Shown piece by piece: positions 1 through 64,000 of a DNA stretch of 64,000 bases. Origin of the DNA: Chloroflexota bacterium (GTDB lineage: Bacteria > Chloroflexota > Chloroflexia > Chloroflexales > Herpetosiphonaceae). The position numbers were made by a program, and so were the translations under genes. The notes under the pieces were generated by a model. That model made no database searches. It was given only the letters and a program-made list of their open reading frames with translations, and was not told the DNA's origin. The stretch is from positions 248,001 through 312,000 of the forward strand of contig JAIUOC010000005.1 in NCBI GenBank assembly GCA_020161265.1, written 5' to 3'. How positions within the stretch are numbered: the first letter of the stretch is position 1; each line of letters begins with the position of its first letter.

Positions 1-2
1 CT

Positions 3-530
3 GGCCCAGCCGAACGCACCTGGGTCAACAGTGGGCGGCTCGATTGGCAATTAGCCGATAATCAAAGCATCCTTGGCTTTAGCCAAAATTGGGATGCCCC
101 CGCCGCGACTGAAAAACCGCAGTTTGCCGCCAACACAGGCTTCCTTGAGTTGATCACAGGTCAACATACCGCCTATGTGACGGCGTGGGATGCCGCTGGC
201 AATCAAGCAAGCTTCCAACGGGAAATCTGGTTTGATCCAACTGCGCCCAGTTTGCCAACTACGACCGTGACCGAAAGCCTCAAGCTCAACGGCAGCCAAG
301 CCAGTTTGGTGCTCAATTGGCAAGCAGCTAGCGATGCCGATTCAGGGATCAAGGGCTATCAAGTCTATTTTGGCACTGATCCGTTGGGGACAAGCGAATG
401 GTTTGTGGCTGAGCAACAAGTTGATGTTGGCTTGCGCGAACCAGGCTTCTACTACTTCCGCATCCGCAGCGAAGATAACGCCCATAATTTCAGCGAATGG
501 ACAACCCTGCAAACGGTGCAAATTAATTAA
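3..530 (+). CDS. C-terminal part of a secreted FN3/Ig-like repeat protein (5' end outside window)
   Basis: The frame is open from the first bases of the window to a TAA at 528-530, giving 175 residues of a longer protein. It contains an Ig-like stretch ending in a TAWDAAGNQ motif, typical of bacterial cell-surface beta-sandwich repeats, and then a fibronectin type III-like module (LVLNWQAASDADSGIKGYQVYFG ... YYFRIRSEDNAHNFSEW, abbreviated) with the usual W, Y and hydrophobic pattern. No catalytic domain is visible in this part. It is probably the exported tail of an enzyme or adhesin. The start and any signal peptide lie upstream of the window. The module assignment is by pattern only. Confidence 0.75.
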   Translation, partial: GPAERTWVNSGRLDWQLADNQSILGFSQNWDAPAATEKPQFAANTGFLELITGQHTAYVTAWDAAGNQASFQREIWFDPTAPSLPTTTVTESLKLNGSQASLVLNWQAASDADSGIKGYQVYFGTDPLGTSEWFVAEQQVDVGLREPGFYYFRIRSEDNAHNFSEWTTLQTVQIN

Positions 531-560
531 ATCAAGCAGTTAATTTCCTGCGCTTAACCG

Positions 561-669
561 CATATCAGCGATCTCCACAAACGTGCTAGCCGAGTGTCAT
601 TGCCAAGCGGGCTGATGACCTTTATACTCAGTTTATCCCCGTCTAGCCTTTGGGAGGATCGCTGATATG
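561..669 (+). promoter_or_regulatory. Long-range inverted repeat covering the RBS and start codon of the next gene
   Basis: CATATCAGCGATC at 561-573 is the exact reverse complement of GATCGCTGATATG at 657-669. Pairing continues after a one-base bulge into TCC (574-576) against GGA of the Shine-Dalgarno. The right arm includes the ATG (667-669). A transcript containing both arms would hide the RBS and start. The apparent promoter at 600-628 lies between the arms, so only read-through RNA would carry both. Confidence 0.5.
600..628 (+). promoter_or_regulatory. Predicted sigma70-type promoter for the GIDE-domain gene
   Basis: TTGCCA (600-605), a 17-base spacer and TATACT (623-628) match a vegetative promoter well. 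Transcription would begin near 635, giving a leader of about 30 bases with GGGAGG at 652-657 before the ATG at 667. Confidence 0.55.
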
Positions 670-1458
670 GTGTTCTTTGGGATCGTCTTGCTGATCGCGG
701 CTGTTATCTGCTTCTTTTTCGCCCGCAGTCAATCCAATAAATTGGCCGATCTGAATGCTACCGACACGTATACAACCCAAATGTTGCATGATTTGCATAA
801 AAAAGTTGTAGCAACGCTCGGGGCCGAGGCGCTGGCCGAACCCTGCGAAATAGAAGGCCAAGTGAGCTGCGATAATCCATTGGTCGCCCCGATTTCAGGT
901 CAAACCTGTATTGCCTACCGTTTTTCGTTAACTCGCGAATATAGCGAAGTTGTGCATGACACCGATAACGAAGGTCGCAAACGTACCCGTACCCAAACTG
1001 GCAGCGAAACGATTAAATCTGAGGAAGAGTGCGCCTATTTTTGGATCAACGATAATCTTGGCAAGGTCTGGGTTGACCCAACTGATGCAGAGATTGAGTA
1101 TGAAGCGGGCCAAAATATTCTGCTGCCTTCGCCGGATAAAGCCTCGATTCTGCATTTTGGCGATTTTGAATTTGCCGCGCCAGCCTCAAACAATGGTGCT
1201 CGCCGCACCACTGGCTATCGTGCTCAAGAAGAGCTTTTTACCGATGATGGGCGAGCCTACATTCTTGGTTGTGTGACCGATGACGAGGGTGAGCCAACCA
1301 TCGCCTACCACGAAAAGAAGCTTGATCGTATGATGGTTAGCCGCAAAACTGAACGCGAATTGGCCAATAGCGCTGCTGGTTGGTCACGCAATCTCTATTA
1401 TGGTGCTGCTGGCTCAGCCGTGGCTGGCATCATCTTCACGATTTGGGGTTTGTTGTAA
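667..1458 (+). CDS. Membrane protein with a GIDE (MULAN-type) domain
   Basis: A 263-residue protein with one N-terminal membrane helix (residues 2-18), a soluble middle domain and a C-terminal helix (about 243-262), so the domain between them lies on one face of the membrane. The middle segment, with EIEGQVSCDNPLVAPISGQTC then AYRFSLTREY (residues about 61-92), resembles the GIDE domain of mitochondrial MULAN/MAPL and its bacterial relatives; the eukaryotic proteins carry a RING after it, this one does not. Its bacterial role is unknown. GGGAGG lies nine bases before the ATG. It stands alone, convergent with the next gene after five bases. The family call rests on the conserved SP..G..C..Y pattern. 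Confidence 0.6.
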   Translation: MVFFGIVLLIAAVICFFFARSQSNKLADLNATDTYTTQMLHDLHKKVVATLGAEALAEPCEIEGQVSCDNPLVAPISGQTCIAYRFSLTREYSEVVHDTDNEGRKRTRTQTGSETIKSEEECAYFWINDNLGKVWVDPTDAEIEYEAGQNILLPSPDKASILHFGDFEFAAPASNNGARRTTGYRAQEELFTDDGRAYILGCVTDDEGEPTIAYHEKKLDRMMVSRKTERELANSAAGWSRNLYYGAAGSAVAGIIFTIWGLL

Positions 1459-1463
1459 TAATC

Positions 1464-3479
1464 CTATTTTAAGCTTCCATACATCCGTAAAATTGGATCG
1501 ATTGCGCTGAGGTGGCTCAAGGCCCAAGCCAAACTGCTAGCCTGAACTGCCTCAGCCAACCAACGACTGCCTCGTGGCCAACGCCACGCCTGCCCGCGCA
1601 ACCACTCCAACCAATAGGCTCCAAGTACCAACAACAATGGCACAATCGGCAGATAAAAACGATCTTTGTTCCATGTTAGGGCAATAATTGGAATATAGCT
1701 TAAACTCAGCCATGCTAATAAGCTCAAACGTGGGTCAGCCCGTTTCAACACCGCTAAGCCCAATCCCAAAAGCATCAATAAGCCAAATGGCCAAATAAAG
1801 ATTGTATGCAAGGTAAAGCTGAAAAATTGGCTTAAATTAGCTTGCCAATGACGAAATAGGCCATACGGGTCAAACGCCACAATATCGTATAGGCCTGTAT
1901 CGCTGGGCGCGGTGGCAATCGCTTCGGGGCTATCGGCAGCTACCACCGCATCAACCCGATTGTAGGCAGCTTGCCAGATATTCTCATATTGTTGTGAGAA
2001 GAATGGCCGCCCGGTATCGCGAATATCAAGCACCCACTGCGGCGCAGAGCCAAGCAAAAATCCAGCCAAAAGCAAACTTGGGGCAAACCAACGGGCCAAC
2101 CATTGCGGCCAACGCGGCGGGGTAGGCAGGCGTTGCAACCATAACCATGGCAAAATCAGCACCACAATCACTATCGATTGAAACCGGAATAAATAGGCCA
2201 ACCCCAAGCACAACCCAGCCAGCGCCACGCGACGACGGGTCAGTTCTGGTTGCCAAACTAGGATCAATAACGCTGCTAAATAGGCTGGCAATTGGACACT
2301 ATCGCTGCTAGCAACTACGCCAAAAGCCAACAATAACGGGGTTGCTAAGGCCAAAATCAAGGCGACAATTGCCCCGCGCAAGGCCAAGATCCGATAAGCC
2401 AATAAGCCCGTGAGCAGCAAGCTCAAGAGCATGCTGATAAATCCTGCGGTTTGGCCAATTGCTAGTTGATCGCCATTCCACAACAAACCAAGCCATAAAA
2501 TCAGTGGAAATCCCAACGGATAAAAGGGATGCGCCCGAAATACCGATTCGGCGGAACTGCCATGGTTGGCATGCCAGCCAAAATCTGGCCCCTCAACCGC
2601 CCACCACTGGCGCGAAAGCAACATCACAATCGCCGCGATGCCAATTAACCCAAGTAATGGCAGTGCTTGCCACCACGCCTGCCATGGCCAGCGCAACAGT
2701 GCTAAGCCAAACAAGGGCAAAATCAACAAGCTTGGGGCAAAGCGCAACGGCCACCACACACTGTGCTCGCTGGCCAGCCACGTTAAGCCACCGAGCATTA
2801 AACTTAAACCAATGGCAATTGCCGCCAACCATAGCCAATTACGCCGTTGTTGTGGCCTGATTAATGCCGCTAAACTCAGTACCAATGCTGTAATCCAGGC
2901 AAATGGCAACAATGAAATGCCGCCAGTAGGTGACCAACCGAGGCTTTGCAAAACGACGCCTAATTGGCGCTGATCGCTGCCTTCAAGCACTTGCAGCTCA
3001 CTATTGAGTGTGAGCTGCTGATCGCTAGCCCAACGTAGCCAATTCAGCGAAGCCTTTGGTTGCCAGAAAATATGATAGGAGCGTGGCGCATTGCTAATCG
3101 GCAGATCAAGCATGCGATGCTCAGCCTCATTCAATTGCACAATTGTGGTTGTTAGTGGGGAAACCAAACCCAAGCTCAGCAGATAGCTGGTATGAGTTGC
3201 TGGTGAGCCAATAATTCCATGGCCATTCGTCCAACGGTAGGCTCCCAATGCTGAATGTTCTTTGGTCTGAAAGCCCTCGACCAGCCATGGTGAATCGTAT
3301 TTGCCACCAATTGTGACTTGGGCCGGGCTTCGTTGGAGTATCCAGATTAAGATTATAGCTAAACAAAGGCCTAAAATAGCCAGAAAACTGCTTATTTGAA
3401 TAATTCTACGCTGCACAATCAATCCAATCTTCGTTGAACAAATCACATCCGTGCCTATCCTAGCACATAGCTTGCCCAA
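1464..3479 (-). CDS. Polytopic membrane glycosyltransferase-like protein (GT-C/GT39 type)
   Basis: Up to 671 residues with a short N-terminal anchor (about residues 27-46), a soluble beta-rich segment of about 130 residues and then ten or more hydrophobic helices. The FGWHANHGSSAES region and the long run of Leu/Trp-rich helices resemble dolichyl- or polyprenyl-phosphate-dependent mannosyl/arabinosyl transferases (GT-C fold), which move sugars on the outer membrane face. No nucleotide-sugar site is visible. The outermost start is a TTG at 3479 without a convincing RBS; a GTG at 3416 (giving MQRRIIQISSF) preceded by GGATTG is a reasonable alternative. The extra N-terminal soluble domain is unusual for the family. 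Substrate unknown. Confidence 0.55.
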   Translation of the reverse strand: MGKLCARIGTDVICSTKIGLIVQRRIIQISSFLAILGLCLAIILIWILQRSPAQVTIGGKYDSPWLVEGFQTKEHSALGAYRWTNGHGIIGSPATHTSYLLSLGLVSPLTTTIVQLNEAEHRMLDLPISNAPRSYHIFWQPKASLNWLRWASDQQLTLNSELQVLEGSDQRQLGVVLQSLGWSPTGGISLLPFAWITALVLSLAALIRPQQRRNWLWLAAIAIGLSLMLGGLTWLASEHSVWWPLRFAPSLLILPLFGLALLRWPWQAWWQALPLLGLIGIAAIVMLLSRQWWAVEGPDFGWHANHGSSAESVFRAHPFYPLGFPLILWLGLLWNGDQLAIGQTAGFISMLLSLLLTGLLAYRILALRGAIVALILALATPLLLAFGVVASSDSVQLPAYLAALLILVWQPELTRRRVALAGLCLGLAYLFRFQSIVIVVLILPWLWLQRLPTPPRWPQWLARWFAPSLLLAGFLLGSAPQWVLDIRDTGRPFFSQQYENIWQAAYNRVDAVVAADSPEAIATAPSDTGLYDIVAFDPYGLFRHWQANLSQFFSFTLHTIFIWPFGLLMLLGLGLAVLKRADPRLSLLAWLSLSYIPIIALTWNKDRFYLPIVPLLLVLGAYWLEWLRGQAWRWPRGSRWLAEAVQASSLAWALSHLSAIDPILRMYGSLK

Positions 3480-3523
3480 CGAGGCTTGGATTGGTCAGTT
3501 TTGGATTAATTGCTAATTAAGAT

Positions 3524-4774
3524 TCAGCCATTGCTAATCCATTGGCTGCGCAAACGTTGGATAATTTGGCTTTCATAGCCAAGTAACTCATTGGTAATTG
3601 CAGTCATGGTGTTCGTTTCAGGCTGAATTGTGGCCTGTTGGGGAGCAATCGTGCTCAGAAACTCGATTCGCTGGGCGGTTGGCGGATGCGAAGCATCAAG
3701 CAATGAGCCTTCTAAACGAGCTACCCGCCGCAAGCGTTCGCGCTCATGGTCTGGAATAGTTGCAACATGCTCGGCCATCTGCTGCAAAATATGTGGTTTG
3801 GCGGGGCTAAGTACGGCCCGCTGAATCGCCAAATGACATGAATCGTCAAGGTGAATCCGATCCAGCAAATCGATTGCGGCGGCACTGCCAGCCAACTCGG
3901 CTGATTTGTAATCGGCCAAATATTCAGCTCGTTGGCTTTCGCGGCCAGCTAACAGGATCATGAGCTTCATCCAACCCAGCAATACCCAACAAACGCCCCG
4001 CAGCAATAAATTAAATGGCAACAACAAAAAGCCTTTCAATCCTAGCTCAGGCTGTACCAGCTCAACTGGATAGATCGTTGCAATCCATGTCGCTAATGCG
4101 TTAATTGCCGAATGAATTAAGAACGAACGATTGATATCATTGTTGATACTATGCCCAATTTCATGGGCAATCAGGGCGATTCGTTCTTGATTACTCAAGG
4201 CCAGCCATAAGGGCAGCCCAAGGCCCAGTGTTGGAGTTCGATGCCAACCTAAACGGCTGAACGAGGCATTAAACCGTTCATCAACCACCACGACTTCAAT
4301 TGGTTTTGCGCCAAGCTGAGTGATCATTTGGTTGAGCAAGTTAAACAAGGTTGGCGCTTCTTTGGGCGTTAGAATTAATCCATCTTTGGGAAATGTAGCC
4401 AATGTTGGCCGCAAAAGCCAAACCATGCCCAACAACACTACGCCAAAAACCACAGCAAAAGCATTCGGCCAGCCGTCGATAATTAAGAGCAAGGCTAAAA
4501 CGAACAAAAGCAGGGTAAACCCATGAATCAGTCCAGCCATCAACCCGACAATGACTTTACCCAGCGTCCAACGTGGTTTAAGATCATTCAGCGATTGCAT
4601 CTGACGTAACATCTGGTTGCCCAAACGCCGACTGACATTGGTATAGAGCTTGTCGAACATGCCATAGGTTTCAGGCAGCGAACGTGGCTTGATATTCCAG
4701 CCACATTCGCACCATGGCAAATACGCAGGGTTGAGCGCAAGCCGACGCTGGCATTGGGGGCATTGTTGTTGCAT
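3524..4774 (-). CDS. M48-family membrane zinc metallopeptidase with N-terminal zinc ribbon
   Basis: A 416-residue protein starting at the ATG at 4774, preceded by AAGAGAGA; a TTG at 4789 in frame is less likely. Residues 4-30 hold two Cys pairs (CPQC and CEC), a small zinc-ribbon. Two hydrophobic helices follow, then the M48 active site IALIAHEIGHSIN (HExxH near residue 203) and the downstream ESQRAEYLAD segment that supplies the third zinc ligand. This is the HtpX/Ste24-like topology: a membrane-embedded protease that degrades damaged membrane proteins. The zinc ribbon at the N-terminus is an addition not present in classical HtpX. It is a single gene, with 44 bases to the neighbouring 3' start codon. 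Confidence 0.85.
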   Translation of the reverse strand: MQQQCPQCQRRLALNPAYLPWCECGWNIKPRSLPETYGMFDKLYTNVSRRLGNQMLRQMQSLNDLKPRWTLGKVIVGLMAGLIHGFTLLLFVLALLLIIDGWPNAFAVVFGVVLLGMVWLLRPTLATFPKDGLILTPKEAPTLFNLLNQMITQLGAKPIEVVVVDERFNASFSRLGWHRTPTLGLGLPLWLALSNQERIALIAHEIGHSINNDINRSFLIHSAINALATWIATIYPVELVQPELGLKGFLLLPFNLLLRGVCWVLLGWMKLMILLAGRESQRAEYLADYKSAELAGSAAAIDLLDRIHLDDSCHLAIQRAVLSPAKPHILQQMAEHVATIPDHERERLRRVARLEGSLLDASHPPTAQRIEFLSTIAPQQATIQPETNTMTAITNELLGYESQIIQRLRSQWISNG

Positions 4775-4855
4775 CGGTTCTCTCTTCAACTATTTTAGGA
4801 ATTATGCCAGTTTAGGCTAGCTTGATGCGTGTTGCATCCTGCTTATGGCCGAGAT

Positions 4856-5251
4856 TTAGGCTCGTTGATAGCTGGCAACTTGCTGGCGAAATGAATCGGG
4901 GATGAGTACAGAACGTTGAGTTTTATAATCAAACCAAATTAATTCGGTCGAGCCTTGAGTCACAATTTCGTTGCCCCGCTTGATCGTATAAATCATGGTA
5001 AAGCTTTTGTGCCCGATCCGCGAGACATCGACGCTGCCTTGGAGCTGATCGCCAAAAAATACTGGCTTGAGAAAGCGCACTGAAATTTCGCCCAAAATAA
5101 ACGGTACTTCAGCCAAATGGGCTACGCCCAACAATTCGAGCGCAAAATGTAAGCGCAAGGTCTCGAAATAGGTCAAATAGACCGCATTATTGACATGCCC
5201 AAGCCCATCCAAGTCACGAAAACGGACTTCTAGTGGATACTGAAACGACAT
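4856..5251 (-). CDS. Acyl-CoA thioesterase, 4HBT hot-dog family (YbgC/FadM-like)
   Basis: A 131-residue hot-dog protein that hydrolyses acyl-CoA thioesters. The signature VRFRDLDGLGHVNNAVYLTYFETLR holds the catalytic Asp (DLDGLGHVNN) and the Asn-Asn pair seen in 4-hydroxybenzoyl-CoA thioesterase relatives. The start at ATG 5251 is chosen because GGAGG sits nine bases upstream; a longer reading from 5293 adds 14 residues without an RBS. The exact acyl chain cannot be told from sequence. It is divergent from the DUF1992 gene across about 195 bases. Confidence 0.85.
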   Translation of the reverse strand: MSFQYPLEVRFRDLDGLGHVNNAVYLTYFETLRLHFALELLGVAHLAEVPFILGEISVRFLKPVFFGDQLQGSVDVSRIGHKSFTMIYTIKRGNEIVTQGSTELIWFDYKTQRSVLIPDSFRQQVASYQRA

Positions 5252-5446
5252 CGATGTCCTCCAACCATCCAAAGTACACACAGATATAGGCATATTGTAA
5301 CAAATTTCTCAAAATTTTGATGTTGTTGATAACCTTGTCGCCAGCCAATCTTTGTGATATTCTGCACATAAGCCTGCAACGACGTTTGAGCAATTGCATG
5401 GGGCGCTTGATCTGGCAAGGTTGCAGCAACACAAGGGGGTTTTAGC

Positions 5447-5998
5447 ATGAGCGATAATCCATTTCTTGACCGATTTCGTGAGCAAAGCCGCACTTCAGGC
5501 AAAATGAAGCCACCAACGCCCGCTTCTGACCCGAACACCGACAGCGACAAACCAAAAAAAGGTCCTGCCCTCACGGCTCAACGCGCAGGCTCGATTGCCG
5601 AGCAGCGGATTCAGGCAGCCATGGAAGATGGCATGTTTGATAATTTGCCAGGCGAAGGCCAACCAATCGATTTAAATGATGATATGTATATTCCTGCCGA
5701 GATGCGTATGGCCTTTCGGGTGATGAAAGGCAGCCAGCAAGGCTCGCCATGGGGAGCCTTGCAACACGATTATAATAACCACATCAATCGCTATCAGATT
5801 TGGTTGCGTAATAATCGTGAGACATGGGCCGTTACCAGCGTTAACGAACAAGCGCGGTTGCGCCAAGAGTTACAAGTTTGGGTGCGTGATTTGAATACAA
5901 TCATTCATCAACTTAATGCCATCGTGCCAAACGACAGCCTTCGGGTTGGTTTGGTGGTCTATGAGCGCGAATTGCGAGCCTTAGAAAGCGCCTTATAA
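5447..5998 (+). CDS. DUF1992 (DnaJ homologue subfamily C member 28-like conserved domain) protein
   Basis: A 183-residue protein. Residues about 45-110, with IAEQRIQAAMEDGMFDNLPGEGQPI, match the DUF1992/DJC28 conserved domain found in bacteria and, fused to a J-domain, in eukaryotes. No J-domain is present here. The first 45 residues are Pro- and Lys-rich and probably disordered; the rest is helical. It overlaps functionally with the CDF gene, which starts two bases after this stop (TAA CT ATG), so the two are almost certainly co-translated. Function unknown; the link to metal transport is context only. Confidence 0.8.
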   Translation: MSDNPFLDRFREQSRTSGKMKPPTPASDPNTDSDKPKKGPALTAQRAGSIAEQRIQAAMEDGMFDNLPGEGQPIDLNDDMYIPAEMRMAFRVMKGSQQGSPWGALQHDYNNHINRYQIWLRNNRETWAVTSVNEQARLRQELQVWVRDLNTIIHQLNAIVPNDSLRVGLVVYERELRALESAL

Positions 5999-6000
5999 CT

Positions 6001-6918
6001 ATGTTTAATGGGAAACAGCGCTATGCTTTATTGTCAATTGTTGCGGCATGTGTGACGATTGGCTTGAAGTTTGGCGCTTATCTTTTGACCGGATCAATCG
6101 GGCTTTTTTCGGATGCGGCGGAGTCGGTTGTCAACCTGATTGCAGCGATTATGGCCTTGTGGATGCTGACGATTGCTATGCGTCCCCCCGATCATGACCA
6201 TGCCTTTGGGCACTCCAAAGCTGAATATTTTGCCAGTGGCTTAGAGGGCATGTTAATTATGTTGGCGGCTGGCAGCATCATCTGGACGGCTTGGCCACGC
6301 GTGCTCAATCCAACGCCAATCACTCGGCTTGACCTTGGTTTAGGGCTTTCGATCTTTGCCACCGCGATCAACGGCGGTGTGGCGTGGATCATCATGCGAG
6401 CAGGCAAACGTTTACGCTCGATCACCTTGCAAGCCGATGCCCATCATCTATTTACTGATGTTTGGACGACGATTGGCGTAATTGGCGGGATCTTATTAAC
6501 TAAATTATCGGGCTGGCTGGTGCTTGATCCATTAATTGCGATCGCGGTGGCTCTCCACATTATCTGGATTGGCTTTCGGATTTTGCGTGAATCGGGCTAT
6601 GGCTTGCTTGATAGTGCCTTGCCCGACGAAGATCAAGCAGTAATTGAAGATATTCTGTCGCGCTATCGCCAACGTGGCTTGCAGTTTCATGCCTTGCGCA
6701 CGCGAGTTGCCGGGCCACGCCGTTTTATCTCGCTGCATGTGCTAGTACCTGGCTCGTGGAGTGTCCAAAAAGGCCATGATGTCTGCGAAACAATTGAGTT
6801 GGCAATTGCCGCCGCCCTACCCGATAGCCATGCAATCACCCACCTTGAGCCACTCGAAGATCCCGCCGCCTGGGACGACGAAGGCCTTGATCGGGTCAAT
6901 CACGAGCCAATCAGTTAG
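6001..6918 (+). CDS. Cation diffusion facilitator (CDF) family metal transporter
   Basis: A 305-residue inner-membrane exporter of divalent metals (Zn, Co, Fe or Mn) in exchange for protons. Six hydrophobic helices fill residues about 10-205; the metal-site elements SDAAES in helix 2, DHDHAFGHSKAEY in the loop after it, and ADAHHLFTD in helix 5 are all present. The C-terminal 90 residues form the cytoplasmic metal-sensing dimerisation domain. It is translated directly after the DUF1992 gene (two-base gap). Metal specificity cannot be assigned. Confidence 0.92.
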   Translation: MFNGKQRYALLSIVAACVTIGLKFGAYLLTGSIGLFSDAAESVVNLIAAIMALWMLTIAMRPPDHDHAFGHSKAEYFASGLEGMLIMLAAGSIIWTAWPRVLNPTPITRLDLGLGLSIFATAINGGVAWIIMRAGKRLRSITLQADAHHLFTDVWTTIGVIGGILLTKLSGWLVLDPLIAIAVALHIIWIGFRILRESGYGLLDSALPDEDQAVIEDILSRYRQRGLQFHALRTRVAGPRRFISLHVLVPGSWSVQKGHDVCETIELAIAAALPDSHAITHLEPLEDPAAWDDEGLDRVNHEPIS

Positions 6919-6967
6919 CTCATAGGAGAAGAGTTGAGGATGAAGGGAACCATGCGCTTCGCTCTAT

Positions 6968-6996
6968 TTGCAAAAAAAACGAGTCTGTGGTAGTAT
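6968..6996 (+). promoter_or_regulatory. Predicted promoter of the tRNA-Asp pair
   Basis: TTGCAA (6968-6973), 17 bases, TAGTAT (6991-6996), followed by the first tRNA at 7027. The -10 region runs into TATATA, so melting could be centred a few bases later. Confidence 0.5.
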
Positions 6997-7026
6997 ATAC
7001 CCGTTGTCGCGAGGCAAGCAAAACGC

Positions 7027-7103
7027 GGGCTCGTGGTGTAGCGGCCTAACATGCCACTCTGTCACAGTGGAGATCGGGGGTTCGAATCCCCTCGGGCCCG
7101 CCA
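7027..7103 (+). tRNA. tRNA-Asp (anticodon GTC), copy 1
   Basis: A 77-base cloverleaf: acceptor arms GGGCTCG and CGGGCCC pair with G-T wobbles, D-stem GTGT/ACAT, anticodon stem CCACT/AGTGG around loop CTGTCAC giving anticodon GTC, T-stem GGGGG/CCCCT with TTCGAAT loop, discriminator G and an encoded CCA. It is followed 32 bases later by an identical gene. Confidence 0.97.
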
Positions 7104-7135
7104 ATTGAACTGCCAGCGCAACAACAACCTGATCG

Positions 7136-7212
7136 GGGCTCGTGGTGTAGCGGCCTAACATGCCACTCTGTCACAGTGGAGATCGGGGGTTCGAATCCCC
7201 TCGGGCCCGCCA
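7136..7212 (+). tRNA. tRNA-Asp (anticodon GTC), copy 2
   Basis: Base-for-base identical to the copy at 7027 over all 77 positions including the CCA end, so a recent tandem duplication or one held identical by conversion. It shares the same promoter and is followed at once by a strong terminator. Confidence 0.97.
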
Positions 7213-7216
7213 GACG

Positions 7217-7254
7217 ATACGGACGTAGAACACTCTACGTCCGTATTTTGTTTT
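7217..7254 (+). terminator. Rho-independent terminator of the tRNA-Asp operon
   Basis: A perfect 13-bp stem (7217-7229 with 7234-7246) and a four-base ACAC loop, followed by TTTGTTTT. It begins four bases after the second tRNA. Confidence 0.92.
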
Positions 7255-7271
7255 AGCATTGCGAGGATGCT

Positions 7272-7607
7272 GTGCTGCGCACAAAAATCCGTTTTATTGC
7301 AAGTTTGTGGCTTATGGCTGGGCTAATTGGCATTGCTGCACTTATTAATCTGCTGTGGCAGCCATTTTCATGGGCCTTGTTGTTGCAAACCATCGTTCAT
7401 AGCTGCGTTGTCGGGTTAATCACAACCTATGGCTTGGCAGTTCAAGCAACCCCAAACCATCATCATCGTTATCGCCGTAGCCTTGGCGATTTGCTAGGCT
7501 TGCGCTTTAGTTGGATGCCTTGGCATTTTGCACGTTTGGCCTATGGCTTAGTTTTGGTTGGCTGTATGGCGGGGCTTGGGGTCGTTCTACTGGTTCTAAT
7601 CGGCTAA
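7272..7607 (+). CDS. Small membrane protein, function unknown
   Basis: A 111-residue protein starting at a GTG (7272) after GCGAGG. It has three hydrophobic stretches (about residues 8-27, 32-55 and 83-110) and a short basic, His-rich loop NHHHRYRRS between the second and third. I do not recognise a family. It lies 55 bases upstream of the sensor kinase gene in the same direction. A membrane partner of the kinase is possible but is only a guess from position. Confidence 0.6.
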   Translation: MLRTKIRFIASLWLMAGLIGIAALINLLWQPFSWALLLQTIVHSCVVGLITTYGLAVQATPNHHHRYRRSLGDLLGLRFSWMPWHFARLAYGLVLVGCMAGLGVVLLVLIG

Positions 7608-7662
7608 AAACTATGGCTCAATCTTGGTTCATAAGATTGATGGTTGATGATACAATACTGCT

Positions 7663-8703
7663 ATGCGACGGATACCACTGATTTACCAGATTTTAATCGG
7701 CAATAGTGCAATAGTTTGTTTGGGCGCAATCGCTGGCACGGCGATCACACGCCGCTTAGCAACGACCGAAGGTTTGACCTTAACGGTTGTTTTTTCGTTG
7801 ATCGGGGTTGTGCTGAGTGTTGCAGTCAATTATGCAGTTTTGCGCGTAGCTCTGCGCCCACTCACCAATCTACAAATTGCCGCCGAGCGCGTGACCGACG
7901 GCGATTTGAGTGTACGTGTGCCCCAGCCTAGTGCTGGCGATACCCAAATTGCCCAACTTTCGCAAGCTTTCAATGCGATGCTTGACCAAGTTGAGGATGA
8001 CACTCGCGCCATCGAGCGTTCACGCGCCTTGACCGAGCGCCTAACCCAGCAAGTGATCAACGCTCAAGAAGAAGAACGGCGGCGGATCGCCCGTGAATTG
8101 CATGACGATACGGCCCAAGCCTTGGCAACCTTGGTAATTTATGCTGAAACTGCCGCGCAAAATCCCCAAGCCCAAGCAGTGCGCGAACGCCTGATTGGCT
8201 TGCGCGATTTGGCTGGCACGACCCTCGAAGGCGTGCGCACGATCATCGCCGATTTACGTCCATCGCAGCTTGATGACCTTGGTTTGGCCGCCGCTGTGCG
8301 TGCTCAAGCTGCCGAACGTTTAGCCCATCGCGGAATTCGGGTTGATGTGCAAGTTCGTGGCGAGGAGCGTCGCCTACCATCAGCCGTCGAAACCGCGCTC
8401 TATCGGATGCTGCAAGAAGCATTTAGCAATATTGTGAAACATGCCCAAGCCTCGTATGTTGAGGTCGATATCGACCTGACGAATCCCCAAATTGTACGAG
8501 CTCGGGTTGAAGATAATGGCGTTGGCTTTGACCCCAATACAATTAACCCTGAACGTGATGGCCGTGGAGTTGGCATGTTTGGGATGTATGAGCGGGTCAA
8601 CCTTCTCGGTGGAACGATGGCGATCGATAGTGCCCCCAGCATTGGCACTGAACTAACGATCACAGTTCCCTTGGAGCCAGCTACCCAAGCCAGCGCCGCC
8701 TAA
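7663..8703 (+). CDS. Sensor histidine kinase, NarL/DegS type (HAMP, HisKA_3, HATPase)
   Basis: A 346-residue kinase: two N-terminal membrane helices (about 8-28 and 37-60) with almost no loop between them, a HAMP linker (about 60-115), then a HisKA_3 phosphoacceptor segment EEERRRIARELHDD with the phosphorylated His near residue 147, and a C-terminal ATPase with the N box (EAFSNIVKHA) and G boxes (DNGVGFD, GVGMFGM). Lacking an external sensor domain, it probably senses a membrane or intracellular signal or a partner protein. The response regulator begins 11 bases after its stop. A TACAAT at 7651-7656 places the transcription start at or next to the ATG, so the message may be leaderless. Confidence 0.93.
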   Translation: MRRIPLIYQILIGNSAIVCLGAIAGTAITRRLATTEGLTLTVVFSLIGVVLSVAVNYAVLRVALRPLTNLQIAAERVTDGDLSVRVPQPSAGDTQIAQLSQAFNAMLDQVEDDTRAIERSRALTERLTQQVINAQEEERRRIARELHDDTAQALATLVIYAETAAQNPQAQAVRERLIGLRDLAGTTLEGVRTIIADLRPSQLDDLGLAAAVRAQAAERLAHRGIRVDVQVRGEERRLPSAVETALYRMLQEAFSNIVKHAQASYVEVDIDLTNPQIVRARVEDNGVGFDPNTINPERDGRGVGMFGMYERVNLLGGTMAIDSAPSIGTELTITVPLEPATQASAA

Positions 8704-8714
8704 AGGATTGTGCT

Positions 8715-9356
8715 ATGGCAATTGCCGAAATAACAATTTTATTGGCCGATGACCACGCCGTGATGCGTGATGGTGTGCGCATGGTTTTGGAAGCTCAGCC
8801 CGATTTTCGGGTGATTGGCACTGCCAACGATGGAACAGAGGCGGTTGATCTGGCTGATGCGCTGCATCCCGATTTAGCAGTGTTGGATATTGCCATGCCT
8901 GGCATGAATGGCTTGGCCGCCGCTCGCGAGATTCGCAGCCGCTCGCCCGAAACCAAAGTGATTTTTTTGAGCATGCACGAAGGCGAGGAATATCTCAAGG
9001 AAGCTTTGCGGGCAGGTGCGACGGGCTATGTGCTCAAACGGGCCGCTGCGACTGAGTTAGTTTCAGCGATTCGGGCGGTGCAACGTGGTGATTCATACCT
9101 CGACCCCGCTTTGATTGCCAAACTCAACCAATTGGGCGATAGCGATACCGTGAAGCTGGCCGATTTAACTGATCGCGAATTAGAGGTTTTGAAATTGGTC
9201 GCCGAAGGCTTGACCAATCGTCAAATTGCCGCCCAATTGGTAATCAGCGTAAAAACTGTGCAAAGCCATCGCACCAATATTATGGAAAAGCTTGATTTGC
9301 ATGATCGCACCGATCTGGTTAAGTATGCGATTCGCCGTGGCATGATCGAGCCATAA
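8715..9356 (+). CDS. Response regulator, NarL/FixJ (LuxR HTH) family
   Basis: A 213-residue regulator, partner of the kinase just upstream. The receiver domain (residues 7-122) keeps the acidic pair DDH (near 13), the phosphoacceptor Asp58 (AVLDIAMPGMNG), and the conserved Thr/Ser and Lys (GYVLKRAA). The C-terminal LuxR helix-turn-helix (about 148-205) has LTDRELEVLKLVAEGLTNRQIA and KTVQSHRTNI. Phosphorylation by the upstream kinase should let it bind target promoters. Targets are not visible; the downstream transporter leader is a candidate only by position. Confidence 0.95.
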   Translation: MAIAEITILLADDHAVMRDGVRMVLEAQPDFRVIGTANDGTEAVDLADALHPDLAVLDIAMPGMNGLAAAREIRSRSPETKVIFLSMHEGEEYLKEALRAGATGYVLKRAAATELVSAIRAVQRGDSYLDPALIAKLNQLGDSDTVKLADLTDRELEVLKLVAEGLTNRQIAAQLVISVKTVQSHRTNIMEKLDLHDRTDLVKYAIRRGMIEP

Positions 9357-9406
9357 ACCCACGCTGAGAGATGAGAGATTAAGGTTGCCCCGCCAGCACT
9401 AGCAAC

Positions 9407-9435
9407 TTGACATATCAATACTCTAGTGCTATTGT
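9407..9435 (+). promoter_or_regulatory. Predicted strong promoter for the MHS transporter
   Basis: Consensus TTGACA (9407-9412), 17-base spacer, TATTGT (9430-9435). It predicts a leader of about 270 bases before the transporter ATG at 9715, unusually long for this window. Confidence 0.5.
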
Positions 9436-9604
9436 AGCGCCGACATAACGGCTTTAAGTAAAATTTAACTTCTGCATCAACCACTCATCCTTCATACTTC
9501 ATACCTGATGCCCAACCCTGCTGAATTGCTCCACGCAGAGCATTCAAAAACCAAGCTGTTATGCCAAACATCCCCAATCTGGCTTACGTTAATCGAGGAG
9601 GTGT

Positions 9605-9637
9605 ATGGATTTTCGCTTGGAAGGATATCCTCGTTAA
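9605..9637 (+). CDS. Possible 10-residue leader peptide upstream of the MHS transporter
   Basis: ATG at 9605 follows GAGGAGGTGT, the best Shine-Dalgarno in the leader, and encodes MDFRLEGYPR before TAA at 9635. CGAGGA (9594-9599), part of that RBS, can pair with TCCTCG (9628-9633) at the end of the same small ORF, so its translation and the RNA fold would influence each other. This is the layout of an upstream regulatory ORF, but no terminator alternative is visible and the reading is speculative. Confidence 0.3.
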   Translation: MDFRLEGYPR

Positions 9638-9714
9638 TTTCCCCATCGAATGTTCGCTGTCTAGGGCACACACAATTTGGGTTGAATTTGTTGTTGCAAT
9701 GAAGGAGCAACACG

Positions 9715-11160
9715 ATGTCAAACACACCCATGCCATCACAGCATTCCACTGTTGTCTCGCAATCCACAATTTGGAAGGTCATCATTGCATCGGCTTTGGG
9801 TACCATGATTGAATGGTACGATTTCTACATTTTTGGCAGTCTTGCTGCGGTCATTGCGACAAATTTCTATCAGTCGGGCAACGAAACGGCGGCCTTACTG
9901 GAAACCTTTGCCACCTTTGGAGCGGGCTTTGCGGCGCGACCGTTCGGGGCACTGGTGTTTGGGCGCATTGGCGATATTGTCGGGCGCAAATATGCCTTTT
10001 TGGTCACGTTGCTGATCATGGGCGGCGCAACCACGGTCATTGGGATTTTGCCCACCTATGCCTCAATTGGCATCCTCGCCCCGATAATTTTGGTGATTAT
10101 TCGGATCATCCAAGGCTTGGCGCTTGGTGGTGAATATGGCGGTGCGGCGGTCTATGTCGCCGAACATGTTCCCGATAACAAGCGCGGCTTTTACACTAGT
10201 TTTATTCAAATTACTGCGACGCTTGGCTTATTTGTCTCGTTGTTGGTAATTTTGATTGTGCGCACCTCGATGAGCAAGGCAGCCTTTGATAGCTGGGGCT
10301 GGCGAATTCCCTTCTTGCTTTCAATCGTCTTGGTGGGCGTTTCCGTTTACATTCGCTCGAAGATGAGTGAATCGCCGTTGTTTACCAAACTCAAACATGC
10401 AGGCAAAACCTCGAAAGCTCCGCTCAAAGATAGCTTTGGCAATCGGCGTAATTGGAAGGTGATTTTGACGGTGCTGTTTGGAGCCGCTGCGGGTCAAGCA
10501 GTTATCTGGTATACCGCTCAATTTTACGTAAACTCGTGGCTCAAAACTCAAGCCAAAGTGCCAGCTAACACCGTTGATACAATCGTGGCGATTGCTTTGT
10601 TCTTAGGGATGCCGTTTTTCGTCGTCATGGGAGCGCTTTCAGATAAATGGGGACGCAAAACGGTGATGATGGCAGGCAACTTAATTGGGGCAATTGCGAT
10701 CTATCCGGCCTTTATGGCCCTGAAAGCAGCGGCTGGCCCAATTACTCCAGCGGTTCTTGATGAAGCTGGAAAGGTTATCACGCCTGCGGTTGCCAGCAAT
10801 CCTAACACCGTTTTACTCACCTTGATCATCTTTGGGTTGGTGTTATGTGTTTGTATGGTGTATGGCCCGATTGCCGCCTTTTTGGTGGAATCGTTTCCTG
10901 CCAAAATTCGCTATACCTCGGTTTCACTGCCCTATCACGTTGGCAACGGCTACTTTGGCGGTTGGTTGCCCTTTATCGCCACAGCGGTGGTCAGTAGTAC
11001 CGGCAATATCTATGCTGGCCTGTGGTTTCCGATTGCCATCGCTTTATTGACCTTCGTCGTTGGTATGGTCTTGCTCAAAGAAACCAAGGATAATTCGCTG
11101 CATGAAGAGGCCAGCGATAACCCAATGGCTGCCGAAATGGATTTAATTGCTCAATCGTAA
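9715..11160 (+). CDS. MFS transporter, metabolite:H+ symporter (MHS/ShiA-ProP) family
   Basis: A 481-residue protein with 12 predicted helices. MHS-type signatures are clear: SALGTMIEWYDFYIFG in helix 1, ARPFGALVFGRIGDIVGRKYAF between helices 2 and 3, and QGLALGGEYGGAAVYVAEH in helices 4-5. Members import shikimate, alpha-ketoglutarate, citrate, proline/betaine or similar with protons. The loop between helices 9 and 10 has a small Ala/Pro-rich insertion (about residues 345-362). The RBS is AAGGAG with normal spacing. It has its own promoter and a roughly 270-base leader. Substrate cannot be assigned. Confidence 0.92.
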   Translation: MSNTPMPSQHSTVVSQSTIWKVIIASALGTMIEWYDFYIFGSLAAVIATNFYQSGNETAALLETFATFGAGFAARPFGALVFGRIGDIVGRKYAFLVTLLIMGGATTVIGILPTYASIGILAPIILVIIRIIQGLALGGEYGGAAVYVAEHVPDNKRGFYTSFIQITATLGLFVSLLVILIVRTSMSKAAFDSWGWRIPFLLSIVLVGVSVYIRSKMSESPLFTKLKHAGKTSKAPLKDSFGNRRNWKVILTVLFGAAAGQAVIWYTAQFYVNSWLKTQAKVPANTVDTIVAIALFLGMPFFVVMGALSDKWGRKTVMMAGNLIGAIAIYPAFMALKAAAGPITPAVLDEAGKVITPAVASNPNTVLLTLIIFGLVLCVCMVYGPIAAFLVESFPAKIRYTSVSLPYHVGNGYFGGWLPFIATAVVSSTGNIYAGLWFPIAIALLTFVVGMVLLKETKDNSLHEEASDNPMAAEMDLIAQS

Positions 11161-11287
11161 GCGTTCAAATTACTCTTAGAGTTCAAGCCTATCGCTGGCT
11201 AACCCTTGGATGCATGACAAGCAGCAAAAGCACGTTACAATATGAGCAAGAGCAAATGCTGCTCGTTGCGTTATCCAAGGGGTTTTC

Positions 11288-12184
11288 ATGGATACAATTA
11301 CACTCTTTGAAGCGCCCAAAGCTGCGCCGGTGGCCCCGCGCCGCCCAGCATGGCTGAAAGCTCGCGCTCCGATAGGGGAAAACTACGAGGATGTGCATGG
11401 CCTCATGCGCGAACTCGATTTGCATACGGTCTGCGAAGAAGCCCATTGCCCCAATATCGGCGAATGTTGGAATCATCGCACAGCAACTTTTTTATTACTT
11501 GGCGATACCTGTACCCGCGGTTGTCGCTACTGCGCGATTGGCAAAGGTAAACCCAAAGCAATCGACGAACAGGAGCCACAGCGGATTGCGGCTGCGGTCG
11601 CGCATCTCAAACTTAAACATGTGGTGCTGACCTCGGTTAACCGTGATGATCAAGCTGATGGCGGAGCACATATTTTTGCCGAATCGATCAATTTAATTCG
11701 TCAACAGTTGCCCGAATGCAAAATCGAGGTGCTGATTCCTGATTTTGATGGCAATTGGGATGCCTTGCGGATCGTGATGGATGCGCGGCCTGACGTGTTG
11801 AATCACAATATCGAAACCGTGCCGCGTTTATTTCGCAAGTTCCGCCCGCGGGCCAACTTCTATCAAAGCCTTGAATTATTGCGCTTGGCTCGTGACCTTC
11901 AGCCTAGCATCGTGACCAAAAGTGGCTTGATGGTTGGGGCTGGCGAAACCGATGAAGAAGTGCTGACCGTGATGGATGCGCTGCGCCGCTCCGATGTTGA
12001 CGTAATGACGATTGGCCAATATCTCTCGCCATCGGGCGACCATTGGCCGATCGACCGTTATGTGCCACCCGAAACCTTTACTTGGTTCCGTGAACAAGGC
12101 TTAGCCCGTGGTTTCCGCCACGTCGAATCTGGCCCGATGGTACGCTCGTCGTATCACGCCCACGAACACGTCGCAGGGTTGTAA
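11288..12184 (+). CDS. lipA: Lipoyl synthase
   Basis: A 298-residue radical-SAM enzyme that inserts two sulfurs into octanoyl groups on E2 and GcvH proteins. Both iron-sulfur clusters are accounted for: the auxiliary cluster motif CEEAHCPNIGEC (residues about 51-62) and the radical-SAM CTRGCRYC (CxxxCxxC, about 77-84). The closing RSSYHA segment supplies the conserved serine of the auxiliary cluster. Length is normal. AAGGGG precedes the ATG. No lipB lies beside it, so octanoyl transfer must be encoded elsewhere. A G-rich inverted repeat follows and may end transcription. Confidence 0.97.
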   Translation: MDTITLFEAPKAAPVAPRRPAWLKARAPIGENYEDVHGLMRELDLHTVCEEAHCPNIGECWNHRTATFLLLGDTCTRGCRYCAIGKGKPKAIDEQEPQRIAAAVAHLKLKHVVLTSVNRDDQADGGAHIFAESINLIRQQLPECKIEVLIPDFDGNWDALRIVMDARPDVLNHNIETVPRLFRKFRPRANFYQSLELLRLARDLQPSIVTKSGLMVGAGETDEEVLTVMDALRRSDVDVMTIGQYLSPSGDHWPIDRYVPPETFTWFREQGLARGFRHVESGPMVRSSYHAHEHVAGL

Positions 12185-12185
12185 T

Positions 12186-12250
12186 CGCCAGGGATCAGGG
12201 CTTGGGGATCAGGGATCAGTTAAATTTTTACTACTGATCCCTGATCCCTA
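12186..12250. repeat. Intergenic heptamer repeat pair forming a hairpin (mosaic family, copy 1)
   Basis: GGGGATCAGGGATCAGT at 12204-12220 is followed by its reverse complement at 12233-12249 around an AT-rich loop, giving a 17-bp stem. It lies directly after lipA and is the simplest example of the inverted GGGATCA arrays found at gene ends across the window. Confidence 0.8.
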
Positions 12251-12353
12251 GCGCCTGAATCCTGTGCTCTACTATCCTCTGCATTAAACTCACTCCTATA
12301 TTCTTGGTTTTTTGTGCTTCATCCCTCATAATTCATAATTCATACTTTAGTCT

Positions 12354-12383
12354 TTGACGGCTGACTTTTAAGTATGGTACAAT
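12354..12383 (+). promoter_or_regulatory. Predicted promoter for the T-box-ileS transcript
   Basis: TTGACG (12354-12359), 18-base spacer, TACAAT (12378-12383). It lies immediately upstream of T-box stem I, as expected. Confidence 0.65.
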
Positions 12384-12390
12384 CGGGTCA

Positions 12391-12669
12391 CAGGCGTTGA
12401 CGGAGCCGAGTAGTTGGGCTAAAACCTGAATCAGCGAGCGTGCAAATGGTGTGAGGCACGTATCAGCAACCCCAACCAAAATCTCTCCTGAGCCGAACGC
12501 TGAACCCTTTGGCAGTAAGCGAACCGGATATCCCCCGTTATCGGGATGACGTTGTGATGGCAACGGCTTAAAGTGGGTAGTTCGTGCAAACGACTATCAA
12601 GCAGGGTGGTACCGCGAGGTCTTTTCGATAACCTCGTCCCAGCAGTGTGGGGCGGGGCTTTGTGTTTTT
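12391..12669 (+). promoter_or_regulatory. T-box riboswitch, isoleucine specifier (AUC), controlling ileS
   Basis: The leader has the T-box sequence AGGGTGGTACCGCG at 12603-12616, which binds the free CCA end of uncharged tRNA. Stem I pairs GGAG (12402-12405) with CTCC and GTTGGG (12413-12418) with CCCAAC (12471-12476). Between these lies the specifier loop with AGTA on one side and AAA-ATC on the other, so the specifier codon is AUC at 12481-12483, reading Ile. A terminator follows: CCTCGTCCC (12632-12640) pairs with GGGGCGGGG (12649-12657), then CTTTGTGTTTTT. Uncharged tRNA-Ile should favour the antiterminator and switch ileS on. The paired segments were drawn by hand. Confidence 0.92.
12632..12669 (+). 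terminator. T-box-controlled terminator before ileS
   Basis: Nine-bp stem 12632-12640/12649-12657 with loop AGCAGTGT and a U-rich tail to 12669. Its 5' arm lies just after the T-box sequence, so antitermination and termination are mutually exclusive. Confidence 0.85.
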
Positions 12670-12688
12670 AGTCAACGAGGAGTCAACA

Positions 12689-15600
12689 ATGGCGTTTGCA
12701 GCAGTTGATCCCAAGGTGTCGTTTCCGACGCTTGAGGATGAGATCGCCGCTTGGTGGGAAGCCCATGGCATCGTCAAAAAGACGCTTGACCATGGTGATG
12801 CTTCGCGTCCGTTTGTCTTTTTTGAAGGGCCACCCACGGCCAATGGTCGCCCAGGGATTCACCACGTCGAGGCTCGTTCGTCTAAAGATATTATGGTGCG
12901 TTTCAACCGCATGCTTGGTAAAAAGGTCATCGGCGCTCGCGGTGGCTGGGATACCCACGGCTTGCCAGTTGAACTGGAAGTTGAAAAGAAATTAGGCTTC
13001 GCGGGCAAACCTGACATTGAAAAATATGGCATCACCGAATTTAACGCTGCCTGCCGTCAATCAGTCTGGGATTACATCCAAGAATGGGAAAAGCTGACCC
13101 AGCGGATCGCCTTCTGGATCGATCTCGAAGATCCCTACATCACCTACGATAACAAATATATTGAATCATTGTGGTGGATCTTCAAGCAATTGCACGAGCG
13201 TGAATTGCTGTATCGTGATTATAAAGTGACGATGCACTGCCCACGCTGTGGCACATCGCTCTCAGACCACGAGGTCGCTCAAGGCTACCAAGATAACACC
13301 GACGATCCGTCGGTGTGGGTACGCTTTCGGCATACACCGAGCGACCATGCTTTAGATGCTCAAGTTGCCGATGCCGCCTTCTTGGCTTGGACAACCACAC
13401 CTTGGACTCTGCCAGCCAACGCTGGTTTGGCGGTCAATCCTGAGGCGACGTATGTGCTGGCCGAGCACGAAGGCCAGCGCTATATCTTGGCTGAAGCTTT
13501 GGTTGGGGCGGTGTTGGGCGAATCTGCCACCACACTTGCTAGCTTTGTTGGTGCTGATTTGCGTGGCTTGCGCTATACGCCGCTGTTTCCTGGGGTTGGC
13601 GATAATGGGGCAGCGATCGATTTAAGCAGTGCTCATCGCGTCGTTGCCGATGAGTTCGTCTCGTTGGAAGACGGTACCGGGATCGTGCACATCGCGCCAG
13701 CCTATGGCGACTTGGAAATTGGCCGCAAGTATGGCTTGCCAACCTTGTTCTCGGTCGATTTAGCGGGCAAAGTGCTGGGCAGCTTTGAAAGCTTTGGCTT
13801 TGCAGGCATGTTTTTCAAAGAAGCTGATCCGAAAATCACGCGCTATTTGAAAGAACAAGGCTTGTTGTTCAAATCAGGGCGAGTGCTGCACACCTATCCA
13901 TTCTGTTGGCGCTGTAAAACGCCGTTGCTGTTCTATGCCAAGCAATCGTGGTATATCCGCACAACCGCCTTGAAGCAACAGTTGATCGCCAATAATAAAA
14001 AGATCAATTGGGTGCCTGAGCATATCCAAGCTGGGCGTTTTGGCAATTGGCTCGAAAATAACATCGACTGGGCGATCAGCCGTGAGCGTTATTGGGGCAC
14101 GCCGCTGCCAGTTTGGACCTGCGATAACTGTCAGCATATCGATGTACTTGGTTCGTTGGCGGAGCTTGGCGAACGTTGGGGCCAAGATACTGCCAATCTT
14201 GATATGCACCGCCCATTTGTGGATGCACCTAGCTGGTTGTGTCCTGAGTGCGAAGCTGGCACGATGCAGCGCATTCCCGATGTGGCTGATTGTTGGTTTG
14301 ATTCAGGTGCGATGCCAGTGGCACAGTGGCATTACCCATTTGAAAATCAAGAACTGTTTGAAGTTGCCGGCCAAGCCGATTTTATCTCGGAAGCAATCGA
14401 CCAAACTCGTGGTTGGTTCTACACCTTGCATGCAGTTTCAACCTTGCTCTTCGATCGCCCAGCCTACAAGAATGTGATCTGTTTGGGTCACTTGTTGGAT
14501 GGCAAAGGCGAGAAAATGTCCAAATCCAAGGGCAACATCGTTTCGCCATGGGAAATGGTCGAGAAGTATGGCGCTGATGCGGTGCGCTGGTATATGTTTG
14601 CTGCTGGTCAGCCCTACAATCCACGCCGTTTCTCAGCCGATTTGGTCAGCGAATCGTTGCGTCAGTTCTTGTTGACCTTGTGGAATACCTATAGCTTTTT
14701 CACAACTTACGCCAATGTTGATGGTTGGACACCTGAATTGGCACAAGGCGATTTGGCAGCGATCGATCGCTGGGCGCTGGCACGGCTCAACGCCTTGGTG
14801 CGCGATGTGCGCAACGATCTGAGCAATTACGATATGAATACGCCAGCCAAGCGGCTCGAACAATTCGTTGACGAGCTTTCAAACTGGTATGTGCGGCGTA
14901 ATCGGCGGCGTTTCTGGGGCAGCGACATGAACGGCGATAAGCAAGCTGCCTATTCAACCTTGTACACCTGTTTGGTCACGATTTCCAAACTGATGGCTCC
15001 ATTCACGCCATTTGTGGCCGAATCGCTGTATCAAAATTTGGTGCGCAGCTACGACCAAACTGCCGCCGAAAGCGTGCATATGGCGCTGTACCCTGAAGCC
15101 AATTTGGCGCTAATCGATGAAGAATTGATTCGCAAGACCGACTTATTGCTCAAGGCTGTGAGCTTGGGCCGCGCCGCTCGCAAGAACGCTGGAATGCGCG
15201 TGCGTCAACCACTCAGCGAAGTTTTGGTGCGCTTGCCTCGCGGTGAGCAACTTGACGAACTGAGTGCTGAACTGAGTGACGAACTCAATATCAAGTCGGT
15301 GCGCTGGCTCGGTGTGGGCGATGGCTTGGTCAGCTATCGCTTCAAGCCTAATTTGCGCTCGGTTGGCAAAAAGTTTGGCAAACTGGTTCCAGCATTGCGC
15401 GAAGTGTTGGCGAATCTTAGCAGCGAGCAAGCCGCCGATGCAGCGCATAAAGTTGAAACCGGGGCCAGCTTCGAGGTTGTAGTCGAAGGCGAAACATTAA
15501 CCTTGGCCGCCGACGATGTATTGATGGAAGCTTCATCGCCCGAAGGCTACGCTGTGGCCGAAGGCGAGGGCTTGTTGGTAGCCTTAGTTACGACGCTGAC

Positions 15601-15874
15601 TGATGAATTGCTGCGCGAAGGCATCGCCCGCGAAATCGTGCGCAACCTCAACGATGCACGTAAGGCCGCCGATCTGGCGATCACCGACCGCATCAACGCA
15701 ACCTTGGGAACCGAGGTTGATTTAGCGGCAGTTGTGGCTGAATACGCCGAGTACATCAAAGCCGAAACCTTGTGTGAGGTATTGAGCGTTGGTGATGCTA
15801 GTGCCGACCATCACACCAGCAGCATGGAATTGGAACAAGGCAAACTAAGCCTCGGCATTAGCAAAATCGGCTAA
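12689..15874 (+). CDS. ileS: Isoleucyl-tRNA synthetase, type 2 (GXHH active-site variant)
   Basis: A 1061-residue class I synthetase that charges tRNA-Ile. The start at 12689 has CGAGGAG upstream; a longer reading from 12647 lies inside the terminator. The ATP-binding HIGH motif, normally H-x-G-H, reads G-I-H-H at residues 56-59 (PPTANGRPGIHH). Next come WDTHGLPVE, the editing domain with TTPWTLP and GTGIVHIAP, and KMSKSKGN near residue 608. Length and motifs fit the eukaryote-like IleRS2 branch, known for mupirocin resistance; the GXHH swap has been linked to very high resistance. Expression is governed by the upstream T-box. A perfect hairpin follows the stop. Confidence 0.97.
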   Translation: MAFAAVDPKVSFPTLEDEIAAWWEAHGIVKKTLDHGDASRPFVFFEGPPTANGRPGIHHVEARSSKDIMVRFNRMLGKKVIGARGGWDTHGLPVELEVEKKLGFAGKPDIEKYGITEFNAACRQSVWDYIQEWEKLTQRIAFWIDLEDPYITYDNKYIESLWWIFKQLHERELLYRDYKVTMHCPRCGTSLSDHEVAQGYQDNTDDPSVWVRFRHTPSDHALDAQVADAAFLAWTTTPWTLPANAGLAVNPEATYVLAEHEGQRYILAEALVGAVLGESATTLASFVGADLRGLRYTPLFPGVGDNGAAIDLSSAHRVVADEFVSLEDGTGIVHIAPAYGDLEIGRKYGLPTLFSVDLAGKVLGSFESFGFAGMFFKEADPKITRYLKEQGLLFKSGRVLHTYPFCWRCKTPLLFYAKQSWYIRTTALKQQLIANNKKINWVPEHIQAGRFGNWLENNIDWAISRERYWGTPLPVWTCDNCQHIDVLGSLAELGERWGQDTANLDMHRPFVDAPSWLCPECEAGTMQRIPDVADCWFDSGAMPVAQWHYPFENQELFEVAGQADFISEAIDQTRGWFYTLHAVSTLLFDRPAYKNVICLGHLLDGKGEKMSKSKGNIVSPWEMVEKYGADAVRWYMFAAGQPYNPRRFSADLVSESLRQFLLTLWNTYSFFTTYANVDGWTPELAQGDLAAIDRWALARLNALVRDVRNDLSNYDMNTPAKRLEQFVDELSNWYVRRNRRRFWGSDMNGDKQAAYSTLYTCLVTISKLMAPFTPFVAESLYQNLVRSYDQTAAESVHMALYPEANLALIDEELIRKTDLLLKAVSLGRAARKNAGMRVRQPLSEVLVRLPRGEQLDELSAELSDELNIKSVRWLGVGDGLVSYRFKPNLRSVGKKFGKLVPALREVLANLSSEQAADAAHKVETGASFEVVVEGETLTLAADDVLMEASSPEGYAVAEGEGLLVALVTTLTDELLREGIAREIVRNLNDARKAADLAITDRINATLGTEVDLAAVVAEYAEYIKAETLCEVLSVGDASADHHTSSMELEQGKLSLGISKIG

Positions 15875-15883
15875 TCCGAGTAC

Positions 15884-15926
15884 AATCAATGCGGCGCATA
15901 CAAAGCCTGTATGCGCCGCATTGATT
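15884..15926 (+). terminator. Hairpin terminator downstream of ileS
   Basis: Perfect 19-bp stem: 15884-15902 with 15908-15926, loop AAGCC, starting ten bases after the ileS stop. The following tract (CATTGTTTG) is only moderately U-rich, so termination could be partial and allow some read-through into the DUF952 gene. Confidence 0.75.
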
Positions 15927-15949
15927 CATTGTTTGCCAAAGGAATGTCC

Positions 15950-16285
15950 ATGTTATTGCACATTATTTCCCCCACCGAGTGGCATCAAGCCCTAGCTGCT
16001 GGTGAATATCGCCCAGCCTCGTTGGCCGACGAAGGCTTTATCCATTGTTCAACTCCTGAGCAAGTGTTAACTCCCGCCAATTCGTTTTATCGTGGCCAAG
16101 CTGGCTTGCAGTTGTTGTGTATCGATCCTGCGCTGCTTCAATCCGAATTAGTATATGAAGATCTTATAGCGTCGGGTGTACAATTTCCGCATATCTATGG
16201 GCCGCTCAACCTTGATGCCGTGTATAAAATTGTGGAGTTTCCGGTTAATCCCGATGGCACATTTGATTTGCCAAAGCTAGATTAA
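15950..16285 (+). CDS. DUF952 family protein
   Basis: A 111-residue protein matching the DUF952 family: HIISPTEWHQALAAGEY at the start, then ADEGFIHCSTPEQV, and PHIYGPLNLDAV near the end, all characteristic. The fold is related to ADP-ribosyltransferase-like RNA phosphotransferases by literature, but no activity is established. ATG 15950 is preferred since AAAGGA lies six bases upstream; ATG 15944 is also in frame, while the outermost reading at 15911 sits inside the ileS terminator hairpin and is not credible. Confidence 0.85.
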   Translation: MLLHIISPTEWHQALAAGEYRPASLADEGFIHCSTPEQVLTPANSFYRGQAGLQLLCIDPALLQSELVYEDLIASGVQFPHIYGPLNLDAVYKIVEFPVNPDGTFDLPKLD

Positions 16286-16286
16286 C

Positions 16287-16568
16287 TGGGGATCAGGGGG
16301 TTGGTTGTTGGGGATCGGTAATAACTATGGTTGTTATCGATCTCTATGTTGATCCACGAAGCGCACGAAGGTCACGAAGGGGTCAGGGGCCAGAGTTTAG
16401 GGATCAGGTTTTGTAACAGTGAAGCGCATGAAGTGTAGGTTTTTAGCTACGTATAATCCTCGGTCCTTATGCTATCGGATTAACGTCTGACCCCTGAATC
16501 CTGACCCCTAGCTTCAACTCTGCGTCAAAAACCGACCCCCAATTCCCAACCCCTATGTTCTATGCTCT
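16287..16568. repeat. Intergenic mosaic repeat, copy 2
   Basis: Opens with GGGGATCAGGGGG and GGGGATCGG, contains an inverted GATCGGTAATAAC/GTTGTTATCGATC hairpin (about 16314-16342), then CACGAAG-type nonamers (16354-16380), an internal GGGGTCAGGGG array, and closes with inverted TGACCCCTGAATCCTGACCCC (16487-16508) plus a TATGTTCTATGCTC module. No coding sequence is visible in these 280 bases. Confidence 0.8.
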
Positions 16569-17654
16569 TTAACGCCATAACTGTTCGGATTGCCATTCAT
16601 CGTTGGCAGCGGCGAGGCATTGAAGTTTGGGCCACCAATAGACCTGATCCGCGCCATTGATTGCATGCTCGATCGGTTCAAACAGCATGTAAGCCAACAT
16701 CAAACGATAATCGCTGCAAAGCTGTTGCCACGAGCAATCGATGCCTGCGCCGATTAAGCCTGCCAAATAGCGCCGCAACAGTTGCTCCTCGTAGAATGCG
16801 CGTTGGGTTGGATTCCAAAACGTTGCCAGCATAGTGACCAAATCGTAGGTTGGCAAATTAGCCGAAGCAGCGCCGAAATCTAGCAGATAGGCATGATCTT
16901 CTTGGGGATTTTTGGGGCAGAAAAATTGATTGAAAGTGCAAGCGCCATGCACGAGGGTTAATTGGCGATGGCTACTGCTGCGTGGCTCAAGCCAGCGTTG
17001 CCAAAGCGTCGGTAAGGCTGCTAGGGTTGAAGCCAAACGATCATGAATTGCATCAGTGAGAATTGTGCCATGCTGAGCCAGAAATTGCTGCCATTCAGCT
17101 TGGCGACGTTGCACATGCTGGGCATGCGCTGCTGAATCGTTATACCGCCCATCTACTGCAAACGGCGAATTAGCCGTACCAATTACGGGCGCTTGCCACC
17201 ACGAACTATGCAACTGCGCTAAACCATCGATGCACATAAAACGACGCTGCTCATTGGGAACATGGTCGCCAGTAATTAATAATTGGCTATCAATTGCTGG
17301 TTCGTAGGTTTCGCTTAAATCGGCCAATAAAAGGTTAGAAACACCTGAAACTGGATCGTAGCTAGCACCAAAACACGGCACAAACGGCAAATGATTAAGA
17401 TCGTTGGCCTGCGCATACTGATAAATTGCCACTTCATGAGCGCCATGCTGTTCATGATTGATTTTAAGCAGCAATTGACGTGGCGCTTTGATCGGCGTGC
17501 GAAACAATTGTAATTGAATATGACCAAGCTGCGAATTGGGCGTATGGTCTTCGATCAGCTGCATATGCTTGATCATGCCTGAACCTAACCAAGGCTGTAA
17601 GTGTTCGGTCATCCAAGCCAACGAAATATCGCCCAGCGAATGCAGGATGGTCAT
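16569..17654 (-). CDS. APH/ecdysteroid-kinase-fold protein, probably catalytically altered
   Basis: A 361-residue protein with the aminoglycoside-phosphotransferase-like kinase fold. An N-lobe Lys/Glu pattern (LLLKINHE near 62-69 and HEVAIYQY near 73-80) and the C-lobe DFG motif (residues 259-261, LLDFGAAS) are clear. The catalytic loop, normally HGDxxxxN, reads HGACTFNQ (236-243): the catalytic Asp is Ala, and the metal-binding Asn position holds Gln, with an Asn one place earlier. It is therefore likely a pseudokinase or uses unusual chemistry. Its ATG follows AAAGGGAGC. It lies 25 bases downstream of the PAS-STAS gene on the same strand. Confidence 0.75.
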   Translation of the reverse strand: MTILHSLGDISLAWMTEHLQPWLGSGMIKHMQLIEDHTPNSQLGHIQLQLFRTPIKAPRQLLLKINHEQHGAHEVAIYQYAQANDLNHLPFVPCFGASYDPVSGVSNLLLADLSETYEPAIDSQLLITGDHVPNEQRRFMCIDGLAQLHSSWWQAPVIGTANSPFAVDGRYNDSAAHAQHVQRRQAEWQQFLAQHGTILTDAIHDRLASTLAALPTLWQRWLEPRSSSHRQLTLVHGACTFNQFFCPKNPQEDHAYLLDFGAASANLPTYDLVTMLATFWNPTQRAFYEEQLLRRYLAGLIGAGIDCSWQQLCSDYRLMLAYMLFEPIEHAINGADQVYWWPKLQCLAAANDEWQSEQLWR

Positions 17655-17679
17655 GATCGCTCCCTTTGCCGCCTATCGA

Positions 17680-19329
17680 TCAATTTCCGCGATACCTAAC
17701 ATTCATTTGCTGCCCATGGGTCGCATTGATCGCATAGGTAATTCCTTGTTGCAGGCTACTATGCGTCATGATCGAGCGGAAATCAACCCCCAACGTAACC
17801 AAGGTTTGCGCCAATTCTGGCCGAATGCCTGTGATGATTACGCGTGCTCCTAGTAGCTGCACGCTAGTTGCAGCGCGAATCAACAGGCCTGCCACTTGAG
17901 TATCCATTACCGGAACGCCCGTCACATCGACAATTGCAATTTGAGCTTTGTTGGTATGCACGCCTTCGAGCAAGGTTTCCATAAATTGCTGTGCCCGTGC
18001 GGTATCGACGCTGCCAACTAACGGCAAGAGCACCACCGTGTCGGCAATTGGAATCAGCGGGGTTGAAAGCTCGATCAAGGCTTGTTGTTGGGTGCGAATA
18101 ACTTCTTCATGCAAGCGTTGGCGTTCAGCCTCAGCCTGTTTTTGGTCGCTAATATCATGGGCAATCATCGAGAAGAAACTGGGCTGGTGGTCGATATCAT
18201 AATGACATAACATTTGATACATCACTGGTAGCTTTTGGCCTTGAGCCGTTTTCAGTTGATGCTCGCCCATCCACGAGCCATGAATTTGGGCATGGTGTAA
18301 GGTTTTGGCTAGCCATGTTTGCTCGGCTTGGTCGGGGTGTAAATCGTGCCAGGTTAATTGACTGACCTGATCGGTTGGCTCAAGTTGCAACACGCGCCGC
18401 GCCGCTGGATTCAAATATTGCATCTGGCCTGACAAATCAGCAATCGCTACCAAGTCCGGGGTCGAACTTAGAATGGTATCGAAACGACCCAACAAGGCTT
18501 CAGCTTGCTTTTGTTGGGTAATATTTAACAGCAAACCATCCCATAAAATTGCCCCATTGGCCAATTTGGTAGGCCGCGAAGCACCTTGCAGCCAATTTTC
18601 TTGGCCATTGATATAAACTCGCCCTTCCCAGCGCCATGGTTCAAGCGTTTGCGCCGAAGCCATAATTGCCTCTTGAAAACGCAGTCGGTCGGCTGGATTG
18701 ACGGCCTCGGTCACAATGCTGGCATTTTGCATAATTGCTTCTGGTTCTAGGCCATAAATATCGCGGCTGCCAGTGCTGACAAATGGAAAACGCATCGTAT
18801 GATCTGGCTCAAGCAAAAATTGATAGACCATCCCAGGTACATTTTCGATGATCCGTTGCAGGCGAGCCTCGTTATCGGTTAGGGCTGCCGAGGCCGCTAC
18901 TTCGTTGCTCAGATCGCGGGAAATGCCAACTGTACCGATGATCGAACCATCGTGATTGCGAATTGGGTGTTTGGTGGTGGCAAATAGATGCACTTCGCCG
19001 GTATAGCGCGTGACTGGCTCTGAATTGATCACCAAGGCTTGACCAGTTTGAAACACTTGAGCATCATCGCGAATATATTGCTCGGTATAGCTCGGTTGGT
19101 TAAAATCTGCGTCGATCAAATCTTGCAGCTGCTGGCTATCCATGCCATAGTATTCGCGAAAAGCGCGATTGGCGTAGCGAATATGCGAACTTGGGCCTTT
19201 GTATAAAATCAAATCGGGGATACTATCTAAAATCTGTTCGTAGATCGCGATCTGGGCACGCAAGTTGATGATGGTTTGTTGCTGGTTAATCGTCGTTTCA
19301 TCCCGTTCCACATACACATCAGTCCCCAT
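17680..19329 (-). CDS. PAS-PAS-PAS-STAS signalling protein (RsbR-like)
   Basis: A 549-residue cytoplasmic protein: short coiled N-terminus, then PAS domains at about 25-140, 150-275 and 280-405 (the second with a PAC segment, WEGRVYINGQENWLQG), a coiled linker (QKQAEAERQRLHEEVIRTQQQAL), and a C-terminal STAS domain (about 425-540). The STAS part has the RsbR/RsbS pattern DVTGVPVMDTQVAGLLI with the phosphorylatable Thr. RsbR relatives form stressosomes that relay signals through a partner switch. No RsbS, RsbT or sigma factor is adjacent. RBS GGAGG, start ATG 19329. It is probably co-transcribed with the APH-fold gene after it. Confidence 0.88.
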   Translation of the reverse strand: MGTDVYVERDETTINQQQTIINLRAQIAIYEQILDSIPDLILYKGPSSHIRYANRAFREYYGMDSQQLQDLIDADFNQPSYTEQYIRDDAQVFQTGQALVINSEPVTRYTGEVHLFATTKHPIRNHDGSIIGTVGISRDLSNEVAASAALTDNEARLQRIIENVPGMVYQFLLEPDHTMRFPFVSTGSRDIYGLEPEAIMQNASIVTEAVNPADRLRFQEAIMASAQTLEPWRWEGRVYINGQENWLQGASRPTKLANGAILWDGLLLNITQQKQAEALLGRFDTILSSTPDLVAIADLSGQMQYLNPAARRVLQLEPTDQVSQLTWHDLHPDQAEQTWLAKTLHHAQIHGSWMGEHQLKTAQGQKLPVMYQMLCHYDIDHQPSFFSMIAHDISDQKQAEAERQRLHEEVIRTQQQALIELSTPLIPIADTVVLLPLVGSVDTARAQQFMETLLEGVHTNKAQIAIVDVTGVPVMDTQVAGLLIRAATSVQLLGARVIITGIRPELAQTLVTLGVDFRSIMTHSSLQQGITYAINATHGQQMNVRYRGN

Positions 19330-19383
19330 TACGTGCCTCCTCGATTTATTTTTTTGTAATTACTTTAGTGTCCCCCATGTGGG

Positions 19384-20241
19384 CTACCCTGCGCCTCCCA
19401 CAAAGGTCACGATCTTATCTAGTACTTCTGGCGAATGGAGGATGCCACTATGGCCCAATTTGTTAGTGGCCAATAGTTCAGAGTTGGGCCAGTGTTGCTG
19501 CAATTCTTGACCATAGCGAAAATCAACCCGCAAATCATTGCGATCGTGGACAATCAAGGCAGGTGGTAGGTGCTGGGTCGGCATTGATTTCATGGCATAA
19601 TGGCTGGCTGGTTGGCCAAATTGTCGCTGCAAGGCTTGCTCAAATAAACGCTTGAGCCGTTGCGATAAACCAAAACCATCAGCAAACGCCCCAGTCATAT
19701 ATTCGCCGCTGGTGGGTGCACCCATTAATACAACTCGCTGCGGCAAGCTGACCCCAAGCGTGCCGAGCATCCAAGCGCTGCAAGCCGCCCCAAACGAGTG
19801 CGCAATAATCACCTCGAACGGGCCAAGTTGCTGTACCGTTGCTGCCAAAGCTGCGCTAAAATCGGGGATGCTGGTGGTTTTGCCTTCGGAAGCGCCATGG
19901 GCTGGTCCATCGATCGCCGTTACTTCGTAGCTCAAACTTGCTAAGCGTGGAGCCAGCGCATGCCAGCGACGAGCATCGTGTTCCCAGCCATGCACCAACA
20001 ATACTTTGCGCGAGCCAGCGCCCCAACGATAGGCTTGCAAACGCCGCCCTGCATGCTCAACATTCAAACGTTGGGCCGATTGGAGAAATTTTGAGGGTTT
20101 GGGGCTGGTTGCCCGCCGTGGTTGTAAAAAAAGCTGAAGCACCATGCGCCCAGCAAGTTGCGGCGCAAGATAGCTCAAGCCGCCGATGCCATTGCGCAGC
20201 AGCCGTGCTTGCCATGGAAGTTTAATTGATTGAGTTGCCAT
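19384..20241 (-). CDS. Alpha/beta hydrolase
   Basis: A 285-residue alpha/beta hydrolase of unknown substrate. VLLVHGWEHDARRW holds the oxyanion-hole region (residues about 78-91), IIAHSFGAACS the nucleophile elbow (Ser near 143, A-H-S-F-G), a later Asp in VHDRNDLRV, and the catalytic His in NKLGHSGIL near the end. Basic N-terminal 25 residues but no clear signal peptide. It is divergent from a TetR regulator across 95 bases that hold a perfect inverted repeat, so it is the likely target of that regulator. Confidence 0.88.
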   Translation of the reverse strand: MATQSIKLPWQARLLRNGIGGLSYLAPQLAGRMVLQLFLQPRRATSPKPSKFLQSAQRLNVEHAGRRLQAYRWGAGSRKVLLVHGWEHDARRWHALAPRLASLSYEVTAIDGPAHGASEGKTTSIPDFSAALAATVQQLGPFEVIIAHSFGAACSAWMLGTLGVSLPQRVVLMGAPTSGEYMTGAFADGFGLSQRLKRLFEQALQRQFGQPASHYAMKSMPTQHLPPALIVHDRNDLRVDFRYGQELQQHWPNSELLATNKLGHSGILHSPEVLDKIVTFVGGAG

Positions 20242-20303
20242 ATGTTCCCCTTAGAAATTGCCAATTTGCAAATCGCCAAACGCATGGTAATTATTGTAAT
20301 GAG

Positions 20304-20326
20304 CAATGTTACCACTGTCAACATTG
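20304..20326. promoter_or_regulatory. Candidate operator between the hydrolase and TetR genes
   Basis: CAATGTT (20304-20310) and AACATTG (20320-20326) form a perfect inverted repeat with a nine-base spacer, in the 95-base divergent region, just before the TetR gene. Size and symmetry suit a TetR dimer. Binding is inferred. Confidence 0.45.
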
Positions 20327-20336
20327 AGGTAGCTAC

Positions 20337-20948
20337 ATGATGGAAGAACGGTATCATCACGGCGATTTGCGCCAAGCCCTTTTGACGCTTGCCAAGCAGC
20401 AGCTGACCAGCCAAGGGATCGAATCACTGAGTTTACGGGCGATCAGTCGCGAGGCTGGTGTCAGCCATGCAGCAGCCTACCGCCATTTTCCCAATAAAGA
20501 GGCCTTGGTGGCGGCCTTAGCCTGCGCTGGATTTGAGCAATTACAAATATTCGTTGCCGAAGAAGTGGCCCAGTACAGCGAAGATCCAACTGAGCAGTTT
20601 TTTCAATGTGGCATCGCCTATGTTACATTTGCGATCAACAATGCCACCTTATTTCGTTTGATGTTTGGAGTTTCGGGGGTTGATCGTTTGCAATACCCCG
20701 CCACTCATGCTGCTGCCCAAGCCAGTTTTGGGGTGTTAGTTGGCACAATTGAGCGCGGTCAAGTGGCGGGTCTGATTGGCTCAGGTGAACCACGCCAACT
20801 GGCATTTACGGCGTGGGCGGCTGTTCACGGTTTGGCAACCCTAGCGCTCCAAGATCAAATCACACCGCAAGGCACAATCGATCCCGAGCGCTTGGTGCGT
20901 AACAGCGCAAAATTGCTTTGGCATGGCTTGAAATATGGGCAAATTTAG
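20337..20948 (+). CDS. TetR/AcrR family transcriptional regulator (WHG C-terminal domain type)
   Basis: A 203-residue repressor-type regulator. The N-terminal HTH (residues about 10-57) has the TetR pattern SLRAISREAGVSHAAAYRHFPNKEALV; the remainder is helical with the hydrophobic FAINNATLFRLMFG and WAAVHGLATL segments of the TetR WHG class, which bind small hydrophobic ligands. It likely controls the divergent alpha/beta hydrolase and itself through the repeat at 20304-20326. Its stop overlaps the end of the convergent lipase gene by four bases. Confidence 0.93.
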   Translation: MMEERYHHGDLRQALLTLAKQQLTSQGIESLSLRAISREAGVSHAAAYRHFPNKEALVAALACAGFEQLQIFVAEEVAQYSEDPTEQFFQCGIAYVTFAINNATLFRLMFGVSGVDRLQYPATHAAAQASFGVLVGTIERGQVAGLIGSGEPRQLAFTAWAAVHGLATLALQDQITPQGTIDPERLVRNSAKLLWHGLKYGQI

Positions 20949-21778
20949 GCCATATGGGCATCAAGCCATTCGATAACTAAGGGGATTAATGTGGTTTGTT
21001 CTGGCTCGTTCAGCACTTCATGATACAAGCCAGGGTAGCTATGCAGGGTTTTATCTTGCGATTTGAACAATCCAAAGGCGTGCATCGCCCCAGCGGGGCT
21101 AACCAAGCGATCGGCCAAGCCTTGCAAGAGTAGCACTGGCAAGCTAATTTCGTTGGCACGTTGGTCGATCACTCGTGTTGCATTGATCATGGAATTGCCC
21201 ATTTGGGCTTTAATGCCACCTTTATAATTCAATGGATCAGCTTTGAAGGCCTCGACCACCTTGGGATCACGGCTATTCCACTGGGGATCGAATGGGGCAA
21301 CTGGTAGGTTTGGCAGAAATTTGCTAATAAATGCCCCAACTTTTACCACGACTTTAGGAGTTGTGGCATCAACTTTGAAGGCTGGCCCAGTCAAAACCAA
21401 GCCATGCAAATTATGTCCATAGTCCAAGGTGTAGAGCGTGCTGATCAAGCCACCCATGCTATGGCCAAGCATAAATAACGGGCCATTTGGCTCTTTATCG
21501 CGCACCAATCGCACAAAACTGGCTAAATCGTTGACAAATTCATCAAAATGTTTGACCGTTGCGCGATTGCCTTGCGATTGCCCATGGCCACGATGATCAA
21601 GCGCCCAAACGCTATAGTTGGCCGTCACCAAAGCCTCGGCCACATGCTGGTATCGCCCGCTGTGCTCGGCATAGCCATGCACCACCACTACCGTGGCTTT
21701 GGGTGCAGATGGCCGCCATGTTTGATAAAAAATCGTCGTGTTGTTGCCACCTGTAAACGTTGCCGTTGTATGTTCCAT
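20945..21778 (-). CDS. Monoacylglycerol lipase-type alpha/beta hydrolase (serine aminopeptidase S33 fold)
   Basis: A 277-residue hydrolase. VVVHGYAEHSGRYQHVAEAL and WALDHRGHGQSQGNR match the monoacylglycerol lipase/lysophospholipase group. The catalytic triad is visible: Ser in GHSMGG (near residue 107), Asp in LQGLADRLV (near 222) and His in GLYHEVLNE (near 253). No signal peptide, so cytoplasmic. GAAAGG precedes the ATG. An intergenic mosaic repeat lies upstream, starting about 20 bases before the ATG. Confidence 0.9.
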   Translation of the reverse strand: MEHTTATFTGGNNTTIFYQTWRPSAPKATVVVVHGYAEHSGRYQHVAEALVTANYSVWALDHRGHGQSQGNRATVKHFDEFVNDLASFVRLVRDKEPNGPLFMLGHSMGGLISTLYTLDYGHNLHGLVLTGPAFKVDATTPKVVVKVGAFISKFLPNLPVAPFDPQWNSRDPKVVEAFKADPLNYKGGIKAQMGNSMINATRVIDQRANEISLPVLLLQGLADRLVSPAGAMHAFGLFKSQDKTLHSYPGLYHEVLNEPEQTTLIPLVIEWLDAHMA

Positions 21779-21797
21779 GCACTAGCCTTTCTAAACG

Positions 21798-22003
21798 AGG
21801 GGTCAGGGGTCAGGGATCAGGATTGAAACCACGAAGGGCGCGAAGCACACGAAGGATTCTCATTCCCGCATTCGTGCATGTTATTCCTAATTCCGCTAGA
21901 GTAAAGTCTGCCCCTGATCTCTAACCCCACCCTCATAACTTTGCGCCTCTGCGTTAAATAGTCTGACTTCCTAGCCCCTGATCTCTGACCCCTGACCCCT
22001 AGC
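21798..22003. repeat. Intergenic mosaic repeat, copy 3 (overlaps the end of the GT4 gene)
   Basis: Left array GGGGTCAGGGGTCAGGGATCAGG (split form; 21799-21821), then CACGAAG-type nonamers (21829-21855), a TGCGCCTCTGCGTTAA module near 21940, and an inverted right array (21972-22003). The right array encodes the last residues and stop codon of the glycosyltransferase. Confidence 0.85.
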
Positions 22004-23257
22004 CTCAACAAGTTCCGCGTACACCGCCCGAATTTGGGCATATTTGTGCTCCCAGGTTAGCTCGGCCAAGGTTTGGGTGTAGCCCTGCTGGCCAAGTCGT
22101 TGGGCTAATTCAGGGTTGGTCAGCAATTTGGTCAAGGCTGCTGTAAGTTGGGCAACATTGCCATAATCAACCAACAAGCCTGTTTCGTTCTCACGAATCA
22201 CCGCTGGAACGCCGCCAGCTCTGGCCCCAATCACAGGCAAACGATACAACCAAGCCTCAAGATAGACAATTCCAAATGAATCGGTGCGTGAGGGCATGGC
22301 GAACAGCGTAGCAGCGGCCAAAGCATCGCGTTTGCGTGCTTGCGGCGCTCGCGCAAACACATGAATCCGCTGTTTGCTGACAGGATCAAGCGTTTCCCAA
22401 AGCTGCTCAAAATGGGCCATCGGCGTGCCAACCATCACCAGATGCTCGCTGCGCCCGTTCGCCCAAAGCTGCTCCATCGCACGAATCAGGTCGAATGCAC
22501 CTTTTTCTTTGGCCAAGGTGCCGATATACAGCACAAATGGTTGTTGAATGCCGGTTTCTTGGCGAAAACGCTCGGCATTGCCGCCCGCCAATTCATGCGG
22601 CTCAACTCCCACCCCAATGCAACGCAGGCTTGATCGCGAAATTCCACAATCAGCCAGATAATCGGCCTCAAGCGGCGTTTGCACGATTACCCGATCAGCT
22701 TGCTGCATTAACTTAATATGATGCGGCATCGTGTAATAGCGCACTAACGAGCGATCGCCAGGCACGCCTAAATGGACGTATGGCGAAAGTACAAACGGAA
22801 TTTTAGCCTGCTTGGCATATTTTAGCGCCGGAATCAGCATAAAATCTAAGGTAATGTTGGCTGCATGGATCAGGTCAAATTGACCAACTTCTTGGCTTAG
22901 GGCACGATTGAAGGTTGGCATGCGCGGCGTAATTTGACTGAGCGCCATCAACAAGCTGCTGGTGGCTGGCAAACGCCCAAATTCGAGCATTGCCCGACGC
23001 AAAATTGGGTAGACCAAGGCTGGGCCTGGTGCACGCACGACCGGAAAGCGCCGAATCGCTACGCCATTGTGTTGCTCAGTTGGCTGATCGATGGTGCGCC
23101 GACCGCTCGCCCAAAAATGGTCAAGATCCCATGCATTGCTTGTCCAAACATCGACCGTATGCCCTTCGGCTGCCAACCGTTCAGCAATTACTTGGCAAAC
23201 CTGCTCCGAACCGCCGATATACGGGTAATAGCGCTGAATAACTTGTAAAATCCGCAT
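21971..23257 (-). CDS. Glycosyltransferase family 4
   Basis: A 428-residue GT-B retaining glycosyltransferase, cytoplasmic, acting on nucleotide sugars for surface polysaccharide or glycolipid. The N-terminal GYY/GGSEQ motif (YYPYIGGSEQV, residues 10-20) and the C-terminal donor site (FVLYIGTLAKEKGAFDLI near 250 and the E-x7-E motif MPSRTDSFGIVYLEAW near 340) are present. The last eight codons and the TAG stop come from an intergenic repeat, so the tail GQGSEIRG is probably recent. It starts nine bases after the stop of the PLD-domain gene, suggesting an operon. Confidence 0.9.
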   Translation of the reverse strand: MRILQVIQRYYPYIGGSEQVCQVIAERLAAEGHTVDVWTSNAWDLDHFWASGRRTIDQPTEQHNGVAIRRFPVVRAPGPALVYPILRRAMLEFGRLPATSSLLMALSQITPRMPTFNRALSQEVGQFDLIHAANITLDFMLIPALKYAKQAKIPFVLSPYVHLGVPGDRSLVRYYTMPHHIKLMQQADRVIVQTPLEADYLADCGISRSSLRCIGVGVEPHELAGGNAERFRQETGIQQPFVLYIGTLAKEKGAFDLIRAMEQLWANGRSEHLVMVGTPMAHFEQLWETLDPVSKQRIHVFARAPQARKRDALAAATLFAMPSRTDSFGIVYLEAWLYRLPVIGARAGGVPAVIRENETGLLVDYGNVAQLTAALTKLLTNPELAQRLGQQGYTQTLAELTWEHKYAQIRAVYAELVEARGQGSEIRG

Positions 23258-23266
23258 GAATACTCG

Positions 23267-24481
23267 CTAACGGCCACAACCAGCAGGATTTTTGGCTTGG
23301 GCATACAGCCGATCAAATTCAGCCAAATAATGGCGAGCCAAATCGGGATCAGTAATAATCAATAAATTTTCATCGTTATTATTTTCAGCTGCCGCAGTAA
23401 AATTATACGAGCCAGTAATCACAATCTTTTCGTCGATTACCATTGTTTTATTATGCAAAATATAACAATTAGCATCACGTAAAATCGGAATTCCAGCATC
23501 TTCTAAAATACCAAACTCCGAGCCAGTGCCATCGGCGTTGCGAGCTTCCATCACAACTTGAACTTCTAAGCCAGCTTCATGGCGATCGATTAAGGCTTGG
23601 GCGGTATCATCGTCGGTAAATGAAAATGCGAGCACGTTGACCGATTGTTTGGCTTTTTTAATATAATTGACAATTTTGGAACGCGGCTTATCGACTGGCG
23701 AAAAATAAGTTTCAATCTGCACCCCACCAGCCAATTTAATGACTGGGTTGGGCGTATTTTTGGGTGCTTTACTACCCATTTTGCCAGCATATAAATCGAG
23801 AAAACGCTGACGATAATTAGCGACCAGCTCTGGCACAGTTGAACGAATCATATTATTGTTGTTACGATAAACGTCGTTTACAACCAAATTCATCGAGCCA
23901 GTCCAAACAATTGTATCGTCAATGACCACGATTTTGTTGTGCATAAACGCTGAGCGTTCATCCCACGTAATTGGGATTTTAGCTGCTTCCAAGCGTCCAG
24001 TCGTTTCGGCAACTTCTGGCGAAGCCAAATTTTCATCATCAACCACGAGCTGAACTTTGACTTTACGCTTTTTGGCGCGAATCAAGGCATCGGTCATCAA
24101 TTCTAAATCAAAATCGAACGATGCAATATAAATCGTGCTTTTGGCAGCATCAATATCGGCGATCATCGCCGCATCAACCCCACCTTTACGTCCAGCTGCT
24201 TTTTCAGGGTAGTTTGGGCGGGTAAAAAATACCTGATACCACGCCCCTTCGGCGACATAGGCTTTAGCTGGATCAAGCGCCGCGATCACATTATTGGGAT
24301 CAGCCATTGTTGGCGCGTTCGTGGGTGTCGTTGGCCCAGCCACGCTGGTTGGTTCAAGGCTAGTACGGCCAAGCCAACGATTAAAATAGCCCGCCTGATA
24401 GGCATAAACCAACCCAGCAATCACCAGAATCACGACAATTTGCCAAGGCTTGAGCTTCGTGGTTGATGTGCTACGCGCCAT
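23267..24481 (-). CDS. Membrane-anchored phospholipase D-like (PLDc) protein
   Basis: A 404-residue protein with an N-terminal helix (about residues 13-29), a Thr/Pro linker, then two PLD repeats. Each has the HKD-type motif: HNKIVVIDDTIVWTGSMN (near 180) and HNKTMVIDEKIVITGSYNF (near 345), with the His, Lys and Asp catalytic set and the trailing GSxN. This is the PLDc_2 group that includes Nuc-type endonucleases and cardiolipin synthases; the single anchor and short repeats favour an exported nuclease or phosphodiesterase. It leads a probable two-gene unit with the GT4 gene. Confidence 0.85.
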   Translation of the reverse strand: MARSTSTTKLKPWQIVVILVIAGLVYAYQAGYFNRWLGRTSLEPTSVAGPTTPTNAPTMADPNNVIAALDPAKAYVAEGAWYQVFFTRPNYPEKAAGRKGGVDAAMIADIDAAKSTIYIASFDFDLELMTDALIRAKKRKVKVQLVVDDENLASPEVAETTGRLEAAKIPITWDERSAFMHNKIVVIDDTIVWTGSMNLVVNDVYRNNNNMIRSTVPELVANYRQRFLDLYAGKMGSKAPKNTPNPVIKLAGGVQIETYFSPVDKPRSKIVNYIKKAKQSVNVLAFSFTDDDTAQALIDRHEAGLEVQVVMEARNADGTGSEFGILEDAGIPILRDANCYILHNKTMVIDEKIVITGSYNFTAAAENNNDENLLIITDPDLARHYLAEFDRLYAQAKNPAGCGR

Positions 24482-24504
24482 ATTCCAGCCTTTCGATATG
24501 TGGG

Positions 24505-24608
24505 TAGGGGGTCAGGGGCTAGGGATTAGATTTTTTTAGCCACGAATTGCACGAATAATCTTATAACCTCTAACCCCATATATGCTCTATGCTCTATGCT
24601 CTATGTTC
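24505..24608. repeat. Intergenic mosaic repeat, copy 4
   Basis: GGGGGTCAGGGGCTAGGGATTAG (in parts, 24506-24528) followed by a T7 tract, AGCCACGAATTGCACGAAT (24538-24556), TAACCTCTAACCCC, and a TATGCTC/TATGTTC heptamer run (24583-24606). It separates the PLD gene from the small helical-protein gene. Confidence 0.75.
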
Positions 24609-25100
24609 TTATCCTCGCCAACCACGACGACGCTTGATGCGGTGTGAGCGAGGTCGAGCATTTGCGCCCAACATTTGGCCCATACGGTCGAGTTTGGCAG
24701 CGATCACACTTTGTTTGGCGGCTTGACCTGCCCCATCAAGCACATTCTGGCCAAGCTTGCTCATTTGTGCGACCACACTTGGAATTAATTGGCTTAGGGC
24801 ATTGGCTGCCGCCTGACCAACTTGGGCAGCTGGCTCGGCGGTTTGCGGTGTTTCAGTAACAATCGCTTGATGCGCTTGATTCAGCGCTGAATTGGCTGCT
24901 GCCAGCACCTCGCTTACCTCAACAATATCATCACGATTGGCTTGACGCGCCGCTTGGAGTACATCGGCCTCGGCCACCCCAGCCTGAAGTTGTTGCTCAG
25001 CCCAACGCAACAGCGCTTTAGCCGTCACATCAGTCAAATTGTCGGTCAAACGTTCATTGTTGGCGAGGCGTTCAAATGCCGCTTGGCGATCAAGGCTCAT
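24609..25100 (-). CDS. Hypothetical helical protein downstream of the PASTA kinase
   Basis: A 163-residue protein, not recognised. Start at ATG 25100 is set by AGGAGG eight bases upstream (a reading from 25148 lacks an RBS). Residues 1-110 look like continuous amphipathic helix, rich in Ala and Gln; the last 20 residues are strongly basic (PRSHRIKRRRGWRG). No membrane segment or Cys. It lies 53 bases after the PASTA kinase stop on the same strand and could be co-transcribed with it. The basic tail could bind nucleic acid or membrane, which is speculation. Confidence 0.6.
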   Translation of the reverse strand: MSLDRQAAFERLANNERLTDNLTDVTAKALLRWAEQQLQAGVAEADVLQAARQANRDDIVEVSEVLAAANSALNQAHQAIVTETPQTAEPAAQVGQAAANALSQLIPSVVAQMSKLGQNVLDGAGQAAKQSVIAAKLDRMGQMLGANARPRSHRIKRRRGWRG

Positions 25101-25153
25101 TGGAATCCTCCTGTTGATCAATCTTGTGATCAGTTCAACCGATACCATTGGTC

Positions 25154-26962
25154 TTATGGGCGACGCACCCCAAGCACAATCACGCTACCACGAGGAATCA
25201 AGGCTCCATTATCGATTGGCTGACCATTGGCGGTCGCACTCACCACCGTATTCGCCGCGATACTATCAAAGTTAGGAATCAAATCTGGTCCTTGCTCATC
25301 AACAATATCGAGGCGTAAATCGCTGCGCGTTGCCAAAATCGCCTCAGCCTCAGCCCGCTGGCGGCCAATCAGATCAGGGAAAATCACCAGATCGCCGACG
25401 CTCACGACCAATTCAATCTCGCTGCCTTGGGCCAATTTCAAGCCCGCTGGCGGATTTTGGCGCAAAACAAAGCCTGCCGGAATGGTTTGATCGGGCGTGT
25501 CAGTGCGCCGAACTTTAAACCCAGCGCGAATCAACGCATCCGAGGCCGCATCGAATTGTTGGCGGGTTACATCGGGAATTTCAACTTGGGCTGGCCCCAA
25601 ACTCAAGGTAAATGGAATGACCGTGCCTTTGGCAACCTTCGTTCCTGCAGCAACATCTTGGCCGATCACGGTTGCGGCTGGCGCAAGATCGTTGCGTGGC
25701 TCTTTACGTTGTTCGCCAAGCTCAAGCGATTTGAGCAGATCAAGCGCTTCGCTTTCGGTTCTGCCAACCAAATCGGGGACTTCAACCATCTCTGGGGCTG
25801 GAGTTGGCTCACCAGTTGGCGTAACTTGGGTCGGCTTGTTTCCACCAAAAGCCTGGCTGATCGATTGCATCACATCAGTAAACATCAACACATAAACCAA
25901 ACCGCCAATCCCAACCAATAAGAAGGTGGCAATCACCCATAAGCCGCAACCAGACGATTGACGTGCTTGGGGTTGGTTCATTGGCACGGGCTGTTGGGCT
26001 GCCAAGGGCGGAGCATAATTTTGGCGCGGGCGCGCTTGCGGCGCTGGTTGTTGACGGGGCGGACGCACCTCGGCAGGCTCTGGGGTTTGCGGCAAACGCC
26101 CGGCATTCGACGAAGGCACAGCCATGGTCGCTTGGTTGCCGCGCTCACGATAGAGCCGCAATAACTCGGCAAATGCCCGCGCCGATTGTGGGCGCTGAGC
26201 CGGATCTTTTGACATCGCTTGGAGCACAATCGCCTCAAGCTGTGGTGGAATCGACGGATTATAGCTGCGCAAAGGTGGCGGCGCTGCTTGGATATGCTGC
26301 AAGGCGACGGCTAAAGGCGAATCGCCACTAAACGGCAAACGTCCGGTCAGCATCTCATAGGTCAGTACGCCTAAGGCATAGACATCGGAAAGTGGGGTTG
26401 CGCCCAAACCTTGAGCCTGTTCTGGCGCAAGGTAATCGGCAGTCCCAAAGGTTGTACCTGGGTCGGTTAATGCCGAAGATTGCTTGCTTTTGGCGATGCC
26501 AAAATCGCTGAGCCGCGCATAATCATTAGCATCAATCAAGACATTTTGCGGCTTGACATCGCGGTGCACCAAGCCGCTATCGTGGGCTGCTTGCAAGGCC
26601 TCAGCCACTTGACGCACAATCGCCAAGGTGCGGGGCACTGGCAAGGGTGCTTGCAACGAAATAATTTCTTTGAGATCGGTACCTTGGACATATTCCATTA
26701 CAATATAGTGCAGATCGCCCTCAGCCCCGATATCATATACCCGCACAATATTGGGATGCCCTAATTGGGCGGCGGCATCGGCTTCGTGCTTAAAGCGGCG
26801 CAAAAATTGTTCATCACTGGCATATTGACCATGTAACACTTTAATTGCAACTGGTCGATTGAGTCGCAAATCGCGCCCAAGATAGACCGTTGCCATGCCG
26901 CCTTGGCCTAGTTTTCGCTCTAATTGATAGCGATTATTGAGAATTCGTGGTTGTTCGCTCAT
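25154..26962 (-). CDS. PknB-type Ser/Thr protein kinase with three PASTA domains
   Basis: A 602-residue membrane kinase. The kinase domain (about 11-270) has the glycine loop LGQGGMATVY, the VAIK lysine, the catalytic HRDVKPQN (near 135) and DFGIAKS, all intact. A Pro/Gln-rich linker and one membrane helix (about 342-362) follow, then three extracellular PASTA domains beginning VPDLVGRTESEA, IPDVTRQQFDAA and FPDLIGRQRAEA. PASTA domains sense muropeptides or lipid II, so it probably links wall state to growth. It starts seven bases after the YprB-like nuclease stop, with its RBS GAGGAG inside that gene's end. Confidence 0.95.
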   Translation of the reverse strand: MSEQPRILNNRYQLERKLGQGGMATVYLGRDLRLNRPVAIKVLHGQYASDEQFLRRFKHEADAAAQLGHPNIVRVYDIGAEGDLHYIVMEYVQGTDLKEIISLQAPLPVPRTLAIVRQVAEALQAAHDSGLVHRDVKPQNVLIDANDYARLSDFGIAKSKQSSALTDPGTTFGTADYLAPEQAQGLGATPLSDVYALGVLTYEMLTGRLPFSGDSPLAVALQHIQAAPPPLRSYNPSIPPQLEAIVLQAMSKDPAQRPQSARAFAELLRLYRERGNQATMAVPSSNAGRLPQTPEPAEVRPPRQQPAPQARPRQNYAPPLAAQQPVPMNQPQARQSSGCGLWVIATFLLVGIGGLVYVLMFTDVMQSISQAFGGNKPTQVTPTGEPTPAPEMVEVPDLVGRTESEALDLLKSLELGEQRKEPRNDLAPAATVIGQDVAAGTKVAKGTVIPFTLSLGPAQVEIPDVTRQQFDAASDALIRAGFKVRRTDTPDQTIPAGFVLRQNPPAGLKLAQGSEIELVVSVGDLVIFPDLIGRQRAEAEAILATRSDLRLDIVDEQGPDLIPNFDSIAANTVVSATANGQPIDNGALIPRGSVIVLGVRRP

Positions 26963-26969
26963 CGCCCCA

Positions 26970-27518
26970 CTAATACTCCTCGTCGCTCAATGGCGACAGC
27001 AACGATTGCTCAGACGCATGCCAAATCGTAACATGCGGGTGCAAATCAGGCTCAGCTAGTTTATGTAAGTAACAACGCAAACGTGGCAAATGAATAATAT
27101 CGTCGCGATTGTAACGTAATAATAAATCTAAAGCGTTTTGATCGTTATAGTTTTCGTAGGCTTGCCACAAACGCAAGGCATCACGACCATCAATCCCATG
27201 GGTAGAACGCGCAATTCCGATCTTTTGTTCAACAACTTTCAAGCCACCGCGCAGATTTTGCCGCCGACATTCGCGCAAGAGATCGCAATGCCCAAACTCG
27301 CGCTTTAAATCTGCGCCCAAGGCTTTGTAAATAATTGGCAGATCAAAACTTGCTCCATTAAAGGTATAGATCGTTTCGACTCCTGCCAAGGCCGCGTACA
27401 AGTTAACATCACTAACCCCAGCGCCAACCAGTTGAACTGTACCACGCCGGGGCAAGTAAATCCCAATCACGCTAATCGTGCGCTGCCAGGTTGTTTCAAT
27501 ATCAAGGTATGCGTCCAT
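26970..27518 (-). CDS. Ribonuclease H-like exonuclease domain protein (YprB/RNase_H_2 type)
   Basis: A 182-residue protein with the DEDD exonuclease layout: AYLDIETT (first Asp-Glu, residues 4-7), TFNGASFDLPII (second Asp, near 59) and YNRDDIIHLPRL (final Asp, near 140). This matches the RNase_H_2 family that includes B. subtilis YprB. Such proteins are predicted 3'-5' nucleases on DNA or RNA; the natural substrate is not known. It lacks the TPR tail of YprB. It is seven bases upstream of the PASTA kinase on the same strand, so likely co-transcribed. Confidence 0.85.
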   Translation of the reverse strand: MDAYLDIETTWQRTISVIGIYLPRRGTVQLVGAGVSDVNLYAALAGVETIYTFNGASFDLPIIYKALGADLKREFGHCDLLRECRRQNLRGGLKVVEQKIGIARSTHGIDGRDALRLWQAYENYNDQNALDLLLRYNRDDIIHLPRLRCYLHKLAEPDLHPHVTIWHASEQSLLSPLSDEEY

Positions 27519-27526
27519 AATTTGCG

Positions 27527-27664
27527 AGGGGTCAGGGGTCAGGCTCTAGGGATCAGGAACGTAGCTAGATTATTGAGTTTATAGCAATTCATACCTAGCT
27601 AACTTATCATTCAAACCAAACAATGGATACATGCTGACCCCTAGTTCCTAGTCCCTAATCCCTC
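27527..27664. repeat. Intergenic mosaic repeat, copy 5
   Basis: Left array GGGGTCAGGGGTCAGG with CTAGGGATCAGG (27527-27557) and inverted right array (27632-27664), about 75 bases of AT-rich sequence between them. It fills the gap between trpE and the YprB-like gene. Confidence 0.8.
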
Positions 27665-27666
27665 AT

Positions 27667-29184
27667 TTACAACTCCAACATCTCGGCGACGTGCAAGGCT
27701 CGAATCAGCGAACCAGCTTTGTTGCGGGTTTCGAGATCTTCCAATTTAACATCGCTATCGGCGACAATCCCCGCGCCCGCTTGCATATAGGCCACTCCAT
27801 CTTTGATAACCATTGTGCGAATAGTAATCGCTGTGTCAAGCGACAACCCGCCAAACGAGACATAGCCAACGCAACCACCATATGGCCCGCGTTGGGTTGG
27901 CTCTAATTCAGCGATAATTTCCATGGCCCGCACTTTGGGCGCACCGGTCAGCGTGCCAGCAGGGAAGCAGGCGCGTAAGGCATGCAATGGCGAGTAGCGC
28001 GAAGTATCCAAAGTACCTTTGACCACCGAAACTAAGTGCATCACATGCGAATATTTTTCAATTTGCATAAATTTGGGCACGTGGACGGTGCCAGGCAGCG
28101 AAACCCGCCCCACATCGTTGCGTCCAAGATCAACCAGCATCAAATGCTCAGCCCGTTCTTTTTCGTCGGCCAATAATTCAGCCTGCATGCGTGCTTCGTC
28201 ATCGGCATCACGTCCACGGCGGCGTGTGCCAGCAATTGGGTGGGTCTCGATAATGCCATCTTCAACCCGCACCAACATTTCGGGTGATGCCCCAATAATT
28301 GCCGCGTCAGGCACATTCAAAAAGAACATATAGGGCGATGGATTGACCGTGCGCAGTGCTCGATAGACGGCAAATGGCTCGGCATCGGTTTCACGCTGAA
28401 AACGCTGCGATAAGACCACTTGGAAAATATCGCCAGCCCGAATATATTCGCGGGCTTTTTCAATCGCGGCGCTAAATTCACTAAATGATTGATTTGATTG
28501 CAATTGCTCGTTGAGTTCGGGCAAACTGGGCGAGGCAGCGCTTGAGCTATAGACTTCGGGCGCTAATGGCCGCACAAGTTTCTTGGTCATGGCTTCGATG
28601 GCTTTGTTGGCTTCGGCAAATTGAGTCGCCAAATCCACCGCCGAATCGAACACCAGTGTGCTCATAATTTTGATCGTATGGCGCACATGGTCGAAAGCCA
28701 AAACCGTTTTGACCACCATCCACACGCCATCGGGAATTTGCAAGGGGCGCAGGGTTGGCGCAGGCAAACGTTCAAAAGTACGCACAGTTTCATAGCCCAA
28801 AAAGCCGACCGCCCCGCCCGTAAAGCGTGGCAAATCAGGTTGAGGCGCAGGGTTAGCGCGTTGCGTGCCAACCACCAAGCGTTCTAATTGATCAAGCGTC
28901 GTCAGATCATCAAAGCTGGTACGTTCGCCATTGGCAGTTTCAATAATACTTTGCTGGCCGAGACCGCGAATAATCAAATGTGGTTCGCAGCCAATAAATG
29001 AATAGCGACCAATTTGCTCGCCACCCTCAACACTTTCAAGCAAGAAACTATAGTGGCCCTGAGCAACCTTCAAGTACGCCGACACTGGCGTTTCCAAATC
29101 GGCGACTAACTCACGATAGACTGCACATTGGGTGTAGCCAGCCGCAGCCCATGCTTGCACTTGTTCAAATGTTGGCGAAGCCAT
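27667..29184 (-). CDS. trpE: Anthranilate synthase component I
   Basis: A 505-residue chorismate-utilising enzyme making anthranilate, first step of tryptophan synthesis. The N-terminal LLES motif (SFLLESVEG, near 49) is the Trp feedback site. The chorismate site is complete: GDIFQVVLSQRF, GASPEML, PIAGTRRRG, LVDLGRNDVGRV and GTLTGAPKVRAMEII with GPYGGCVGY. Length is normal. It needs TrpG for glutamine-dependent activity; no trpG, trpD or other trp gene is nearby, so the pathway is dispersed. Flanked by mosaic repeats on both sides, so probably monocistronic. No attenuator is visible upstream. Confidence 0.96.
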   Translation of the reverse strand: MASPTFEQVQAWAAAGYTQCAVYRELVADLETPVSAYLKVAQGHYSFLLESVEGGEQIGRYSFIGCEPHLIIRGLGQQSIIETANGERTSFDDLTTLDQLERLVVGTQRANPAPQPDLPRFTGGAVGFLGYETVRTFERLPAPTLRPLQIPDGVWMVVKTVLAFDHVRHTIKIMSTLVFDSAVDLATQFAEANKAIEAMTKKLVRPLAPEVYSSSAASPSLPELNEQLQSNQSFSEFSAAIEKAREYIRAGDIFQVVLSQRFQRETDAEPFAVYRALRTVNPSPYMFFLNVPDAAIIGASPEMLVRVEDGIIETHPIAGTRRRGRDADDEARMQAELLADEKERAEHLMLVDLGRNDVGRVSLPGTVHVPKFMQIEKYSHVMHLVSVVKGTLDTSRYSPLHALRACFPAGTLTGAPKVRAMEIIAELEPTQRGPYGGCVGYVSFGGLSLDTAITIRTMVIKDGVAYMQAGAGIVADSDVKLEDLETRNKAGSLIRALHVAEMLEL

Positions 29185-29210
29185 GAACGCTCCATAAAAA
29201 CTATAAGAAG

Positions 29211-29318
29211 AGGGGGTCAGGGGTCAGATGCTAGGGACTAGTCCGAGGAATGTAAAATAAAAGATCAACCATAAATCAAGCCAACTCCTGACCCCTGATT
29301 CCTAGCCCCTGATACCTA
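29211..29318. repeat. Intergenic mosaic repeat, copy 6
   Basis: GGGGGTCAGGGGTCAG and TAGGGACTAG (29212-29242) against inverted CCTGACCCCTGATTCCTAGCCCCTGA (in parts, 29287-29313). It separates the Rrf2 gene from trpE, both on the minus strand. Confidence 0.8.
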
Positions 29319-29744
29319 AATATAATACATCGGCGAATCGAGTTGCTGGTGTTTACGTTGACAGAGATCGGCGATGGTCATTTCGCTGAGATGGCCTTCG
29401 ATCACGGCACGTAATTCGCCCCAAACTTCGCCCAACAAACCAGCATCGAAGGTATCGAGGCTTGCGCCTTCGGGTGTTGGCAACAATGGCCCTTCCAACA
29501 CCAAAATGGCATCAAGCAAGCTAATTGCTTGGGGCGGGCGAGCCAACTGATGACCACCTTGAGGGCCACGCACGCTGGTAATCAGGCCAGCTTTGCGTAA
29601 TGCGATTAACAATTGATTGAGATAATTTTCTGAGATAGCTTGACGCTCGGCAATTTCGTGGCTTTGCACCAAACCTTCGCCATAGTGCTGAGCCAAATCA
29701 AATAACGCTCGCACGCCATATTCACCTTTGGTTGATAATCGCAT
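29316..29744 (-). CDS. Rrf2 family transcriptional regulator
   Basis: A 142-residue winged-helix regulator: MRLSTKGEYGVRALFDLA at the start and the HTH QAISENYLNQLLIALRKAGLITSVRGPQGGHQLARP (residues about 33-70, quoted in outline) are typical of Rrf2. Rrf2 proteins such as IscR, NsrR and CymR sense iron-sulfur clusters or cysteine status. Here only one Cys is present (DLCQRK near 129), so the three-Cys cluster site of IscR is missing and a CymR- or RirA-unlike mechanism must be assumed. Its targets are not visible. Confidence 0.92.
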   Translation of the reverse strand: MRLSTKGEYGVRALFDLAQHYGEGLVQSHEIAERQAISENYLNQLLIALRKAGLITSVRGPQGGHQLARPPQAISLLDAILVLEGPLLPTPEGASLDTFDAGLLGEVWGELRAVIEGHLSEMTIADLCQRKHQQLDSPMYYI

Positions 29745-29827
29745 TCTGCCTCATTGCTGCTATATACAATCAATTCAGATAGCCGCCATGCTAGCATTAG
29801 GGGCCAGAGAAGTCAAAAGCTAGCCTT

Positions 29828-30343
29828 TTAAATTGGTCGCCACCATGGGCAACAGTTGGGCAGTTGCTCCGATTGAATTGCTTGCTCGGTTTTACATTCA
29901 ACATAGCGATTAAAAATACAATTGGCACAGCAGCGCACATGGACATGGCAGCGCCAACAAAAGGTCGCACTAGCATACAATTGGGCATCGCAGGCATAAC
30001 AACAGACTGGCAATTCAGCCAATTGGCTCAAACTCAATGGCTCAGGCGGGCTCCACGGCGGCAATGGCTCAGGCTCAGCGACAATCGGCTCAAGTGGGCC
30101 GCGCAAACTGGCCAAACCGCGAATCGCTGCATGGTTATAGGGATTGATCGCTAGCACCCGCTCCAAGCAGGCAATTTGCTGTTCGGGCAACTCAACCGCG
30201 CCACTCAGCCAAAGCAAAGCGATTTCGTTATAGGGTTCTAGGGCTAAAGCTTGGGTTAAATAAACCCGGGCGCTGCGACGGTCGCCAGCATATAACGCCG
30301 CCACCGCTGTTTCAAGCAGTGCCGCCACTTGATTCGAAGTCAT
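29828..30343 (-). CDS. TPR plus Cys-rich zinc-ribbon protein
   Basis: A 171-residue protein. Residues 1-80 form two to three TPR-like helical pairs (LYAGDRRSARVYLTQALALEP, then ALLWLSGAVELPEQQIACLERVLAINP, in outline), a Chloroflexota-style arrangement. A Pro/Glu-rich hinge (about 85-105) leads to a Cys-rich C-terminus with CCYAC, CWRC and CCANC spaced as a zinc ribbon or double zinc knuckle. Function unknown; protein-protein binding is likely. It starts 25 bases after selA on the same strand, so may belong to a kinase-selA-this gene operon. Confidence 0.6.
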   Translation of the reverse strand: MTSNQVAALLETAVAALYAGDRRSARVYLTQALALEPYNEIALLWLSGAVELPEQQIACLERVLAINPYNHAAIRGLASLRGPLEPIVAEPEPLPPWSPPEPLSLSQLAELPVCCYACDAQLYASATFCWRCHVHVRCCANCIFNRYVECKTEQAIQSEQLPNCCPWWRPI

Positions 30344-30368
30344 AGGTTGCGTCCCTCTCTATGACAGG

Positions 30369-31709
30369 TTAGGCTGGATCGAGGGCTGCTAACGCCGCCA
30401 TAAGCACTGCATCCTGCTCAGGTAGCACAGTCCGCAGATCAAGGATTAGGCGCTGCGCTTGAATTCGGCCAACAATGGGTGGGTCGTTGGCACGAAGTTG
30501 TTTGCTCAAAGCTTCAGCCGCGCCGTCAAGGGCTAGCCCTCGGCTTGGCAAGCTTGAGCCAGGCAGCGAACCACCGCCAATGGTAGCATGAGTTGCCACA
30601 AGTTGGGCAGCGGGGTATTGCGCCAGCAGCGGGATTGCGCGTTGTTCTAATTCATCAAGCGAACTAGCCACCATGCGCCAGATTGGAATTTCGCTGCTCG
30701 CTCGCTCGGTTTCATAGGCCATAAGCGTGGCACTCAAGGCGGCAATCGTCAATTTATCAACCCGTAGCGCCCGCAATAATGGATGTTTGCGCAGTTGATC
30801 GATCAGCTGGCGTTTGCCGACAATCAGCCCTGCTTGCGGGCCACCAAGCAATTTATCGCCGCTGAACACTACTAAATCAGCCTTGGCTTGAACCATCATG
30901 GCAACCGTTGGCTCAGCTGCCAAGCCAAAGCTCTGGGTATCCAACAACGCGCCGCTGCCAAGATCGCAAATCAAAAGTTTTTGATGCTCATGGGCGGCTT
31001 GTGCTAATTCGGCCACACTTGGCTCGTGGGTAAATCCCAGCACCTGAAAATTCGAGGCATGGACATGCAATAACGCTGCGGTTTGGTTGGTGATCGCTGC
31101 CGTATAATCGGGCAAATAGCTGCGGTTGGTCGTGCCAACATCGACTAAAGTGCAACCACTTTGACGCAAAATATCAGGAATTCGAAAGCCGCCGCCAATT
31201 TCAACTGCATGGCCGCGACTCACAATTACTTCGCGGCCTTGGGCGAAACAACTCAAACAGAGCAGCATCGCCGCCGCCGCATTATTGACCACCAACGCCG
31301 CTTCGGCTCCGGTCAAGCGTTGCAGTTGTGGCTCCAACAAACTATTGCGTGAACCACGCTCGCCCTGCGCCAAATCGTATTCGAGGTTGCTATAGCCAGC
31401 ACTGGCCGTAATCATGGCCTGATGGGCAGCAGCACTGAGCGGCGCACGCCCAAGATTGGTGTGTAAAATCACGCCGGTAGCATTAATCACTTGACGCAGT
31501 GGAGGTTGTTGGCGCTGGAGGATTAAGCGCTCAGCATGGGCCAAAATCTGCTCAATTGAACATTCAGCAGCATGGTTGCGAATCGCGTGGCGAGCCTGCT
31601 CAAGGCTCGTTCGGGCAGCCTCAACTAACCATTGGGCAGGCAATTCGGGAAAACGCTCGGCTAGCAGGCCAATCAGCCCATGCACCGCTGGCAAATTACG
31701 CAAACTCAC
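30369..31709 (-). CDS. selA: L-seryl-tRNA(Sec) selenium transferase
   Basis: A 446-residue PLP enzyme that converts seryl-tRNA(Sec) to selenocysteinyl-tRNA(Sec). The opening LRNLPAVHGLI, the NATGVILHTNLGRAPLS signature and the PLP-lysine segment FSGDKLLGGPQAG (Lys near 286) are characteristic; length is typical. It starts with GTG, nine bases after the Ser/Thr kinase stop, so the two are likely co-transcribed. selB, selC and selD are not in the window. It could also be a SelA-like paralogue, but the motifs fit true SelA. Confidence 0.9.
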   Translation of the reverse strand: MSLRNLPAVHGLIGLLAERFPELPAQWLVEAARTSLEQARHAIRNHAAECSIEQILAHAERLILQRQQPPLRQVINATGVILHTNLGRAPLSAAAHQAMITASAGYSNLEYDLAQGERGSRNSLLEPQLQRLTGAEAALVVNNAAAAMLLCLSCFAQGREVIVSRGHAVEIGGGFRIPDILRQSGCTLVDVGTTNRSYLPDYTAAITNQTAALLHVHASNFQVLGFTHEPSVAELAQAAHEHQKLLICDLGSGALLDTQSFGLAAEPTVAMMVQAKADLVVFSGDKLLGGPQAGLIVGKRQLIDQLRKHPLLRALRVDKLTIAALSATLMAYETERASSEIPIWRMVASSLDELEQRAIPLLAQYPAAQLVATHATIGGGSLPGSSLPSRGLALDGAAEALSKQLRANDPPIVGRIQAQRLILDLRTVLPEQDAVLMAALAALDPA

Positions 31710-31718
31710 CAGCCAACC

Positions 31719-33428
31719 TCAGGAGATCGGCGACGGCGCAGGCCGTGGCAACGGATAAACCACAGTTGGCTCAACCCCAGGATTCGTCACGGTTGGCAGA
31801 TCTTGGGTTGGCGCAGCGGTTGGGCCATTGGTTGGGGTTGGCGGTGGCACATCAGTTGGCGTTGCTTGAATTGGCGTTGGCTCAACTGGTGTATTCGATG
31901 GCACAACCGTCGTTGGTTGGGTGGTGCGGGTCGGCGGCACGGTGCGCGTTGGTTGGATTGTGCGCGTCGGTGTATTCGATGGCACAGTTGCGCTTGGCTC
32001 AGGCGTGGCGCTGGGCGGCTCGGTTGGCGCATCGGTTGGAGTTGGTTCAGGCGTATTGCTCGGAATCGCCGTGGGAATCCGCGTCGATTCGGGCACAAAT
32101 GGCCCTGATAAGCTGCTGGTTTGGGTGGCAGTTGGCAATGAAATCAAACCGCGATTGCCCTGACCAATCCGTTGCCAGAATACAATCCCCAACACAGCTA
32201 GGGTTATAATGATCGCGACAGGGTAAATAATTTTTAAAGGATCGCTGGTTGTGGCCGTGCGCATCACCGGACGAGTGCGCATGCGAGGCCGTGCAGCATT
32301 ACTACTGCTTGGCGGCGTTGGGCGCGGGCGGGGCTGAGCCGGAGCAGCTTGAGGCCGCGATTGAGCACTCGGCGCAACTCGTGCCGTTGGATTCGGATTG
32401 CTTGGGCGGGGCACAGGTTGCGGCACAGGTGTGGCAGGTCGGGCTTGCGGCTGAATCGAGCCAACATCGGTTTGAGCGTTCGGATCATGTTGGCGTTGCA
32501 AGGATGGCAGCGCATTTATCGCCACAGTAGCTTTGCCAGCTGAAGAACCAGCCGGAACCGCCAAGCCGCGCAAATCGTCTTTGCTAGGAATCGTAATGCC
32601 AGCTCGACCGGAGAGCGTGCGTAGGGCATCGATAAAGGCAACTGCCGATGGCGGGCGGTCGCTTGGTTGCTTGGCCAATGCTCGCTCAAAGACCTTATCG
32701 AAAGCCGCTGGTAAGCCAGGTACAAGGCTGGTGATCGCTGGCGGCGGCGTGTAGGTGTGAGCAACCAGCAACTCTGGAACCGTTCCAGTAAAGGGAACTT
32801 GGCCAGTGATCACTTCAAAAGCCACAATTCCTAAAGCATATAAATCGGAGCGGCCATCAACCAACTGAGCTGAGGCTTGTTCAGGGGCAATATATTCTGG
32901 CGTGCCCATAAACATCCCGGCGCGGGTTAGACGCTTATCATTAACAACTGGTGCTTGAGCAATGCCGAAATCGGTCAATAACACCCGACCATCGGCATTG
33001 AGCAAGATATTGTGGGGTTTGACATCACGATGCACTGCTTGCTGCGAATGGGCATAATCTAAGGCCTCAGCCACGGGCATTAACAACGCCACGGCATAGC
33101 CCAACCCAAGCGCACCTTGTTCATCGATGGCTGCTTGGAGCGAACGCCCAGCAATATATTCCATGGCGATGTAGGGCAAGCCTTCGGCCTCACCAACATC
33201 AAAAATGGTTACAATATTAGGATGATGCAAATTGCCAGCGGTAATCGCTTCGCGCTCAAAGCGCTGGCTCGATTCAGGGTCACTCGCCAGCTGAGGTGCA
33301 AGAATTTTAAGTGCAACCGTTCGTTGCAAAGTGGTATCAGTCGCACGAAAAACGCGGGCCATACCACCGCGCCCAACTTCGTTGTGCAAAATATACTTGC
33401 CAAATTGGCGACCATTCCAAGAAGTCAA
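31719..33428 (-). CDS. Membrane Ser/Thr protein kinase with Thr/Pro-rich extracellular tail
   Basis: A 569-residue kinase, starting at TTG (33428) with AAGGAG upstream. The kinase domain (about 11-275) is intact: VGRGGMARVF, VALKIL, HRDVKPHN (near 132), DFGIAQAP and the APE-like region PEYIAPEQ. A Pro/Arg linker leads to one membrane helix (about 399-418) and then about 150 residues rich in Thr, Pro and Ser with repeated TPT, PTRT and SNTP units: an extended, probably glycosylated stalk with no folded sensor. It is divergent from an FHA regulator and leads an apparent operon with selA. Confidence 0.93.
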   Translation of the reverse strand: MTSWNGRQFGKYILHNEVGRGGMARVFRATDTTLQRTVALKILAPQLASDPESSQRFEREAITAGNLHHPNIVTIFDVGEAEGLPYIAMEYIAGRSLQAAIDEQGALGLGYAVALLMPVAEALDYAHSQQAVHRDVKPHNILLNADGRVLLTDFGIAQAPVVNDKRLTRAGMFMGTPEYIAPEQASAQLVDGRSDLYALGIVAFEVITGQVPFTGTVPELLVAHTYTPPPAITSLVPGLPAAFDKVFERALAKQPSDRPPSAVAFIDALRTLSGRAGITIPSKDDLRGLAVPAGSSAGKATVAINALPSLQRQHDPNAQTDVGSIQPQARPATPVPQPVPRPSNPNPTARVAPSAQSRPQAAPAQPRPRPTPPSSSNAARPRMRTRPVMRTATTSDPLKIIYPVAIIITLAVLGIVFWQRIGQGNRGLISLPTATQTSSLSGPFVPESTRIPTAIPSNTPEPTPTDAPTEPPSATPEPSATVPSNTPTRTIQPTRTVPPTRTTQPTTVVPSNTPVEPTPIQATPTDVPPPTPTNGPTAAPTQDLPTVTNPGVEPTVVYPLPRPAPSPIS

Positions 33429-33465
33429 ACGCCCGCTCCTTGCGCCTCTAGCGCATTCAGAAGCC

Positions 33466-33497
33466 CTATGTTAGAATCGCGTCACATTCTAGCATAG
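33466..33497. promoter_or_regulatory. Candidate operator with back-to-back -10 elements between kinase and FHA regulator
   Basis: CTATGTTAGAAT (33466-33477) and ATTCTAGCATAG (33486-33497) form a 12-bp inverted repeat with one mismatch and an eight-base spacer. Each arm contains TAGAAT in outward direction, a plausible -10 for both divergent genes. On the minus strand a GAGACA lies 17 bases upstream of it. Confidence 0.45.
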
Positions 33498-33580
33498 CCC
33501 TTTTGCTTTGTCTCTGACTAAGACTCTAGCATACCATACCACGCCTCTCCATGCATCGTGTGTTTGAGGAGGAATTTTTT

Positions 33581-34237
33581 ATGAGCGATCAGCCTGTGCC
33601 ATCGCTAACAATTAAGAACCAAGATGTGCCACCGCGACTTATGCCATGGGAACAAACCATTCTCACCATCGGGCGTGATGTGGCCAACGATATTGTCATC
33701 GATCATCGTTTAGCATCGCGCCGTCACGCCCGCTTGGAACGCGATGAAGCCGGCTGTTATATTCGCGATCTCGATAGCACCAACGGAACCTATTTAAATG
33801 GGGTTAAGGTCAATGGCCTCGCACCCTTACGCAATAACGACGAAGTTTGGGTCGCCGATACAGTGATCATTTTTCGCGATCCCGAAGCAACCATGAAGGG
33901 CACACCGCCACCCGTGGTCATGCATCGGATCGCTACCCAAGATCAAGCTGAATTGCACGTCGATAGTGCAGCCAAGGAAGTTTATGTGCGGGGTAAACGG
34001 CTTGACCCACAACTCACTGCCAAGGAATTTCAGCTGCTAGAGTTGCTCTACAATCGCCGTGGCGAGGTCGTGAGCAAAGAGCAAATTGCGATTGGCGTGT
34101 GGGATTATGAGGTCTACGATTACAATGCCATTGATGCCTTGATCTATCGTTTGCGCCAGCGCATCGAGATCGATCCATCTGCGCCACGCTTTGTGCTGAC
34201 TGTGCGCGGCTTTGGCTATAAATTGAGTTTAGATTAA
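33581..34237 (+). CDS. FHA domain fused to OmpR/PhoB-type winged-helix DNA-binding domain
   Basis: A 218-residue regulator. The FHA domain (about 15-105) has the phosphothreonine-binding residues: ILTIGRDVANDI, LASRRHARLE and DLDSTNGTYLNG. The C-terminal winged helix (about 140-217) has KEFQLLELLYNRRGEVVSKEQI and NAIDALIYRLRQRIE, then VRGFGYKL. There is no receiver domain, so phosphothreonine binding replaces Asp phosphorylation. ATG 33581 follows GAGGAGG; a reading from 33551 adds ten residues. It is divergent from a Ser/Thr kinase, the obvious candidate for its signal. Confidence 0.93.
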   Translation: MSDQPVPSLTIKNQDVPPRLMPWEQTILTIGRDVANDIVIDHRLASRRHARLERDEAGCYIRDLDSTNGTYLNGVKVNGLAPLRNNDEVWVADTVIIFRDPEATMKGTPPPVVMHRIATQDQAELHVDSAAKEVYVRGKRLDPQLTAKEFQLLELLYNRRGEVVSKEQIAIGVWDYEVYDYNAIDALIYRLRQRIEIDPSAPRFVLTVRGFGYKLSLD

Positions 34238-34256
34238 TTAATCACTCGATTTTCAT

Positions 34257-34358
34257 GCCCTCACTCCCTAGCCCCCTCTCCCGCAAGCGAGCGAGGGGGA
34301 ACCACGAAACCAAATGCCCCTCGCTCGCCGCTGCGGGAGAAGGGTTGGGGGTGAGGGC
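34257..34358. repeat. Large palindromic intergenic element
   Basis: A 102-base imperfect inverted repeat: GCCCTCACTCCCTAGCCCCC... (from 34257) pairs with ...TTGGGGGTGAGGGC (to 34358), with a second inner stem GCGAGCGAGGGG (34287-34298) against CCCCTCGCTCGC (34317-34328). It is unlike the GGGATCA mosaics. It may be a REP/MITE-like element and could also terminate the FHA-regulator transcript. It sits in the 227-base gap before the dynamin gene. Confidence 0.75.
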
Positions 34359-34464
34359 ACGTTTATGGCACGAGTTGTGATTAATCAACAATAGATTGCA
34401 ACTTTAGGTGAGCAATCACAGTCAGATTGAGTAGCACCCTACTCATAGAGATAAGGACTAATCC

Positions 34465-36216
34465 ATGGCCCATGTTGGCGCTCAATCCATTCTTGGTGAA
34501 CGTGAAGCTGAGCTACGCGCTGCCGAGCAAAGCTTATTTGATCGTTTGCATCATGCGTTGGAGCAATTTGGCGCTGATGTGACTGCCACTGATGCTGCTC
34601 GTTTGCGCGAAGCCACTGAACAACTGGCCGAACTCTTTTTAATTGTGGTTGCTGGCGAGTTCAACGCTGGTAAATCGAGCTTTATCAATGCCTTGCTCGG
34701 CGATCGTGTGTTGCCTGAAGGGGTTACGCCAACCACCGATCGCATTAATATTTTGCGTTTTGGCGAGCAACCAGATTCGCAATTGCTCGAAGATTTTCTG
34801 TTGTTGCGCACCCATCCCGCGCCCTTGCTTGGCGATTTGAATATCGTCGATACGCCTGGCACGAATGCAATTATTCGCCGCCACGAGGAATTGACCAAAC
34901 GCTTTGTGCCCCGCTCGGATCTGGTCTTATTTATCACGTCAGCCGATCGACCTTTTACCGAGAGCGAGCGCACCTTCCTTGAGCATATTCGCGAATGGGG
35001 CAAAAAAATCATCTTGGTGATCAATAAAATCGATATTCTCGATGAAAAAGGCCGGGGTGAAGTGCTTGAATTTGTGCGGAGTAATGCCACAACTTTGCTG
35101 GGCAGCACCCCCATGATTTTTGCGGTTTCGGCTCGCTCGGCCTTACGTGCCCGCGAAAACGACGACCCCAAGCTCTGGGCCGAAAGTGGCTTCAATGCCA
35201 TGGAAGAATATTTGCTGCGCACACTTGATGAAGGTGAACGGGTACGGCTCAAATTGCTCAATCCCTTGGGCGTTGGTCAAAAACTGGCCACAACCTATCG
35301 CACTGCTTCCGACGAGCGCTTGCATACCCTAAGCGAAGATATCAAGGCGATCAACAATATCGAGGGCCAAATTCAGGTTTACAAAGCTGATATGCAACGT
35401 GATTTCACGCCGCGGATTGCCCAGCTCGAAAATTTGATTCACGAATTTGAGCAGCGTGGCCATAGCTTTTTCGATGAACAAATTCGTTTGGGCCGAGCAC
35501 GTGACTTAATCAAAAAAGATTTGCTTGAACAACGTTTTCGCGATCAAGTGGTGGGTGATCTCGATGCTGAAACTGATCGCATCACCCAGCAAATTATCGA
35601 TTGGTTGATCGAGCGTAATCTCAAACTGTGGCAAGATGTTAATGCTTATATCGATCGTCGCCAAATTTCGCGCCATAAAGATGAGATGGTTGGCAATGTT
35701 GGTCAAAATTTCAACTACAACCGTCAATCGTTGATCGATTCGGTTGGCCGTAGCACCAGCCAAATTGTGCAAAGCTATAATCGCGATGCCGAAGCTAAAC
35801 AATTAGCCATGGATTTGCAAGGCACAATTGCCACAACCGCCTTGACTGGCGTTGGCGCGGTCGGCTTTGGCGCATTATTTGTGATTTTGGCGCACGGAGC
35901 GTTACTCGATTTTACCGGCATCAGCTTGAGCGTGTTGGCAGTCGCAGGCGGAGCCTATTTGATTCCGGCCAAACGTGCCCAGGCCAAGCGCGAGTTTCAC
36001 AAAAAAGTTAGCGAACTGCGCGATAAAATTGTGCGCTCGTTGAGCAAACAAGTCTATGCTGAAATCGATCAATCGATCGAGCGCGTGACTGAAACCGTTG
36101 CGCCTTATACCCGCTTCGTCAAATTTCAAAACGAGCAACTGCAACACGCTCGCAACGAACTAGCCAGCGTCGAGCAAGCCCTTGGTCGTTTGCGCGGCGA
36201 AATAGAGGCGCTGTAG
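34465..36216 (+). CDS. Bacterial dynamin-like GTPase
   Basis: A 583-residue large GTPase. The G domain has the P-loop GEFNAGKSS (residues 64-72), the G2 region TPTTDRIN, G3 DTPGTNA (near 129) and G4 NKID (near 187). It is followed by long coiled-coil helices and a hydrophobic paddle (about 455-500) expected to insert in membrane, then another coiled region. Bacterial dynamins remodel or protect membranes and some act in phage defence or membrane repair. It is a single gene; many bacterial dynamins come in pairs, and no partner is present here. ATG 34465 follows ATAAGGA. Confidence 0.92.
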   Translation: MAHVGAQSILGEREAELRAAEQSLFDRLHHALEQFGADVTATDAARLREATEQLAELFLIVVAGEFNAGKSSFINALLGDRVLPEGVTPTTDRINILRFGEQPDSQLLEDFLLLRTHPAPLLGDLNIVDTPGTNAIIRRHEELTKRFVPRSDLVLFITSADRPFTESERTFLEHIREWGKKIILVINKIDILDEKGRGEVLEFVRSNATTLLGSTPMIFAVSARSALRARENDDPKLWAESGFNAMEEYLLRTLDEGERVRLKLLNPLGVGQKLATTYRTASDERLHTLSEDIKAINNIEGQIQVYKADMQRDFTPRIAQLENLIHEFEQRGHSFFDEQIRLGRARDLIKKDLLEQRFRDQVVGDLDAETDRITQQIIDWLIERNLKLWQDVNAYIDRRQISRHKDEMVGNVGQNFNYNRQSLIDSVGRSTSQIVQSYNRDAEAKQLAMDLQGTIATTALTGVGAVGFGALFVILAHGALLDFTGISLSVLAVAGGAYLIPAKRAQAKREFHKKVSELRDKIVRSLSKQVYAEIDQSIERVTETVAPYTRFVKFQNEQLQHARNELASVEQALGRLRGEIEAL

Positions 36217-36226
36217 CCAACAAACT

Positions 36227-36259
36227 CCAGCGCCAAACTAGCTTCAGGCTTGGCGCTGG
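36227..36259. terminator. Hairpin between convergent dynamin and amylase genes
   Basis: CCAGCGCCAA (36227-36236) and TTGGCGCTGG (36250-36259) form a perfect ten-bp stem with a 13-base loop, 11 bases after the dynamin stop. No T tract on either side, so efficiency is uncertain. Confidence 0.5.
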
Positions 36260-36273
36260 GCTTGCTGTCAGCA

Positions 36274-37848
36274 TTAGCGGGTGTATATCAGCACTTGCTT
36301 TGGTTGCAAAGCACAATTCATTTCGCCACTTTTGACGCTCATTTGACCGCCACCAAGCGCATCAGTCAAAACCTCACCATCAGCAATTTCAGTCAAACCA
36401 GTTACTGCCAAATCGAGTGGTTTCCACGTGTTATTGATACAAACCACGACCGTATCGTTGCCAGCCGTGCGTTGGAAGGCCCATGCATCGCCAGCAGTTG
36501 TGCGGCTTTCGAGCATGCCCCGTTGCAAGGCTGGATGGGCTTGGCGAATCTGATTGAGTTGACTGATCCATTGATAAACTGGTACATCCGTCGCATTCAA
36601 TTCAAAGGCATCTTCGCGGTTGAAGGGATCTTTGCAGCCTTTTAGCTCTTGCTCGGTGCCATAATAGACAATCGGAATGCCACGCAAGCTATAAAGCACC
36701 GCCAAAGCATGCCGCAATTGCGTAGTTTTATCGGCGTTGGGGCCGCCGGTTGCCAAGCATAAAAAGCGCTCGTTATCGTGGTTATCGAGAAATGTGCCGT
36801 TGACATGGACATTGCGATACTGTTGATCGGCATTTTCGAGCACCCGCTGAATTACCAACAGGGTGCGACCACCGACTAAACTTTCTTTGAAGGCGCTATG
36901 CAAGGGGTAATCCAAAATTGCATCGTTAAATTCGGTGTAGGGCGCAACATAGCCAGCATCGCTGCTAAATACCTCGGCCAGCGAAAACGTATTGGCCGCT
37001 TGATCAAATTCGCGTAGAAAATCTTTGGGCAAATGTTTGGCCGTATCAACTCGCAAGCCATCAAGCCCAGTTTCGGTTTTGAGCCAAGCAATCCATTTGA
37101 GTAATTCAGCACGGGTAGCAGGATTATCCTGATCTAAATCATCAAGCCCTAGCAAATCGCCATCTTCAACCTCTTGTTGATTGCCATAATTTTGAATGTT
37201 GCCCTTGTTGTGATACCAGGCTGGGTCATCGAATGGCGGAGCAGCTTTCGAGCCAGGCAAGAAATCGCCCATATGATTGGGCACAACATCGAGCATCACC
37301 AACATATCGCGTTTGTGAGCTTCGCTGACCAATTCGCGCAATTCTTCCAGCGTGCCAAAATGCGGGTCAATTTGGTAGGGGTCGTATTGCCAGTAGCCAT
37401 GGTAGGCATTGGTTGAATTTTGCTTACTGACTGGCGTGATCCAAATGCCACCAAAGCCCATGCCTTTGATGTAATCGAGCCGCTCGATAATGCCGCGAAA
37501 ATCGCCGCCATGCCAACGCCGTGGGTCGCTACGATCGGCTGCAAAACCATCGGCGTTGTCGTTGCTTGGGTCGCCATTGGCAAAGCGATCGATCATAATA
37601 AAGTAGATCGAACGGCCAGCCCAACGCTCATCGTCAGCAGTAAAGATTGGGGCTGTTGGTTTGGTTGGCAATGGGGTTGGTGTAATTGGGTTATCAACCA
37701 CAGTTGCAGCAGTGGCGGTTGGATTCAAGGCTTGGCTAGTTGGGGTTGTTTGGTTGGTCGCTGTTGCCGGAACAGCAGTTGGAGTTGCTTGGCCACCACA
37801 GCCCACAATCACCCCAGCTAAAAGCATGCCACTCAAAAGCTTCTTCAT
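36274..37848 (-). CDS. Lipoprotein alpha-amylase family glycosidase (GH13)
   Basis: A 524-residue secreted glycosidase. The N-terminus MKKLLSGMLLAGVIVGCGG is a lipoprotein signal with lipobox Cys17; a Thr/Pro-rich linker follows to about residue 65. The GH13 barrel has region I DVVPNHMGD, region II GLRVDTAKH (nucleophile Asp), region III SLAEVFSS (acid/base Glu) and region IV FLDNHDNERF. It should hydrolyse alpha-1,4-glucans (starch, glycogen, cyclodextrin or pullulan), anchored outside the membrane. The C-terminal beta domain is present. Exact specificity cannot be told. Confidence 0.92.
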   Translation of the reverse strand: MKKLLSGMLLAGVIVGCGGQATPTAVPATATNQTTPTSQALNPTATAATVVDNPITPTPLPTKPTAPIFTADDERWAGRSIYFIMIDRFANGDPSNDNADGFAADRSDPRRWHGGDFRGIIERLDYIKGMGFGGIWITPVSKQNSTNAYHGYWQYDPYQIDPHFGTLEELRELVSEAHKRDMLVMLDVVPNHMGDFLPGSKAAPPFDDPAWYHNKGNIQNYGNQQEVEDGDLLGLDDLDQDNPATRAELLKWIAWLKTETGLDGLRVDTAKHLPKDFLREFDQAANTFSLAEVFSSDAGYVAPYTEFNDAILDYPLHSAFKESLVGGRTLLVIQRVLENADQQYRNVHVNGTFLDNHDNERFLCLATGGPNADKTTQLRHALAVLYSLRGIPIVYYGTEQELKGCKDPFNREDAFELNATDVPVYQWISQLNQIRQAHPALQRGMLESRTTAGDAWAFQRTAGNDTVVVCINNTWKPLDLAVTGLTEIADGEVLTDALGGGQMSVKSGEMNCALQPKQVLIYTR

Positions 37849-37899
37849 AATAATGTCCTTACACTAGCAGAGTGCTTGGGTTATTGTAGCGGTATTTGG

Positions 37900-38115
37900 C
37901 AATCGGGGATCGGTTTTGATCCACTAATGACACGAAGGGAACGAAGGCTGAAACCACAAAGAACGCGAAGATCGAGAAGGGCCGTTTTTGCCACAGATTG
38001 GCCCAAATTTGCTTGATTCTGTTTCTTCTGCATTCATCCCTCATAATTCATCATTCATACTTTCCCTGCCCCCCAACAACCGATCCCCAATTCCTATATT
38101 CTTTGCTCTATGTTC
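37900..38115. repeat. Intergenic mosaic repeat, copy 7
   Basis: Left GGGGATCGG; CACGAAGGGAACGAAGG nonamers (37930-37946) and a second set near 37955-37980; a CCACAGATTG module (37990-38000); GATTCTG; TTCATCCCTCATAATTCATC (38034-38053); inverted CCGATCCCC (38080-38088); then TATTCTTTGCTCTATGTTCT (38096-38116). A second copy of the TCATCCCTCATAATTCATCC module is at 38123-38142. The rest of the 450-base gap before the M14 gene shows no coding or RNA gene. Confidence 0.8.
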
Positions 38116-38302
38116 TGACGTGCATCCCTCATAATTCATCCTTTCAATTTAATCGCATATCGCCAAAGCTGCATTACGAATACTTAATAATGATAAAATA
38201 GAGCCTCAATGAAGAGTCGGTATTCCCCAAAACTTCCCTAGCGTAAAAATCGAAGGAGATTCTGGCACGGCGCTAGGCTCACACTGTGTGGAGGTCGCTT
38301 GT

Positions 38303-41300
38303 ATGGACCGTCTGAGGCATCGTTGGTCGTTAATTGGGACAATCCTCGCGTTAATTGGCTTGTGGAGTAGCTTGGTGGTGATTTCGCTGCCCCAACGTAC
38401 CCAAGCCCAGCCTGTGGTCGAAGAACAACGGATTGTGGCGCGGATTGAGGCCAAAGATCGCACTGATTCGCTGGCACTTAGTGCACGTGGCCTTGATTTG
38501 TTGGAAATGCGTGATAAGCACGATTTGTTTGCATTAATTACGCCAAGCGAATTGGCCAAATTGCAACAAGAAGGCTTTGTCGCTGAAATTGATCAAGAGC
38601 AAACTCGTTTGTTGCAAGAACCTTCAATCATGCCAGTCCAAGGTGGATTTCGCACGGTTGAAGAAGGCTACGCCTTACTTGATCAATGGCATGCGACCTA
38701 TCCCAACCTAACGGATTTATTCACGTATGGGACTTCATGGGATAAAGTGACCGCTGGTGGGCCAGCAGGCTACGATTTGCGCGGGATCACGCTGACCAAT
38801 TCGTTGATTCCTGGGCCAAAACCAACCTTCTTCTTAATGTCGGCGATTCACGCTCGTGAAATGTCAACCGCTGAATTGACTTTGCGCTATACCGAGTATT
38901 TGCTTTCGCGCTATGAAACCGACCCCGATGTGCATTGGTTGCTTGATGAGCACACAATTGTGATTGTGCCTTTTGTCAACCCCGATGGGCGCAAGATTGC
39001 CGAGCAAAGCTTATCGCAACGCAAAAATCGCAACACGGTTGATACCTCAGGCTGTAGCGGCGTGAATATTGGGATCGACCTCAACCGCAACTCATCGTTC
39101 CACTGGGGCGAAGTCGATAGCCCGAATGGTGATCGTTGTGGTGCAACATGGCCTGGCGTTTCAGCTGCTTCAGAGCCAGAAGTTGCCACTTTACAACAAT
39201 GGATTCGTGGCGTATTTGCTGATCAACGTGGGCCAAGTGATACTGATCCTGCGCCAGATACCACAACCGGGGTCTATATCTCAATTCACTCATATAGCGA
39301 TTTGGTTTTGTGGCCATATGGTCACTCAGCCCAACTTGCGCCAAACGATGCCGATTTGCGTGGTTTGGGCACGAAATTCGCCAGCTACAACGGCTACACA
39401 CCGCAAAAATCCGACGAGCTGTATCCAACTAGTGGTACAACCGATGATTGGGCTTATGGTGAGTTAGGGGTAGCGGCCTATACCTTTGAAATTGGGCCAG
39501 AATCGGGCACATGTAGCGGCTTCTTCCCAGCATTTACCTGTCTGGATGGCCAAGCACCTGGTAATTTCTGGGGTCGCAACTTGCCAGCCTTCTTGTATGC
39601 CTCGAAAGTTGCGCGGACACCATATTTGTTACAACGTGGCCCAGATGCGTTGAATGTAACCGCTCAATCGATGAGCAATGGTTACAAATTGATGGCAACG
39701 ATTAATGATGTAACCAATGGTAACCAAACAATTGCTGCTGCCGAAGCCTATGTTGATACGCCACCATGGCGAGCTGGGGCAACTGCAATTAGCCTGAGCG
39801 CAACTGATGGCAGCTTCAACAGCACTCAAGAAGCGGTCAATGCAACCATTCCGCAAAACTTGAATGCTGGTCGCCACTTAGTCTATTTCCGTGGGCGCGA
39901 TGCTGCGGGCAACTGGGGTCCGGTCAGCGCTCAATGGCTCGATGTTGCACCGCAAGGCTTGGTTGGCTTTGTCCGCGCAAGCGATAACAATCAGCCAATT
40001 GCCAATGCGACGATTGTCGCCACAACTGGCACCTTTACCAGCACGACGACCAGCGGCACTGATGGCAGCTATCGTTTGGAATTGCCAGTTGGTAGCTATA
40101 CACTCAAGGCCAGTGGTGTTGGCTTGACTCCGGCTAGCTACAACCTGACTGTTAGCAGTAATACGTTCACAACTCAAGATTTGAGTTTGGCGCAGTTGGC
40201 AGTCTTGACGACCTCGCCCAGCCCATTGACTTTCAATGTGGCCAGTGGCAGCCAAGATCGCACCTTAGTGGTGGGCAATGCTGGTGGTACAAGCCTGAAT
40301 GCCGCCATCTCGCTAGCCCCAACTGGCTATGAAGTTAAGAGCAGCGATGATGCTGGCGGCCCAAGCTATACTTGGAACGATATCAGTAGCACTGGCACTC
40401 GCCTCAGTTTAGGCGATGATACCTGTTCGGTGGTGAACTTGCCAAGCAGCTTCAATTACTATGGCACCGCCTATAGCAAATTGATTGTCAATAGCAATGG
40501 TTTCGTTAGCCCAACCAACGCCACCACCTGTAGCTCAACTGGTACATCGACCAACGGCGTTGTGCCAAGCACCTCAACTCCCAACAACGTGATTGCAGCC
40601 TTGTGGGACGACCTTGATCCAGAGAACTTGACTGGCACGAACGGGGTCTTTACCTATAACGATAGCGCCAACAATCAATTTATTGTTGAATTTAGTGGTG
40701 TGCCACACTGGGCAAACAATGGCAACTTCAGCCCCGAAGATTTTCAATTTGTGCTGAATCTGACAACTGGCGATGTTACGCTCAATTATCAGAACGTTGA
40801 TACCCAAAATAGCGTTAGCGTTGGTATCGAAGATAGCACTGGGGCCAATGGCTATCAGTGGGTCTATAACAGCACTGGCCGTTTGCACGATAATTTGACA
40901 ATTCAATTTGCGGCCTATGCTGGTAGTGCCCCATGGCTCAGTTGGACACCCAGCAACTTTGATGTAGCAGCGCGTGGTTCGGCGAACGTCCAAGTGACTG
41001 CCAATGCTACAGGCCTTGCCAATGGCACTTATCGCACTCGCTTGCGGGTTAACGCAGGAGCCAATACCGTCAACGGCGACCAAACGGTTCCGGTGGTTTT
41101 GAATGTTGGTAGCTCGACTGTCCATGATGTCGCAGTTAGTGCACCGCAAGCAGCCTTGAGTGGCTTCGTTGGTTCAACCATCACCTACACGCTGAGCGTC
41201 ACTAACACAGGCAATGTGAGCGATAGCTTTAACCTGAGCTTGAGTGGCAACGTTTGGTCAACAACCTTGAGTCAAACCAGTGTTAATTTGGCGGCTGGTG

Positions 41301-41488
41301 CAAGCACTACAGTCCAAGTATCGGTGGCAATTCCGGCCAACGCCACTGCCAATAGCACCGATAGCGTCACGGTTACAGCAACTTCGGCTGCTGATAGTAG
41401 CGCAACTAGCAGTACCAGCTTGGTTTCAACCGCTAATAGTATTCCAGTCAGCCAATATAAGGTATTTATGCCCTATATTGTGAAGTAG
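38303..41488 (+). CDS. Secreted M14 zinc carboxypeptidase with C-terminal beta-sandwich domains
   Basis: A 1061-residue exported protein; ATG 38303 follows GGAGG (the GTG at 38288 is not supported). Signal helix at about 10-30 ending TQAQP. After a propeptide-like segment, the M14 catalytic domain (about 120-430) has zinc ligands in AIHAREMSTAE, NPDGR and DLNRNSSFHWG, and the catalytic Glu in YTFEIGPESGT. Then come a carboxypeptidase-regulatory-like domain (GTDGSYRLELPVGSYTLKA), a middle beta region, and a CARDB/NEW3-like domain. It ends YKVFMPYIVK. It should trim C-terminal residues from peptides outside the cell, fitting a predatory or saprophytic life. Confidence 0.92.
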   Translation: MDRLRHRWSLIGTILALIGLWSSLVVISLPQRTQAQPVVEEQRIVARIEAKDRTDSLALSARGLDLLEMRDKHDLFALITPSELAKLQQEGFVAEIDQEQTRLLQEPSIMPVQGGFRTVEEGYALLDQWHATYPNLTDLFTYGTSWDKVTAGGPAGYDLRGITLTNSLIPGPKPTFFLMSAIHAREMSTAELTLRYTEYLLSRYETDPDVHWLLDEHTIVIVPFVNPDGRKIAEQSLSQRKNRNTVDTSGCSGVNIGIDLNRNSSFHWGEVDSPNGDRCGATWPGVSAASEPEVATLQQWIRGVFADQRGPSDTDPAPDTTTGVYISIHSYSDLVLWPYGHSAQLAPNDADLRGLGTKFASYNGYTPQKSDELYPTSGTTDDWAYGELGVAAYTFEIGPESGTCSGFFPAFTCLDGQAPGNFWGRNLPAFLYASKVARTPYLLQRGPDALNVTAQSMSNGYKLMATINDVTNGNQTIAAAEAYVDTPPWRAGATAISLSATDGSFNSTQEAVNATIPQNLNAGRHLVYFRGRDAAGNWGPVSAQWLDVAPQGLVGFVRASDNNQPIANATIVATTGTFTSTTTSGTDGSYRLELPVGSYTLKASGVGLTPASYNLTVSSNTFTTQDLSLAQLAVLTTSPSPLTFNVASGSQDRTLVVGNAGGTSLNAAISLAPTGYEVKSSDDAGGPSYTWNDISSTGTRLSLGDDTCSVVNLPSSFNYYGTAYSKLIVNSNGFVSPTNATTCSSTGTSTNGVVPSTSTPNNVIAALWDDLDPENLTGTNGVFTYNDSANNQFIVEFSGVPHWANNGNFSPEDFQFVLNLTTGDVTLNYQNVDTQNSVSVGIEDSTGANGYQWVYNSTGRLHDNLTIQFAAYAGSAPWLSWTPSNFDVAARGSANVQVTANATGLANGTYRTRLRVNAGANTVNGDQTVPVVLNVGSSTVHDVAVSAPQAALSGFVGSTITYTLSVTNTGNVSDSFNLSLSGNVWSTTLSQTSVNLAAGASTTVQVSVAIPANATANSTDSVTVTATSAADSSATSSTSLVSTANSIPVSQYKVFMPYIVK

Positions 41489-41502
41489 TTCGAGAAGCGG
41501 GG

Positions 41503-41757
41503 GATTGGGGATCGGTGGTTGGGGATCGGTAACGTGGTTGTTATCGATCCCTTTTTTGATCCATGAAGGCAATTTTAGCCACGAATTGCACGAATTGCAC
41601 GAATTCCATGCATGCTTATTTTAGCCACAGATTGACACAGATTTTTTAGATTCTGTTCCTACTGCCTTCATCCCTCATAATTCATCCTTCATCCTTTTCC
41701 TTATGTTCTACGTTCTTAATACTGACCCCTGACCCCTGATCCCTGACCCCTACTTAT
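41503..41757. repeat. Intergenic mosaic repeat, copy 8 (most complete)
   Basis: Order: GGGATTGGGGATCGG arrays (41500-41530); TTAGCCACGAATTGCACGAA nonamers (41575-41605); TTAGCCACAGATTGACACAG (41633-41652) with GATTCTGTTCC; CTTCATCCCTCATAATTCAT (41672-41691); TATGTTCTACGTTCTTA (41703-41719); and the inverted array at 41722-41751, whose minus strand reads as four G-runs with 3-4 base loops. Confidence 0.85.
41522..41557 (+). terminator. Terminator of the M14 gene built from a mosaic repeat
   Basis: GGGATCGGTAAC (41522-41533) pairs with GTTATCGATCCC (41540-41551) at 11 of 12 positions, loop GTGGTT, followed by TTTTTT (41552-41557). It is part of repeat copy 8. Confidence 0.75.
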
Positions 41758-41796
41758 CAATTATCGGATAAAATAGAACCGTATTCAGAAATAGTC

Positions 41797-41851
41797 GCGT
41801 TAACGCTGCAATGGAAGCGATTACACTCTCCTAAAATCAGACTATTCTGAT
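41797..41851. promoter_or_regulatory. Candidate operators of the amino-sugar operon
   Basis: Two symmetric sites lie upstream of the ROK regulator promoter: the ten-base palindrome GCGTTAACGC (41797-41806) and ATCAGA-CTAT-TCTGAT (41836-41851). Their 39-base spacing is close to four helical turns. Either could bind the ROK regulator encoded just downstream. Inferred from symmetry only. Confidence 0.35.
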
Positions 41852-41889
41852 CCTCGAAGCTCAGCCTTTTGCCCCTCGCAAAGCTGCGC

Positions 41890-41918
41890 TTGACAAATTG
41901 AGCCGCTTGTGGGATACT
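41890..41918 (+). promoter_or_regulatory. Predicted strong promoter of the amino-sugar operon
   Basis: TTGACA (41890-41895), 17-base spacer, GATACT (41913-41918), giving a leader of about 20 bases to the ATG at 41948. Confidence 0.65.
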
Positions 41919-41947
41919 CTCACTTAGTAAATTCATTGGAATAAGTT

Positions 41948-43108
41948 ATGCAGGGACTGCCCAAGAAAGCCAGTCGGGAGCAAAGCAAGCTTCACAACTA
42001 CCGACTTGTCTTCAAAGCCATCTACGACGGTGGCGCGATTAGTCGGGTGGATGTAGCACGCTTAACCAACCTCACGCCAACCACAGTTTCGAGTAACGTC
42101 GCGATCCTACTCGAAGAAGAATTGGTGCAAGAAGTCGGGTTAGCGCCCTCTGGTGGTGGAAAGCCAGCGACATTGCTGAGCGTATTGGATGATGGTCGTC
42201 ACTTGATCGGTTTGGATGTTGCGGGACACGAACTGCGGGGCACGATTATCAACTTACGTGGGGCAATTCGCCAACGCCAAACGCTCGCGCTGAATGGGGG
42301 CAATGTTCTCGAACAATTGTATCAACTGATTGATCAATTGCTGGCGAACACCCACAGCCCAGTTCTCGGAATTGGCATCGGCGCACCAGGGGTGATTAAC
42401 ACCACCGCTGGAGTTGTCCAACAAGCAGTCAACCTTGGTTGGCACAATCTCGCACTCCGCGATTTGTTGGGCAAGCGTTATGGGTTACCGGTCTATTTGG
42501 CCAACGATAGTCATGTAACGGCGATTGCTGAACACACGTTTGGCAGCCAGCGCAACGCGGCAAACCTTGTGGTGATCAACGTTGGGCGTGGGATCGGCGC
42601 AGGCATTTTTATCAATGGTCGAATTGTTGGTGGTGATGCTTGGGGAGCGGGTGAAATCGGTCACGTCGTGGTTCAACCTCATGGAACTCTCTGTCGTTGT
42701 GGCCATTATGGCTGCCTCGAAACTGTTGCCAGCACAAGTGCGCTGCTAACAAAACTTGATGCAACCCAACCACAATCACAGCCATGGACAATTGCCGAGG
42801 TCCAAGCGGCCTTAGCCGCGAATGATCCGACTGTCCGAGCCTTGGTTGACGAAGCCGCCTACTATCTTGGCATCGCCATTGCAAATGTAGTGGGTTTGCT
42901 CAACGCTCAATCAATTATCCTCGCTGGGTCGCTGGCCCAACTTGGCAATGATTTACTCCAACCGTTACGCCGTTCGCTAGCACAACACGCTTTGCAGACT
43001 TTGGTCGCCGCCACCGATGTGCAAGTGAGCACCCTCGGCAGCGATATTGTTACCTTAGGTGCAGCAGCTCTGTTACTAGCCAATGAGCTAGGCATTGTTC
43101 GGGATTAA
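41948..43108 (+). CDS. ROK family transcriptional regulator (NagC/XylR type)
   Basis: A 386-residue repressor. An N-terminal winged HTH (about 22-70; ISRVDVARLTNLTPTTVSSNV) precedes a ROK sugar-binding domain with the ATP-like loop GIGIGAPGVIN, DSHVTA, and the zinc motif CRCGHYGCLE (near 256). It is first in the amino-sugar gene cluster, so it probably represses it until an amino sugar or its phosphate binds, as NagC does with GlcNAc-6-P. Two palindromes and a consensus promoter lie just upstream, so autoregulation is likely. The ROK kinase follows after 59 bases. Confidence 0.92.
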   Translation: MQGLPKKASREQSKLHNYRLVFKAIYDGGAISRVDVARLTNLTPTTVSSNVAILLEEELVQEVGLAPSGGGKPATLLSVLDDGRHLIGLDVAGHELRGTIINLRGAIRQRQTLALNGGNVLEQLYQLIDQLLANTHSPVLGIGIGAPGVINTTAGVVQQAVNLGWHNLALRDLLGKRYGLPVYLANDSHVTAIAEHTFGSQRNAANLVVINVGRGIGAGIFINGRIVGGDAWGAGEIGHVVVQPHGTLCRCGHYGCLETVASTSALLTKLDATQPQSQPWTIAEVQAALAANDPTVRALVDEAAYYLGIAIANVVGLLNAQSIILAGSLAQLGNDLLQPLRRSLAQHALQTLVAATDVQVSTLGSDIVTLGAAALLLANELGIVRD

Positions 43109-43167
43109 GTTCCAGCAAACCACCCCCGACAGGCTTAGCCACTTAGTTCCTTGTATAGGGGGTTTGC

Positions 43168-44178
43168 GTGGATCAACGACAGCGCCGGAACGCCAATGGC
43201 TGGCGGCTGGGAGTCGATGTAGGGGGGACGAAAATTGCCACCCTACTTGTCGATGGCGATAATCGGGTTTGGGCCAGCGTTCAACGCCCAACCGATACCG
43301 CAACTCCAGACAATGCCCTCAAGTCTCTTGCTGACGCGATTTGGGAAACCTTGAAACAAGCCGACCTGCCCATTCGGCTCCTTGCGGGCATTGGGATTGG
43401 CATTCCAGGCCAAGTCGATACGCAGAGCGGGATTGTTCGGCACGCCGTCAATCTTGGCTGGCAAGCAGTTGATCTACGTGGATTCATCAACGCAACCTTT
43501 GGCACGGCCTGTGTGATTGAAAACGATGTTCGAGCAGCAGCATTAGGCATTCAACGCTATTGGTTGGCTGGTTCGATCGATTCGATATTATATGTTAGTA
43601 TAGGTACTGGCATAGCCGCTGGCATGATTCTTGATGGAGCTGTTTACCGTGGTAGTCACGGGATGGCGGGTGAAATCGGTCATGCACGTTTCGGATCATC
43701 AACAATTCGCTGTCGCTGTGGCAATTATGGCTGTCTTGAAGCCATTGTTGCTGGGCCAGCAATTGCCAACTATGCACACTCTCTGCTCTCATCATTCCCG
43801 CATAGCCAACTCCATCAGCTTAATTCGATAACCACTCCAGCAGTTTACGCCGCTGCTGAAGCTGGCGATGATTTAGCGTTGGCAGTTGCCCACATGGTTG
43901 GCGAACAACTTGCTCAAGCCCTCTATACCATGGTGCTTGCCTACGATTGCGACCATATTGTGCTTGGAGGCGGTGTTAGCCGCGCAGGCTCAGCCTTCTT
44001 CGCACCAATCGAACAAGCACTTGATGTCTTACGTCAGCAAAGTTCTCTAGCAGCATCGTTACTTCCGACAGGGCGAGTTAAGCTCTTAGATCGTGATTTT
44101 GCTGCTGGTGCATGGGGCGGGATCGCCTTGCTCGATAGCCAAGCGTTGGCGCGGGTTGCGCAAACGCAAATGGCCTAA
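43168..44178 (+). CDS. ROK family sugar kinase (probable N-acetylglucosamine or glucosamine kinase)
   Basis: A 336-residue kinase with GTG start. The phosphate loop GVDVGGTKIATLL (about 11-23), the catalytic Asp in NDVRAAALG (near 117), SIGTGIAAG and the zinc motif CRCGNYGCLE are all present, and there is no HTH. In this operon it should phosphorylate imported GlcNAc at O6, feeding NagA. Glucose or N-acetylmannosamine specificity cannot be excluded from sequence. It is a paralogue of the regulator just upstream. The RBS is weak (GGGGG about ten bases before GTG). Confidence 0.88.
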   Translation: MDQRQRRNANGWRLGVDVGGTKIATLLVDGDNRVWASVQRPTDTATPDNALKSLADAIWETLKQADLPIRLLAGIGIGIPGQVDTQSGIVRHAVNLGWQAVDLRGFINATFGTACVIENDVRAAALGIQRYWLAGSIDSILYVSIGTGIAAGMILDGAVYRGSHGMAGEIGHARFGSSTIRCRCGNYGCLEAIVAGPAIANYAHSLLSSFPHSQLHQLNSITTPAVYAAAEAGDDLALAVAHMVGEQLAQALYTMVLAYDCDHIVLGGGVSRAGSAFFAPIEQALDVLRQQSSLAASLLPTGRVKLLDRDFAAGAWGGIALLDSQALARVAQTQMA

Positions 44179-44313
44179 CTCGCCAAGGGATTGGCACAGA
44201 ATCCCACGGCAAAACCATACCAGTACCACATCGATTTAGGTTGGATTTGGGGAAACCACGGGTTATGGGTCACGCATAGCCCACCAATCCCCACACTAGG
44301 AGGAACAATCAAG

Positions 44314-45771
44314 ATGAAACATCGCAGTTTCCTGTTGTTACTGCTGATCAGCATGCTGATCGCCGCCTGTGGTGGTAGCACAACACCTACGACCGCACCA
44401 ACCGCTGACACTGCTGCACAAGCCACCACGGCTCCGGCAGCAACTGAAGCACCAGCCGCGACCGAAGCACCAGCCGCAACCGAAGCACCAGCCGCAACCA
44501 AAACTACAGATAGCACTGGCAGCGTCCCAGCCGTCAATCCTAACTATGCCGAATTAGTCCGCGCCGAAGCTGGCGAATTCAAAGGTACCAAAGTTAGCAT
44601 TTTCGGTTTGTGGGTTGAAGCTGAAGACACCGCCTTCAATCAAACCTTGGCTGCCTTCGAAGCCCGCACTGGCATCGATGTTCAGTACGAAGGCTCGAAA
44701 GATTTCGAAACCTTGATTCCTGTTCGCGCCGAAGGTGGTAACGCCCCTGACATCGCTGGTTTCTCACAACCAGGCTTGATGGCAACCTTGGCTCGCAAGA
44801 ACAAGTTGGTCGATATCTCAAGCTTCATCAAACCAGCAGATTTGCAAAAAGATTACATCCAATCATGGATCGATCTTGGCTCAGTTGATAACACCCTCTA
44901 CGGTGTCTTCTTCCGCGCCAGCACCAAGAGCATCGTCTGGTATCCAGTTCCAGCCTTCGAAGAAGCTGGCTACACTATTCCACAAACCTGGGATGAATTG
45001 ACTGCTTTGAGCGACAAGATGGTTGCTGATGGCAACACTCCATGGTGTATCGGCTTGGAACACGGCAACGTGACCGGCTGGGTTGCTACCGACTGGATGG
45101 AAGACATCATGTTGCGCACCGCTGGCGCTGAAACCTACGACAAGTGGGTCAGCCACGAAATCCCATTCACCGACCCAAGCGTCAAGAACGCTGCCGAAGT
45201 GATGGGCAAAATCTGGTTCAACGAAACCTACGTTGCTGGTGGCCGTGAAGGTATCTTGACCACCACCGTGGCCGATACCCAAACTCCAATGTTCAACGCC
45301 GACAAACCAGGCTGCTGGTTGCACCGCCAAGCTGGCTGGATTCCATCATTCTTCCCAGAAGGCAAGAAAGCTGGCACCGACAGCAACTTCTTCTACTTGC
45401 CACCAATTGATCCAGCCCAAGGCAAGCCTGTGTTGGGTGGTGGCGACGTGTTCGCTATGTTCAACGACCGCCCCGAAGTTCGCGCCGTCTTGCAATACTT
45501 GGCTAGCCCAGAATCAGCCAAAGGCTGGGTCGAAGCTGGTGGCTTTATCTCACCAAACAAGAGCGTAGACTTGGCTTGGTATGGTAACGACATCGACCGC
45601 CGCCAAGCTGAAATCATCAAGGAAGCAACCGTGTTCCGCTTCGATGCTTCTGACTTGATGCCAGCTGAAGTTGGCGTAGGTACCTTCTGGAAAGGTATGG
45701 TCGATTACGTGAACAATACCGAAATCGACACTGTGTTGCAAACCATCGAAGAAAGCTGGCCACAGAACTAA
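44314..45771 (+). CDS. ABC transporter sugar-binding lipoprotein
   Basis: A 485-residue lipoprotein (family 1 solute-binding). ATG 44314 follows AGGAGG; the reading from 44191 is unsupported. Signal MKHRSFLLLLLISMLIAACGG with lipobox Cys19, then a low-complexity Ala/Thr linker containing three tandem ATEAPA units, then the binding fold with VEAEDTAFNQTLAAFEARTG and VLQYLASPESAKGWVEAGG. It should capture chitobiose/GlcNAc oligosaccharides for the two permeases downstream. A strong hairpin follows the stop, probably to keep this transcript more abundant than the permease part. Confidence 0.9.
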   Translation: MKHRSFLLLLLISMLIAACGGSTTPTTAPTADTAAQATTAPAATEAPAATEAPAATEAPAATKTTDSTGSVPAVNPNYAELVRAEAGEFKGTKVSIFGLWVEAEDTAFNQTLAAFEARTGIDVQYEGSKDFETLIPVRAEGGNAPDIAGFSQPGLMATLARKNKLVDISSFIKPADLQKDYIQSWIDLGSVDNTLYGVFFRASTKSIVWYPVPAFEEAGYTIPQTWDELTALSDKMVADGNTPWCIGLEHGNVTGWVATDWMEDIMLRTAGAETYDKWVSHEIPFTDPSVKNAAEVMGKIWFNETYVAGGREGILTTTVADTQTPMFNADKPGCWLHRQAGWIPSFFPEGKKAGTDSNFFYLPPIDPAQGKPVLGGGDVFAMFNDRPEVRAVLQYLASPESAKGWVEAGGFISPNKSVDLAWYGNDIDRRQAEIIKEATVFRFDASDLMPAEVGVGTFWKGMVDYVNNTEIDTVLQTIEESWPQN

Positions 45772-45812
45772 TCAGCCTCCCTCGATGACGATGCGACGCA
45801 TCTGAAACTCTG

Positions 45813-45843
45813 CGCGAGGTAGGTAGCTTATGCCTACCTCGCG
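45813..45843 (+). terminator. Intra-operon hairpin after the sugar-binding protein gene
   Basis: CGCGAGGTAGG (45813-45823) and CCTACCTCGCG (45833-45843) form a perfect 11-bp stem, loop TAGCTTATG, 41 bases after the stop. The tail TTGTATC is weakly U-rich, so it is better read as a partial terminator or 3'-end stabiliser. Confidence 0.65.
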
Positions 45844-45857
45844 TTGTATCATATGGT

Positions 45858-46090
45858 TGTCGGGGATCGGTTGTTGGGGATCGGGAAGGTATGAAGGGTG
45901 AGGCCAGAAGGCAACGCTCAAAGGTTAACGCAGAGGGAAAAAGGCTATAGGCTTTTGGCTATCGGACAGCAGGAATAGAATCTAACGAATCTGTGCTAAT
46001 CTGTGGCTAAAAAATAATTAGTCGTGTAATTCGTGCAATTCGTGGCTAAAAAAACTTAACTTCGTGCTCTTCGTGTCCTTCGTGGATCAA
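45858..46090. repeat. Intergenic mosaic repeat, copy 9 (inside the amino-sugar operon)
   Basis: GGTTGTCGGGGATCGG and TTGTTGGGGATCGGG (45856-45885), then AACGCAGAGGG, a GAATAGAATCTAACGAATCTG module with CTGTGGCTAAAAAA (45974-46015, inverted relative to copy 8), and nonamers GTGCAATTCGTGGC and CTTCGTGTCCTTCGTGGATC (46034-46088). The whole 429-base gap between the binding protein and the permease gene is otherwise empty apart from the hairpin at 45813 and the sequence carrying the permease RBS. Confidence 0.8.
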
Positions 46091-46200
46091 ACATAGCACA
46101 GAGAACAGCGGAATCGACCAGATTCACTTGTTCTCTGGACTCTGTTCTCGGTAATCGCACAGTGCTTTGGTCGCACTGTTCCTCAGCAAGGAGTTGTGGC

Positions 46201-47298
46201 ATGTCATCACAACCACAAACAGGCACGCAGCCGCTCTCACGCAATAACGTCGGGATAGTGCGCATGCTGCTTGTGCCTCTCGCATTAATTATTTCAATCT
46301 TGGTCGGGCGTTGGAGCCTTGGCGTTATGAAAGATGCCGAAGCGCCACGGTTGTTGGTGGTTGGGGTGGCCTTGCTCGTCGGGGTCTTTGGCATCTGGAT
46401 TGCCTACTGGCTCTGTAACGAGTTGCTCAATCTGATTCCTTCTGAGACGCTGCGCGAGAAGATTCGCCCAGTGATTTTTGTTGGCCCAGCCTTGGCCTTG
46501 CTGATTATCTACTTGGTTTACCCAACCGTGATGACGGCCTACTATAGCGTGCTCGACAAAAATAGCGAGGCCTTTGTTGGGCTTGATAATTTTGTCTTTG
46601 CCTTTCAAAACCGCACCATCCAAATCGCGCTGCGCAATAATCTCTACTGGATTGTTGGTGTAACCACATTTAGCGTGGTTGGTGGTTTGATTATGGCGGT
46701 GCTGTTCGATAAAGTGCGCTATGAATCAGTTGCTAAATCGATGATCTTCTTGCCGATGATTATCTCGTTTGTGGGCGCAGGTGTGATTTGGCGCTTTATG
46801 TATGCCAGTAACCCGCCAGGCGTGGGCTTATTGAATGCGTTTATCGGCAATTTCGACTATAAGCCTGTTGCTTGGCTGATCAATAAGAGCGTCAATAATA
46901 TTTCGTTGATCGTGATTATGATTTGGCTGCAAACTGGTTTTTGTCTGGTGATTCTCTCAGCGGCGCTCAAGGCGATTCCCGCCGATATCATCGATGCGGC
47001 CCGGGTAGACGGCGCAGGCGAACTCGACATCTTCTGGCGAATTATCATTCCTTCGCTCAAAACTACAATTTTGACCGTGGTGACGACGGTGGTGATCGCG
47101 GTCTTGAAGGTGTTCGATATTGTGTATGTGATGACCAACGGTAACTATGAAACTGAAGTGATCGCCAACCGCATGTTTACCGAGTTCTTCCGCAACCAAA
47201 ACTATGGCCTAAGTAGTGCCTTGACCATGATTTTGGTGATCGCCGTGCTGCCAGTGATGATTATTAATGTGCGGAATGCCCGCCGTCAGCGAGGGTAA
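46201..47298 (+). CDS. ABC sugar permease, MalF/UgpA type
   Basis: A 365-residue inner-membrane permease. ATG 46201 follows AAGGAG; a GTG reading from 46162 is not needed. About eight hydrophobic helices; the EAA loop that contacts the ATPase reads IIDAARVDGAGELDIFWRIIIPSLK (about 260-284, quoted in outline). It pairs with the MalG-type permease that starts two bases after its stop. Two extra helices at the N-terminus (about 20-80) are typical of MalF. No ATPase gene lies in the cluster. Confidence 0.92.
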   Translation: MSSQPQTGTQPLSRNNVGIVRMLLVPLALIISILVGRWSLGVMKDAEAPRLLVVGVALLVGVFGIWIAYWLCNELLNLIPSETLREKIRPVIFVGPALALLIIYLVYPTVMTAYYSVLDKNSEAFVGLDNFVFAFQNRTIQIALRNNLYWIVGVTTFSVVGGLIMAVLFDKVRYESVAKSMIFLPMIISFVGAGVIWRFMYASNPPGVGLLNAFIGNFDYKPVAWLINKSVNNISLIVIMIWLQTGFCLVILSAALKAIPADIIDAARVDGAGELDIFWRIIIPSLKTTILTVVTTVVIAVLKVFDIVYVMTNGNYETEVIANRMFTEFFRNQNYGLSSALTMILVIAVLPVMIINVRNARRQRG

Positions 47299-47300
47299 TC

Positions 47301-48146
47301 ATGCGTATCCAACGTTTTTTCTCACGTTCATTTGTTCACTTCGCAGTTATCGCGATTGCCTTTCTCTGGACATTGCCAACCGTCGGCGTGTTAGTTAGCT
47401 CGTTCCGCCCTGAAAATGATGTTAAAACTTCAGGCTGGTGGAATGCGCTCAAACATCCATTCGAAGAATCGGTCTGGACCTTCAAGAATTATTCTGATGT
47501 GATCAACGCCAACGGTATCGGTGAAGCCTTTGTCAATACCTTGGTCGTAACGATTCCGGCCACGATTTTGCCAATTACGGTGGCTGCTTTTGCTGCCTAC
47601 GCCTTTGCTTGGATGAAATTTCCAGGCCGCGATTGGCTATTTGCCATGGTGATTGGCTTGATGGTCGTGCCCTTGCAGGTAGCATTGATCCCAATTTTGC
47701 GCTTGTATACGCAAACCGGGATCGCCGGAACCTTCCTTGGGTTATGGCTGGCGCATACTGGCTTTGGCTTGCCGCTGGCGATTTATCTGCTCTATAACTA
47801 TATTTCGCAGCTGCCAGGCGACCTGATCGAATCGGCCAAGATCGACGGTGCTTCCGATTTCACGGCCTTTATGAAGATTGTGCTGCCCCTTTCGACTCCC
47901 GCGATTGCCTCGTTTGCAATCTTCCAATTCCTCTGGATTTGGAATGACCTGCTGGTTTCGTTGGTGTTCTTGGGCACAAATAAAGTGTTGACGGTCAAAC
48001 TTTCTGAATTAACTGGCTCGCTCGGTAATAAATGGCACTTACTCACCGCTGGCGCGTTTGTCTCGATGGTCGTGCCGTTGGCAGTGTTCTTTGCATTGCA
48101 ACGCTATTTCGTGCGTGGGTTGCTAGCCGGATCAGTCAAGGGATAA
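47301..48146 (+). CDS. ABC sugar permease, MalG/UgpE type
   Basis: A 281-residue permease with six helices. The EAA motif ESAKIDGASDFTAFMKIVLPLS lies near residues 173-195 (outlined). N-terminal FLWTLPTVGVLVSSFRPENDV is typical of the second permease of oligosaccharide transporters. It is coupled to the MalF-type gene (two-base gap) and the GH20 gene follows after six bases. Confidence 0.93.
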   Translation: MRIQRFFSRSFVHFAVIAIAFLWTLPTVGVLVSSFRPENDVKTSGWWNALKHPFEESVWTFKNYSDVINANGIGEAFVNTLVVTIPATILPITVAAFAAYAFAWMKFPGRDWLFAMVIGLMVVPLQVALIPILRLYTQTGIAGTFLGLWLAHTGFGLPLAIYLLYNYISQLPGDLIESAKIDGASDFTAFMKIVLPLSTPAIASFAIFQFLWIWNDLLVSLVFLGTNKVLTVKLSELTGSLGNKWHLLTAGAFVSMVVPLAVFFALQRYFVRGLLAGSVKG

Positions 48147-48152
48147 CAAATT

Positions 48153-49952
48153 ATGCAATTATTACCAAAACCAAAAAACCTTCAGCGTGCTGAGGGAAGC
48201 TATGCTTTACCCAAAATTTGGCAGATTAGCCTACCTAGTGGGCTTGATCAGCGGGTTTCAGCCAGTTTAGCCGCGCTGGGCGAATATCAAGTAGTTGAGC
48301 AAGCTGCCAATTTGCTGCTAACGCTTGATTCAAGCATTGCTCACGCCGATGGCTATCGTTTGCAGATTGCTGCTGATGGCATGCAGATTGTTGCGCAAAC
48401 TGCGGCAGGCTTGTTTTATGGCCTGCAAACGCTGCGCCAAATTCAACAACAATCAGCTGGGCAATTGCCGTACCTATTAATTGATGATGCTCCAGATTTT
48501 GCAGTGCGTGGCTTTATGCTCGATATTAGCCGCGATAAAGTGCCAACCATGGCCACGCTCTACGCGCTGATCGACGAATTGGCTAGCTGGAAAATTAACC
48601 AAATTCAACTGTATATTGAGCATACGTTTGCCTACCAAAATCACCCCACAGTATGGGCTGATGCTTCGCCGCTGACTGCTGAGGAAGTGCGAGCGCTTGA
48701 TGATTTCTGTCTTGAGCGCTTTATCGAATTAGTGCCCAACCAAAATTGTTTTGGCCATATGCGGCGTTGGCTGACCAAACCAGAATATCGCGATTTGGCC
48801 GAGTGCCCCGACGGCTGCGACACTGGTGACCCCGATTGGGGCTATTTCGAAGAACCCTTCACCTTGGCTCCCGAACACCCAGGCAGCATCGAATTAGTAC
48901 GCAGCATGCTCGACGAACTATTGCCCAACTTCCGCACGCGCACGCTCAATGTTGGCTGCGACGAAACGGTTGAATTGGGCTTGGGGGCAAGCGCAGCGGC
49001 AGTTGCTGAGCGCGGCAAAGGTCGGGTGTATCTCGAATTTTTGCAAAAGCTCTACCACGAAGCCCATTCACGCGGCTATGTGATGCAATTCTGGAGCGAT
49101 ATTATTTTGCATTATCCAGAGTTGGTCAGCGAATTGCCGCGCGATGCCGAGGTGTTGATTTGGGGCTACGAGTCGCATCATCCCTTTGAAGAACAAGCCG
49201 CCACAATTGCCAAAGCTGGCTTGCCCTTCTACGTTTGCCCAGGCACTTCAAGCTGGAACACTGTCGCAGGCCGTACCACCAATGCCTTGGAAAATATCGC
49301 TAGCGCCGCCAAACATGGCTTGAACCACGGCGCAAAAGGCTTTTTGATGACCGATTGGGGCGATAATGGCCACTGGCAACCGCTCGTTACCAGCTATCTT
49401 GGCTTGGCAATCGGCGCTGCGCGGGCTTGGAATGCGCTCGCGGAACTTGATGTGGTCGCCTTGCTCGATACGGTGGTTTTTGCTGATAGCAACGAGGTTT
49501 TAGGCAATTTGGTCTATCAATTGGGCGATGTCTATCGCGCTGTGCCACCATTATTGCACAATACCTCGTCGTTATTCCGCATTTTGCAGGCTAACCCCGC
49601 AGCGATTGCCGAATTAAAACTTGATCGCGAAGATTTGCATAGCGCCGATGAGATTTTGGTGCAACTGCGCGATGACTTGCAAAATATCAAACCTCAACGC
49701 GCCGATGGTGAGCTTTGCCAAGTTGAGCTAGCTTGGGCGATCGATTTATTGCGCCATGCGGTGCAACGCGGTTTGTGGGTGCTTGATCAACAGCCAAGCG
49801 AAACCGCTAGCAAATTGCAACCAGAAATTGATACCTTGATCGAGCGCTTCCAACAAGTTTGGCTGAGCCGCAATCGCCCAGGTGGCTTGCAAGATAGCTT
49901 GAAACATTTTGCAAGCTTGCGCGATAGCTACGGCGAGGTGCGTTATGCCTGA
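48153..49952 (+). CDS. Beta-N-acetylhexosaminidase, GH20 (cytoplasmic)
   Basis: A 599-residue GH20 enzyme without signal peptide, so it acts on oligosaccharides after import, releasing GlcNAc (or GalNAc). The N-terminal GH20b-like domain (about 1-110) includes DGYRLQIAADGMQIVAQTAAGLFYGLQTLRQ in outline; the barrel starts GFMLDISRDKVPT, and the catalytic Asp-Glu pair is in NVGCDETVELG (near 270-271), where Asp orients the substrate acetamido group and Glu is the acid. A long C-terminal helical extension (about 450-599) is present. It overlaps the GNAT gene by eight bases. Confidence 0.92.
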   Translation: MQLLPKPKNLQRAEGSYALPKIWQISLPSGLDQRVSASLAALGEYQVVEQAANLLLTLDSSIAHADGYRLQIAADGMQIVAQTAAGLFYGLQTLRQIQQQSAGQLPYLLIDDAPDFAVRGFMLDISRDKVPTMATLYALIDELASWKINQIQLYIEHTFAYQNHPTVWADASPLTAEEVRALDDFCLERFIELVPNQNCFGHMRRWLTKPEYRDLAECPDGCDTGDPDWGYFEEPFTLAPEHPGSIELVRSMLDELLPNFRTRTLNVGCDETVELGLGASAAAVAERGKGRVYLEFLQKLYHEAHSRGYVMQFWSDIILHYPELVSELPRDAEVLIWGYESHHPFEEQAATIAKAGLPFYVCPGTSSWNTVAGRTTNALENIASAAKHGLNHGAKGFLMTDWGDNGHWQPLVTSYLGLAIGAARAWNALAELDVVALLDTVVFADSNEVLGNLVYQLGDVYRAVPPLLHNTSSLFRILQANPAAIAELKLDREDLHSADEILVQLRDDLQNIKPQRADGELCQVELAWAIDLLRHAVQRGLWVLDQQPSETASKLQPEIDTLIERFQQVWLSRNRPGGLQDSLKHFASLRDSYGEVRYA

Positions 49953-50406
49953 TCTCTTGGTCAAATTGTATGAACTGCCAACTATCCCCAGCATTACGGG
50001 CGTGACGATTCGTCGCGCCCTTGCCCCTGAACGCCATGTGGTGCTGGATTGGGTGGCTCGCTTTTTCTACCCCGCGTGGCGCAGCGAGTGTGCAGTGGCC
50101 TTCAGCCAATCACCAATTAGCTGCATTATTGCCGTCGAAGAGCAAAAACTCTTGGGCTTTGCCTGCTACGACACCACTACCCGCAATTTCTTTGGCCCAA
50201 CCGGAGTTGACCCTGATTGTCGTGGGCGCGGAGTTGGCACGGCTTTGCTGGTTGCGGCCTTGGATGCGATGAAACAACTTGGTTATGGCTATGCAATTGT
50301 CGGCGATGCTGGCCCCGTTGAGTTTTATCAACGCACAGTTGGCGCAATTGTCATCCCCGATTCGACTCCTGGGGTGTATCGTGGGATGTTGCAAGGGGAC
50401 GCATGA
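49945..50406 (+). CDS. GNAT family N-acetyltransferase
   Basis: A 153-residue acetyltransferase. The acetyl-CoA site VDPDCRGRGVGTALLVAAL (R/Q-x-x-G-x-G/A, near 88-105) is clear, with GFACYDT before it and YQRTVGA after it. Start ATG 49945 overlaps the GH20 stop by eight bases and has GGCGAGG upstream; its own stop overlaps nagA by four bases. Translational coupling on both sides means it belongs to the pathway. A role in acetylating glucosamine (so that GlcN re-enters as GlcNAc) is a reasonable guess; a general housekeeping acetyltransferase is the alternative. Confidence 0.88.
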   Translation: MPDLLVKLYELPTIPSITGVTIRRALAPERHVVLDWVARFFYPAWRSECAVAFSQSPISCIIAVEEQKLLGFACYDTTTRNFFGPTGVDPDCRGRGVGTALLVAALDAMKQLGYGYAIVGDAGPVEFYQRTVGAIVIPDSTPGVYRGMLQGDA

Positions 50407-51539
50407 GCAGCCTACGTTTTGAAAATGCCACGATCTATACGCCTGAGCTAAGCGCTGTGCGTAGTTTGGCGATTGCCGATGGTCATGTGGCTGAAGCCGC
50501 TCCTACCGCACCCTGCTATGATCTGACTGATCTGATTGTTGTGCCAGGTTTGATCGATTTGCAACTGAATGGGGCATTTGGCCACGATTTTACCAGCGAT
50601 CCCAACACAATTGGTGCGGTTGCTGATGGCTTGCCGCAATATGGTGTGACAGCATTTTTGCCAACGATCATCACTTCGCCGCTGAGCCAAGTTGCGGCGG
50701 CTCAACAGGTGGTACAACAGGGCAATTTTACTGGTTCGCGGGTGTTGGGCTTGCATCTCGAAGGGCCGTTTCTCAACCCAGCCAAACGTGGGGCGCATAA
50801 TCCCAGCCATTTGCGAAACCCTAGTTTAGCCGCGATCGAAACCTGGTCGCCAGCCAATGGTGTGCGCTTGGTAACCTTGGCTCCTGAGCTTGATGCCGCC
50901 GACGAACTCATTCGAGCCTTGGTTGAACGAGGAGTGGTGGTCAGTGCGGGCCACTCCGAGGCCACATTTGAAGAAGCTGAGGCTGGTTTCAATCAAGGCA
51001 TTCGCGCGGTAACCCATTTGTTCAACGCCATGCCAGCCTTGCATCATCGCGAGCCAGGTTTAGCCGGAGCGGCATTGAGCGATCAACGGATCACCATGGG
51101 CTTGATTCCCGATGGCGTACACGTTCATGCAGGCTTGGTACGCCATATTTGGCAAAGCGCCAGTCAACGGATTGCAATTGTCAGCGATGCCCAAGCTGCA
51201 CTCGGCATGCCCGATGGCGAATATCTGCTGGGCGACACAACCCTGACTGTGGCTAACGGTGAGGCTCGGCGCAGCGATGGCCGTTTGGCGGGCAGCGTAT
51301 TAGCGATGGATCAGGCTTTACGTAATCTTCAAGCGTGGACGAACAGCCCGCTTGAGCAGATTCTGCCAGCCTTTACCACGATTCCGGCCAATTTGTTGGG
51401 CTTGGCTCACTATGGCCGGATTGCAATCAATAACCCTGCTGATTTAGTCATTTTTGATCAGCACTATCAAGTCGTCGCTACACTTGTGGGCGGCAACATC
51501 GTCTATGGTTCTACAACCTTGGAGCAACGTCAATGCTAA
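50403..51539 (+). CDS. nagA: N-acetylglucosamine-6-phosphate deacetylase
   Basis: A 378-residue amidohydrolase-fold enzyme that removes acetate from GlcNAc-6-P to give GlcN-6-P. The metal and substrate motifs are intact: [30 protein letters not shown] (Glu near 120), [28 protein letters not shown] and VSDAQAALG (catalytic Asp in SDA). The region that normally reads DG in the first metal site is QLNG, as in NagA. ATGA overlap with the GNAT gene upstream and a seven-base overlap with the SIS gene downstream. Confidence 0.95.
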
Positions 51540-52579
51540 CCCAAAGCCATCTTTATCGCGAAATTTATGAGCAACCACAATCGTTGGCTCGGCTGCTTGA
51601 GGCCGAAAAAGCCACGGTTGCCAAATTGGCAGCGGCCATTCGCGAACGAAATATTAGCCAAATTGTGATTGCTGCGCGTGGCACCAGCGATAATGCTGCT
51701 CGCTACGCCCAATATTTGCTTGGCTCACTCAATGGCATCTTAGTCACCTTGGCTACACCCAGCCTGTTCTCAATCTATCAACGCCCGCCGGTTTTGGGCA
51801 ATGTTTGTGTCTTGGGCATCAGCCAAAGTGGCAAAAGCCCCGACATCGTGGCCGTGCTGACCGAAGCTCGCAAACAAGGTGCACTAACCGCCGCAATCAC
51901 CAACAAAACCGATTCGCCCTTAGCCCAAGCTGGCGATTTTGTGATCGATTTACACGCTGGCGAGGAATTGGCAGTTGCCGCGACCAAAAGTTATACTGCT
52001 CAACTGGCCGCGATTGCTTTGCTCAGCACTGCCTTGGCCGATGATGCTAGCATGCATCAGGCGTTGGAGCGTTTGCCTCGGGTTGTTGGCGACACCCTGA
52101 GTAATCTGCCAGATATGGCGAATGTGGTGCAGCGCTATCGTTACATGCAGCAATGTGTGGTGATTGGCCGTGGCTACAATTATTCAACCGCCTTTGAATT
52201 GGCGCTCAAACTCAAAGAATTAACCTATACAATTGTGCAGCCCTACAGCAGCGCCGACTTTTTGCATGGCCCGGTGGCCGTGCTCGAACCAGGGTTTCCA
52301 GTAATTGTGATTGCGCCAAGTGGCCAGATGTTGCCCGAAATGCAAAGCTTCATCCAAACTATTCGCGAGCGTGGCGCAGAAATTCTGGCGATTAGCGATG
52401 ACCATGATACCCTGCGCTTGAGCCGCACAGCCTTGCGCACCCCAACTGGTTTGCCCGAATGGCTCTCGCCAATTATCAACATTGTGCCTGGCCAACTGCT
52501 GGCCTTGCATCTAGCCCACACCCGCGATTTCGATGTTGATCAGCCGCGTGGTTTGCGCAAAGTTACTGAAACCCGCTAA
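51533..52579 (+). CDS. SIS-domain glucosamine-6-phosphate deaminase/isomerase (GlmS C-terminal-like)
   Basis: A 348-residue protein with two SIS domains, like the isomerase half of GlmS without the glutaminase domain. SIS1 has [19 protein letters not shown] and [11 protein letters not shown]; then [18 protein letters not shown]2 has [19 protein letters not shown] and SADFLHGP. Proteins of this type convert GlcN-6-P to Fru-6-P and ammonia (NagB-II) and replace classical NagB. It is the last gene of the operon and starts seven bases inside nagA; a terminator follows at 52600. Confidence 0.9.
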
Positions 52580-52599
52580 GTTTTCAAAACTCAACCTTT

Positions 52600-52635
52600 A
52601 CCAAGCCTTGCAGTTGTGCAGGGCTTGTGGTTTTT
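52600..52635 (+). terminator. Terminator of the amino-sugar operon
   Basis: ACCAAGCC...TGCA (52600-52613) pairs with TGCAGGGCTTGTGG (52617-52630), with one bulge, then TTTTT. It lies 20 bases after the SIS gene. Confidence 0.75.
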
Positions 52636-52704
52636 AGCCCAAAAAGCCAAATCTATGCTACAGTAGAATAATTAAGCACAGATTCTTTTCATTGTGAGAG
52701 TGTT

Positions 52705-53064
52705 ATGTTGAAAAATAGAACAGCTTATAACGCATTTTTACCCAAAAAAGGGATATTATTATCTGAGTTAGGCACGCCAGAATATGCCTTAGACCAGCAA
52801 GACGCAATGAATGCGATTGTTATTATCGAAGATTTAGCAATTCCTATTCTCGGTGGAGATGTTTATCTGCAAAGTTTAGAAGGTATTGAAATAAGCTATG
52901 AAAATTGGTCTATAGAGCGCCAACCTAGTGAATCATTAGATAATTATGTATTCAGAAGTTGCACCTATACCCGTAATTATATTGCTCGGTTTCCGGTTCA
53001 AGCTGAGAAATTACCGTTATTTGTGCTGGTGCTTGCCAGTGACCTTCAAATGATACTTCCATAA
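52705..53064 (+). CDS. Possible immunity protein (Imm40-like), no toxin adjacent
   Basis: A 119-residue protein. The segment AIPILGGDVYLQ with a later ISYENWSIER, SCTYTRNYI and PLFVLVL matches my memory of the Imm40 family, whose members neutralise polymorphic toxins. Its gene is visibly AT-rich (ATATTATTATCTGAG style codons) against GC-balanced neighbours, suggesting transfer. No toxin or secretion gene lies next to it. RBS GAGAG, ATG start. The family call is tentative; a small regulatory protein of another family is possible. Confidence 0.5.
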   Translation: MLKNRTAYNAFLPKKGILLSELGTPEYALDQQDAMNAIVIIEDLAIPILGGDVYLQSLEGIEISYENWSIERQPSESLDNYVFRSCTYTRNYIARFPVQAEKLPLFVLVLASDLQMILP

Positions 53065-53246
53065 AGACGATTAAAAGGAGTGCATACGATACTGGTATTG
53101 TCGTTTCACGATAGCCTAGCAATATAGGCAATGATCCCGAAACAATCCAAAAATCTAGCATAGAAACATTAATTAGCTTGCGGCCAGAACATGGCAATGC
53201 TAAACTACAGCTATGCTTCCTGTGATATGCGGCAAGGAGACGTGCA

Positions 53247-53552
53247 ATGCCTACAATTACTGTTCCTGAAGCGTTGGCGCTGCGCTTACAACAGCATGCT
53301 TTGGCTCACCATCAATCGATGGAAACATTAGCTATCAGCTTATTAACAAGTGCTTTAGATACCGTGACCGATCCTCAGGTGCTTGCTGTCGTCCAACGAA
53401 TTCAATCTATGCCACCCAATCCAACCCAGATTCGGCCAGCCCAAGGCTCACTCGCAGCAGCACTTCACGATGCTCAGGGATCTGATCCGGCGATTGGTCA
53501 GGCGTGGGATGCAGCGTGGCAAGAGGTTGAAACCACAATTTACTACAGATAA
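53247..53552 (+). CDS. Small RHH/antitoxin-like protein, orphan
   Basis: A 101-residue protein with a strong RBS (AAGGAGACGTGCA). The N-terminus TITVPEALALRLQQHALAHHQSMETLAISLLTSAL has the beta strand followed by two helices of ribbon-helix-helix DNA-binding antitoxins; the C-terminal half is Gln/Ala-rich and ends YYR. No PIN, RelE or other toxin follows; the overlapping reading at 53383 is a shadow. It may be an orphan antitoxin or a free regulator. Confidence 0.5.
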   Translation: MPTITVPEALALRLQQHALAHHQSMETLAISLLTSALDTVTDPQVLAVVQRIQSMPPNPTQIRPAQGSLAAALHDAQGSDPAIGQAWDAAWQEVETTIYYR

Positions 53553-53600
53553 GGACTTCGCCGCAGTTCCTGAACTTCGTATTGAAAACTGGCTTCGCTG

Positions 53601-54750
<1,150 letters not shown>

Positions 54751-54760
54751 GAAATGTACT

Positions 54761-54790
54761 GAGGCGTTGGATGTTGCCAGCGCCTCTTTT
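54761..54790 (+). terminator. Terminator of the aldo/keto reductase gene
   Basis: GAGGCGTTGG (54761-54770) with CCAGCGCCTC (54777-54786), one G-T pair, loop ATGTTG, then TTTTA. It also overlaps the 3' end of the convergent gene. Confidence 0.8.
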
Positions 54791-55496
54791 ACTTGTCTGG
54801 TGGGTTTGGCCCAGGAATTGGCTCAGGCTCAATTACTGGTTCAAGCCCAGTTAATTCGCTGCCCAAACGTCCCAACAACACCTTAAATTGGTCGGGATTA
54901 TCAGGATGCCACTCGAAGCGAGCGCGCTCAAACCACTGGGTAACCACTTGGTCGCCATCAGCATTAATTTCGTATTGAGCGCTGGTTAACGGCAAACCAA
55001 ACAATTGCAACGAACGGGCATAGCTATCCAAGCCTGTGGTGGTTGTGCCATGGCTCTCCCAATACTGCTTAAACCCCATCCCTAGATCTTGATTACAAAC
55101 ATTATGCCCAGTTTCGCCAAACCACAAACAATCAGCGGCTGGACGGCGGGCGGCGGGTTCCAATTCGCGGTTGAGTTGGGCGAGGCGTTCTTTGCCCAAC
55201 AAGCCAATTTGAATTTCGTAGGGCGTGCCGATCAAATTGCTATGGTGCTCCAAGCGTTGGCGTTCCGTCCATTGAATGCTGAGGGTTGGGCCTTGATCGG
55301 GAGCTTGGTAGCGTTCTTTGGCAGTGATTGGATAGCCGAAAACTGACAGGCCACCGTTATCACGCCAATAACCGTCAAATGGCGCTTCAACGCAATAGGC
55401 TTTGAGTTCGGGGAAACAATAGCTGCTCGCGGCAGTGCTAGCACGAATTGGCACGATCAAAAGCACTGCTACTGCCAAAAATTTCAATTGCTTCAT
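54789..55496 (-). CDS. Secreted hypothetical protein with GYPIT-type repeats
   Basis: A 235-residue protein with a signal peptide (about 1-22, VAVLLIVPIRASTAAS). It has two similar blocks: EAPFDGYWRDNGGLSVFGYPIT (outlined) with a following RQRLEHHSN, and NVCNQDLGMGFKQYWESHG with a later ARSLQLFGLPLT and ARFEWHP. This duplicated FW.NGG..FGYP pattern is frequent in Chloroflexota secreted proteins as I recall; no activity is known. The tail is Pro-rich (EPEPIPGPNPP). RBS CAAGGAG. Convergent with the aldo/keto reductase. Confidence 0.65.
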   Translation of the reverse strand: MKQLKFLAVAVLLIVPIRASTAASSYCFPELKAYCVEAPFDGYWRDNGGLSVFGYPITAKERYQAPDQGPTLSIQWTERQRLEHHSNLIGTPYEIQIGLLGKERLAQLNRELEPAARRPAADCLWFGETGHNVCNQDLGMGFKQYWESHGTTTTGLDSYARSLQLFGLPLTSAQYEINADGDQVVTQWFERARFEWHPDNPDQFKVLLGRLGSELTGLEPVIEPEPIPGPNPPDK

Positions 55497-55614
55497 CGCA
55501 AAAACTCCTTGCTTTTGATTGCGAGTATAACATAAGCCTCAACCCCAGCTTTGGTAGAAAATGTCAAGTTTTATATGGATTTAGAGCCTATACTTCGGGC
55601 TAGGGTTGCTAGAC

Positions 55615-55655
55615 AAACTTAATTTTAGTGAATAATTACTAAATTTTTTAAGTTT
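55615..55655. promoter_or_regulatory. AT-rich palindrome upstream of the glycosidase promoter
   Basis: AAACTTAA-TTTTAGT (55615-55629) is complementary to ACTAAATTT-TTTAAGTTT (55638-55655) apart from a three-base bulge. It covers the likely -35 region of the promoter at 55652-55680, so it is a candidate operator. Confidence 0.4.
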
Positions 55656-55680
55656 ATTCTTTAGATACTTTCACTATAAT
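55652..55680 (+). promoter_or_regulatory. Predicted promoter of the secreted glycosidase
   Basis: Perfect -10 TATAAT at 55675-55680; the -35 position (GTTTAT, 55652-55657, 17-base spacer) is weak, which suggests an activator or dependence on the palindrome next to it. Confidence 0.5.
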
Positions 55681-55714
55681 CTTGCTATGTTCAATGATGA
55701 TCAGGAGGCTAGGA

Positions 55715-57796
55715 ATGCGACGTTTGGTTCAACTTTCGCTGCTGATGGTGTTGGGTGTCGCATGGCTCGGTTCGACGCGGGCACATACCGCAATTCCGAA
55801 TGGCACATCAATTGTGTTTGATGAAGCCTTGGCTACCGGTTGGCAAAATTGGTCGTGGAGCACGACGGCAGCCTTTGATAGTACTGCCCAAGCGCATACA
55901 GGCACGAAATCGACGGCGGTGACCTTTGAGGCGTGGGGCGGTTTTTCGCTGCACTCACCTGGCTTGATTCCTGCCGAAGCCTTGACTGGAATTAGTTTTT
56001 GGGTCTATGGTGGTACTGGCGGCGCACAATTTAATGCTGGGGTCACGACAACTGATGGTGGCAATATTGTCACTGCTGTGCCAGTCAATGCTCCGGCTGG
56101 CCAATGGACTCAGGTTCAATTGACCATGGCCCAGTTGGGCAACCCCAGCGCAGTCTCACGGATTAACTTGCAAGAATCCACGGGCGTGGCCCAAGCAACC
56201 TTTTACATCGACGATCTTATCCTCAATATTGTCGATTTCGCCCCGCCAGGCACAGTTAATGTAACGATCGACACCGATCAAACCGTGCTTGACTTTAGTG
56301 CCCGTAATGCACTCGGGACTAATTATGGTATGTGGGGGGTCGAAGCTGCGGCCAATACAACCTTTTTGGCCCGCAGTGGAGCATTGGGCAATATGACCAT
56401 TCGCTTGCCTGGCGGCTCAATGAGCCAAGACCATGGGGCAATCAACTGTGAATTGGGCGCGGCCAACACAATTGCCAACGCATGGCCATGTAATTATGAA
56501 TGGGCCATGACCCCAACTGATTTTATTGAATTCCTAAGCGCAACCGATCGCGATGCGATCTGGACGATCAATACCAATGTAACTTCGGGCGAAGCCGCCG
56601 CGTTGGTGGCCTTCTTCAATGGCGATGTCACCGATCAACGGGCACTTGGCACCGATCACAAGGGCGTGAATTGGCAGACGGTCGGCCACTGGGCTCAACT
56701 GCGGGCCAGCCATGGCAACGCCGCTCCAGTTGGCATCAAATATTGGGATTTTGGCAACGAAACCTATGGATCATGTGTCCAAGGCTGGGAAGTTGGCTGG
56801 ACTTGCGATGGCGCTGAATACATCAACGGTTTGCCAGCACCTAATCGCCACGAAGGCTATCTTGAAGTTCGTGCAGCAATGAAAGCGGTTGACCCAACGA
56901 TTATGGTCGGCGTAACTGGCTTGGCCAACCCAACCGAATTCAATAACTGGACAACCAAAGTGCTGACCGAGGGCGGCGATGTGATCGACTACCTCGCGAT
57001 TCACCCCTACTCCTTTGTTGATGTGCCGAACAATGATGCGCTTGGTCGTTATTTGATGCTTTCGCGCCCGCAAAAACAATGGCCGGAAGTTTTTGCTAGC
57101 ACTCGTCAAGCAATCGCCGATTTTGCTGATGGTCGCGATATTCCGATTATGATTGGCGAATACAATTTGAGCGCTGGTTGGCCGTATGATCCGCAAGCGA
57201 TGATGACCAAAGCACTGAATATGTTGTTTATTGCCGATACAACTGGCCAAATTATTCAAGGCGATGTGTTAGCCGCCAACCATTGGCTGTTAAATGGCAA
57301 TGTACAAAGCAATGGCACCGATTATGGTTTGATTGGCGATGTGCCAAGCTACACTCGTAGCCCGCAATATTATGCCTTCCATCTCTGGCAATTTTTTGGC
57401 AATCGCCTGCTCGAATATAGCAGCGATGCCGATGCCGAAACCCAAATCAGCTTTTATGCTGGCAGCGATGGCCATACGATCTCGCTGATGGCAATCAACA
57501 AAACAGGCCAAGCGACCACCACCAATGTCCAACTTCGCGCTGGTGGTGTGGTCATTCCGGCAATTTCTGGCTCGATTGATGTGGCCCAAGCCGCTAGCCT
57601 CGATGCAACCACAATCACGTATAATGGGCAAACCAATGTGAACGATGATTTTAGTAATGCGCAAACGGTTGAATTGACCGAAGTCGGCGAAACCACCACG
57701 GTCACGCTGCCCGCTTACTCAATCACGCTCTTACGGTTTGCAACCGATGACGGCACCCATACGCTCTATAATCCGTTGGTGCTGCTCAACAAATAG
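55715..57796 (+). CDS. Secreted clan GH-A glycoside hydrolase with N-terminal carbohydrate-binding-like domain
   Basis: A 693-residue exported enzyme; ATG 55715 follows AGGAGG and a signal peptide runs to about residue 26 (STRAHTA). Residues about 35-185 look like a jelly-roll binding module (TGWQNWSWSTT, ISFWVYGGTGG, FYIDDLIL). The barrel has WDFGNETYG (acid/base Glu near 352) and IMIGEYNLSAG (nucleophile Glu near 489), a clan A pattern as in GH51, GH44 or GH39. Probable arabinofuranosidase or beta-glucanase; the family cannot be fixed by eye. It ends HTLYNPLVLLNK. Confidence 0.8.
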   Translation: MRRLVQLSLLMVLGVAWLGSTRAHTAIPNGTSIVFDEALATGWQNWSWSTTAAFDSTAQAHTGTKSTAVTFEAWGGFSLHSPGLIPAEALTGISFWVYGGTGGAQFNAGVTTTDGGNIVTAVPVNAPAGQWTQVQLTMAQLGNPSAVSRINLQESTGVAQATFYIDDLILNIVDFAPPGTVNVTIDTDQTVLDFSARNALGTNYGMWGVEAAANTTFLARSGALGNMTIRLPGGSMSQDHGAINCELGAANTIANAWPCNYEWAMTPTDFIEFLSATDRDAIWTINTNVTSGEAAALVAFFNGDVTDQRALGTDHKGVNWQTVGHWAQLRASHGNAAPVGIKYWDFGNETYGSCVQGWEVGWTCDGAEYINGLPAPNRHEGYLEVRAAMKAVDPTIMVGVTGLANPTEFNNWTTKVLTEGGDVIDYLAIHPYSFVDVPNNDALGRYLMLSRPQKQWPEVFASTRQAIADFADGRDIPIMIGEYNLSAGWPYDPQAMMTKALNMLFIADTTGQIIQGDVLAANHWLLNGNVQSNGTDYGLIGDVPSYTRSPQYYAFHLWQFFGNRLLEYSSDADAETQISFYAGSDGHTISLMAINKTGQATTTNVQLRAGGVVIPAISGSIDVAQAASLDATTITYNGQTNVNDDFSNAQTVELTEVGETTTVTLPAYSITLLRFATDDGTHTLYNPLVLLNK

Positions 57797-57808
57797 AACG
57801 GATAGATT

Positions 57809-58852
57809 GTGTTCAACCCGCTAGCCGAGTTGTCGGCACTTGATCAAAGGGTACTGTGCGATTTAGCCGCACAGTACCCTATTAAATTAACCCTTGAAGC
57901 TGATACTGCTGGAATGCCACTTTGGCAACTGCTGATGGCCCGCCTCAACCTCTCGCCAACCTTGGCCCAAACCCTGATGGTGCGCGGCGCGATTTGGATC
58001 AACAGCGTGCGCGTCAATGATCCGTTGGCTGAGGCTTCACCTGAAGGCGAATTGGTGGTGCATACGCCGCCTGCTGGTTTATATGCCAACCCCGTGGTCA
58101 CTCCTGCCGACATCTTATTTGAAGATGAATGGATTTTGGTGCTCAATAAGCCAGCCGCTTGGTATAGCGTGGCCACACCGTGGGATACCTTTGGGCATCT
58201 CGAAGGTGCATTACACCGTTTTTTTCTTGGGCGCGATGGCGAAGCCGTACCGTTTCACCTGGTACATCGACTGGATCATGGTACCTCAGGCGCGTTGATC
58301 GTCTCCAAAAATCCTAGCCTTAATAGTCGTTTTCAGCGCATGTTCAACGAAGGTCGGGTGCAGAAAACCTACTTGGCGCTATGCAGTGGCGTGCCTGATT
58401 GGACAGAATTAGAGGTTGTGACAGGCCATTCCCGTGGCGAGTTTGGGCTGTGGTCGGTTTACCCCGAAGCAATGATCGATCAATTGTATGGGCCTAAGGA
58501 TCGGCGAGTGCGGCGGGCGCACACTAGTTTTACAGTGCAGGCAGTTGGGCAACAAGCGGCTTTGCTGGCGGCTCGCTTGCACACTGGCCGCACCCATCAA
58601 ATTCGTTTGCACGCAAAACATATTGGGCATCCCTTAGTGGGCGATCAACGCTATGGTGGCGTAACTCAGTTTGGCAATTTGAGCATTCCTGATCAATTAT
58701 TACATGCTGCTTGGCTGCAATTTCCCCATCCGCGTTATGGCTCGATGCTTGAGTTAATCGCGCCAGTGCCAAGCGTATGGCACACGGTCGGAGCAGCAGT
58801 CGGGATTGATCTGCAAACGGGATTGCTCAAAGAAGGACATACAGCGCCATGA
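57809..58852 (+). CDS. RluA-family pseudouridine synthase
   Basis: A 347-residue enzyme converting uridine to pseudouridine in rRNA or tRNA. An S4-like RNA-binding region (about 38-85) precedes the catalytic domain with HLVHRLDHGTSGALIV (catalytic Asp156), then ARLHTGRTHQIRLH and GHPLVGDQRYGG. The annotated GTG start (57809) lies 12 bases after the glycosidase stop; an ATG at 57914 (residue 36) would keep the S4 region and would free a perfect hairpin at 57848 as leader. It overlaps the TSUP gene by four bases. Confidence 0.9.
   Translation: MFNPLAELSALDQRVLCDLAAQYPIKLTLEADTAGMPLWQLLMARLNLSPTLAQTLMVRGAIWINSVRVNDPLAEASPEGELVVHTPPAGLYANPVVTPADILFEDEWILVLNKPAAWYSVATPWDTFGHLEGALHRFFLGRDGEAVPFHLVHRLDHGTSGALIVSKNPSLNSRFQRMFNEGRVQKTYLALCSGVPDWTELEVVTGHSRGEFGLWSVYPEAMIDQLYGPKDRRVRRAHTSFTVQAVGQQAALLAARLHTGRTHQIRLHAKHIGHPLVGDQRYGGVTQFGNLSIPDQLLHAAWLQFPHPRYGSMLELIAPVPSVWHTVGAAVGIDLQTGLLKEGHTAP
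57848..57880 (+). promoter_or_regulatory. Perfect 13-bp inverted repeat at the 5' end of the pseudouridine synthase gene
   Basis: AGGGTACTGTGCG (57848-57860) and CGCACAGTACCCT (57868-57880), loop ATTTAGC, within codons 14-24 of the annotated frame. No T tract follows. It could end the upstream transcript, or regulate this gene if the true start is ATG 57914. Confidence 0.5.
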
Positions 58853-59613
58853 CCTTGTTGATTTTATGCGGGTTTGCCTTGTTGGCGGGTTTTATTGATG
58901 CGGTGGCTGGTGGCGGTGGCTTAATTCAGTTGCCACCCTTGTTAATTACCCAAAAAGATCTTGCCCCAGCCTTTATCCTTGGAACCAATAAATTTGCCGC
59001 AGTTACGGGTACGGCCACGGCAGCGGTCAATTACAATCGGCGAGTCAAAGTCAATTGGCGAATCGTCGTGCCGGGTATGATCAGTGCGGCAATATGTTCG
59101 TGGTTAGGGGCGCGAGCCGTCAGTTTGATTCGACCAGAGCTTTTTCGACCAATTATGCTGGTGTTGATTATCGCTATGGCGATCTATACCTTTAAACGCA
59201 AAGATTTTGGTAGCGCTGCCCGCCAAACCAAAGCCTCAGCCAAGCCGATTCCATATGTTTTGGTTTTTTGTGGATTAATTGGTTTTTATGATGGAATTTT
59301 CGGGCCTGGCACTGGCAGTTTGTTAATGTTTGCCTTTGTAGGCATTTTGGGCTTCGATTTTTTGCAAGCCTCAGCCACCACCAAAATTATTAATGTAACC
59401 ACCAACGTTGCAGCTTTGGTTCAATTTCTCAGCGTAGGCCAAATTATTTGGCATTTGGCTGTGCCAATGGCGATTTGCAATATTGTGGGCGGCATCATTG
59501 GTTCGCGCATGGCCATGGCCAAGGGCAGCCAGTTTGTGCGCGTGATCTTTTTGGTGGTGGTAGTTGGGGTGATTTTGCGCTATGGCTACGATATCGTTCG
59601 AGAGTTTATCTAG
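58849..59613 (+). CDS. TSUP (TauE/SafE) family membrane permease
   Basis: A 254-residue protein with about eight hydrophobic segments in two repeats; AGFIDAVAGGGGLIQLPPLL and YDGIFGPGTGSLLMFAFV are the paired Gly-rich TSUP motifs. Family members export or import sulfite, thiosulfate, sulfoacetate or similar anions. The ATGA overlap with the pseudouridine synthase gene shows co-translation. The downstream metH and repeat lie convergent to it. Substrate unknown. Confidence 0.9.
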   Translation: MTLLILCGFALLAGFIDAVAGGGGLIQLPPLLITQKDLAPAFILGTNKFAAVTGTATAAVNYNRRVKVNWRIVVPGMISAAICSWLGARAVSLIRPELFRPIMLVLIIAMAIYTFKRKDFGSAARQTKASAKPIPYVLVFCGLIGFYDGIFGPGTGSLLMFAFVGILGFDFLQASATTKIINVTTNVAALVQFLSVGQIIWHLAVPMAICNIVGGIIGSRMAMAKGSQFVRVIFLVVVVGVILRYGYDIVREFI

Positions 59614-59640
59614 AAAGTATGGTTTAAAGCAGAGTATTGA

Positions 59641-59725
59641 GTAGGGGCTAGGGATCAGAGGTCAGGGGGCAGAACTTCCATGAAGCGCTAGCCCTTGATC
59701 CTTGATCCCTGGCCCCTGATCCTTA
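59641..59725. repeat. Intergenic mosaic repeat, copy 10 (between convergent genes)
   Basis: GGGGCTAGGGATCAGAGGTCAGGGGG (59644-59670, outlined) against the inverted array TAGCCCTTGATCCTTGATCCC... to 59724. It can fold as a long hairpin and probably terminates both TSUP and metH transcripts. Confidence 0.75.
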
Positions 59726-59730
59726 AGTCA

Positions 59731-62700
59731 TCAGTTTGCGATTTCAGCCACATCGCTTTCGGCGCGTTCGGCGACAGAGCCAATTGAGAAATATTTAGCA
59801 TCAGGGTGGTGCACGACGATGGCGGCGGTGCTTTGCTCAGGGTCAAGCTGGAAGGCCGAGGTCAAACTGACATCGATCTCTTTGGCGGGCAAAACGCTAA
59901 ACAGCTTGGTATGCTCCTCAAGATCGGGGCAGGCTGGGTAGCCCCACGAATAGCGTTTGGCCTGATAGCTCAAACCTAAGCCTTGGCTGATAATTTTGTT
60001 GGTAAATTCAGCGAGTGCTTCGGCATAGGTCGTGCTCAAGCCATGGCTAAAGAACGATTCGCTATAATCGTTGGCTTTTTGCAAGCTTTCGACGCGCTCA
60101 GCTGCAACATGGCCCATGGTGACGATTTGCAAACCAACCACATCGAACTCGCCGCTTTCAACTGACCGGAAGTAGTCAGCTAGACATAAGCGTTCGCGAC
60201 TTGGTTGGCGTGGGAAGGCGAAGCGGGTCAGCACGGTTTTGCGATCCTTAGGATCGTAGACCACCAACTCTTCGCCAGCGGCTTGGGCTGGAAAGTAGCC
60301 ATAGACTGCCTGCGGTTGCAGCCAGCCATTACGCTTGGCATCATCGATCATGCGGCGTAACCGTGGTTTGAACTCATCATTGACCACCCGATCATATTCA
60401 GCGCCCTTGAGGTTTTTGATGCCCCAACCCAAGCGCCAAAGCGTATTCAAGTCGAGATATGGTGTAACATCATCGAGCCGAATTTTCTTGGCGACTTGTA
60501 CGCCCCAGAATGGTGGGGTTGGCACGGGATTATCGTTACGGGTGGCTGAGCGTTCGCCACTAGGATTATTTTTGCCCAGTTTTTCCAACAGCGTGCGACC
60601 ACGCTCTGGCGCTTTCAACGATTCGCGGGCAGCATCTTCCATAACGCTCAAATATTCTTCACGCACGGCTGGGTCGGAGAGTTTATCCATGGTTTCGAGG
60701 CCTTCAAAGGCATCTTTGCAATAGAAAACCCCGCCAGTGTAGGCCACTTCTGGCTCAGGGAAGAGAATGCGTTGACCATATTGGCGATTGATTGCCGCGC
60801 CACCAACCAGCACTGGGAAGGCCAAATTACGCTTGTGTAACTCCTGCACACACAATGGCATTTGCTTGGATGTGCTGACCAACAAAGCCGAAAGCCCAAT
60901 TGCATCGGCCCCAACTTCAAGCGCTTTTTCGATGATCGTATTGACTGGAACTTGCTTGCCAAGGTCGTAAACGGTGTAGCCGTTATTCGACAAAATCGTG
61001 TAAACCAAGTTTTTGCCAATGTCATGTACATCGCCATAGACCGTGGCTAGCACAACTTTGCCCTTGGTTGTGCCTTCGACCCGATCAAGGAATTGTTCGA
61101 GGTGGGCAACGGCACGTTTCATCACTTCGGCAGATTGCAGCACATACGGCAGAATCAATTCGCCAGCGCCGAATTTATCGCCAACTTCTTTCATGGCTGG
61201 CAGCATTACGCCATTGAGAATATCGATGGCTGCTTCGCCTTGGGTTTGGCCGCCAGCTTCGCGCCATGCCCGCGATTCGTCGATATCGGCTTCGATGCCA
61301 TCTTTTTTGCGATGCAGAATTTTCCAATGAATTCGTTCTTCGGCATTCATGGTAGCGGTTGGGTCAACTTTGGCTTCGCCAGCAACCGCTGTATTGGCCT
61401 CAAAATATTGGATGAAACGCGGCAAGGCTTCTTCGTCGCTGTTGAAAATCACATCTTCACAGACCTTGCGGGTTTCGGCGGAGATTTCAGCGAATGGCAT
61501 GACGTGGGTTGGATTGATGATCGCTGCGTCAAGCCCGGCCTTGACTGCGTGATACAAAAAGACCGAGTTGAGCGCTGAGCGGGCGTGCGGCTGAATCCCG
61601 AATGAGAGATTCGAGACCCCGAGCACCGTCATTGCGCCGGGAATTTCAGCCTTGATCCGCCGAATACCTTCCATGGTTTCTTTGGCCGATTCGCGCAATT
61701 CGGCTTGGCCTGTGGTTAATGGGAAGGTCAGGGCATCAAAGAGCCAAGCATCATTTTGCACACCATATTCTTGGCGGCCCATTTCGGCCATGCGTTTGGC
61801 GATGACAACCTTGGCTTCAGCAGTATGCGCCATGCCTTCTTCATCGATCGTCAAGGCAATAATTGCCGCGCCATAACGAGCAACCAAGGGCATGGTTTTA
61901 TCGAATTTCTGTTCGCGCCCGCCTTCGAGCGAGGTTGAGTTGATGATCGCGCGGCCTGGATAGATTTGCAGCGCCGCGTCAATCACTTCATGCTCGGTTG
62001 AGTCGATTACCAACGGCAATTCAACGCCCATGGTTAATTTTTTGAGCAACTTTTGCATTTGCTCTTTTTCATCGGGGCGTTCGGTCATTGCAACACACAC
62101 ATCGAGTGCGTGCGAGCCACTATCGGCCTGCTCACGAGCAATTTGCAACACACCATCATAATCATCTTTGAGCAACAACTTTTTAACTTTGCGTGAACCG
62201 ACCGAGTTGACTCGTTCGCCAATGATAAATGGACCTGGATCTTGATTGAGCTGCAAGGAGCGCATGGCTGATGAAACTTGGGGAACCGTAGGAGCTTGAT
62301 TGGGTTTTGGTGGGCAATCGTTGCCGATTGAATCGACCAACGCCCGCAGGTGAGCCGGAGTTGTACCACAACAACCACCAACGACGCGCACGCCCAAATC
62401 CTTGACAAACTCAGTCAAGCTTTTGGCAAAGCCTTCTGGCTCTAATGGAAAGACGGTTTCGCCATTGACTTCCATTGGCAAACCAGCGTTTGGTATACAC
62501 GAAATTGGCAATTTGGAATTAGCGGCGAGGTAGGTGATGGCGGGCCGCATATGTTCGGGGCCAGTCGAACAATTCAAGCCAATCACATCAACATCGGCCA
62601 AAGCTTCGAGTGTAACCATCGTGGCCTGAATATCAGTGCCTAGCAACATCCGCCCTGAGAGATCCAAAAAGACTTGGGCTTGAATCGCAATATCAGGGCG

Positions 62701-63273
62701 TTTGAGTTCGGCCAAGCCGCGGCGAATACCATCGATTGCCGCTTTGACTTCGAGAATATCGACGCTGGTTTCAACCAAGAGCACATCAACCCCACCTTCC
62801 ACTAAGGCGATGGTTTGCTCTTTGAAGGTATCAGAGAGTGCATCCCAGGTAATATTTGAGAGGGTTGGGTCGTCGGATGAAGGTAAAAAGCCGGTTGGCC
62901 CCATCGAGCCAGCCACGAAACGTTTGCGACCATCTTTGGCTTGGTAGCGGTCGGCGACACTGCGGGCTAGTTGGGCAGCTTTGAAATTTTGCTCGTAAGT
63001 TTTATCAGCCAAGCCCCATTCATGCAAGCGAATGCGGGTTGATTGGAAGGTATTGGTTTCCAACACATCAACCCCAGCTTCCATAAACGAGCTATGAATT
63101 TGTTCGATGATATCGGGGCGCGTCAAGGCGAGATAATCGCGTGCGCCGAAGTACTGTTCGCCGCCAAAATCCTCAGGCTTGAGATCGTACAAATCCAAGC
63201 TAGTACCCATTGCGCCGTCGTAAATCAGAACACGTTTCGCCAATTCGGCGACGTAAGGTTTTATGCTGGTCAT
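59731..63273 (-). CDS. metH: Cobalamin-dependent methionine synthase
   Basis: An 1180-residue enzyme transferring methyl from methyltetrahydrofolate to homocysteine. Modules in order: homocysteine domain (about 10-330) with zinc Cys in LNCSTGPEH (near 233) and GGCCGTT (near 303); pterin domain (about 355-620) with GERVNSVGSRK; cobalamin cap and binding domain (about 640-890) with the B12 ligand His in DVHDIGKNL (near 750); and the SAM-binding reactivation domain (about 920-1170). All four are intact. ATG 63273 is chosen; the reading from 63309 lacks an RBS. Expression is controlled by the SAM-I riboswitch upstream. Confidence 0.96.
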   Translation of the reverse strand: MTSIKPYVAELAKRVLIYDGAMGTSLDLYDLKPEDFGGEQYFGARDYLALTRPDIIEQIHSSFMEAGVDVLETNTFQSTRIRLHEWGLADKTYEQNFKAAQLARSVADRYQAKDGRKRFVAGSMGPTGFLPSSDDPTLSNITWDALSDTFKEQTIALVEGGVDVLLVETSVDILEVKAAIDGIRRGLAELKRPDIAIQAQVFLDLSGRMLLGTDIQATMVTLEALADVDVIGLNCSTGPEHMRPAITYLAANSKLPISCIPNAGLPMEVNGETVFPLEPEGFAKSLTEFVKDLGVRVVGGCCGTTPAHLRALVDSIGNDCPPKPNQAPTVPQVSSAMRSLQLNQDPGPFIIGERVNSVGSRKVKKLLLKDDYDGVLQIAREQADSGSHALDVCVAMTERPDEKEQMQKLLKKLTMGVELPLVIDSTEHEVIDAALQIYPGRAIINSTSLEGGREQKFDKTMPLVARYGAAIIALTIDEEGMAHTAEAKVVIAKRMAEMGRQEYGVQNDAWLFDALTFPLTTGQAELRESAKETMEGIRRIKAEIPGAMTVLGVSNLSFGIQPHARSALNSVFLYHAVKAGLDAAIINPTHVMPFAEISAETRKVCEDVIFNSDEEALPRFIQYFEANTAVAGEAKVDPTATMNAEERIHWKILHRKKDGIEADIDESRAWREAGGQTQGEAAIDILNGVMLPAMKEVGDKFGAGELILPYVLQSAEVMKRAVAHLEQFLDRVEGTTKGKVVLATVYGDVHDIGKNLVYTILSNNGYTVYDLGKQVPVNTIIEKALEVGADAIGLSALLVSTSKQMPLCVQELHKRNLAFPVLVGGAAINRQYGQRILFPEPEVAYTGGVFYCKDAFEGLETMDKLSDPAVREEYLSVMEDAARESLKAPERGRTLLEKLGKNNPSGERSATRNDNPVPTPPFWGVQVAKKIRLDDVTPYLDLNTLWRLGWGIKNLKGAEYDRVVNDEFKPRLRRMIDDAKRNGWLQPQAVYGYFPAQAAGEELVVYDPKDRKTVLTRFAFPRQPSRERLCLADYFRSVESGEFDVVGLQIVTMGHVAAERVESLQKANDYSESFFSHGLSTTYAEALAEFTNKIISQGLGLSYQAKRYSWGYPACPDLEEHTKLFSVLPAKEIDVSLTSAFQLDPEQSTAAIVVHHPDAKYFSIGSVAERAESDVAEIAN

Positions 63274-63326
63274 GACGCATTCCCTTATTGGTATGGCCTG
63301 CGCTGCCAAAGCGCAAAACCAAGGTT

Positions 63327-63354
63327 AAAAAAAACTCCTCGCGCACTGGCGAGG
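63327..63354 (-). terminator. SAM-I riboswitch expression-platform terminator
   Basis: On the minus strand CCTCGC and GCGAGG (63349-63354 and 63337-63342) form the stem and an eight-base U tract (63334-63327) follows. It stands between the riboswitch and metH, as a ligand-controlled terminator should. Confidence 0.88.
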
Positions 63355-63375
63355 GCTTCAATCATTGAGTTGCCA

Positions 63376-63475
63376 CTCATCTATCAGCGCGATTGCTGCT
63401 GGAAGAAGCACCTTTCTCGGCGAGACGGTTGCTGGAGTGTCATCGGGCCAGATCCCTCGACTCCTCGTGATGAGG
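63376..63475 (-). promoter_or_regulatory. SAM-I (S-box) riboswitch upstream of metH
   Basis: Read on the minus strand it has the S-box sequence: P1 5' strand CCTCAT (63475-63470), CGAGGAG, the conserved GAGGGATCTGGCCCGATGA, CCAGCAACC, then AGGTGCTTCTTCCAGCAG and the P1 3' strand GATGAG (63381-63376). About 100 nucleotides, followed by a terminator. High SAM should switch metH off. Confidence 0.95.
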
Positions 63476-63490
63476 TATTCAATTATGGGC

Positions 63491-63518
63491 AGTATAGCAA
63501 ATCTTAGTTAAAAAGCAA
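63491..63518 (-). promoter_or_regulatory. Predicted promoter of the SAM riboswitch-metH transcript
   Basis: Minus strand TTGCTT (63518-63513), 16-base spacer, TATACT (63496-63491), ending about 15 bases before the riboswitch. Confidence 0.55.
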
Positions 63519-63589
63519 AAAACCACGAATAAAGTAGGGGTGATAGTACGCATGAGGATGTGGTTTGGTGGAGATAGGCGAGTGGTTAA

Positions 63590-63665
63590 TGGTGGGCCAT
63601 GAGGGATTCGAACCCCCAACCAAGCGGGTATGAGCCGCGTGCTCTAACCGTTGAGCTAATGGCCC
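63590..63665 (-). tRNA. tRNA with CAU anticodon (tRNA-Ile2 candidate, or elongator tRNA-Met)
   Basis: A 76-base tRNA with encoded CCA: acceptor GGGCCAT/ATGGCCC, D-stem GCTC/GAGC, anticodon loop CTCATAC (anticodon CAT), T-stem with TTCGAAT loop. The arrangement TTAGCTCA..GGTTAGAGCA and GCG.CTCATA..CGCTTGGT is close to bacterial tRNA-Ile2, in which TilS converts C34 to lysidine so that it reads AUA. The first anticodon-stem pair (C-T) is mismatched. An initiator is ruled out by the paired 1-72 position. Confidence 0.9.
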
Positions 63666-63795
63666 TTCTCACCGGAGTGTATAGTACCACACTTTTTAGA
63701 CAATGGTGCAGTATTTCAAGCACAAATTCAGAGGAACGCAGGGTTTTCGTCCTACGTTCCTCTCGATTGTAATGTGGTGGATTCTAAAGGCTCTA

Positions 63796-63835
63796 ACCAT
63801 TGAACTCTGAACCCCGAATCCTGAACCCTACTCCC
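63796..63835. repeat. Mosaic-type A' array fragment after the S9 peptidase gene
   Basis: CTCTGAACCCCGAATCCTGAACCCTACTCCC (outlined) is a degenerate inverted GGGATCA array just beyond the stop of the minus-strand gene. Confidence 0.5.
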
Positions 63836-64000
63836 TAGAGATGTTGGCTGAAAAAGTCGGTGATGCGGTTGTAGCAAGTCACTTTGTTGGCATACTTCAG
63901 CACATCGTGGCCTTCGTCGCTGAATAACAGATAATCGACATTTTTACCCAAGGCTTGCAATTCGTGCACCACTTCGCTCGATTCACGCTCAATCACCCGT
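63835..64000 (-). CDS. C-terminal end of an S9-family prolyl oligopeptidase-like protein (5' end outside window)
   Basis: The last 54 codons of a minus-strand gene with TAG at 63837-63835. RVIERESSEVV then LGKNVDYLLFSDEGHDVLKY and a final RITDFFSQHL match the end of S9 peptidases: the SDEGH segment contains the catalytic His. The rest, with Ser and Asp, lies beyond the window. Single-domain acylaminoacyl or dipeptidyl peptidase specificity cannot be told. Confidence 0.8.
   Translation of the reverse strand, partial: RVIERESSEVVHELQALGKNVDYLLFSDEGHDVLKYANKVTCYNRITDFFSQHL

Follow-up and report, generated by a model that had tools for sequence, protein, structure and literature searches.

In the intergenic DNA of a Herpetosiphonaceae bacterium, taken to be a Herpetosiphon, there is a family of foldback elements in which short tandem arrays of unlike 7- and 9-nt units are combined, all with one polarity. 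This polar mosaic appears to be new, and its G-rich heptamers resemble a class of repeats described in other bacteria (PMC4692102, as far as the accessible part of that report goes).

Elements in the window and across the genome

The window (the whole stretch analysed, 64,000 nucleotides) had been the subject of a preliminary description naming ten gaps with such arrays, and arrays are present in all ten, where it had placed them or a few bases away. Each element consists of two inward-pointing arms, and each arm of short tandem arrays, so that these inverted arms of short repeats qualify the elements as foldbacks. The 7-nt units, written on the '>' strand, are CTGACCC (C), CCGATCC (Q), CTCATCC (M) and CTATGTT (T), and the 9-nt units CTTCGTGNN (H), ATTCGTGNN (E), AATCTGTGN (K) and CTCTGCGNN (U). 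Right arms are written '>' and left arms, as the complement, '<'; '>' is the pyrimidine-rich strand for all modules but K, whose orientation was set by its resemblance to E. G-rich heptamers at the left end with their reverse complement at the right, previously proposed for all ten gaps, are found in six of them (12186, 16287, 21798, 27527, 29211 and 59641), and the remaining four (24505, 37900, 41503 and 45858) have other combinations of end modules.

The element at 12189..12348, upstream of a T-box leader, pairs a GGGATCA array with a complementary one (arms 12189-12220 and 12233-12264), followed by a TTCATCC-type array at 12318-12348. GGGGTCA/TGACCCC foldbacks occupy 27527..27663 and 29211..29319; both arms of the former are of the GGGGATCGG/CCGATCCC type in genomes G001 and G004, and the latter has the other type on both arms in G004. 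A short C< / C> foldback lies in a convergent gap at 59641..59727, and its ortholog in a second species (G003) has an M< array in its place. At 21798..22009 a left GGGGTCA array is followed by CACGAAG 9-mers and a right CTGACCCC array that overlaps the stop end of the next gene, and at 24500..24609 a left GGGGTCA array is followed by CACGAATTG 9-mers and a right TATGCTC/TATGTTC array. Longer mosaics are Q< H< C< / C> K> Q> T> at 16287..16568, which fills a convergent gap from stop to stop and has TATGTTC as its outermost right module (the orthologous G003 gap retains little of it and has an inverted-repeat element of the GCCCTCACCCCC type); Q< H< K< / M> Q> T> M> in a divergent gap at 37904..38151, where GGGGATCGG and CCGATCCCC are single units and TTCATCC and TATGTTC are also present; Q< H/E< K< / M> T> C> at 41503..41753, with GGGGATCGG on the left and TGACCCC on the right, which shares a K-linker-M segment with 37985-38067; and Q< U< S / K> E> H> at 45862..46090, flanked by a terminator-like hairpin and a leader, both conserved, with GGGGATCGG on the left and CACGAA-type 9-mers (as TTCGTG) on the right. 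Further array traces were seen at 9477 (weak), 53608 (degenerate) and 63807, the last a single C> array on the + strand (63807..63838). Against Rfam 15 at gathering thresholds the window has five matches, all of them outside the elements, and a BLAST of 41500-41770 against plasmids gave no match.

The family is not limited to the window: the CTGACCCCTGACCCCT pattern, with at most two mismatches, has 317 matches in the host genome (164 and 153 on the two strands, near-even) against 2 for the reversed pattern, far beyond chance, and elements were found in all six Herpetosiphon genomes searched. In the intergenic DNA of the host sample (1.25 of 6.04 Mb) the only periods that stand out are 7, 9 and multiples of 7, with 1400 intergenic windows at period 7 against 13 after shuffling and 506 against 4 at period 9 (counted without a masked run of N). 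With genes called by a purpose-written codon-based script rather than a standard gene finder, the avoidance of coding sequence noted earlier is confirmed, GGGGTCA having a density of 0.08/kb in coding against 0.58/kb in intergenic DNA, and CACGAAGG 0.02 against 0.39.

Polarity, mirrored order and composites

G/A-rich strands lie to the left and C/T-rich strands to the right, also when the two modules are unlike: 338 pairs in the host follow this rule against 19 (78:4 for same-module pairs), and the polarity pairs of G003 stand at 152:4, the near-palindromic module S being excluded from the 338:19 and G003 counts and from the shuffles. The host excess of 319 compares with a maximum of 85 among 2000 order shuffles. 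The module word lists were chosen from words enriched in the same gaps, a circularity that is guarded against by a test free of word lists (35:2 for period-7 pairs in the host), by whole-genome patterns and by a held-out test of module order. Thus GGGGTCAG..CTGACCCC has 60 matches in six genomes, overlapping ones counted, and 1 in the opposite order; the 9-mer foldback matches 25 times, in 8 Chloroflexota genomes out of 301 (six of the eight are Herpetosiphon), and in the opposite order in none of the 301. In the host, 98 gaps have both orientations, and 13 of them break the rule. An overall purine skew between genes was rejected as the cause of the polarity, since array-free gaps have no matching skew (purine fraction 0.494-0.504 in the eight inner tenths, 0.470 in the first and 0.546 in the last, opposite to the arrays). 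Nor is the polarity a general property of hairpins or terminators: array-free perfect hairpins are purine-first in 28:29 cases in convergent and 55:40 in tandem gaps (2:4 and 8:2, respectively, in array-bearing gaps).

Both arms share one preferred inward order of modules: an order learned from the left arms is followed, as a held-out test, by the right arms (110:36) and by the second species (85:19). The 'same order' of internal modules reported earlier is better described as mirrored and inward.

Modules also recur together as composites. The first, H<-C<-core-C>-U>, was fetched in 19 copies, some mutually orthologous and some without an outer module. The 19 copies have a consensus layout but ragged ends, and in a consensus of 18 of them (L294 was excluded because its left arm differs) no GTAG or CGTC end tag stands out on inspection. 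Compensatory base changes are nearly absent, a double change being seen in one of 21 pairs. The core of this composite lies in a single gap of the host sample because its other copies are outside the sampled stretches; two further cores occur in seven host gaps each, plus two and four G003 gaps. Ectopic matches exist for 119 of 123 elements, and at one G003 site of the first composite the host has different contents inside the same outer GGATGAA array.

Gene ends and turnover of contents

Arrays adjoin stop codons and keep clear of start codons; the enrichment at gene 3' ends that had been suggested for checking is borne out. In tandem gaps the median distance from the stop to the first array is 7 bp; in convergent gaps it is 12 bp from one stop and 7 bp from the other, and in divergent gaps 83 and 111 bp from the starts (94 tandem, 41 convergent and 31 divergent gaps of host and G003 together, orthologous gaps counting twice). 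Among host gaps of 80-300 bp, arrays are present in 27/55 convergent, 47/220 tandem and only 5/73 divergent ones. The elements do not qualify as intrinsic terminators, since few array-bearing gene ends carry one: a simple detector of a hairpin followed by a T-run found 5/80 at convergent ends with arrays versus 15/86 without, and 11/95 versus 44/263 at tandem ends (1/80, 3/86, 2/95 and 2/263 after shuffling). Predicted folding is stronger with arrays (z -3.68 versus -2.06, 60 gaps each).

Sites persist between two species while their contents change. In 36 of 109 orthologous gaps both species carry arrays, in 1 only one of them does, and identity is 0.71 in gaps with arrays versus 0.95 in array-free ones. 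Unit number differs between orthologs, with one pure unit-number indel. Clean indels number 8 in 144 comparisons. Three are inside 9-mer arrays (each of them in gap 45772, in genome pairs that overlap), two are between other direct repeats, and the sole element inserted as a whole is a member of a separate family. For the present family, the insertion check proposed earlier yielded no complete foldback cleanly inserted in these comparisons and no target-site duplication, nor was a transposase or coding copy seen. Host copies are no more alike within the genome than non-orthologous copies of the other species (58.1 vs 57.7 for 36 elements, p = 0.59; 63.95 vs 56.75, p = 0.97, on the G003 side), and recent within-genome bursts are therefore not visible. 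The same comparison shows no within-genome homogenisation and lends no support to recent gene conversion inside the genome as the chief origin of the swaps.

Known repeats, origin and role

The short tandemly repeated repetitive (STRR) heptanucleotides of cyanobacteria share with our elements the dispersed heptamer arrays; we know of no mosaic or mirrored arms among them. Eukaryotic foldback transposons have long inverted arms of short tandem repeats and variable copies. The present elements have such arms and vary between copies in the same way, but they are much smaller and bacterial, and no target duplication or coding copy was found. The closest described repeats, as far as the accessible text goes, are the G-rich heptamers of Rehm et al. 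2015 (PMC4692102), GGGAATC in Xanthomonas and GGGGA(C/T)T in Nostoc (three heptanucleotides are also mentioned for Calothrix). Both have a period of 7 nt and G-rich units, and both lie between genes as inverted pairs, close to the gene on their 5' side whichever way it points and seldom between divergent genes, at sites that are mostly conserved between species and vary in length. Modules C and Q, and partly M, are tandem 7-nt G-run units of this GGGNATC type, and our arrays too are intergenic and nearer the 5' neighbour on the G-rich strand; T, E, K and most H units are without G-runs, so the element as a whole falls outside that type. Unlike what that text describes, unlike 7- and 9-nt modules are here combined in one element, with shared polarity, mirrored order and module swaps at conserved sites, and in another phylum. 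The earlier suggestion that the elements are undescribed is only partly right, since the G-rich heptamers and their placement resemble these described repeats. REP, BIME and REPIN sequences (PMC3116915, PMC3733652) are likewise many short intergenic palindromic copies without their own gene, but in the parts consulted they are single palindromes of 20-40 bp with GTAG or CGTC at one end, not arms of several kinds of 7- and 9-nt arrays. Five module strings had no match in the literature searched, the titles and abstract openings of work on Herpetosiphon or Chloroflexi repeats and foldbacks mention no such mosaics, and the oligopurine stretches over-represented in Chloroflexus and Roseiflexus (PMC4060949) are, from the part seen, not these elements.

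We give an even chance to the reading that these are nested foldback repeats, non-coding and non-autonomous, whose presence at gene 3' ends is tolerated. Copies would disperse as composite units through a mobilising activity and land mostly inside existing elements, from which nesting, one polarity and persistent sites would follow; deletion between short repeat units would trim them, and the main reason for their survival at gene 3' ends would be that insertion does little harm there. Of the three guesses made earlier, the non-autonomous element is thus the best supported, by the dispersed composites, although no transposition event or mobiliser has been seen; on a chromosome-organising site the one datum is the even split of matches between the strands. 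Simple nesting of complete inverted repeats also predicts an association between opposite arms, which is absent for T and H and hardly present for M and K, and this speaks against it. That nothing moves and the arrays grew on the spot, through slippage on their 7- and 9-nt units, with inverted arms made by template switching or snap-back synthesis, seems to us improbable. It would suit the variable unit number, the lack of homogenisation, a reported proposal tying heptamer abundance to polymerase slippage (accessible part of PMC4692102) and the same architecture with other units (AGGTGCT, GGAGTCG, ATTGCAG) in another family of the order, in stretches chosen for holding heptamer matches; but composites with conserved non-repetitive cores at separate loci and closely similar 9-mer foldbacks in unrelated phyla tell against it, and neither unlike-module polarity nor cross-module mirrored order is expected from it.

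The placement also fits a selected 3'-end role, and some nested foldbacks may help to end transcripts. That the arrays as a whole are a bidirectional device selected to end or insulate transcripts is possible but rather unlikely; conceivable means would be imperfect hairpins, stalling at G-quadruplexes or R-loops, or Rho loaded on the C-rich half. Any module would then suffice, so that modules drift and sites stay, in line with the closeness to stops and distance from starts, the richness of convergent and poverty of short divergent gaps, the scarcer simple terminators, the stronger folding, gaps 27519 and 29185 in which both arms differ together, and Xanthomonas transcripts that, in the accessible text of PMC4692102, start or stop at G4-capable repeats more than at control repeats. 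Yet many tandem and convergent gaps have no array, divergent gaps of at least 300 bp do have them (14/45 in the host, 12/16 in G003), a conserved terminator-like hairpin already precedes the mosaic of gap 45772 in all six genomes, array-free hairpins lack the polarity, opposite arms often differ in their modules, double changes are rare, and arm lengths in tandem gaps (34.1 vs 35.7 bp) are independent of transcription direction; of the 3'-end device proposed earlier, the placement holds and the function is not supported. Very improbable, finally, is that a putative G-quadruplex function, as considered for GGGNATC repeats, accounts for the whole family. The G-runs of GGGGTCA, GGGGATC and some M arrays (GGGATGA) would allow it, and placement and inverted pairs are as in PMC4692102 (in the part seen), but modules without regular GGG runs (GAACATAG, CACGAAGGA, CACGAATTG, CACAGATTG) keep the same polarity, with unlike-module pairs of 140:2 for T, 193:8 for H, 57:2 for E and 56:1 for K (host pooled with G003, orthologous gaps counted twice, S included). 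Since the polarity and order rules hold for modules without G-runs, the quadruplex idea is not the whole story for heptamer repeats. Wherever a genome has repeats of this kind, both rules can be put to the test, and the sites offer a natural experiment in which gene ends stay working while their sequence is replaced.

The 9-mer module recurs as a similar hairpin in many phyla (at least 118 stretches found, of which 80 were examined, with 14 Herpetosiphon-family loci set aside). The close likeness of these hairpins across unrelated phyla suggests a common non-coding element, found in no paper searched. An unlikely extension would be that 7- and 9-mer foldbacks form one widespread bacterial non-coding class of free unit sequence and fixed architecture (which might comprise a unit length of 7 or 9, purine-first arms and mirrored module order), spread between phyla by a mobiliser targeting the centre of existing copies, or made by an activity that adds short repeats to the two 3' ends at a DNA break. 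The nine opposite-polarity pairs among the examined stretches all come from three loci (L156, L171 and L201), and the 9-mer word is also present in ten viral contigs.

Occurrence and polarity of the arrays

The preliminary description had placed repeat arrays in ten gaps of the window, and they are indeed present in all ten; its further statement, that a G-rich heptamer array on one side is answered by its complement on the other, holds for six of these, the remaining four having unlike modules on the two sides. That the arrays are a genome-wide feature, and not chance similarities confined to the window (positions 248001-312000 of contig C5), is borne out by the host genome (6.04 Mb, 13 contigs), where CTGACCCCTGACCCCT with up to two mismatches has 164 forward and 153 reverse matches, against 1 + 1 for the reversed pattern. 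With one mismatch allowed, it matches 33 to 149 times per genome in six Herpetosiphon genomes (G001 to G005 and the host, which is taken to belong to this genus), and there are some matches in 20 of 41 genomes (the host and 40 relatives of its order). The modules are less frequent inside genes. Among 599 N-free gaps of a host sample (139,656 bases), windows of period 7 number 1400, against 13 in shuffled sequence, those of period 9 number 506 (shuffled, 4), of period 14, 1002 (6), and of period 21, 467 (13), while no other period in the range 4 to 20 exceeds 60 windows.

The arms of these elements are strongly polar. If the C/T-rich strand of each module is written '>' and its complement '<', then, among 625 gaps sampled in the host, 338 opposite-orientation array pairs run '<' then '>' and 19 the other way round (78:4 for pairs of the same module); in 184 gaps of G003 the ratio is 152:4. 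Perfect segregation is seen in 85 of the 98 host gaps with both orientations (13 depart from it), and the polarity excess is 319, compared with a maximum of 85 in 2000 within-gap order shuffles. A host test free of any word list gives 35:2 for period-7 and 7:1 for period-9 pairs. The whole-genome pattern GGGGTCAG..CTGACCCC has 60 matches in the six genomes, overlapping matches counted, and its opposite order a single one, similar to a separate GCCCTCACC element; among 301 Chloroflexota genomes, 8 (including six Herpetosiphon) have CACGAAG-type foldbacks, with 25 matches in all, and none has the opposite order.

Could something more general produce this polarity? A general purine skew would be one source, and array-free gaps are without such skew; a common property of hairpins would be another, and perfect hairpins in array-free gaps are not purine-first. 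As for base pairing between the arms, same-module pairing in 138 gaps (host and G003 together) is in excess for the heptamers C (CTGACCC; 42 observed, 23.8 expected) and Q (CCGATCC; 5 and 2.0), and little or absent for M (CTCATCC; 9 and 7.4), T (CTATGTT; 9 and 9.3) and the 9-mers K (10 and 6.7) and H (21 and 22.7). The polarity is therefore more than base pairing alone.

Reading inward from the gene, the modules also take a preferred order: T lies outside H (26:1) and C (21:6), Q outside H (13:0), H outside the 9-mers E and K (16:1 each), E outside K (8:1), and both C (16:1) and the 9-mer U (13:0) outside the near-palindromic S, with weaker preferences for other pairs, for example C/H (28:14), M/U (16:10) and C/U (18:12). 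The order learned on host left arms is followed, mirrored, by host right arms (110:36), and in G003 by left (38:5) and right arms (47:14).

Conserved sites and exchanged contents

Contig C5 has 198 N-free gaps of at least 60 bp, and for 109 of them there is an ortholog in the G003 stretch; arrays of at least 14 bp occur in both genomes in 36, in G003 alone in 1, in the host alone in 0 and in neither in 72. Median identity in the 36 is 0.71, whereas 63 gaps free of arrays reach 0.95 and the coding flanks of the 36 are 92.7% identical; host and G003 arms have the same module set in 25 cases, overlapping sets in 20, disjoint sets in 6, and one arm empty in 17. Gap 27519 has GGGGTCA arms in the host, G003 and G002 and GGGGATCGG arms in G001 and G004, although its flanks are 97-98% identical between host and G001; of the six genomes, G001, G004 and G005 each match the interior of G001's element once, and the remaining three not at all. 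Among five genomes compared, gap 29185 has the second of these arm types in G004 only. Gap 55497 is without an element in the host and G001, and in G002 and G004 the element occupies the space between conserved sequences adjoining both genes.

Ectopic matches were found for 119 of 123 array-bearing host gaps, the strongest reaching about 150 bp, mostly at 79-93% identity. A 66-bp probe matches every one of the six genomes, between 1 and 25 times, and many of these matches are partial. For the first composite, several modules joined as one repeated unit, 19 fetched copies (mutual orthologs included, and some without the outer H or U) align to a consensus H< - C< - core - C> - U>; two further cores occur in 7 host gaps each, plus 2 and 4 G003 gaps, counting alignments of 40 bp or longer. 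One site has the first composite, reversed, in G003 and other contents in the host, in both cases inside an outer GGATGAA array that the two genomes share. Since within-genome matches are no better than those to non-orthologous G003 elements (36 elements; p = 0.59, reverse test 0.97), the element library looks common to the species and not homogenised within each. RNAalifold predicts 21 pairs from 18 copies of the first composite, and a double change is seen at 1 of them, which lends no real support to a selected RNA structure. In 144 gap comparisons there are eight clean indels: one is a change of unit number; three fall within 9-mer arrays, all at gap 45772; two lie next to other short repeats or between them; in one, a separate GCCCTCACC element has been inserted into a TATGTTC array; and the last, 390 bp long, resembles gene sequence. 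We consider the case for a mobile origin of the elements to be evenly balanced.

Placement relative to genes

The share of array-bearing host gaps falls from convergent to tandem to short divergent gaps: at 80-300 bp it is 27/55, 47/220 and 5/73, respectively. At 300 bp or more it is 1/7, 26/59 and 14/45, and in G003 2/4, 9/17 and 12/16. In tandem gaps the array starts a median 7 bp past the stop and ends 54.5 bp ahead of the next start; in divergent gaps arrays are 83 and 111 bp away from the starts. Simple intrinsic terminators are somewhat less frequent where arrays occur, and in gap 45772 a hairpin kept in six genomes lies ahead of the mosaic. All this is compatible with tolerated insertion as well as with a role at gene 3' ends. 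To a 3'-end role we give a rather low probability.

Known relatives and neighbouring features

G-rich heptamer repeats of Xanthomonas and Nostoc are described in the portions of Rehm et al. 2015 (PMC4692102) drawn on here: inverted pairs number 70 and 75 in two Xanthomonas, positional conservation is 83%, and some of the repeats coincide with transcript ends. Placement and inverted pairs are the same in our elements, and the modules C and Q, judged by their sequence pattern and by where they lie, belong to this kind. The elements differ from those repeats, as far as these portions go, in combining several modules of 7 and 9 nt into a polar mosaic of mirrored order and in exchanging modules at fixed sites, and for neither trait did we meet a description in the literature excerpts.

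In two genomes from a different family within the order, sampled in stretches chosen for heptamer hits, foldbacks built of other heptamers show this polarity too (8:0 and 10:2). At least 118 stretches, distributed across many phyla, contain the 9-mer word; among 80 loci listed, the 66 outside the Herpetosiphon family give polarity pairs of 36:9, the 9 coming from three loci. In twenty stretches, most chosen for holding pairs, the 9-mer hairpins are strikingly alike between phyla. Ten viral contigs carry the word, with the same polarity in the two having both strands. Similar sequence flanks the hairpins of loci L154 and L166 (Endozoicomonas) and L153, L168 and L195 (Syntrophobacteraceae), and may represent the ends of insertion elements. 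Locus L158 (Bacteroidales) has the word every 100-235 bp or so at 3803-4515, in an array of near-identical units.

A separate inverted-repeat element with the C-rich arm first (GCCCTCACTCCC...GGGGGTGAGGGC) lies at 34256-34359 of the window; in G001 and G003, related copies, some with a GTAATGGTTTAT-like end, lie within TATGTTC arrays or next to them. A further dispersed repeat, GTGCAGGGGG..TGAAA.CC..CTGCGTTTCCC..GGACGGAAGGGTGG, lies at 342437-342885 and 361340-362361 of host contig C3, and similar stretches occur in G001 and G003 gaps and, reversed, in G004. The window also holds two identical tRNA-Asp genes (7027-7212, starts 109 bp apart), a T-box leader (12388-12644) 5' of a gene of 1075 codons, and, on the minus strand, a SAM riboswitch (63374-63476). 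Conserved in the six Herpetosiphon genomes are a terminator-like hairpin 3' of the upstream gene at 45813-45843 and, at about 46094-46155, a leader 5' of the next gene that contains the inverted repeat CAGAGAACA/TGTTCTCTG.

Follow-up and report, generated by a model that had tools for sequence, protein, structure and literature searches.

Organization of the kinase–regulator locus

The window, i.e. the whole 64 000-nucleotide stretch of DNA that was analysed, contains a gene for a Ser/Thr protein kinase (31719–33428, minus strand) and a gene for a putative regulator (33581–34237, plus strand), which diverge across 152 bp. The initial annotation had described a receptor Ser/Thr kinase facing, across 150 bases, a protein with an FHA domain in the place of a receiver, fused to an OmpR-type DNA-binding domain. 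That description agrees with the Pkinase, FHA and Trans_reg_C matches obtained here, with the single predicted transmembrane helix of the kinase and with the absence of a receiver match in the regulator; the 152 bp are measured from a corrected regulator start.

The kinase has 569 amino acids (Pfam Pkinase, E value 2.4e–43). Its start codon is TTG (33428–33426, minus strand), at a position where aligned relatives carry ATG, and a predicted ribosome-binding site, AAGGAG, is located at 33436–33441 on the same strand. Residues 1–275 (32604–33428, minus strand) align with orthologues as a cytosolic kinase domain. The Hanks-type features (catalytic Lys, HRD, DFG and the activation loop, RLTRAGMFMGTPEY) were all found in it, and the loop motif RLTR.G.FMGTPEY is near-invariant among orthologues. 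Membership of this protein family suggests that the gene product would be an active kinase. Hydropathy predicts a transmembrane helix at residues 400–418 (32175–32231, minus strand); alignment places one such helix in every complete orthologue, usually followed by a proline/threonine-rich tail. The extracytoplasmic tail in the window (31722–32174, minus strand) is 25 % Pro and 21 % Thr, and the Pfam scan of it gave no match to a known sensor domain, PASTA included. The protein scored 323 bits against the NCBIfam PknB_PASTA model, for which the cut-off is 450, and is thus not a PASTA kinase. A separate PASTA-type PknB kinase is encoded at 25154–26962, approximately 5 kb from the pair. On the strand of the kinase gene, selA (L-seryl-tRNA selenium transferase, 30369–31709) begins 9 bp past the kinase stop codon, and the two genes possibly form one operon in the Herpetosiphonaceae. 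A juxtamembrane motif in this kinase, SSAG-x-ATVAI, was considered as a docking site for the FHA domain. It is confined to the Herpetosiphonaceae and a few relatives and is missing from the Chloroflexaceae; it was therefore rejected as a general docking site.

The regulator has 218 amino acids. Its start was placed at 33581 rather than at the listed ORF start of 33551, 30 bases further upstream, because AGGAGG (33567–33572, plus strand) lies 8 bases ahead of 33581 and because Herpetosiphon giganteus and Herpetosiphon llansteffanensis have an in-frame stop codon shortly upstream of it. The Pfam scan revealed an FHA domain (core at residues 29–89; 33665–33847, plus strand; PF00498, E value 6.1e–20) followed by an OmpR/PhoB-type winged-helix (wHTH) DNA-binding domain (residues 144–215; 34010–34225, plus strand; PF00486, Trans_reg_C, E value 7.8e–22), and detected neither a BTAD nor a receiver domain. 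The residues of the phosphothreonine (pThr) pocket, G31, R32, S46, R47, H49, N68 and G69, are intact in the window protein, as had been noted initially, and G31, R32, S46, R47, H49 and N68 were found to be invariant over 49 homologues from across the phylum, with identities down to 23 %. From the families to which its domains belong, the regulator would be expected to bind both pThr and DNA.

An AlphaFold model of the regulator (mean pLDDT 79, pTM 0.47) consists of two domains, with residues 106–122 as a linker of low confidence. Foldseek matched the model to the FHA domains of Ki67, EmbR, GarA, OdhI and DgcB and to the wHTH domains of response regulators; among the solved chains listed, none spans both domains in the FHA-then-wHTH order. 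Downstream, a long, G+C-rich, imperfect inverted repeat (34258–34358), which may be a terminator or one of a dispersed type of palindromic repeat, separates the regulator gene from a gene for a dynamin-like protein.

A symmetric element in the intergenic region

The intergenic region contains an inverted repeat at 33466–33497, CTATGTTAGAAT-CGCGTCAC-ATTCTAGCATAG, with 11 of 12 positions paired. Within it are two extended –10 elements that conform to the conserved sequence TGnTAnAAT: TGTTAGAAT (33469–33477, plus strand), directed towards the regulator, and TGCTAGAAT (33486–33494, minus strand), directed towards the kinase. The arrangement TGnTAnAAT-gap-ATTnTAnCA, with –10 elements on both strands of one element as in bidirectional promoters, is shared by 33 of the 35 Chloroflexales intergenic regions, the window being counted among them. 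The 385 kb of locus DNA contained no further occurrence, and its count in shuffled intergenic regions was zero. The gap is 7–9 bp in the Herpetosiphonaceae and one sister family and 16–21 bp in the others, so that the two gap classes differ by about one helical turn.

Positions 3 and 6 of the arms vary, and do so without pairing, as in the extended –10 element. An RNA stem was rejected on these grounds, and the element is read as two extended –10 promoters placed face to face. Judged by its sequence, 33466–33497 thus appears better read in the first place as a symmetric divergent promoter than as an operator; a promoter alone can explain the symmetry, since the variable positions are those of the extended –10 element. 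The promoter may or may not double as a binding site for the regulator, i.e. as an autoregulatory operator. OmpR-type domains usually bind direct rather than inverted repeats. As the predicted transcription starts nearly coincide, binding of RNA polymerase in the two directions would be expected to be mutually exclusive.

Genome searches found about one copy of the full symmetric motif per genome, essentially that at the locus itself, with almost none besides. Apart from the locus, searches with the full motif or with its most conserved half gave one-mismatch matches that were scattered and without apparent pattern. A regulon outside the locus was not found in these motif searches.

Conservation of the pair in the Chloroflexales

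The regulator was sought in 41 Chloroflexales genomes, comprising that of the window (6.0 Mb) and 40 relatives, and homologues with E values of 1e–20 or lower were found in 39 of them, usually as one full-length copy. It is apparent that the pairing is strict: in all 35 loci for which 500 bp or more of upstream sequence was available, the regulator gene is adjoined by a divergent, orthologous kinase gene. The partner kinases share 59–99 % identity within the kinase domain. Two apparent cases of regulator loss were attributable to the assemblies, namely a run of N between the kinase and aroA (genome G264) and a contig that breaks off shortly beyond the promoter motif (G039). A third assembly, G033 (640 contigs), contains neither the kinase nor the regulator.

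Most other neighbours of the pair turn over while the adjacency of the kinase holds. Those in the window (SelA, the dynamin-like GTPase and an amylase) are common to the Herpetosiphonaceae only. After the kinase, the neighbour that is conserved most often is aroA (EPSP synthase), which lies 27–174 bp downstream of the regulator gene in 26 of 38 loci (e.g. 4230–6230 in locus L189) and is absent from that position in Herpetosiphon; where present, it is possibly transcribed together with the regulator gene.

Pairs across the phylum and phylogeny of the kinases

A profile of 23 regulator orthologues was searched against 400 Chloroflexota genomes at an E value of 1e–30 or lower, and FHA-wHTH proteins were found in 92 of them. 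A kinase gene directly adjoins the FHA-wHTH gene in 24 of 40 distant loci; 21 of these pairs are divergent, two are co-directional (L110 and L117) and one is convergent (L114). The genomes checked encode between two and 34 kinases, the highest number being that of the window's own genome, and with such numbers approximately 0.3 adjacent cases would be expected by chance among the 40 loci, by our estimate. The observed adjacency is therefore far above chance; the co-occurrence that the initial annotation had offered as a check extends well beyond the order, and conserved adjacency, the lack of which it had named as a ground for rejection, holds. In one small genome (G368), the neighbour of the regulator is one of only two kinases. 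The remaining 16 distant FHA-wHTH genes have no kinase gene within approximately 4 kb, and their neighbours, where readable, are varied; for these, the partner could be encoded elsewhere, or the regulator may respond to several kinases, as EmbR does. Relatives of the regulator in plasmid records were considered as well and were rejected, the match being confined to the wHTH half.

When 64 kinase domains were placed in a maximum-likelihood tree, the 13 Chloroflexales partner kinases formed one clade (support 100/99), and 22 distant partner kinases formed a second (support 100/99), far from the first. The kinase of L110 and a further, tandem kinase in the genome of the window (see below) fall outside both as singletons. 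The distant partners also differ in their activation segment and consist of a kinase domain with one C-terminal hydrophobic helix, i.e. they are tail-anchored, with almost no ectodomain. The distribution of the paired kinases over two separate clades and two singletons indicates that such pairs arose repeatedly; this type of regulator has been joined to unrelated kinases, through either replacement or independent pairing.

The sequence TCGGCGT was observed in 12 of 21 distant kinase–regulator intergenic regions, against 0.5 expected (L131, L136, L139, L141, L142 and L143 are among these loci). It is often situated within an inverted repeat on the kinase side, the arms of which differ among species. 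An Rfam search of the repeat gave no match; it may represent either a hairpin of the kinase leader or an operator at the DNA level.

An invariant threonine in the linker

Thr104 (codon 33890–33892, plus strand) lies in the motif DPEATMKG, which follows immediately on the last FHA strand, between the FHA and wHTH domains; in the AlphaFold model it is at the edge of the low-confidence linker. Threonine is present at this position in 50 of 50 aligned homologues. Where the FHA domains encoded in the genome could be inspected, a linker threonine was found only in the two that are followed by a wHTH domain. Because it is invariant and has no counterpart behind the remaining FHA domains, Thr104 is the best candidate phospho-acceptor, and an invariant threonine at the edge of a flexible linker has the appearance that such a site might be expected to have. 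Its conservation could also have a structural reason. In FHA folds, the pThr-binding loops are generally opposite the termini, which would favour the reading of a phosphorylated Thr104 in trans.

The second FHA-wHTH protein of the genome is encoded at 2180–2836 of locus L188 (G000:C2:301500–308500), and its wHTH match is weak, below the Pfam cut-off. Its linker, FICDNATTELE, retains the threonine. The gene for the tandem membrane kinase noted above (2848–4605) follows 11 bp after the end of this FHA-wHTH gene.

Comparison with known systems

The closest known parallel is PknH–EmbR of Mycobacterium tuberculosis, a relay from a kinase to an FHA transcription factor encoded at one locus (PMC4601284, PMC4238996). 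PknH phosphorylates EmbR in an FHA-dependent manner, and promoter binding by EmbR rises (PMC4601284, PMC6213207); a kinase and an FHA partner at the same locus are a known mycobacterial theme (PMC4238996). Here, too, a Ser/Thr kinase and an FHA factor with an OmpR-type DNA-binding domain share a locus, and an intact pThr pocket and a kinase at the locus, two features by which the EmbR family is recognized, are both present. EmbR was the second best fold match of the regulator model, and the best-matching stretch of EmbR to the regulator profile was its FHA domain (residues 307–386). The regulator probably works like EmbR. EmbR is a 388-residue chain of the SARP family with the order wHTH-BTAD-FHA, whereas in the 218-residue regulator the FHA domain comes first and no BTAD is present; because the order is reversed and the BTAD is absent, the regulator was placed outside the EmbR (SARP-FHA) family. 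It differs from PknH–EmbR also in the invariant linker threonine and in the divergence of the pair around a shared symmetric promoter.

With the OmpR/PhoB response regulators, the protein shares a C-terminal wHTH domain (best matches WalR/YycF, RpaB and RegX3) and an N-terminal domain that would read phosphorylation. Unlike them, it has an FHA domain for a receiver, has no phospho-aspartate and is partnered by a Ser/Thr rather than a histidine kinase. Among the closest FHA folds (7rj3, 6i2p, 4qcj and 6hc1) are those of GarA/OdhI and of DgcB of Bdellovibrio. These proteins combine an FHA domain with a conserved threonine outside the fold and read their own pThr, the phospho-peptide of GarA/OdhI being N-terminal. 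The title of entry 6hc1 likewise names a 'phosphorylated N-terminal peptide'; the candidate threonine of the regulator is instead just C-terminal of the FHA domain, and the output is a DNA-binding domain, unlike in GarA/OdhI and DgcB.

The intergenic element resembles the bidirectional promoters of Escherichia coli, in which pseudo-symmetric –10 elements serve both directions and mutual exclusion of RNA polymerase has been discussed (PMC12825309). The start sites in E. coli are 18, 10 or 23 bp apart (PMC12825309), whereas the starts predicted here nearly coincide. A literature search, in which subscription journals were mostly outside coverage, found no report on this pair in the Chloroflexota.

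Proposed mechanism and alternatives

The initial annotation had proposed a one-step relay from kinase to promoter, as a eukaryote-like counterpart of a two-component pair. Of this proposal, gene context gives good support to a functional link between kinase and regulator; the biochemical steps are ones that we infer. The reading favoured here, which we consider somewhat more probable than its alternatives combined, is that the two proteins form a one-step pThr signalling pair, probably autoregulated, that leads from kinase to promoter. A change in the extracytoplasmic tail of the kinase, or in the state of the membrane, would lead to autophosphorylation of the activation loop, and the FHA domain of the regulator would dock onto a pThr of the kinase. 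The kinase would then phosphorylate the regulator, most likely at Thr104; a second regulator molecule would capture the phosphorylated residue with its own FHA domain, and the wHTH domains of the resulting dimer would bind the shared symmetric divergent promoter and other targets. In this manner the pair would regulate itself and, in the majority of relatives, also the aroA gene that follows. Phosphorylation at Thr104, dimerization in trans, autoregulation and the nature of the signal are the less certain parts of this scheme, and with 34 kinases in the genome, the specificity of the neighbouring kinase for the regulator is only a proposal. The distant regulator genes with no kinase gene nearby and the failure of the motif searches to reveal a wider regulon also tell against the scheme. 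An extended form, in which pThr104 read in trans yields a reciprocal dimer on the symmetric promoter, as the counterpart of a receiver dimer, in a phylum-wide design that unrelated kinases joined repeatedly, is put forward tentatively and may well not hold.

The invariance of the pThr pocket could also be accounted for by a membrane tether, whereby the FHA domain binds the autophosphorylated kinase, the regulator is kept off DNA and dephosphorylation releases it, phosphorylation of the regulator being unneeded. The kinases of both clades are membrane-anchored, including those that are tail-anchored without an ectodomain, and EmbR2 and MupFHA bind and inhibit their own kinases (PMC4238996). A tether would, however, leave the invariant Thr104 unexplained, unless that residue is structural, and we regard it as unlikely. 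The regulator might instead serve several kinases, of which the neighbour is one, the adjacency reflecting shared expression rather than a dedicated relay. The number of kinases in this genome and the 16 distant regulators without a neighbouring kinase are in keeping with such a role, as is EmbR, a substrate of PknA, PknB, PknH and PknJ (PMC6213207). The strict pairing throughout one order, the dedicated kinase clades and the two-kinase genome G368 argue against it, and it is judged quite improbable.

It could further be supposed that no signalling link exists and that the genes stay together because both depend on the same compact bidirectional promoter and neither could do without it, as the near-universal symmetric promoter of the Chloroflexales would allow. 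In other classes, however, pairs of this type have a kinase that is not orthologous and a promoter of different sequence, and tandem pairs also exist; this explanation is accordingly given very little weight.

Should the one-step pair be correct, a whole phylum would connect membrane and promoter through a minimal Ser/Thr pathway of two proteins, whose dedicated partners could be recognized from gene position, as in two-component systems. To our knowledge, most of the bacterial Ser/Thr kinases that have been studied act on many substrates and lack a regulator that is obviously dedicated to them. With a single candidate phospho-site in a 218-residue protein and a single candidate promoter, kinase-to-promoter specificity would become directly testable, and the repeated joining of unrelated kinases to one type of regulator would illustrate the evolution of such relays. 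Elsewhere in the window, Rfam matches identified a T-box leader (12388–12644) and a SAM riboswitch (63374–63476).
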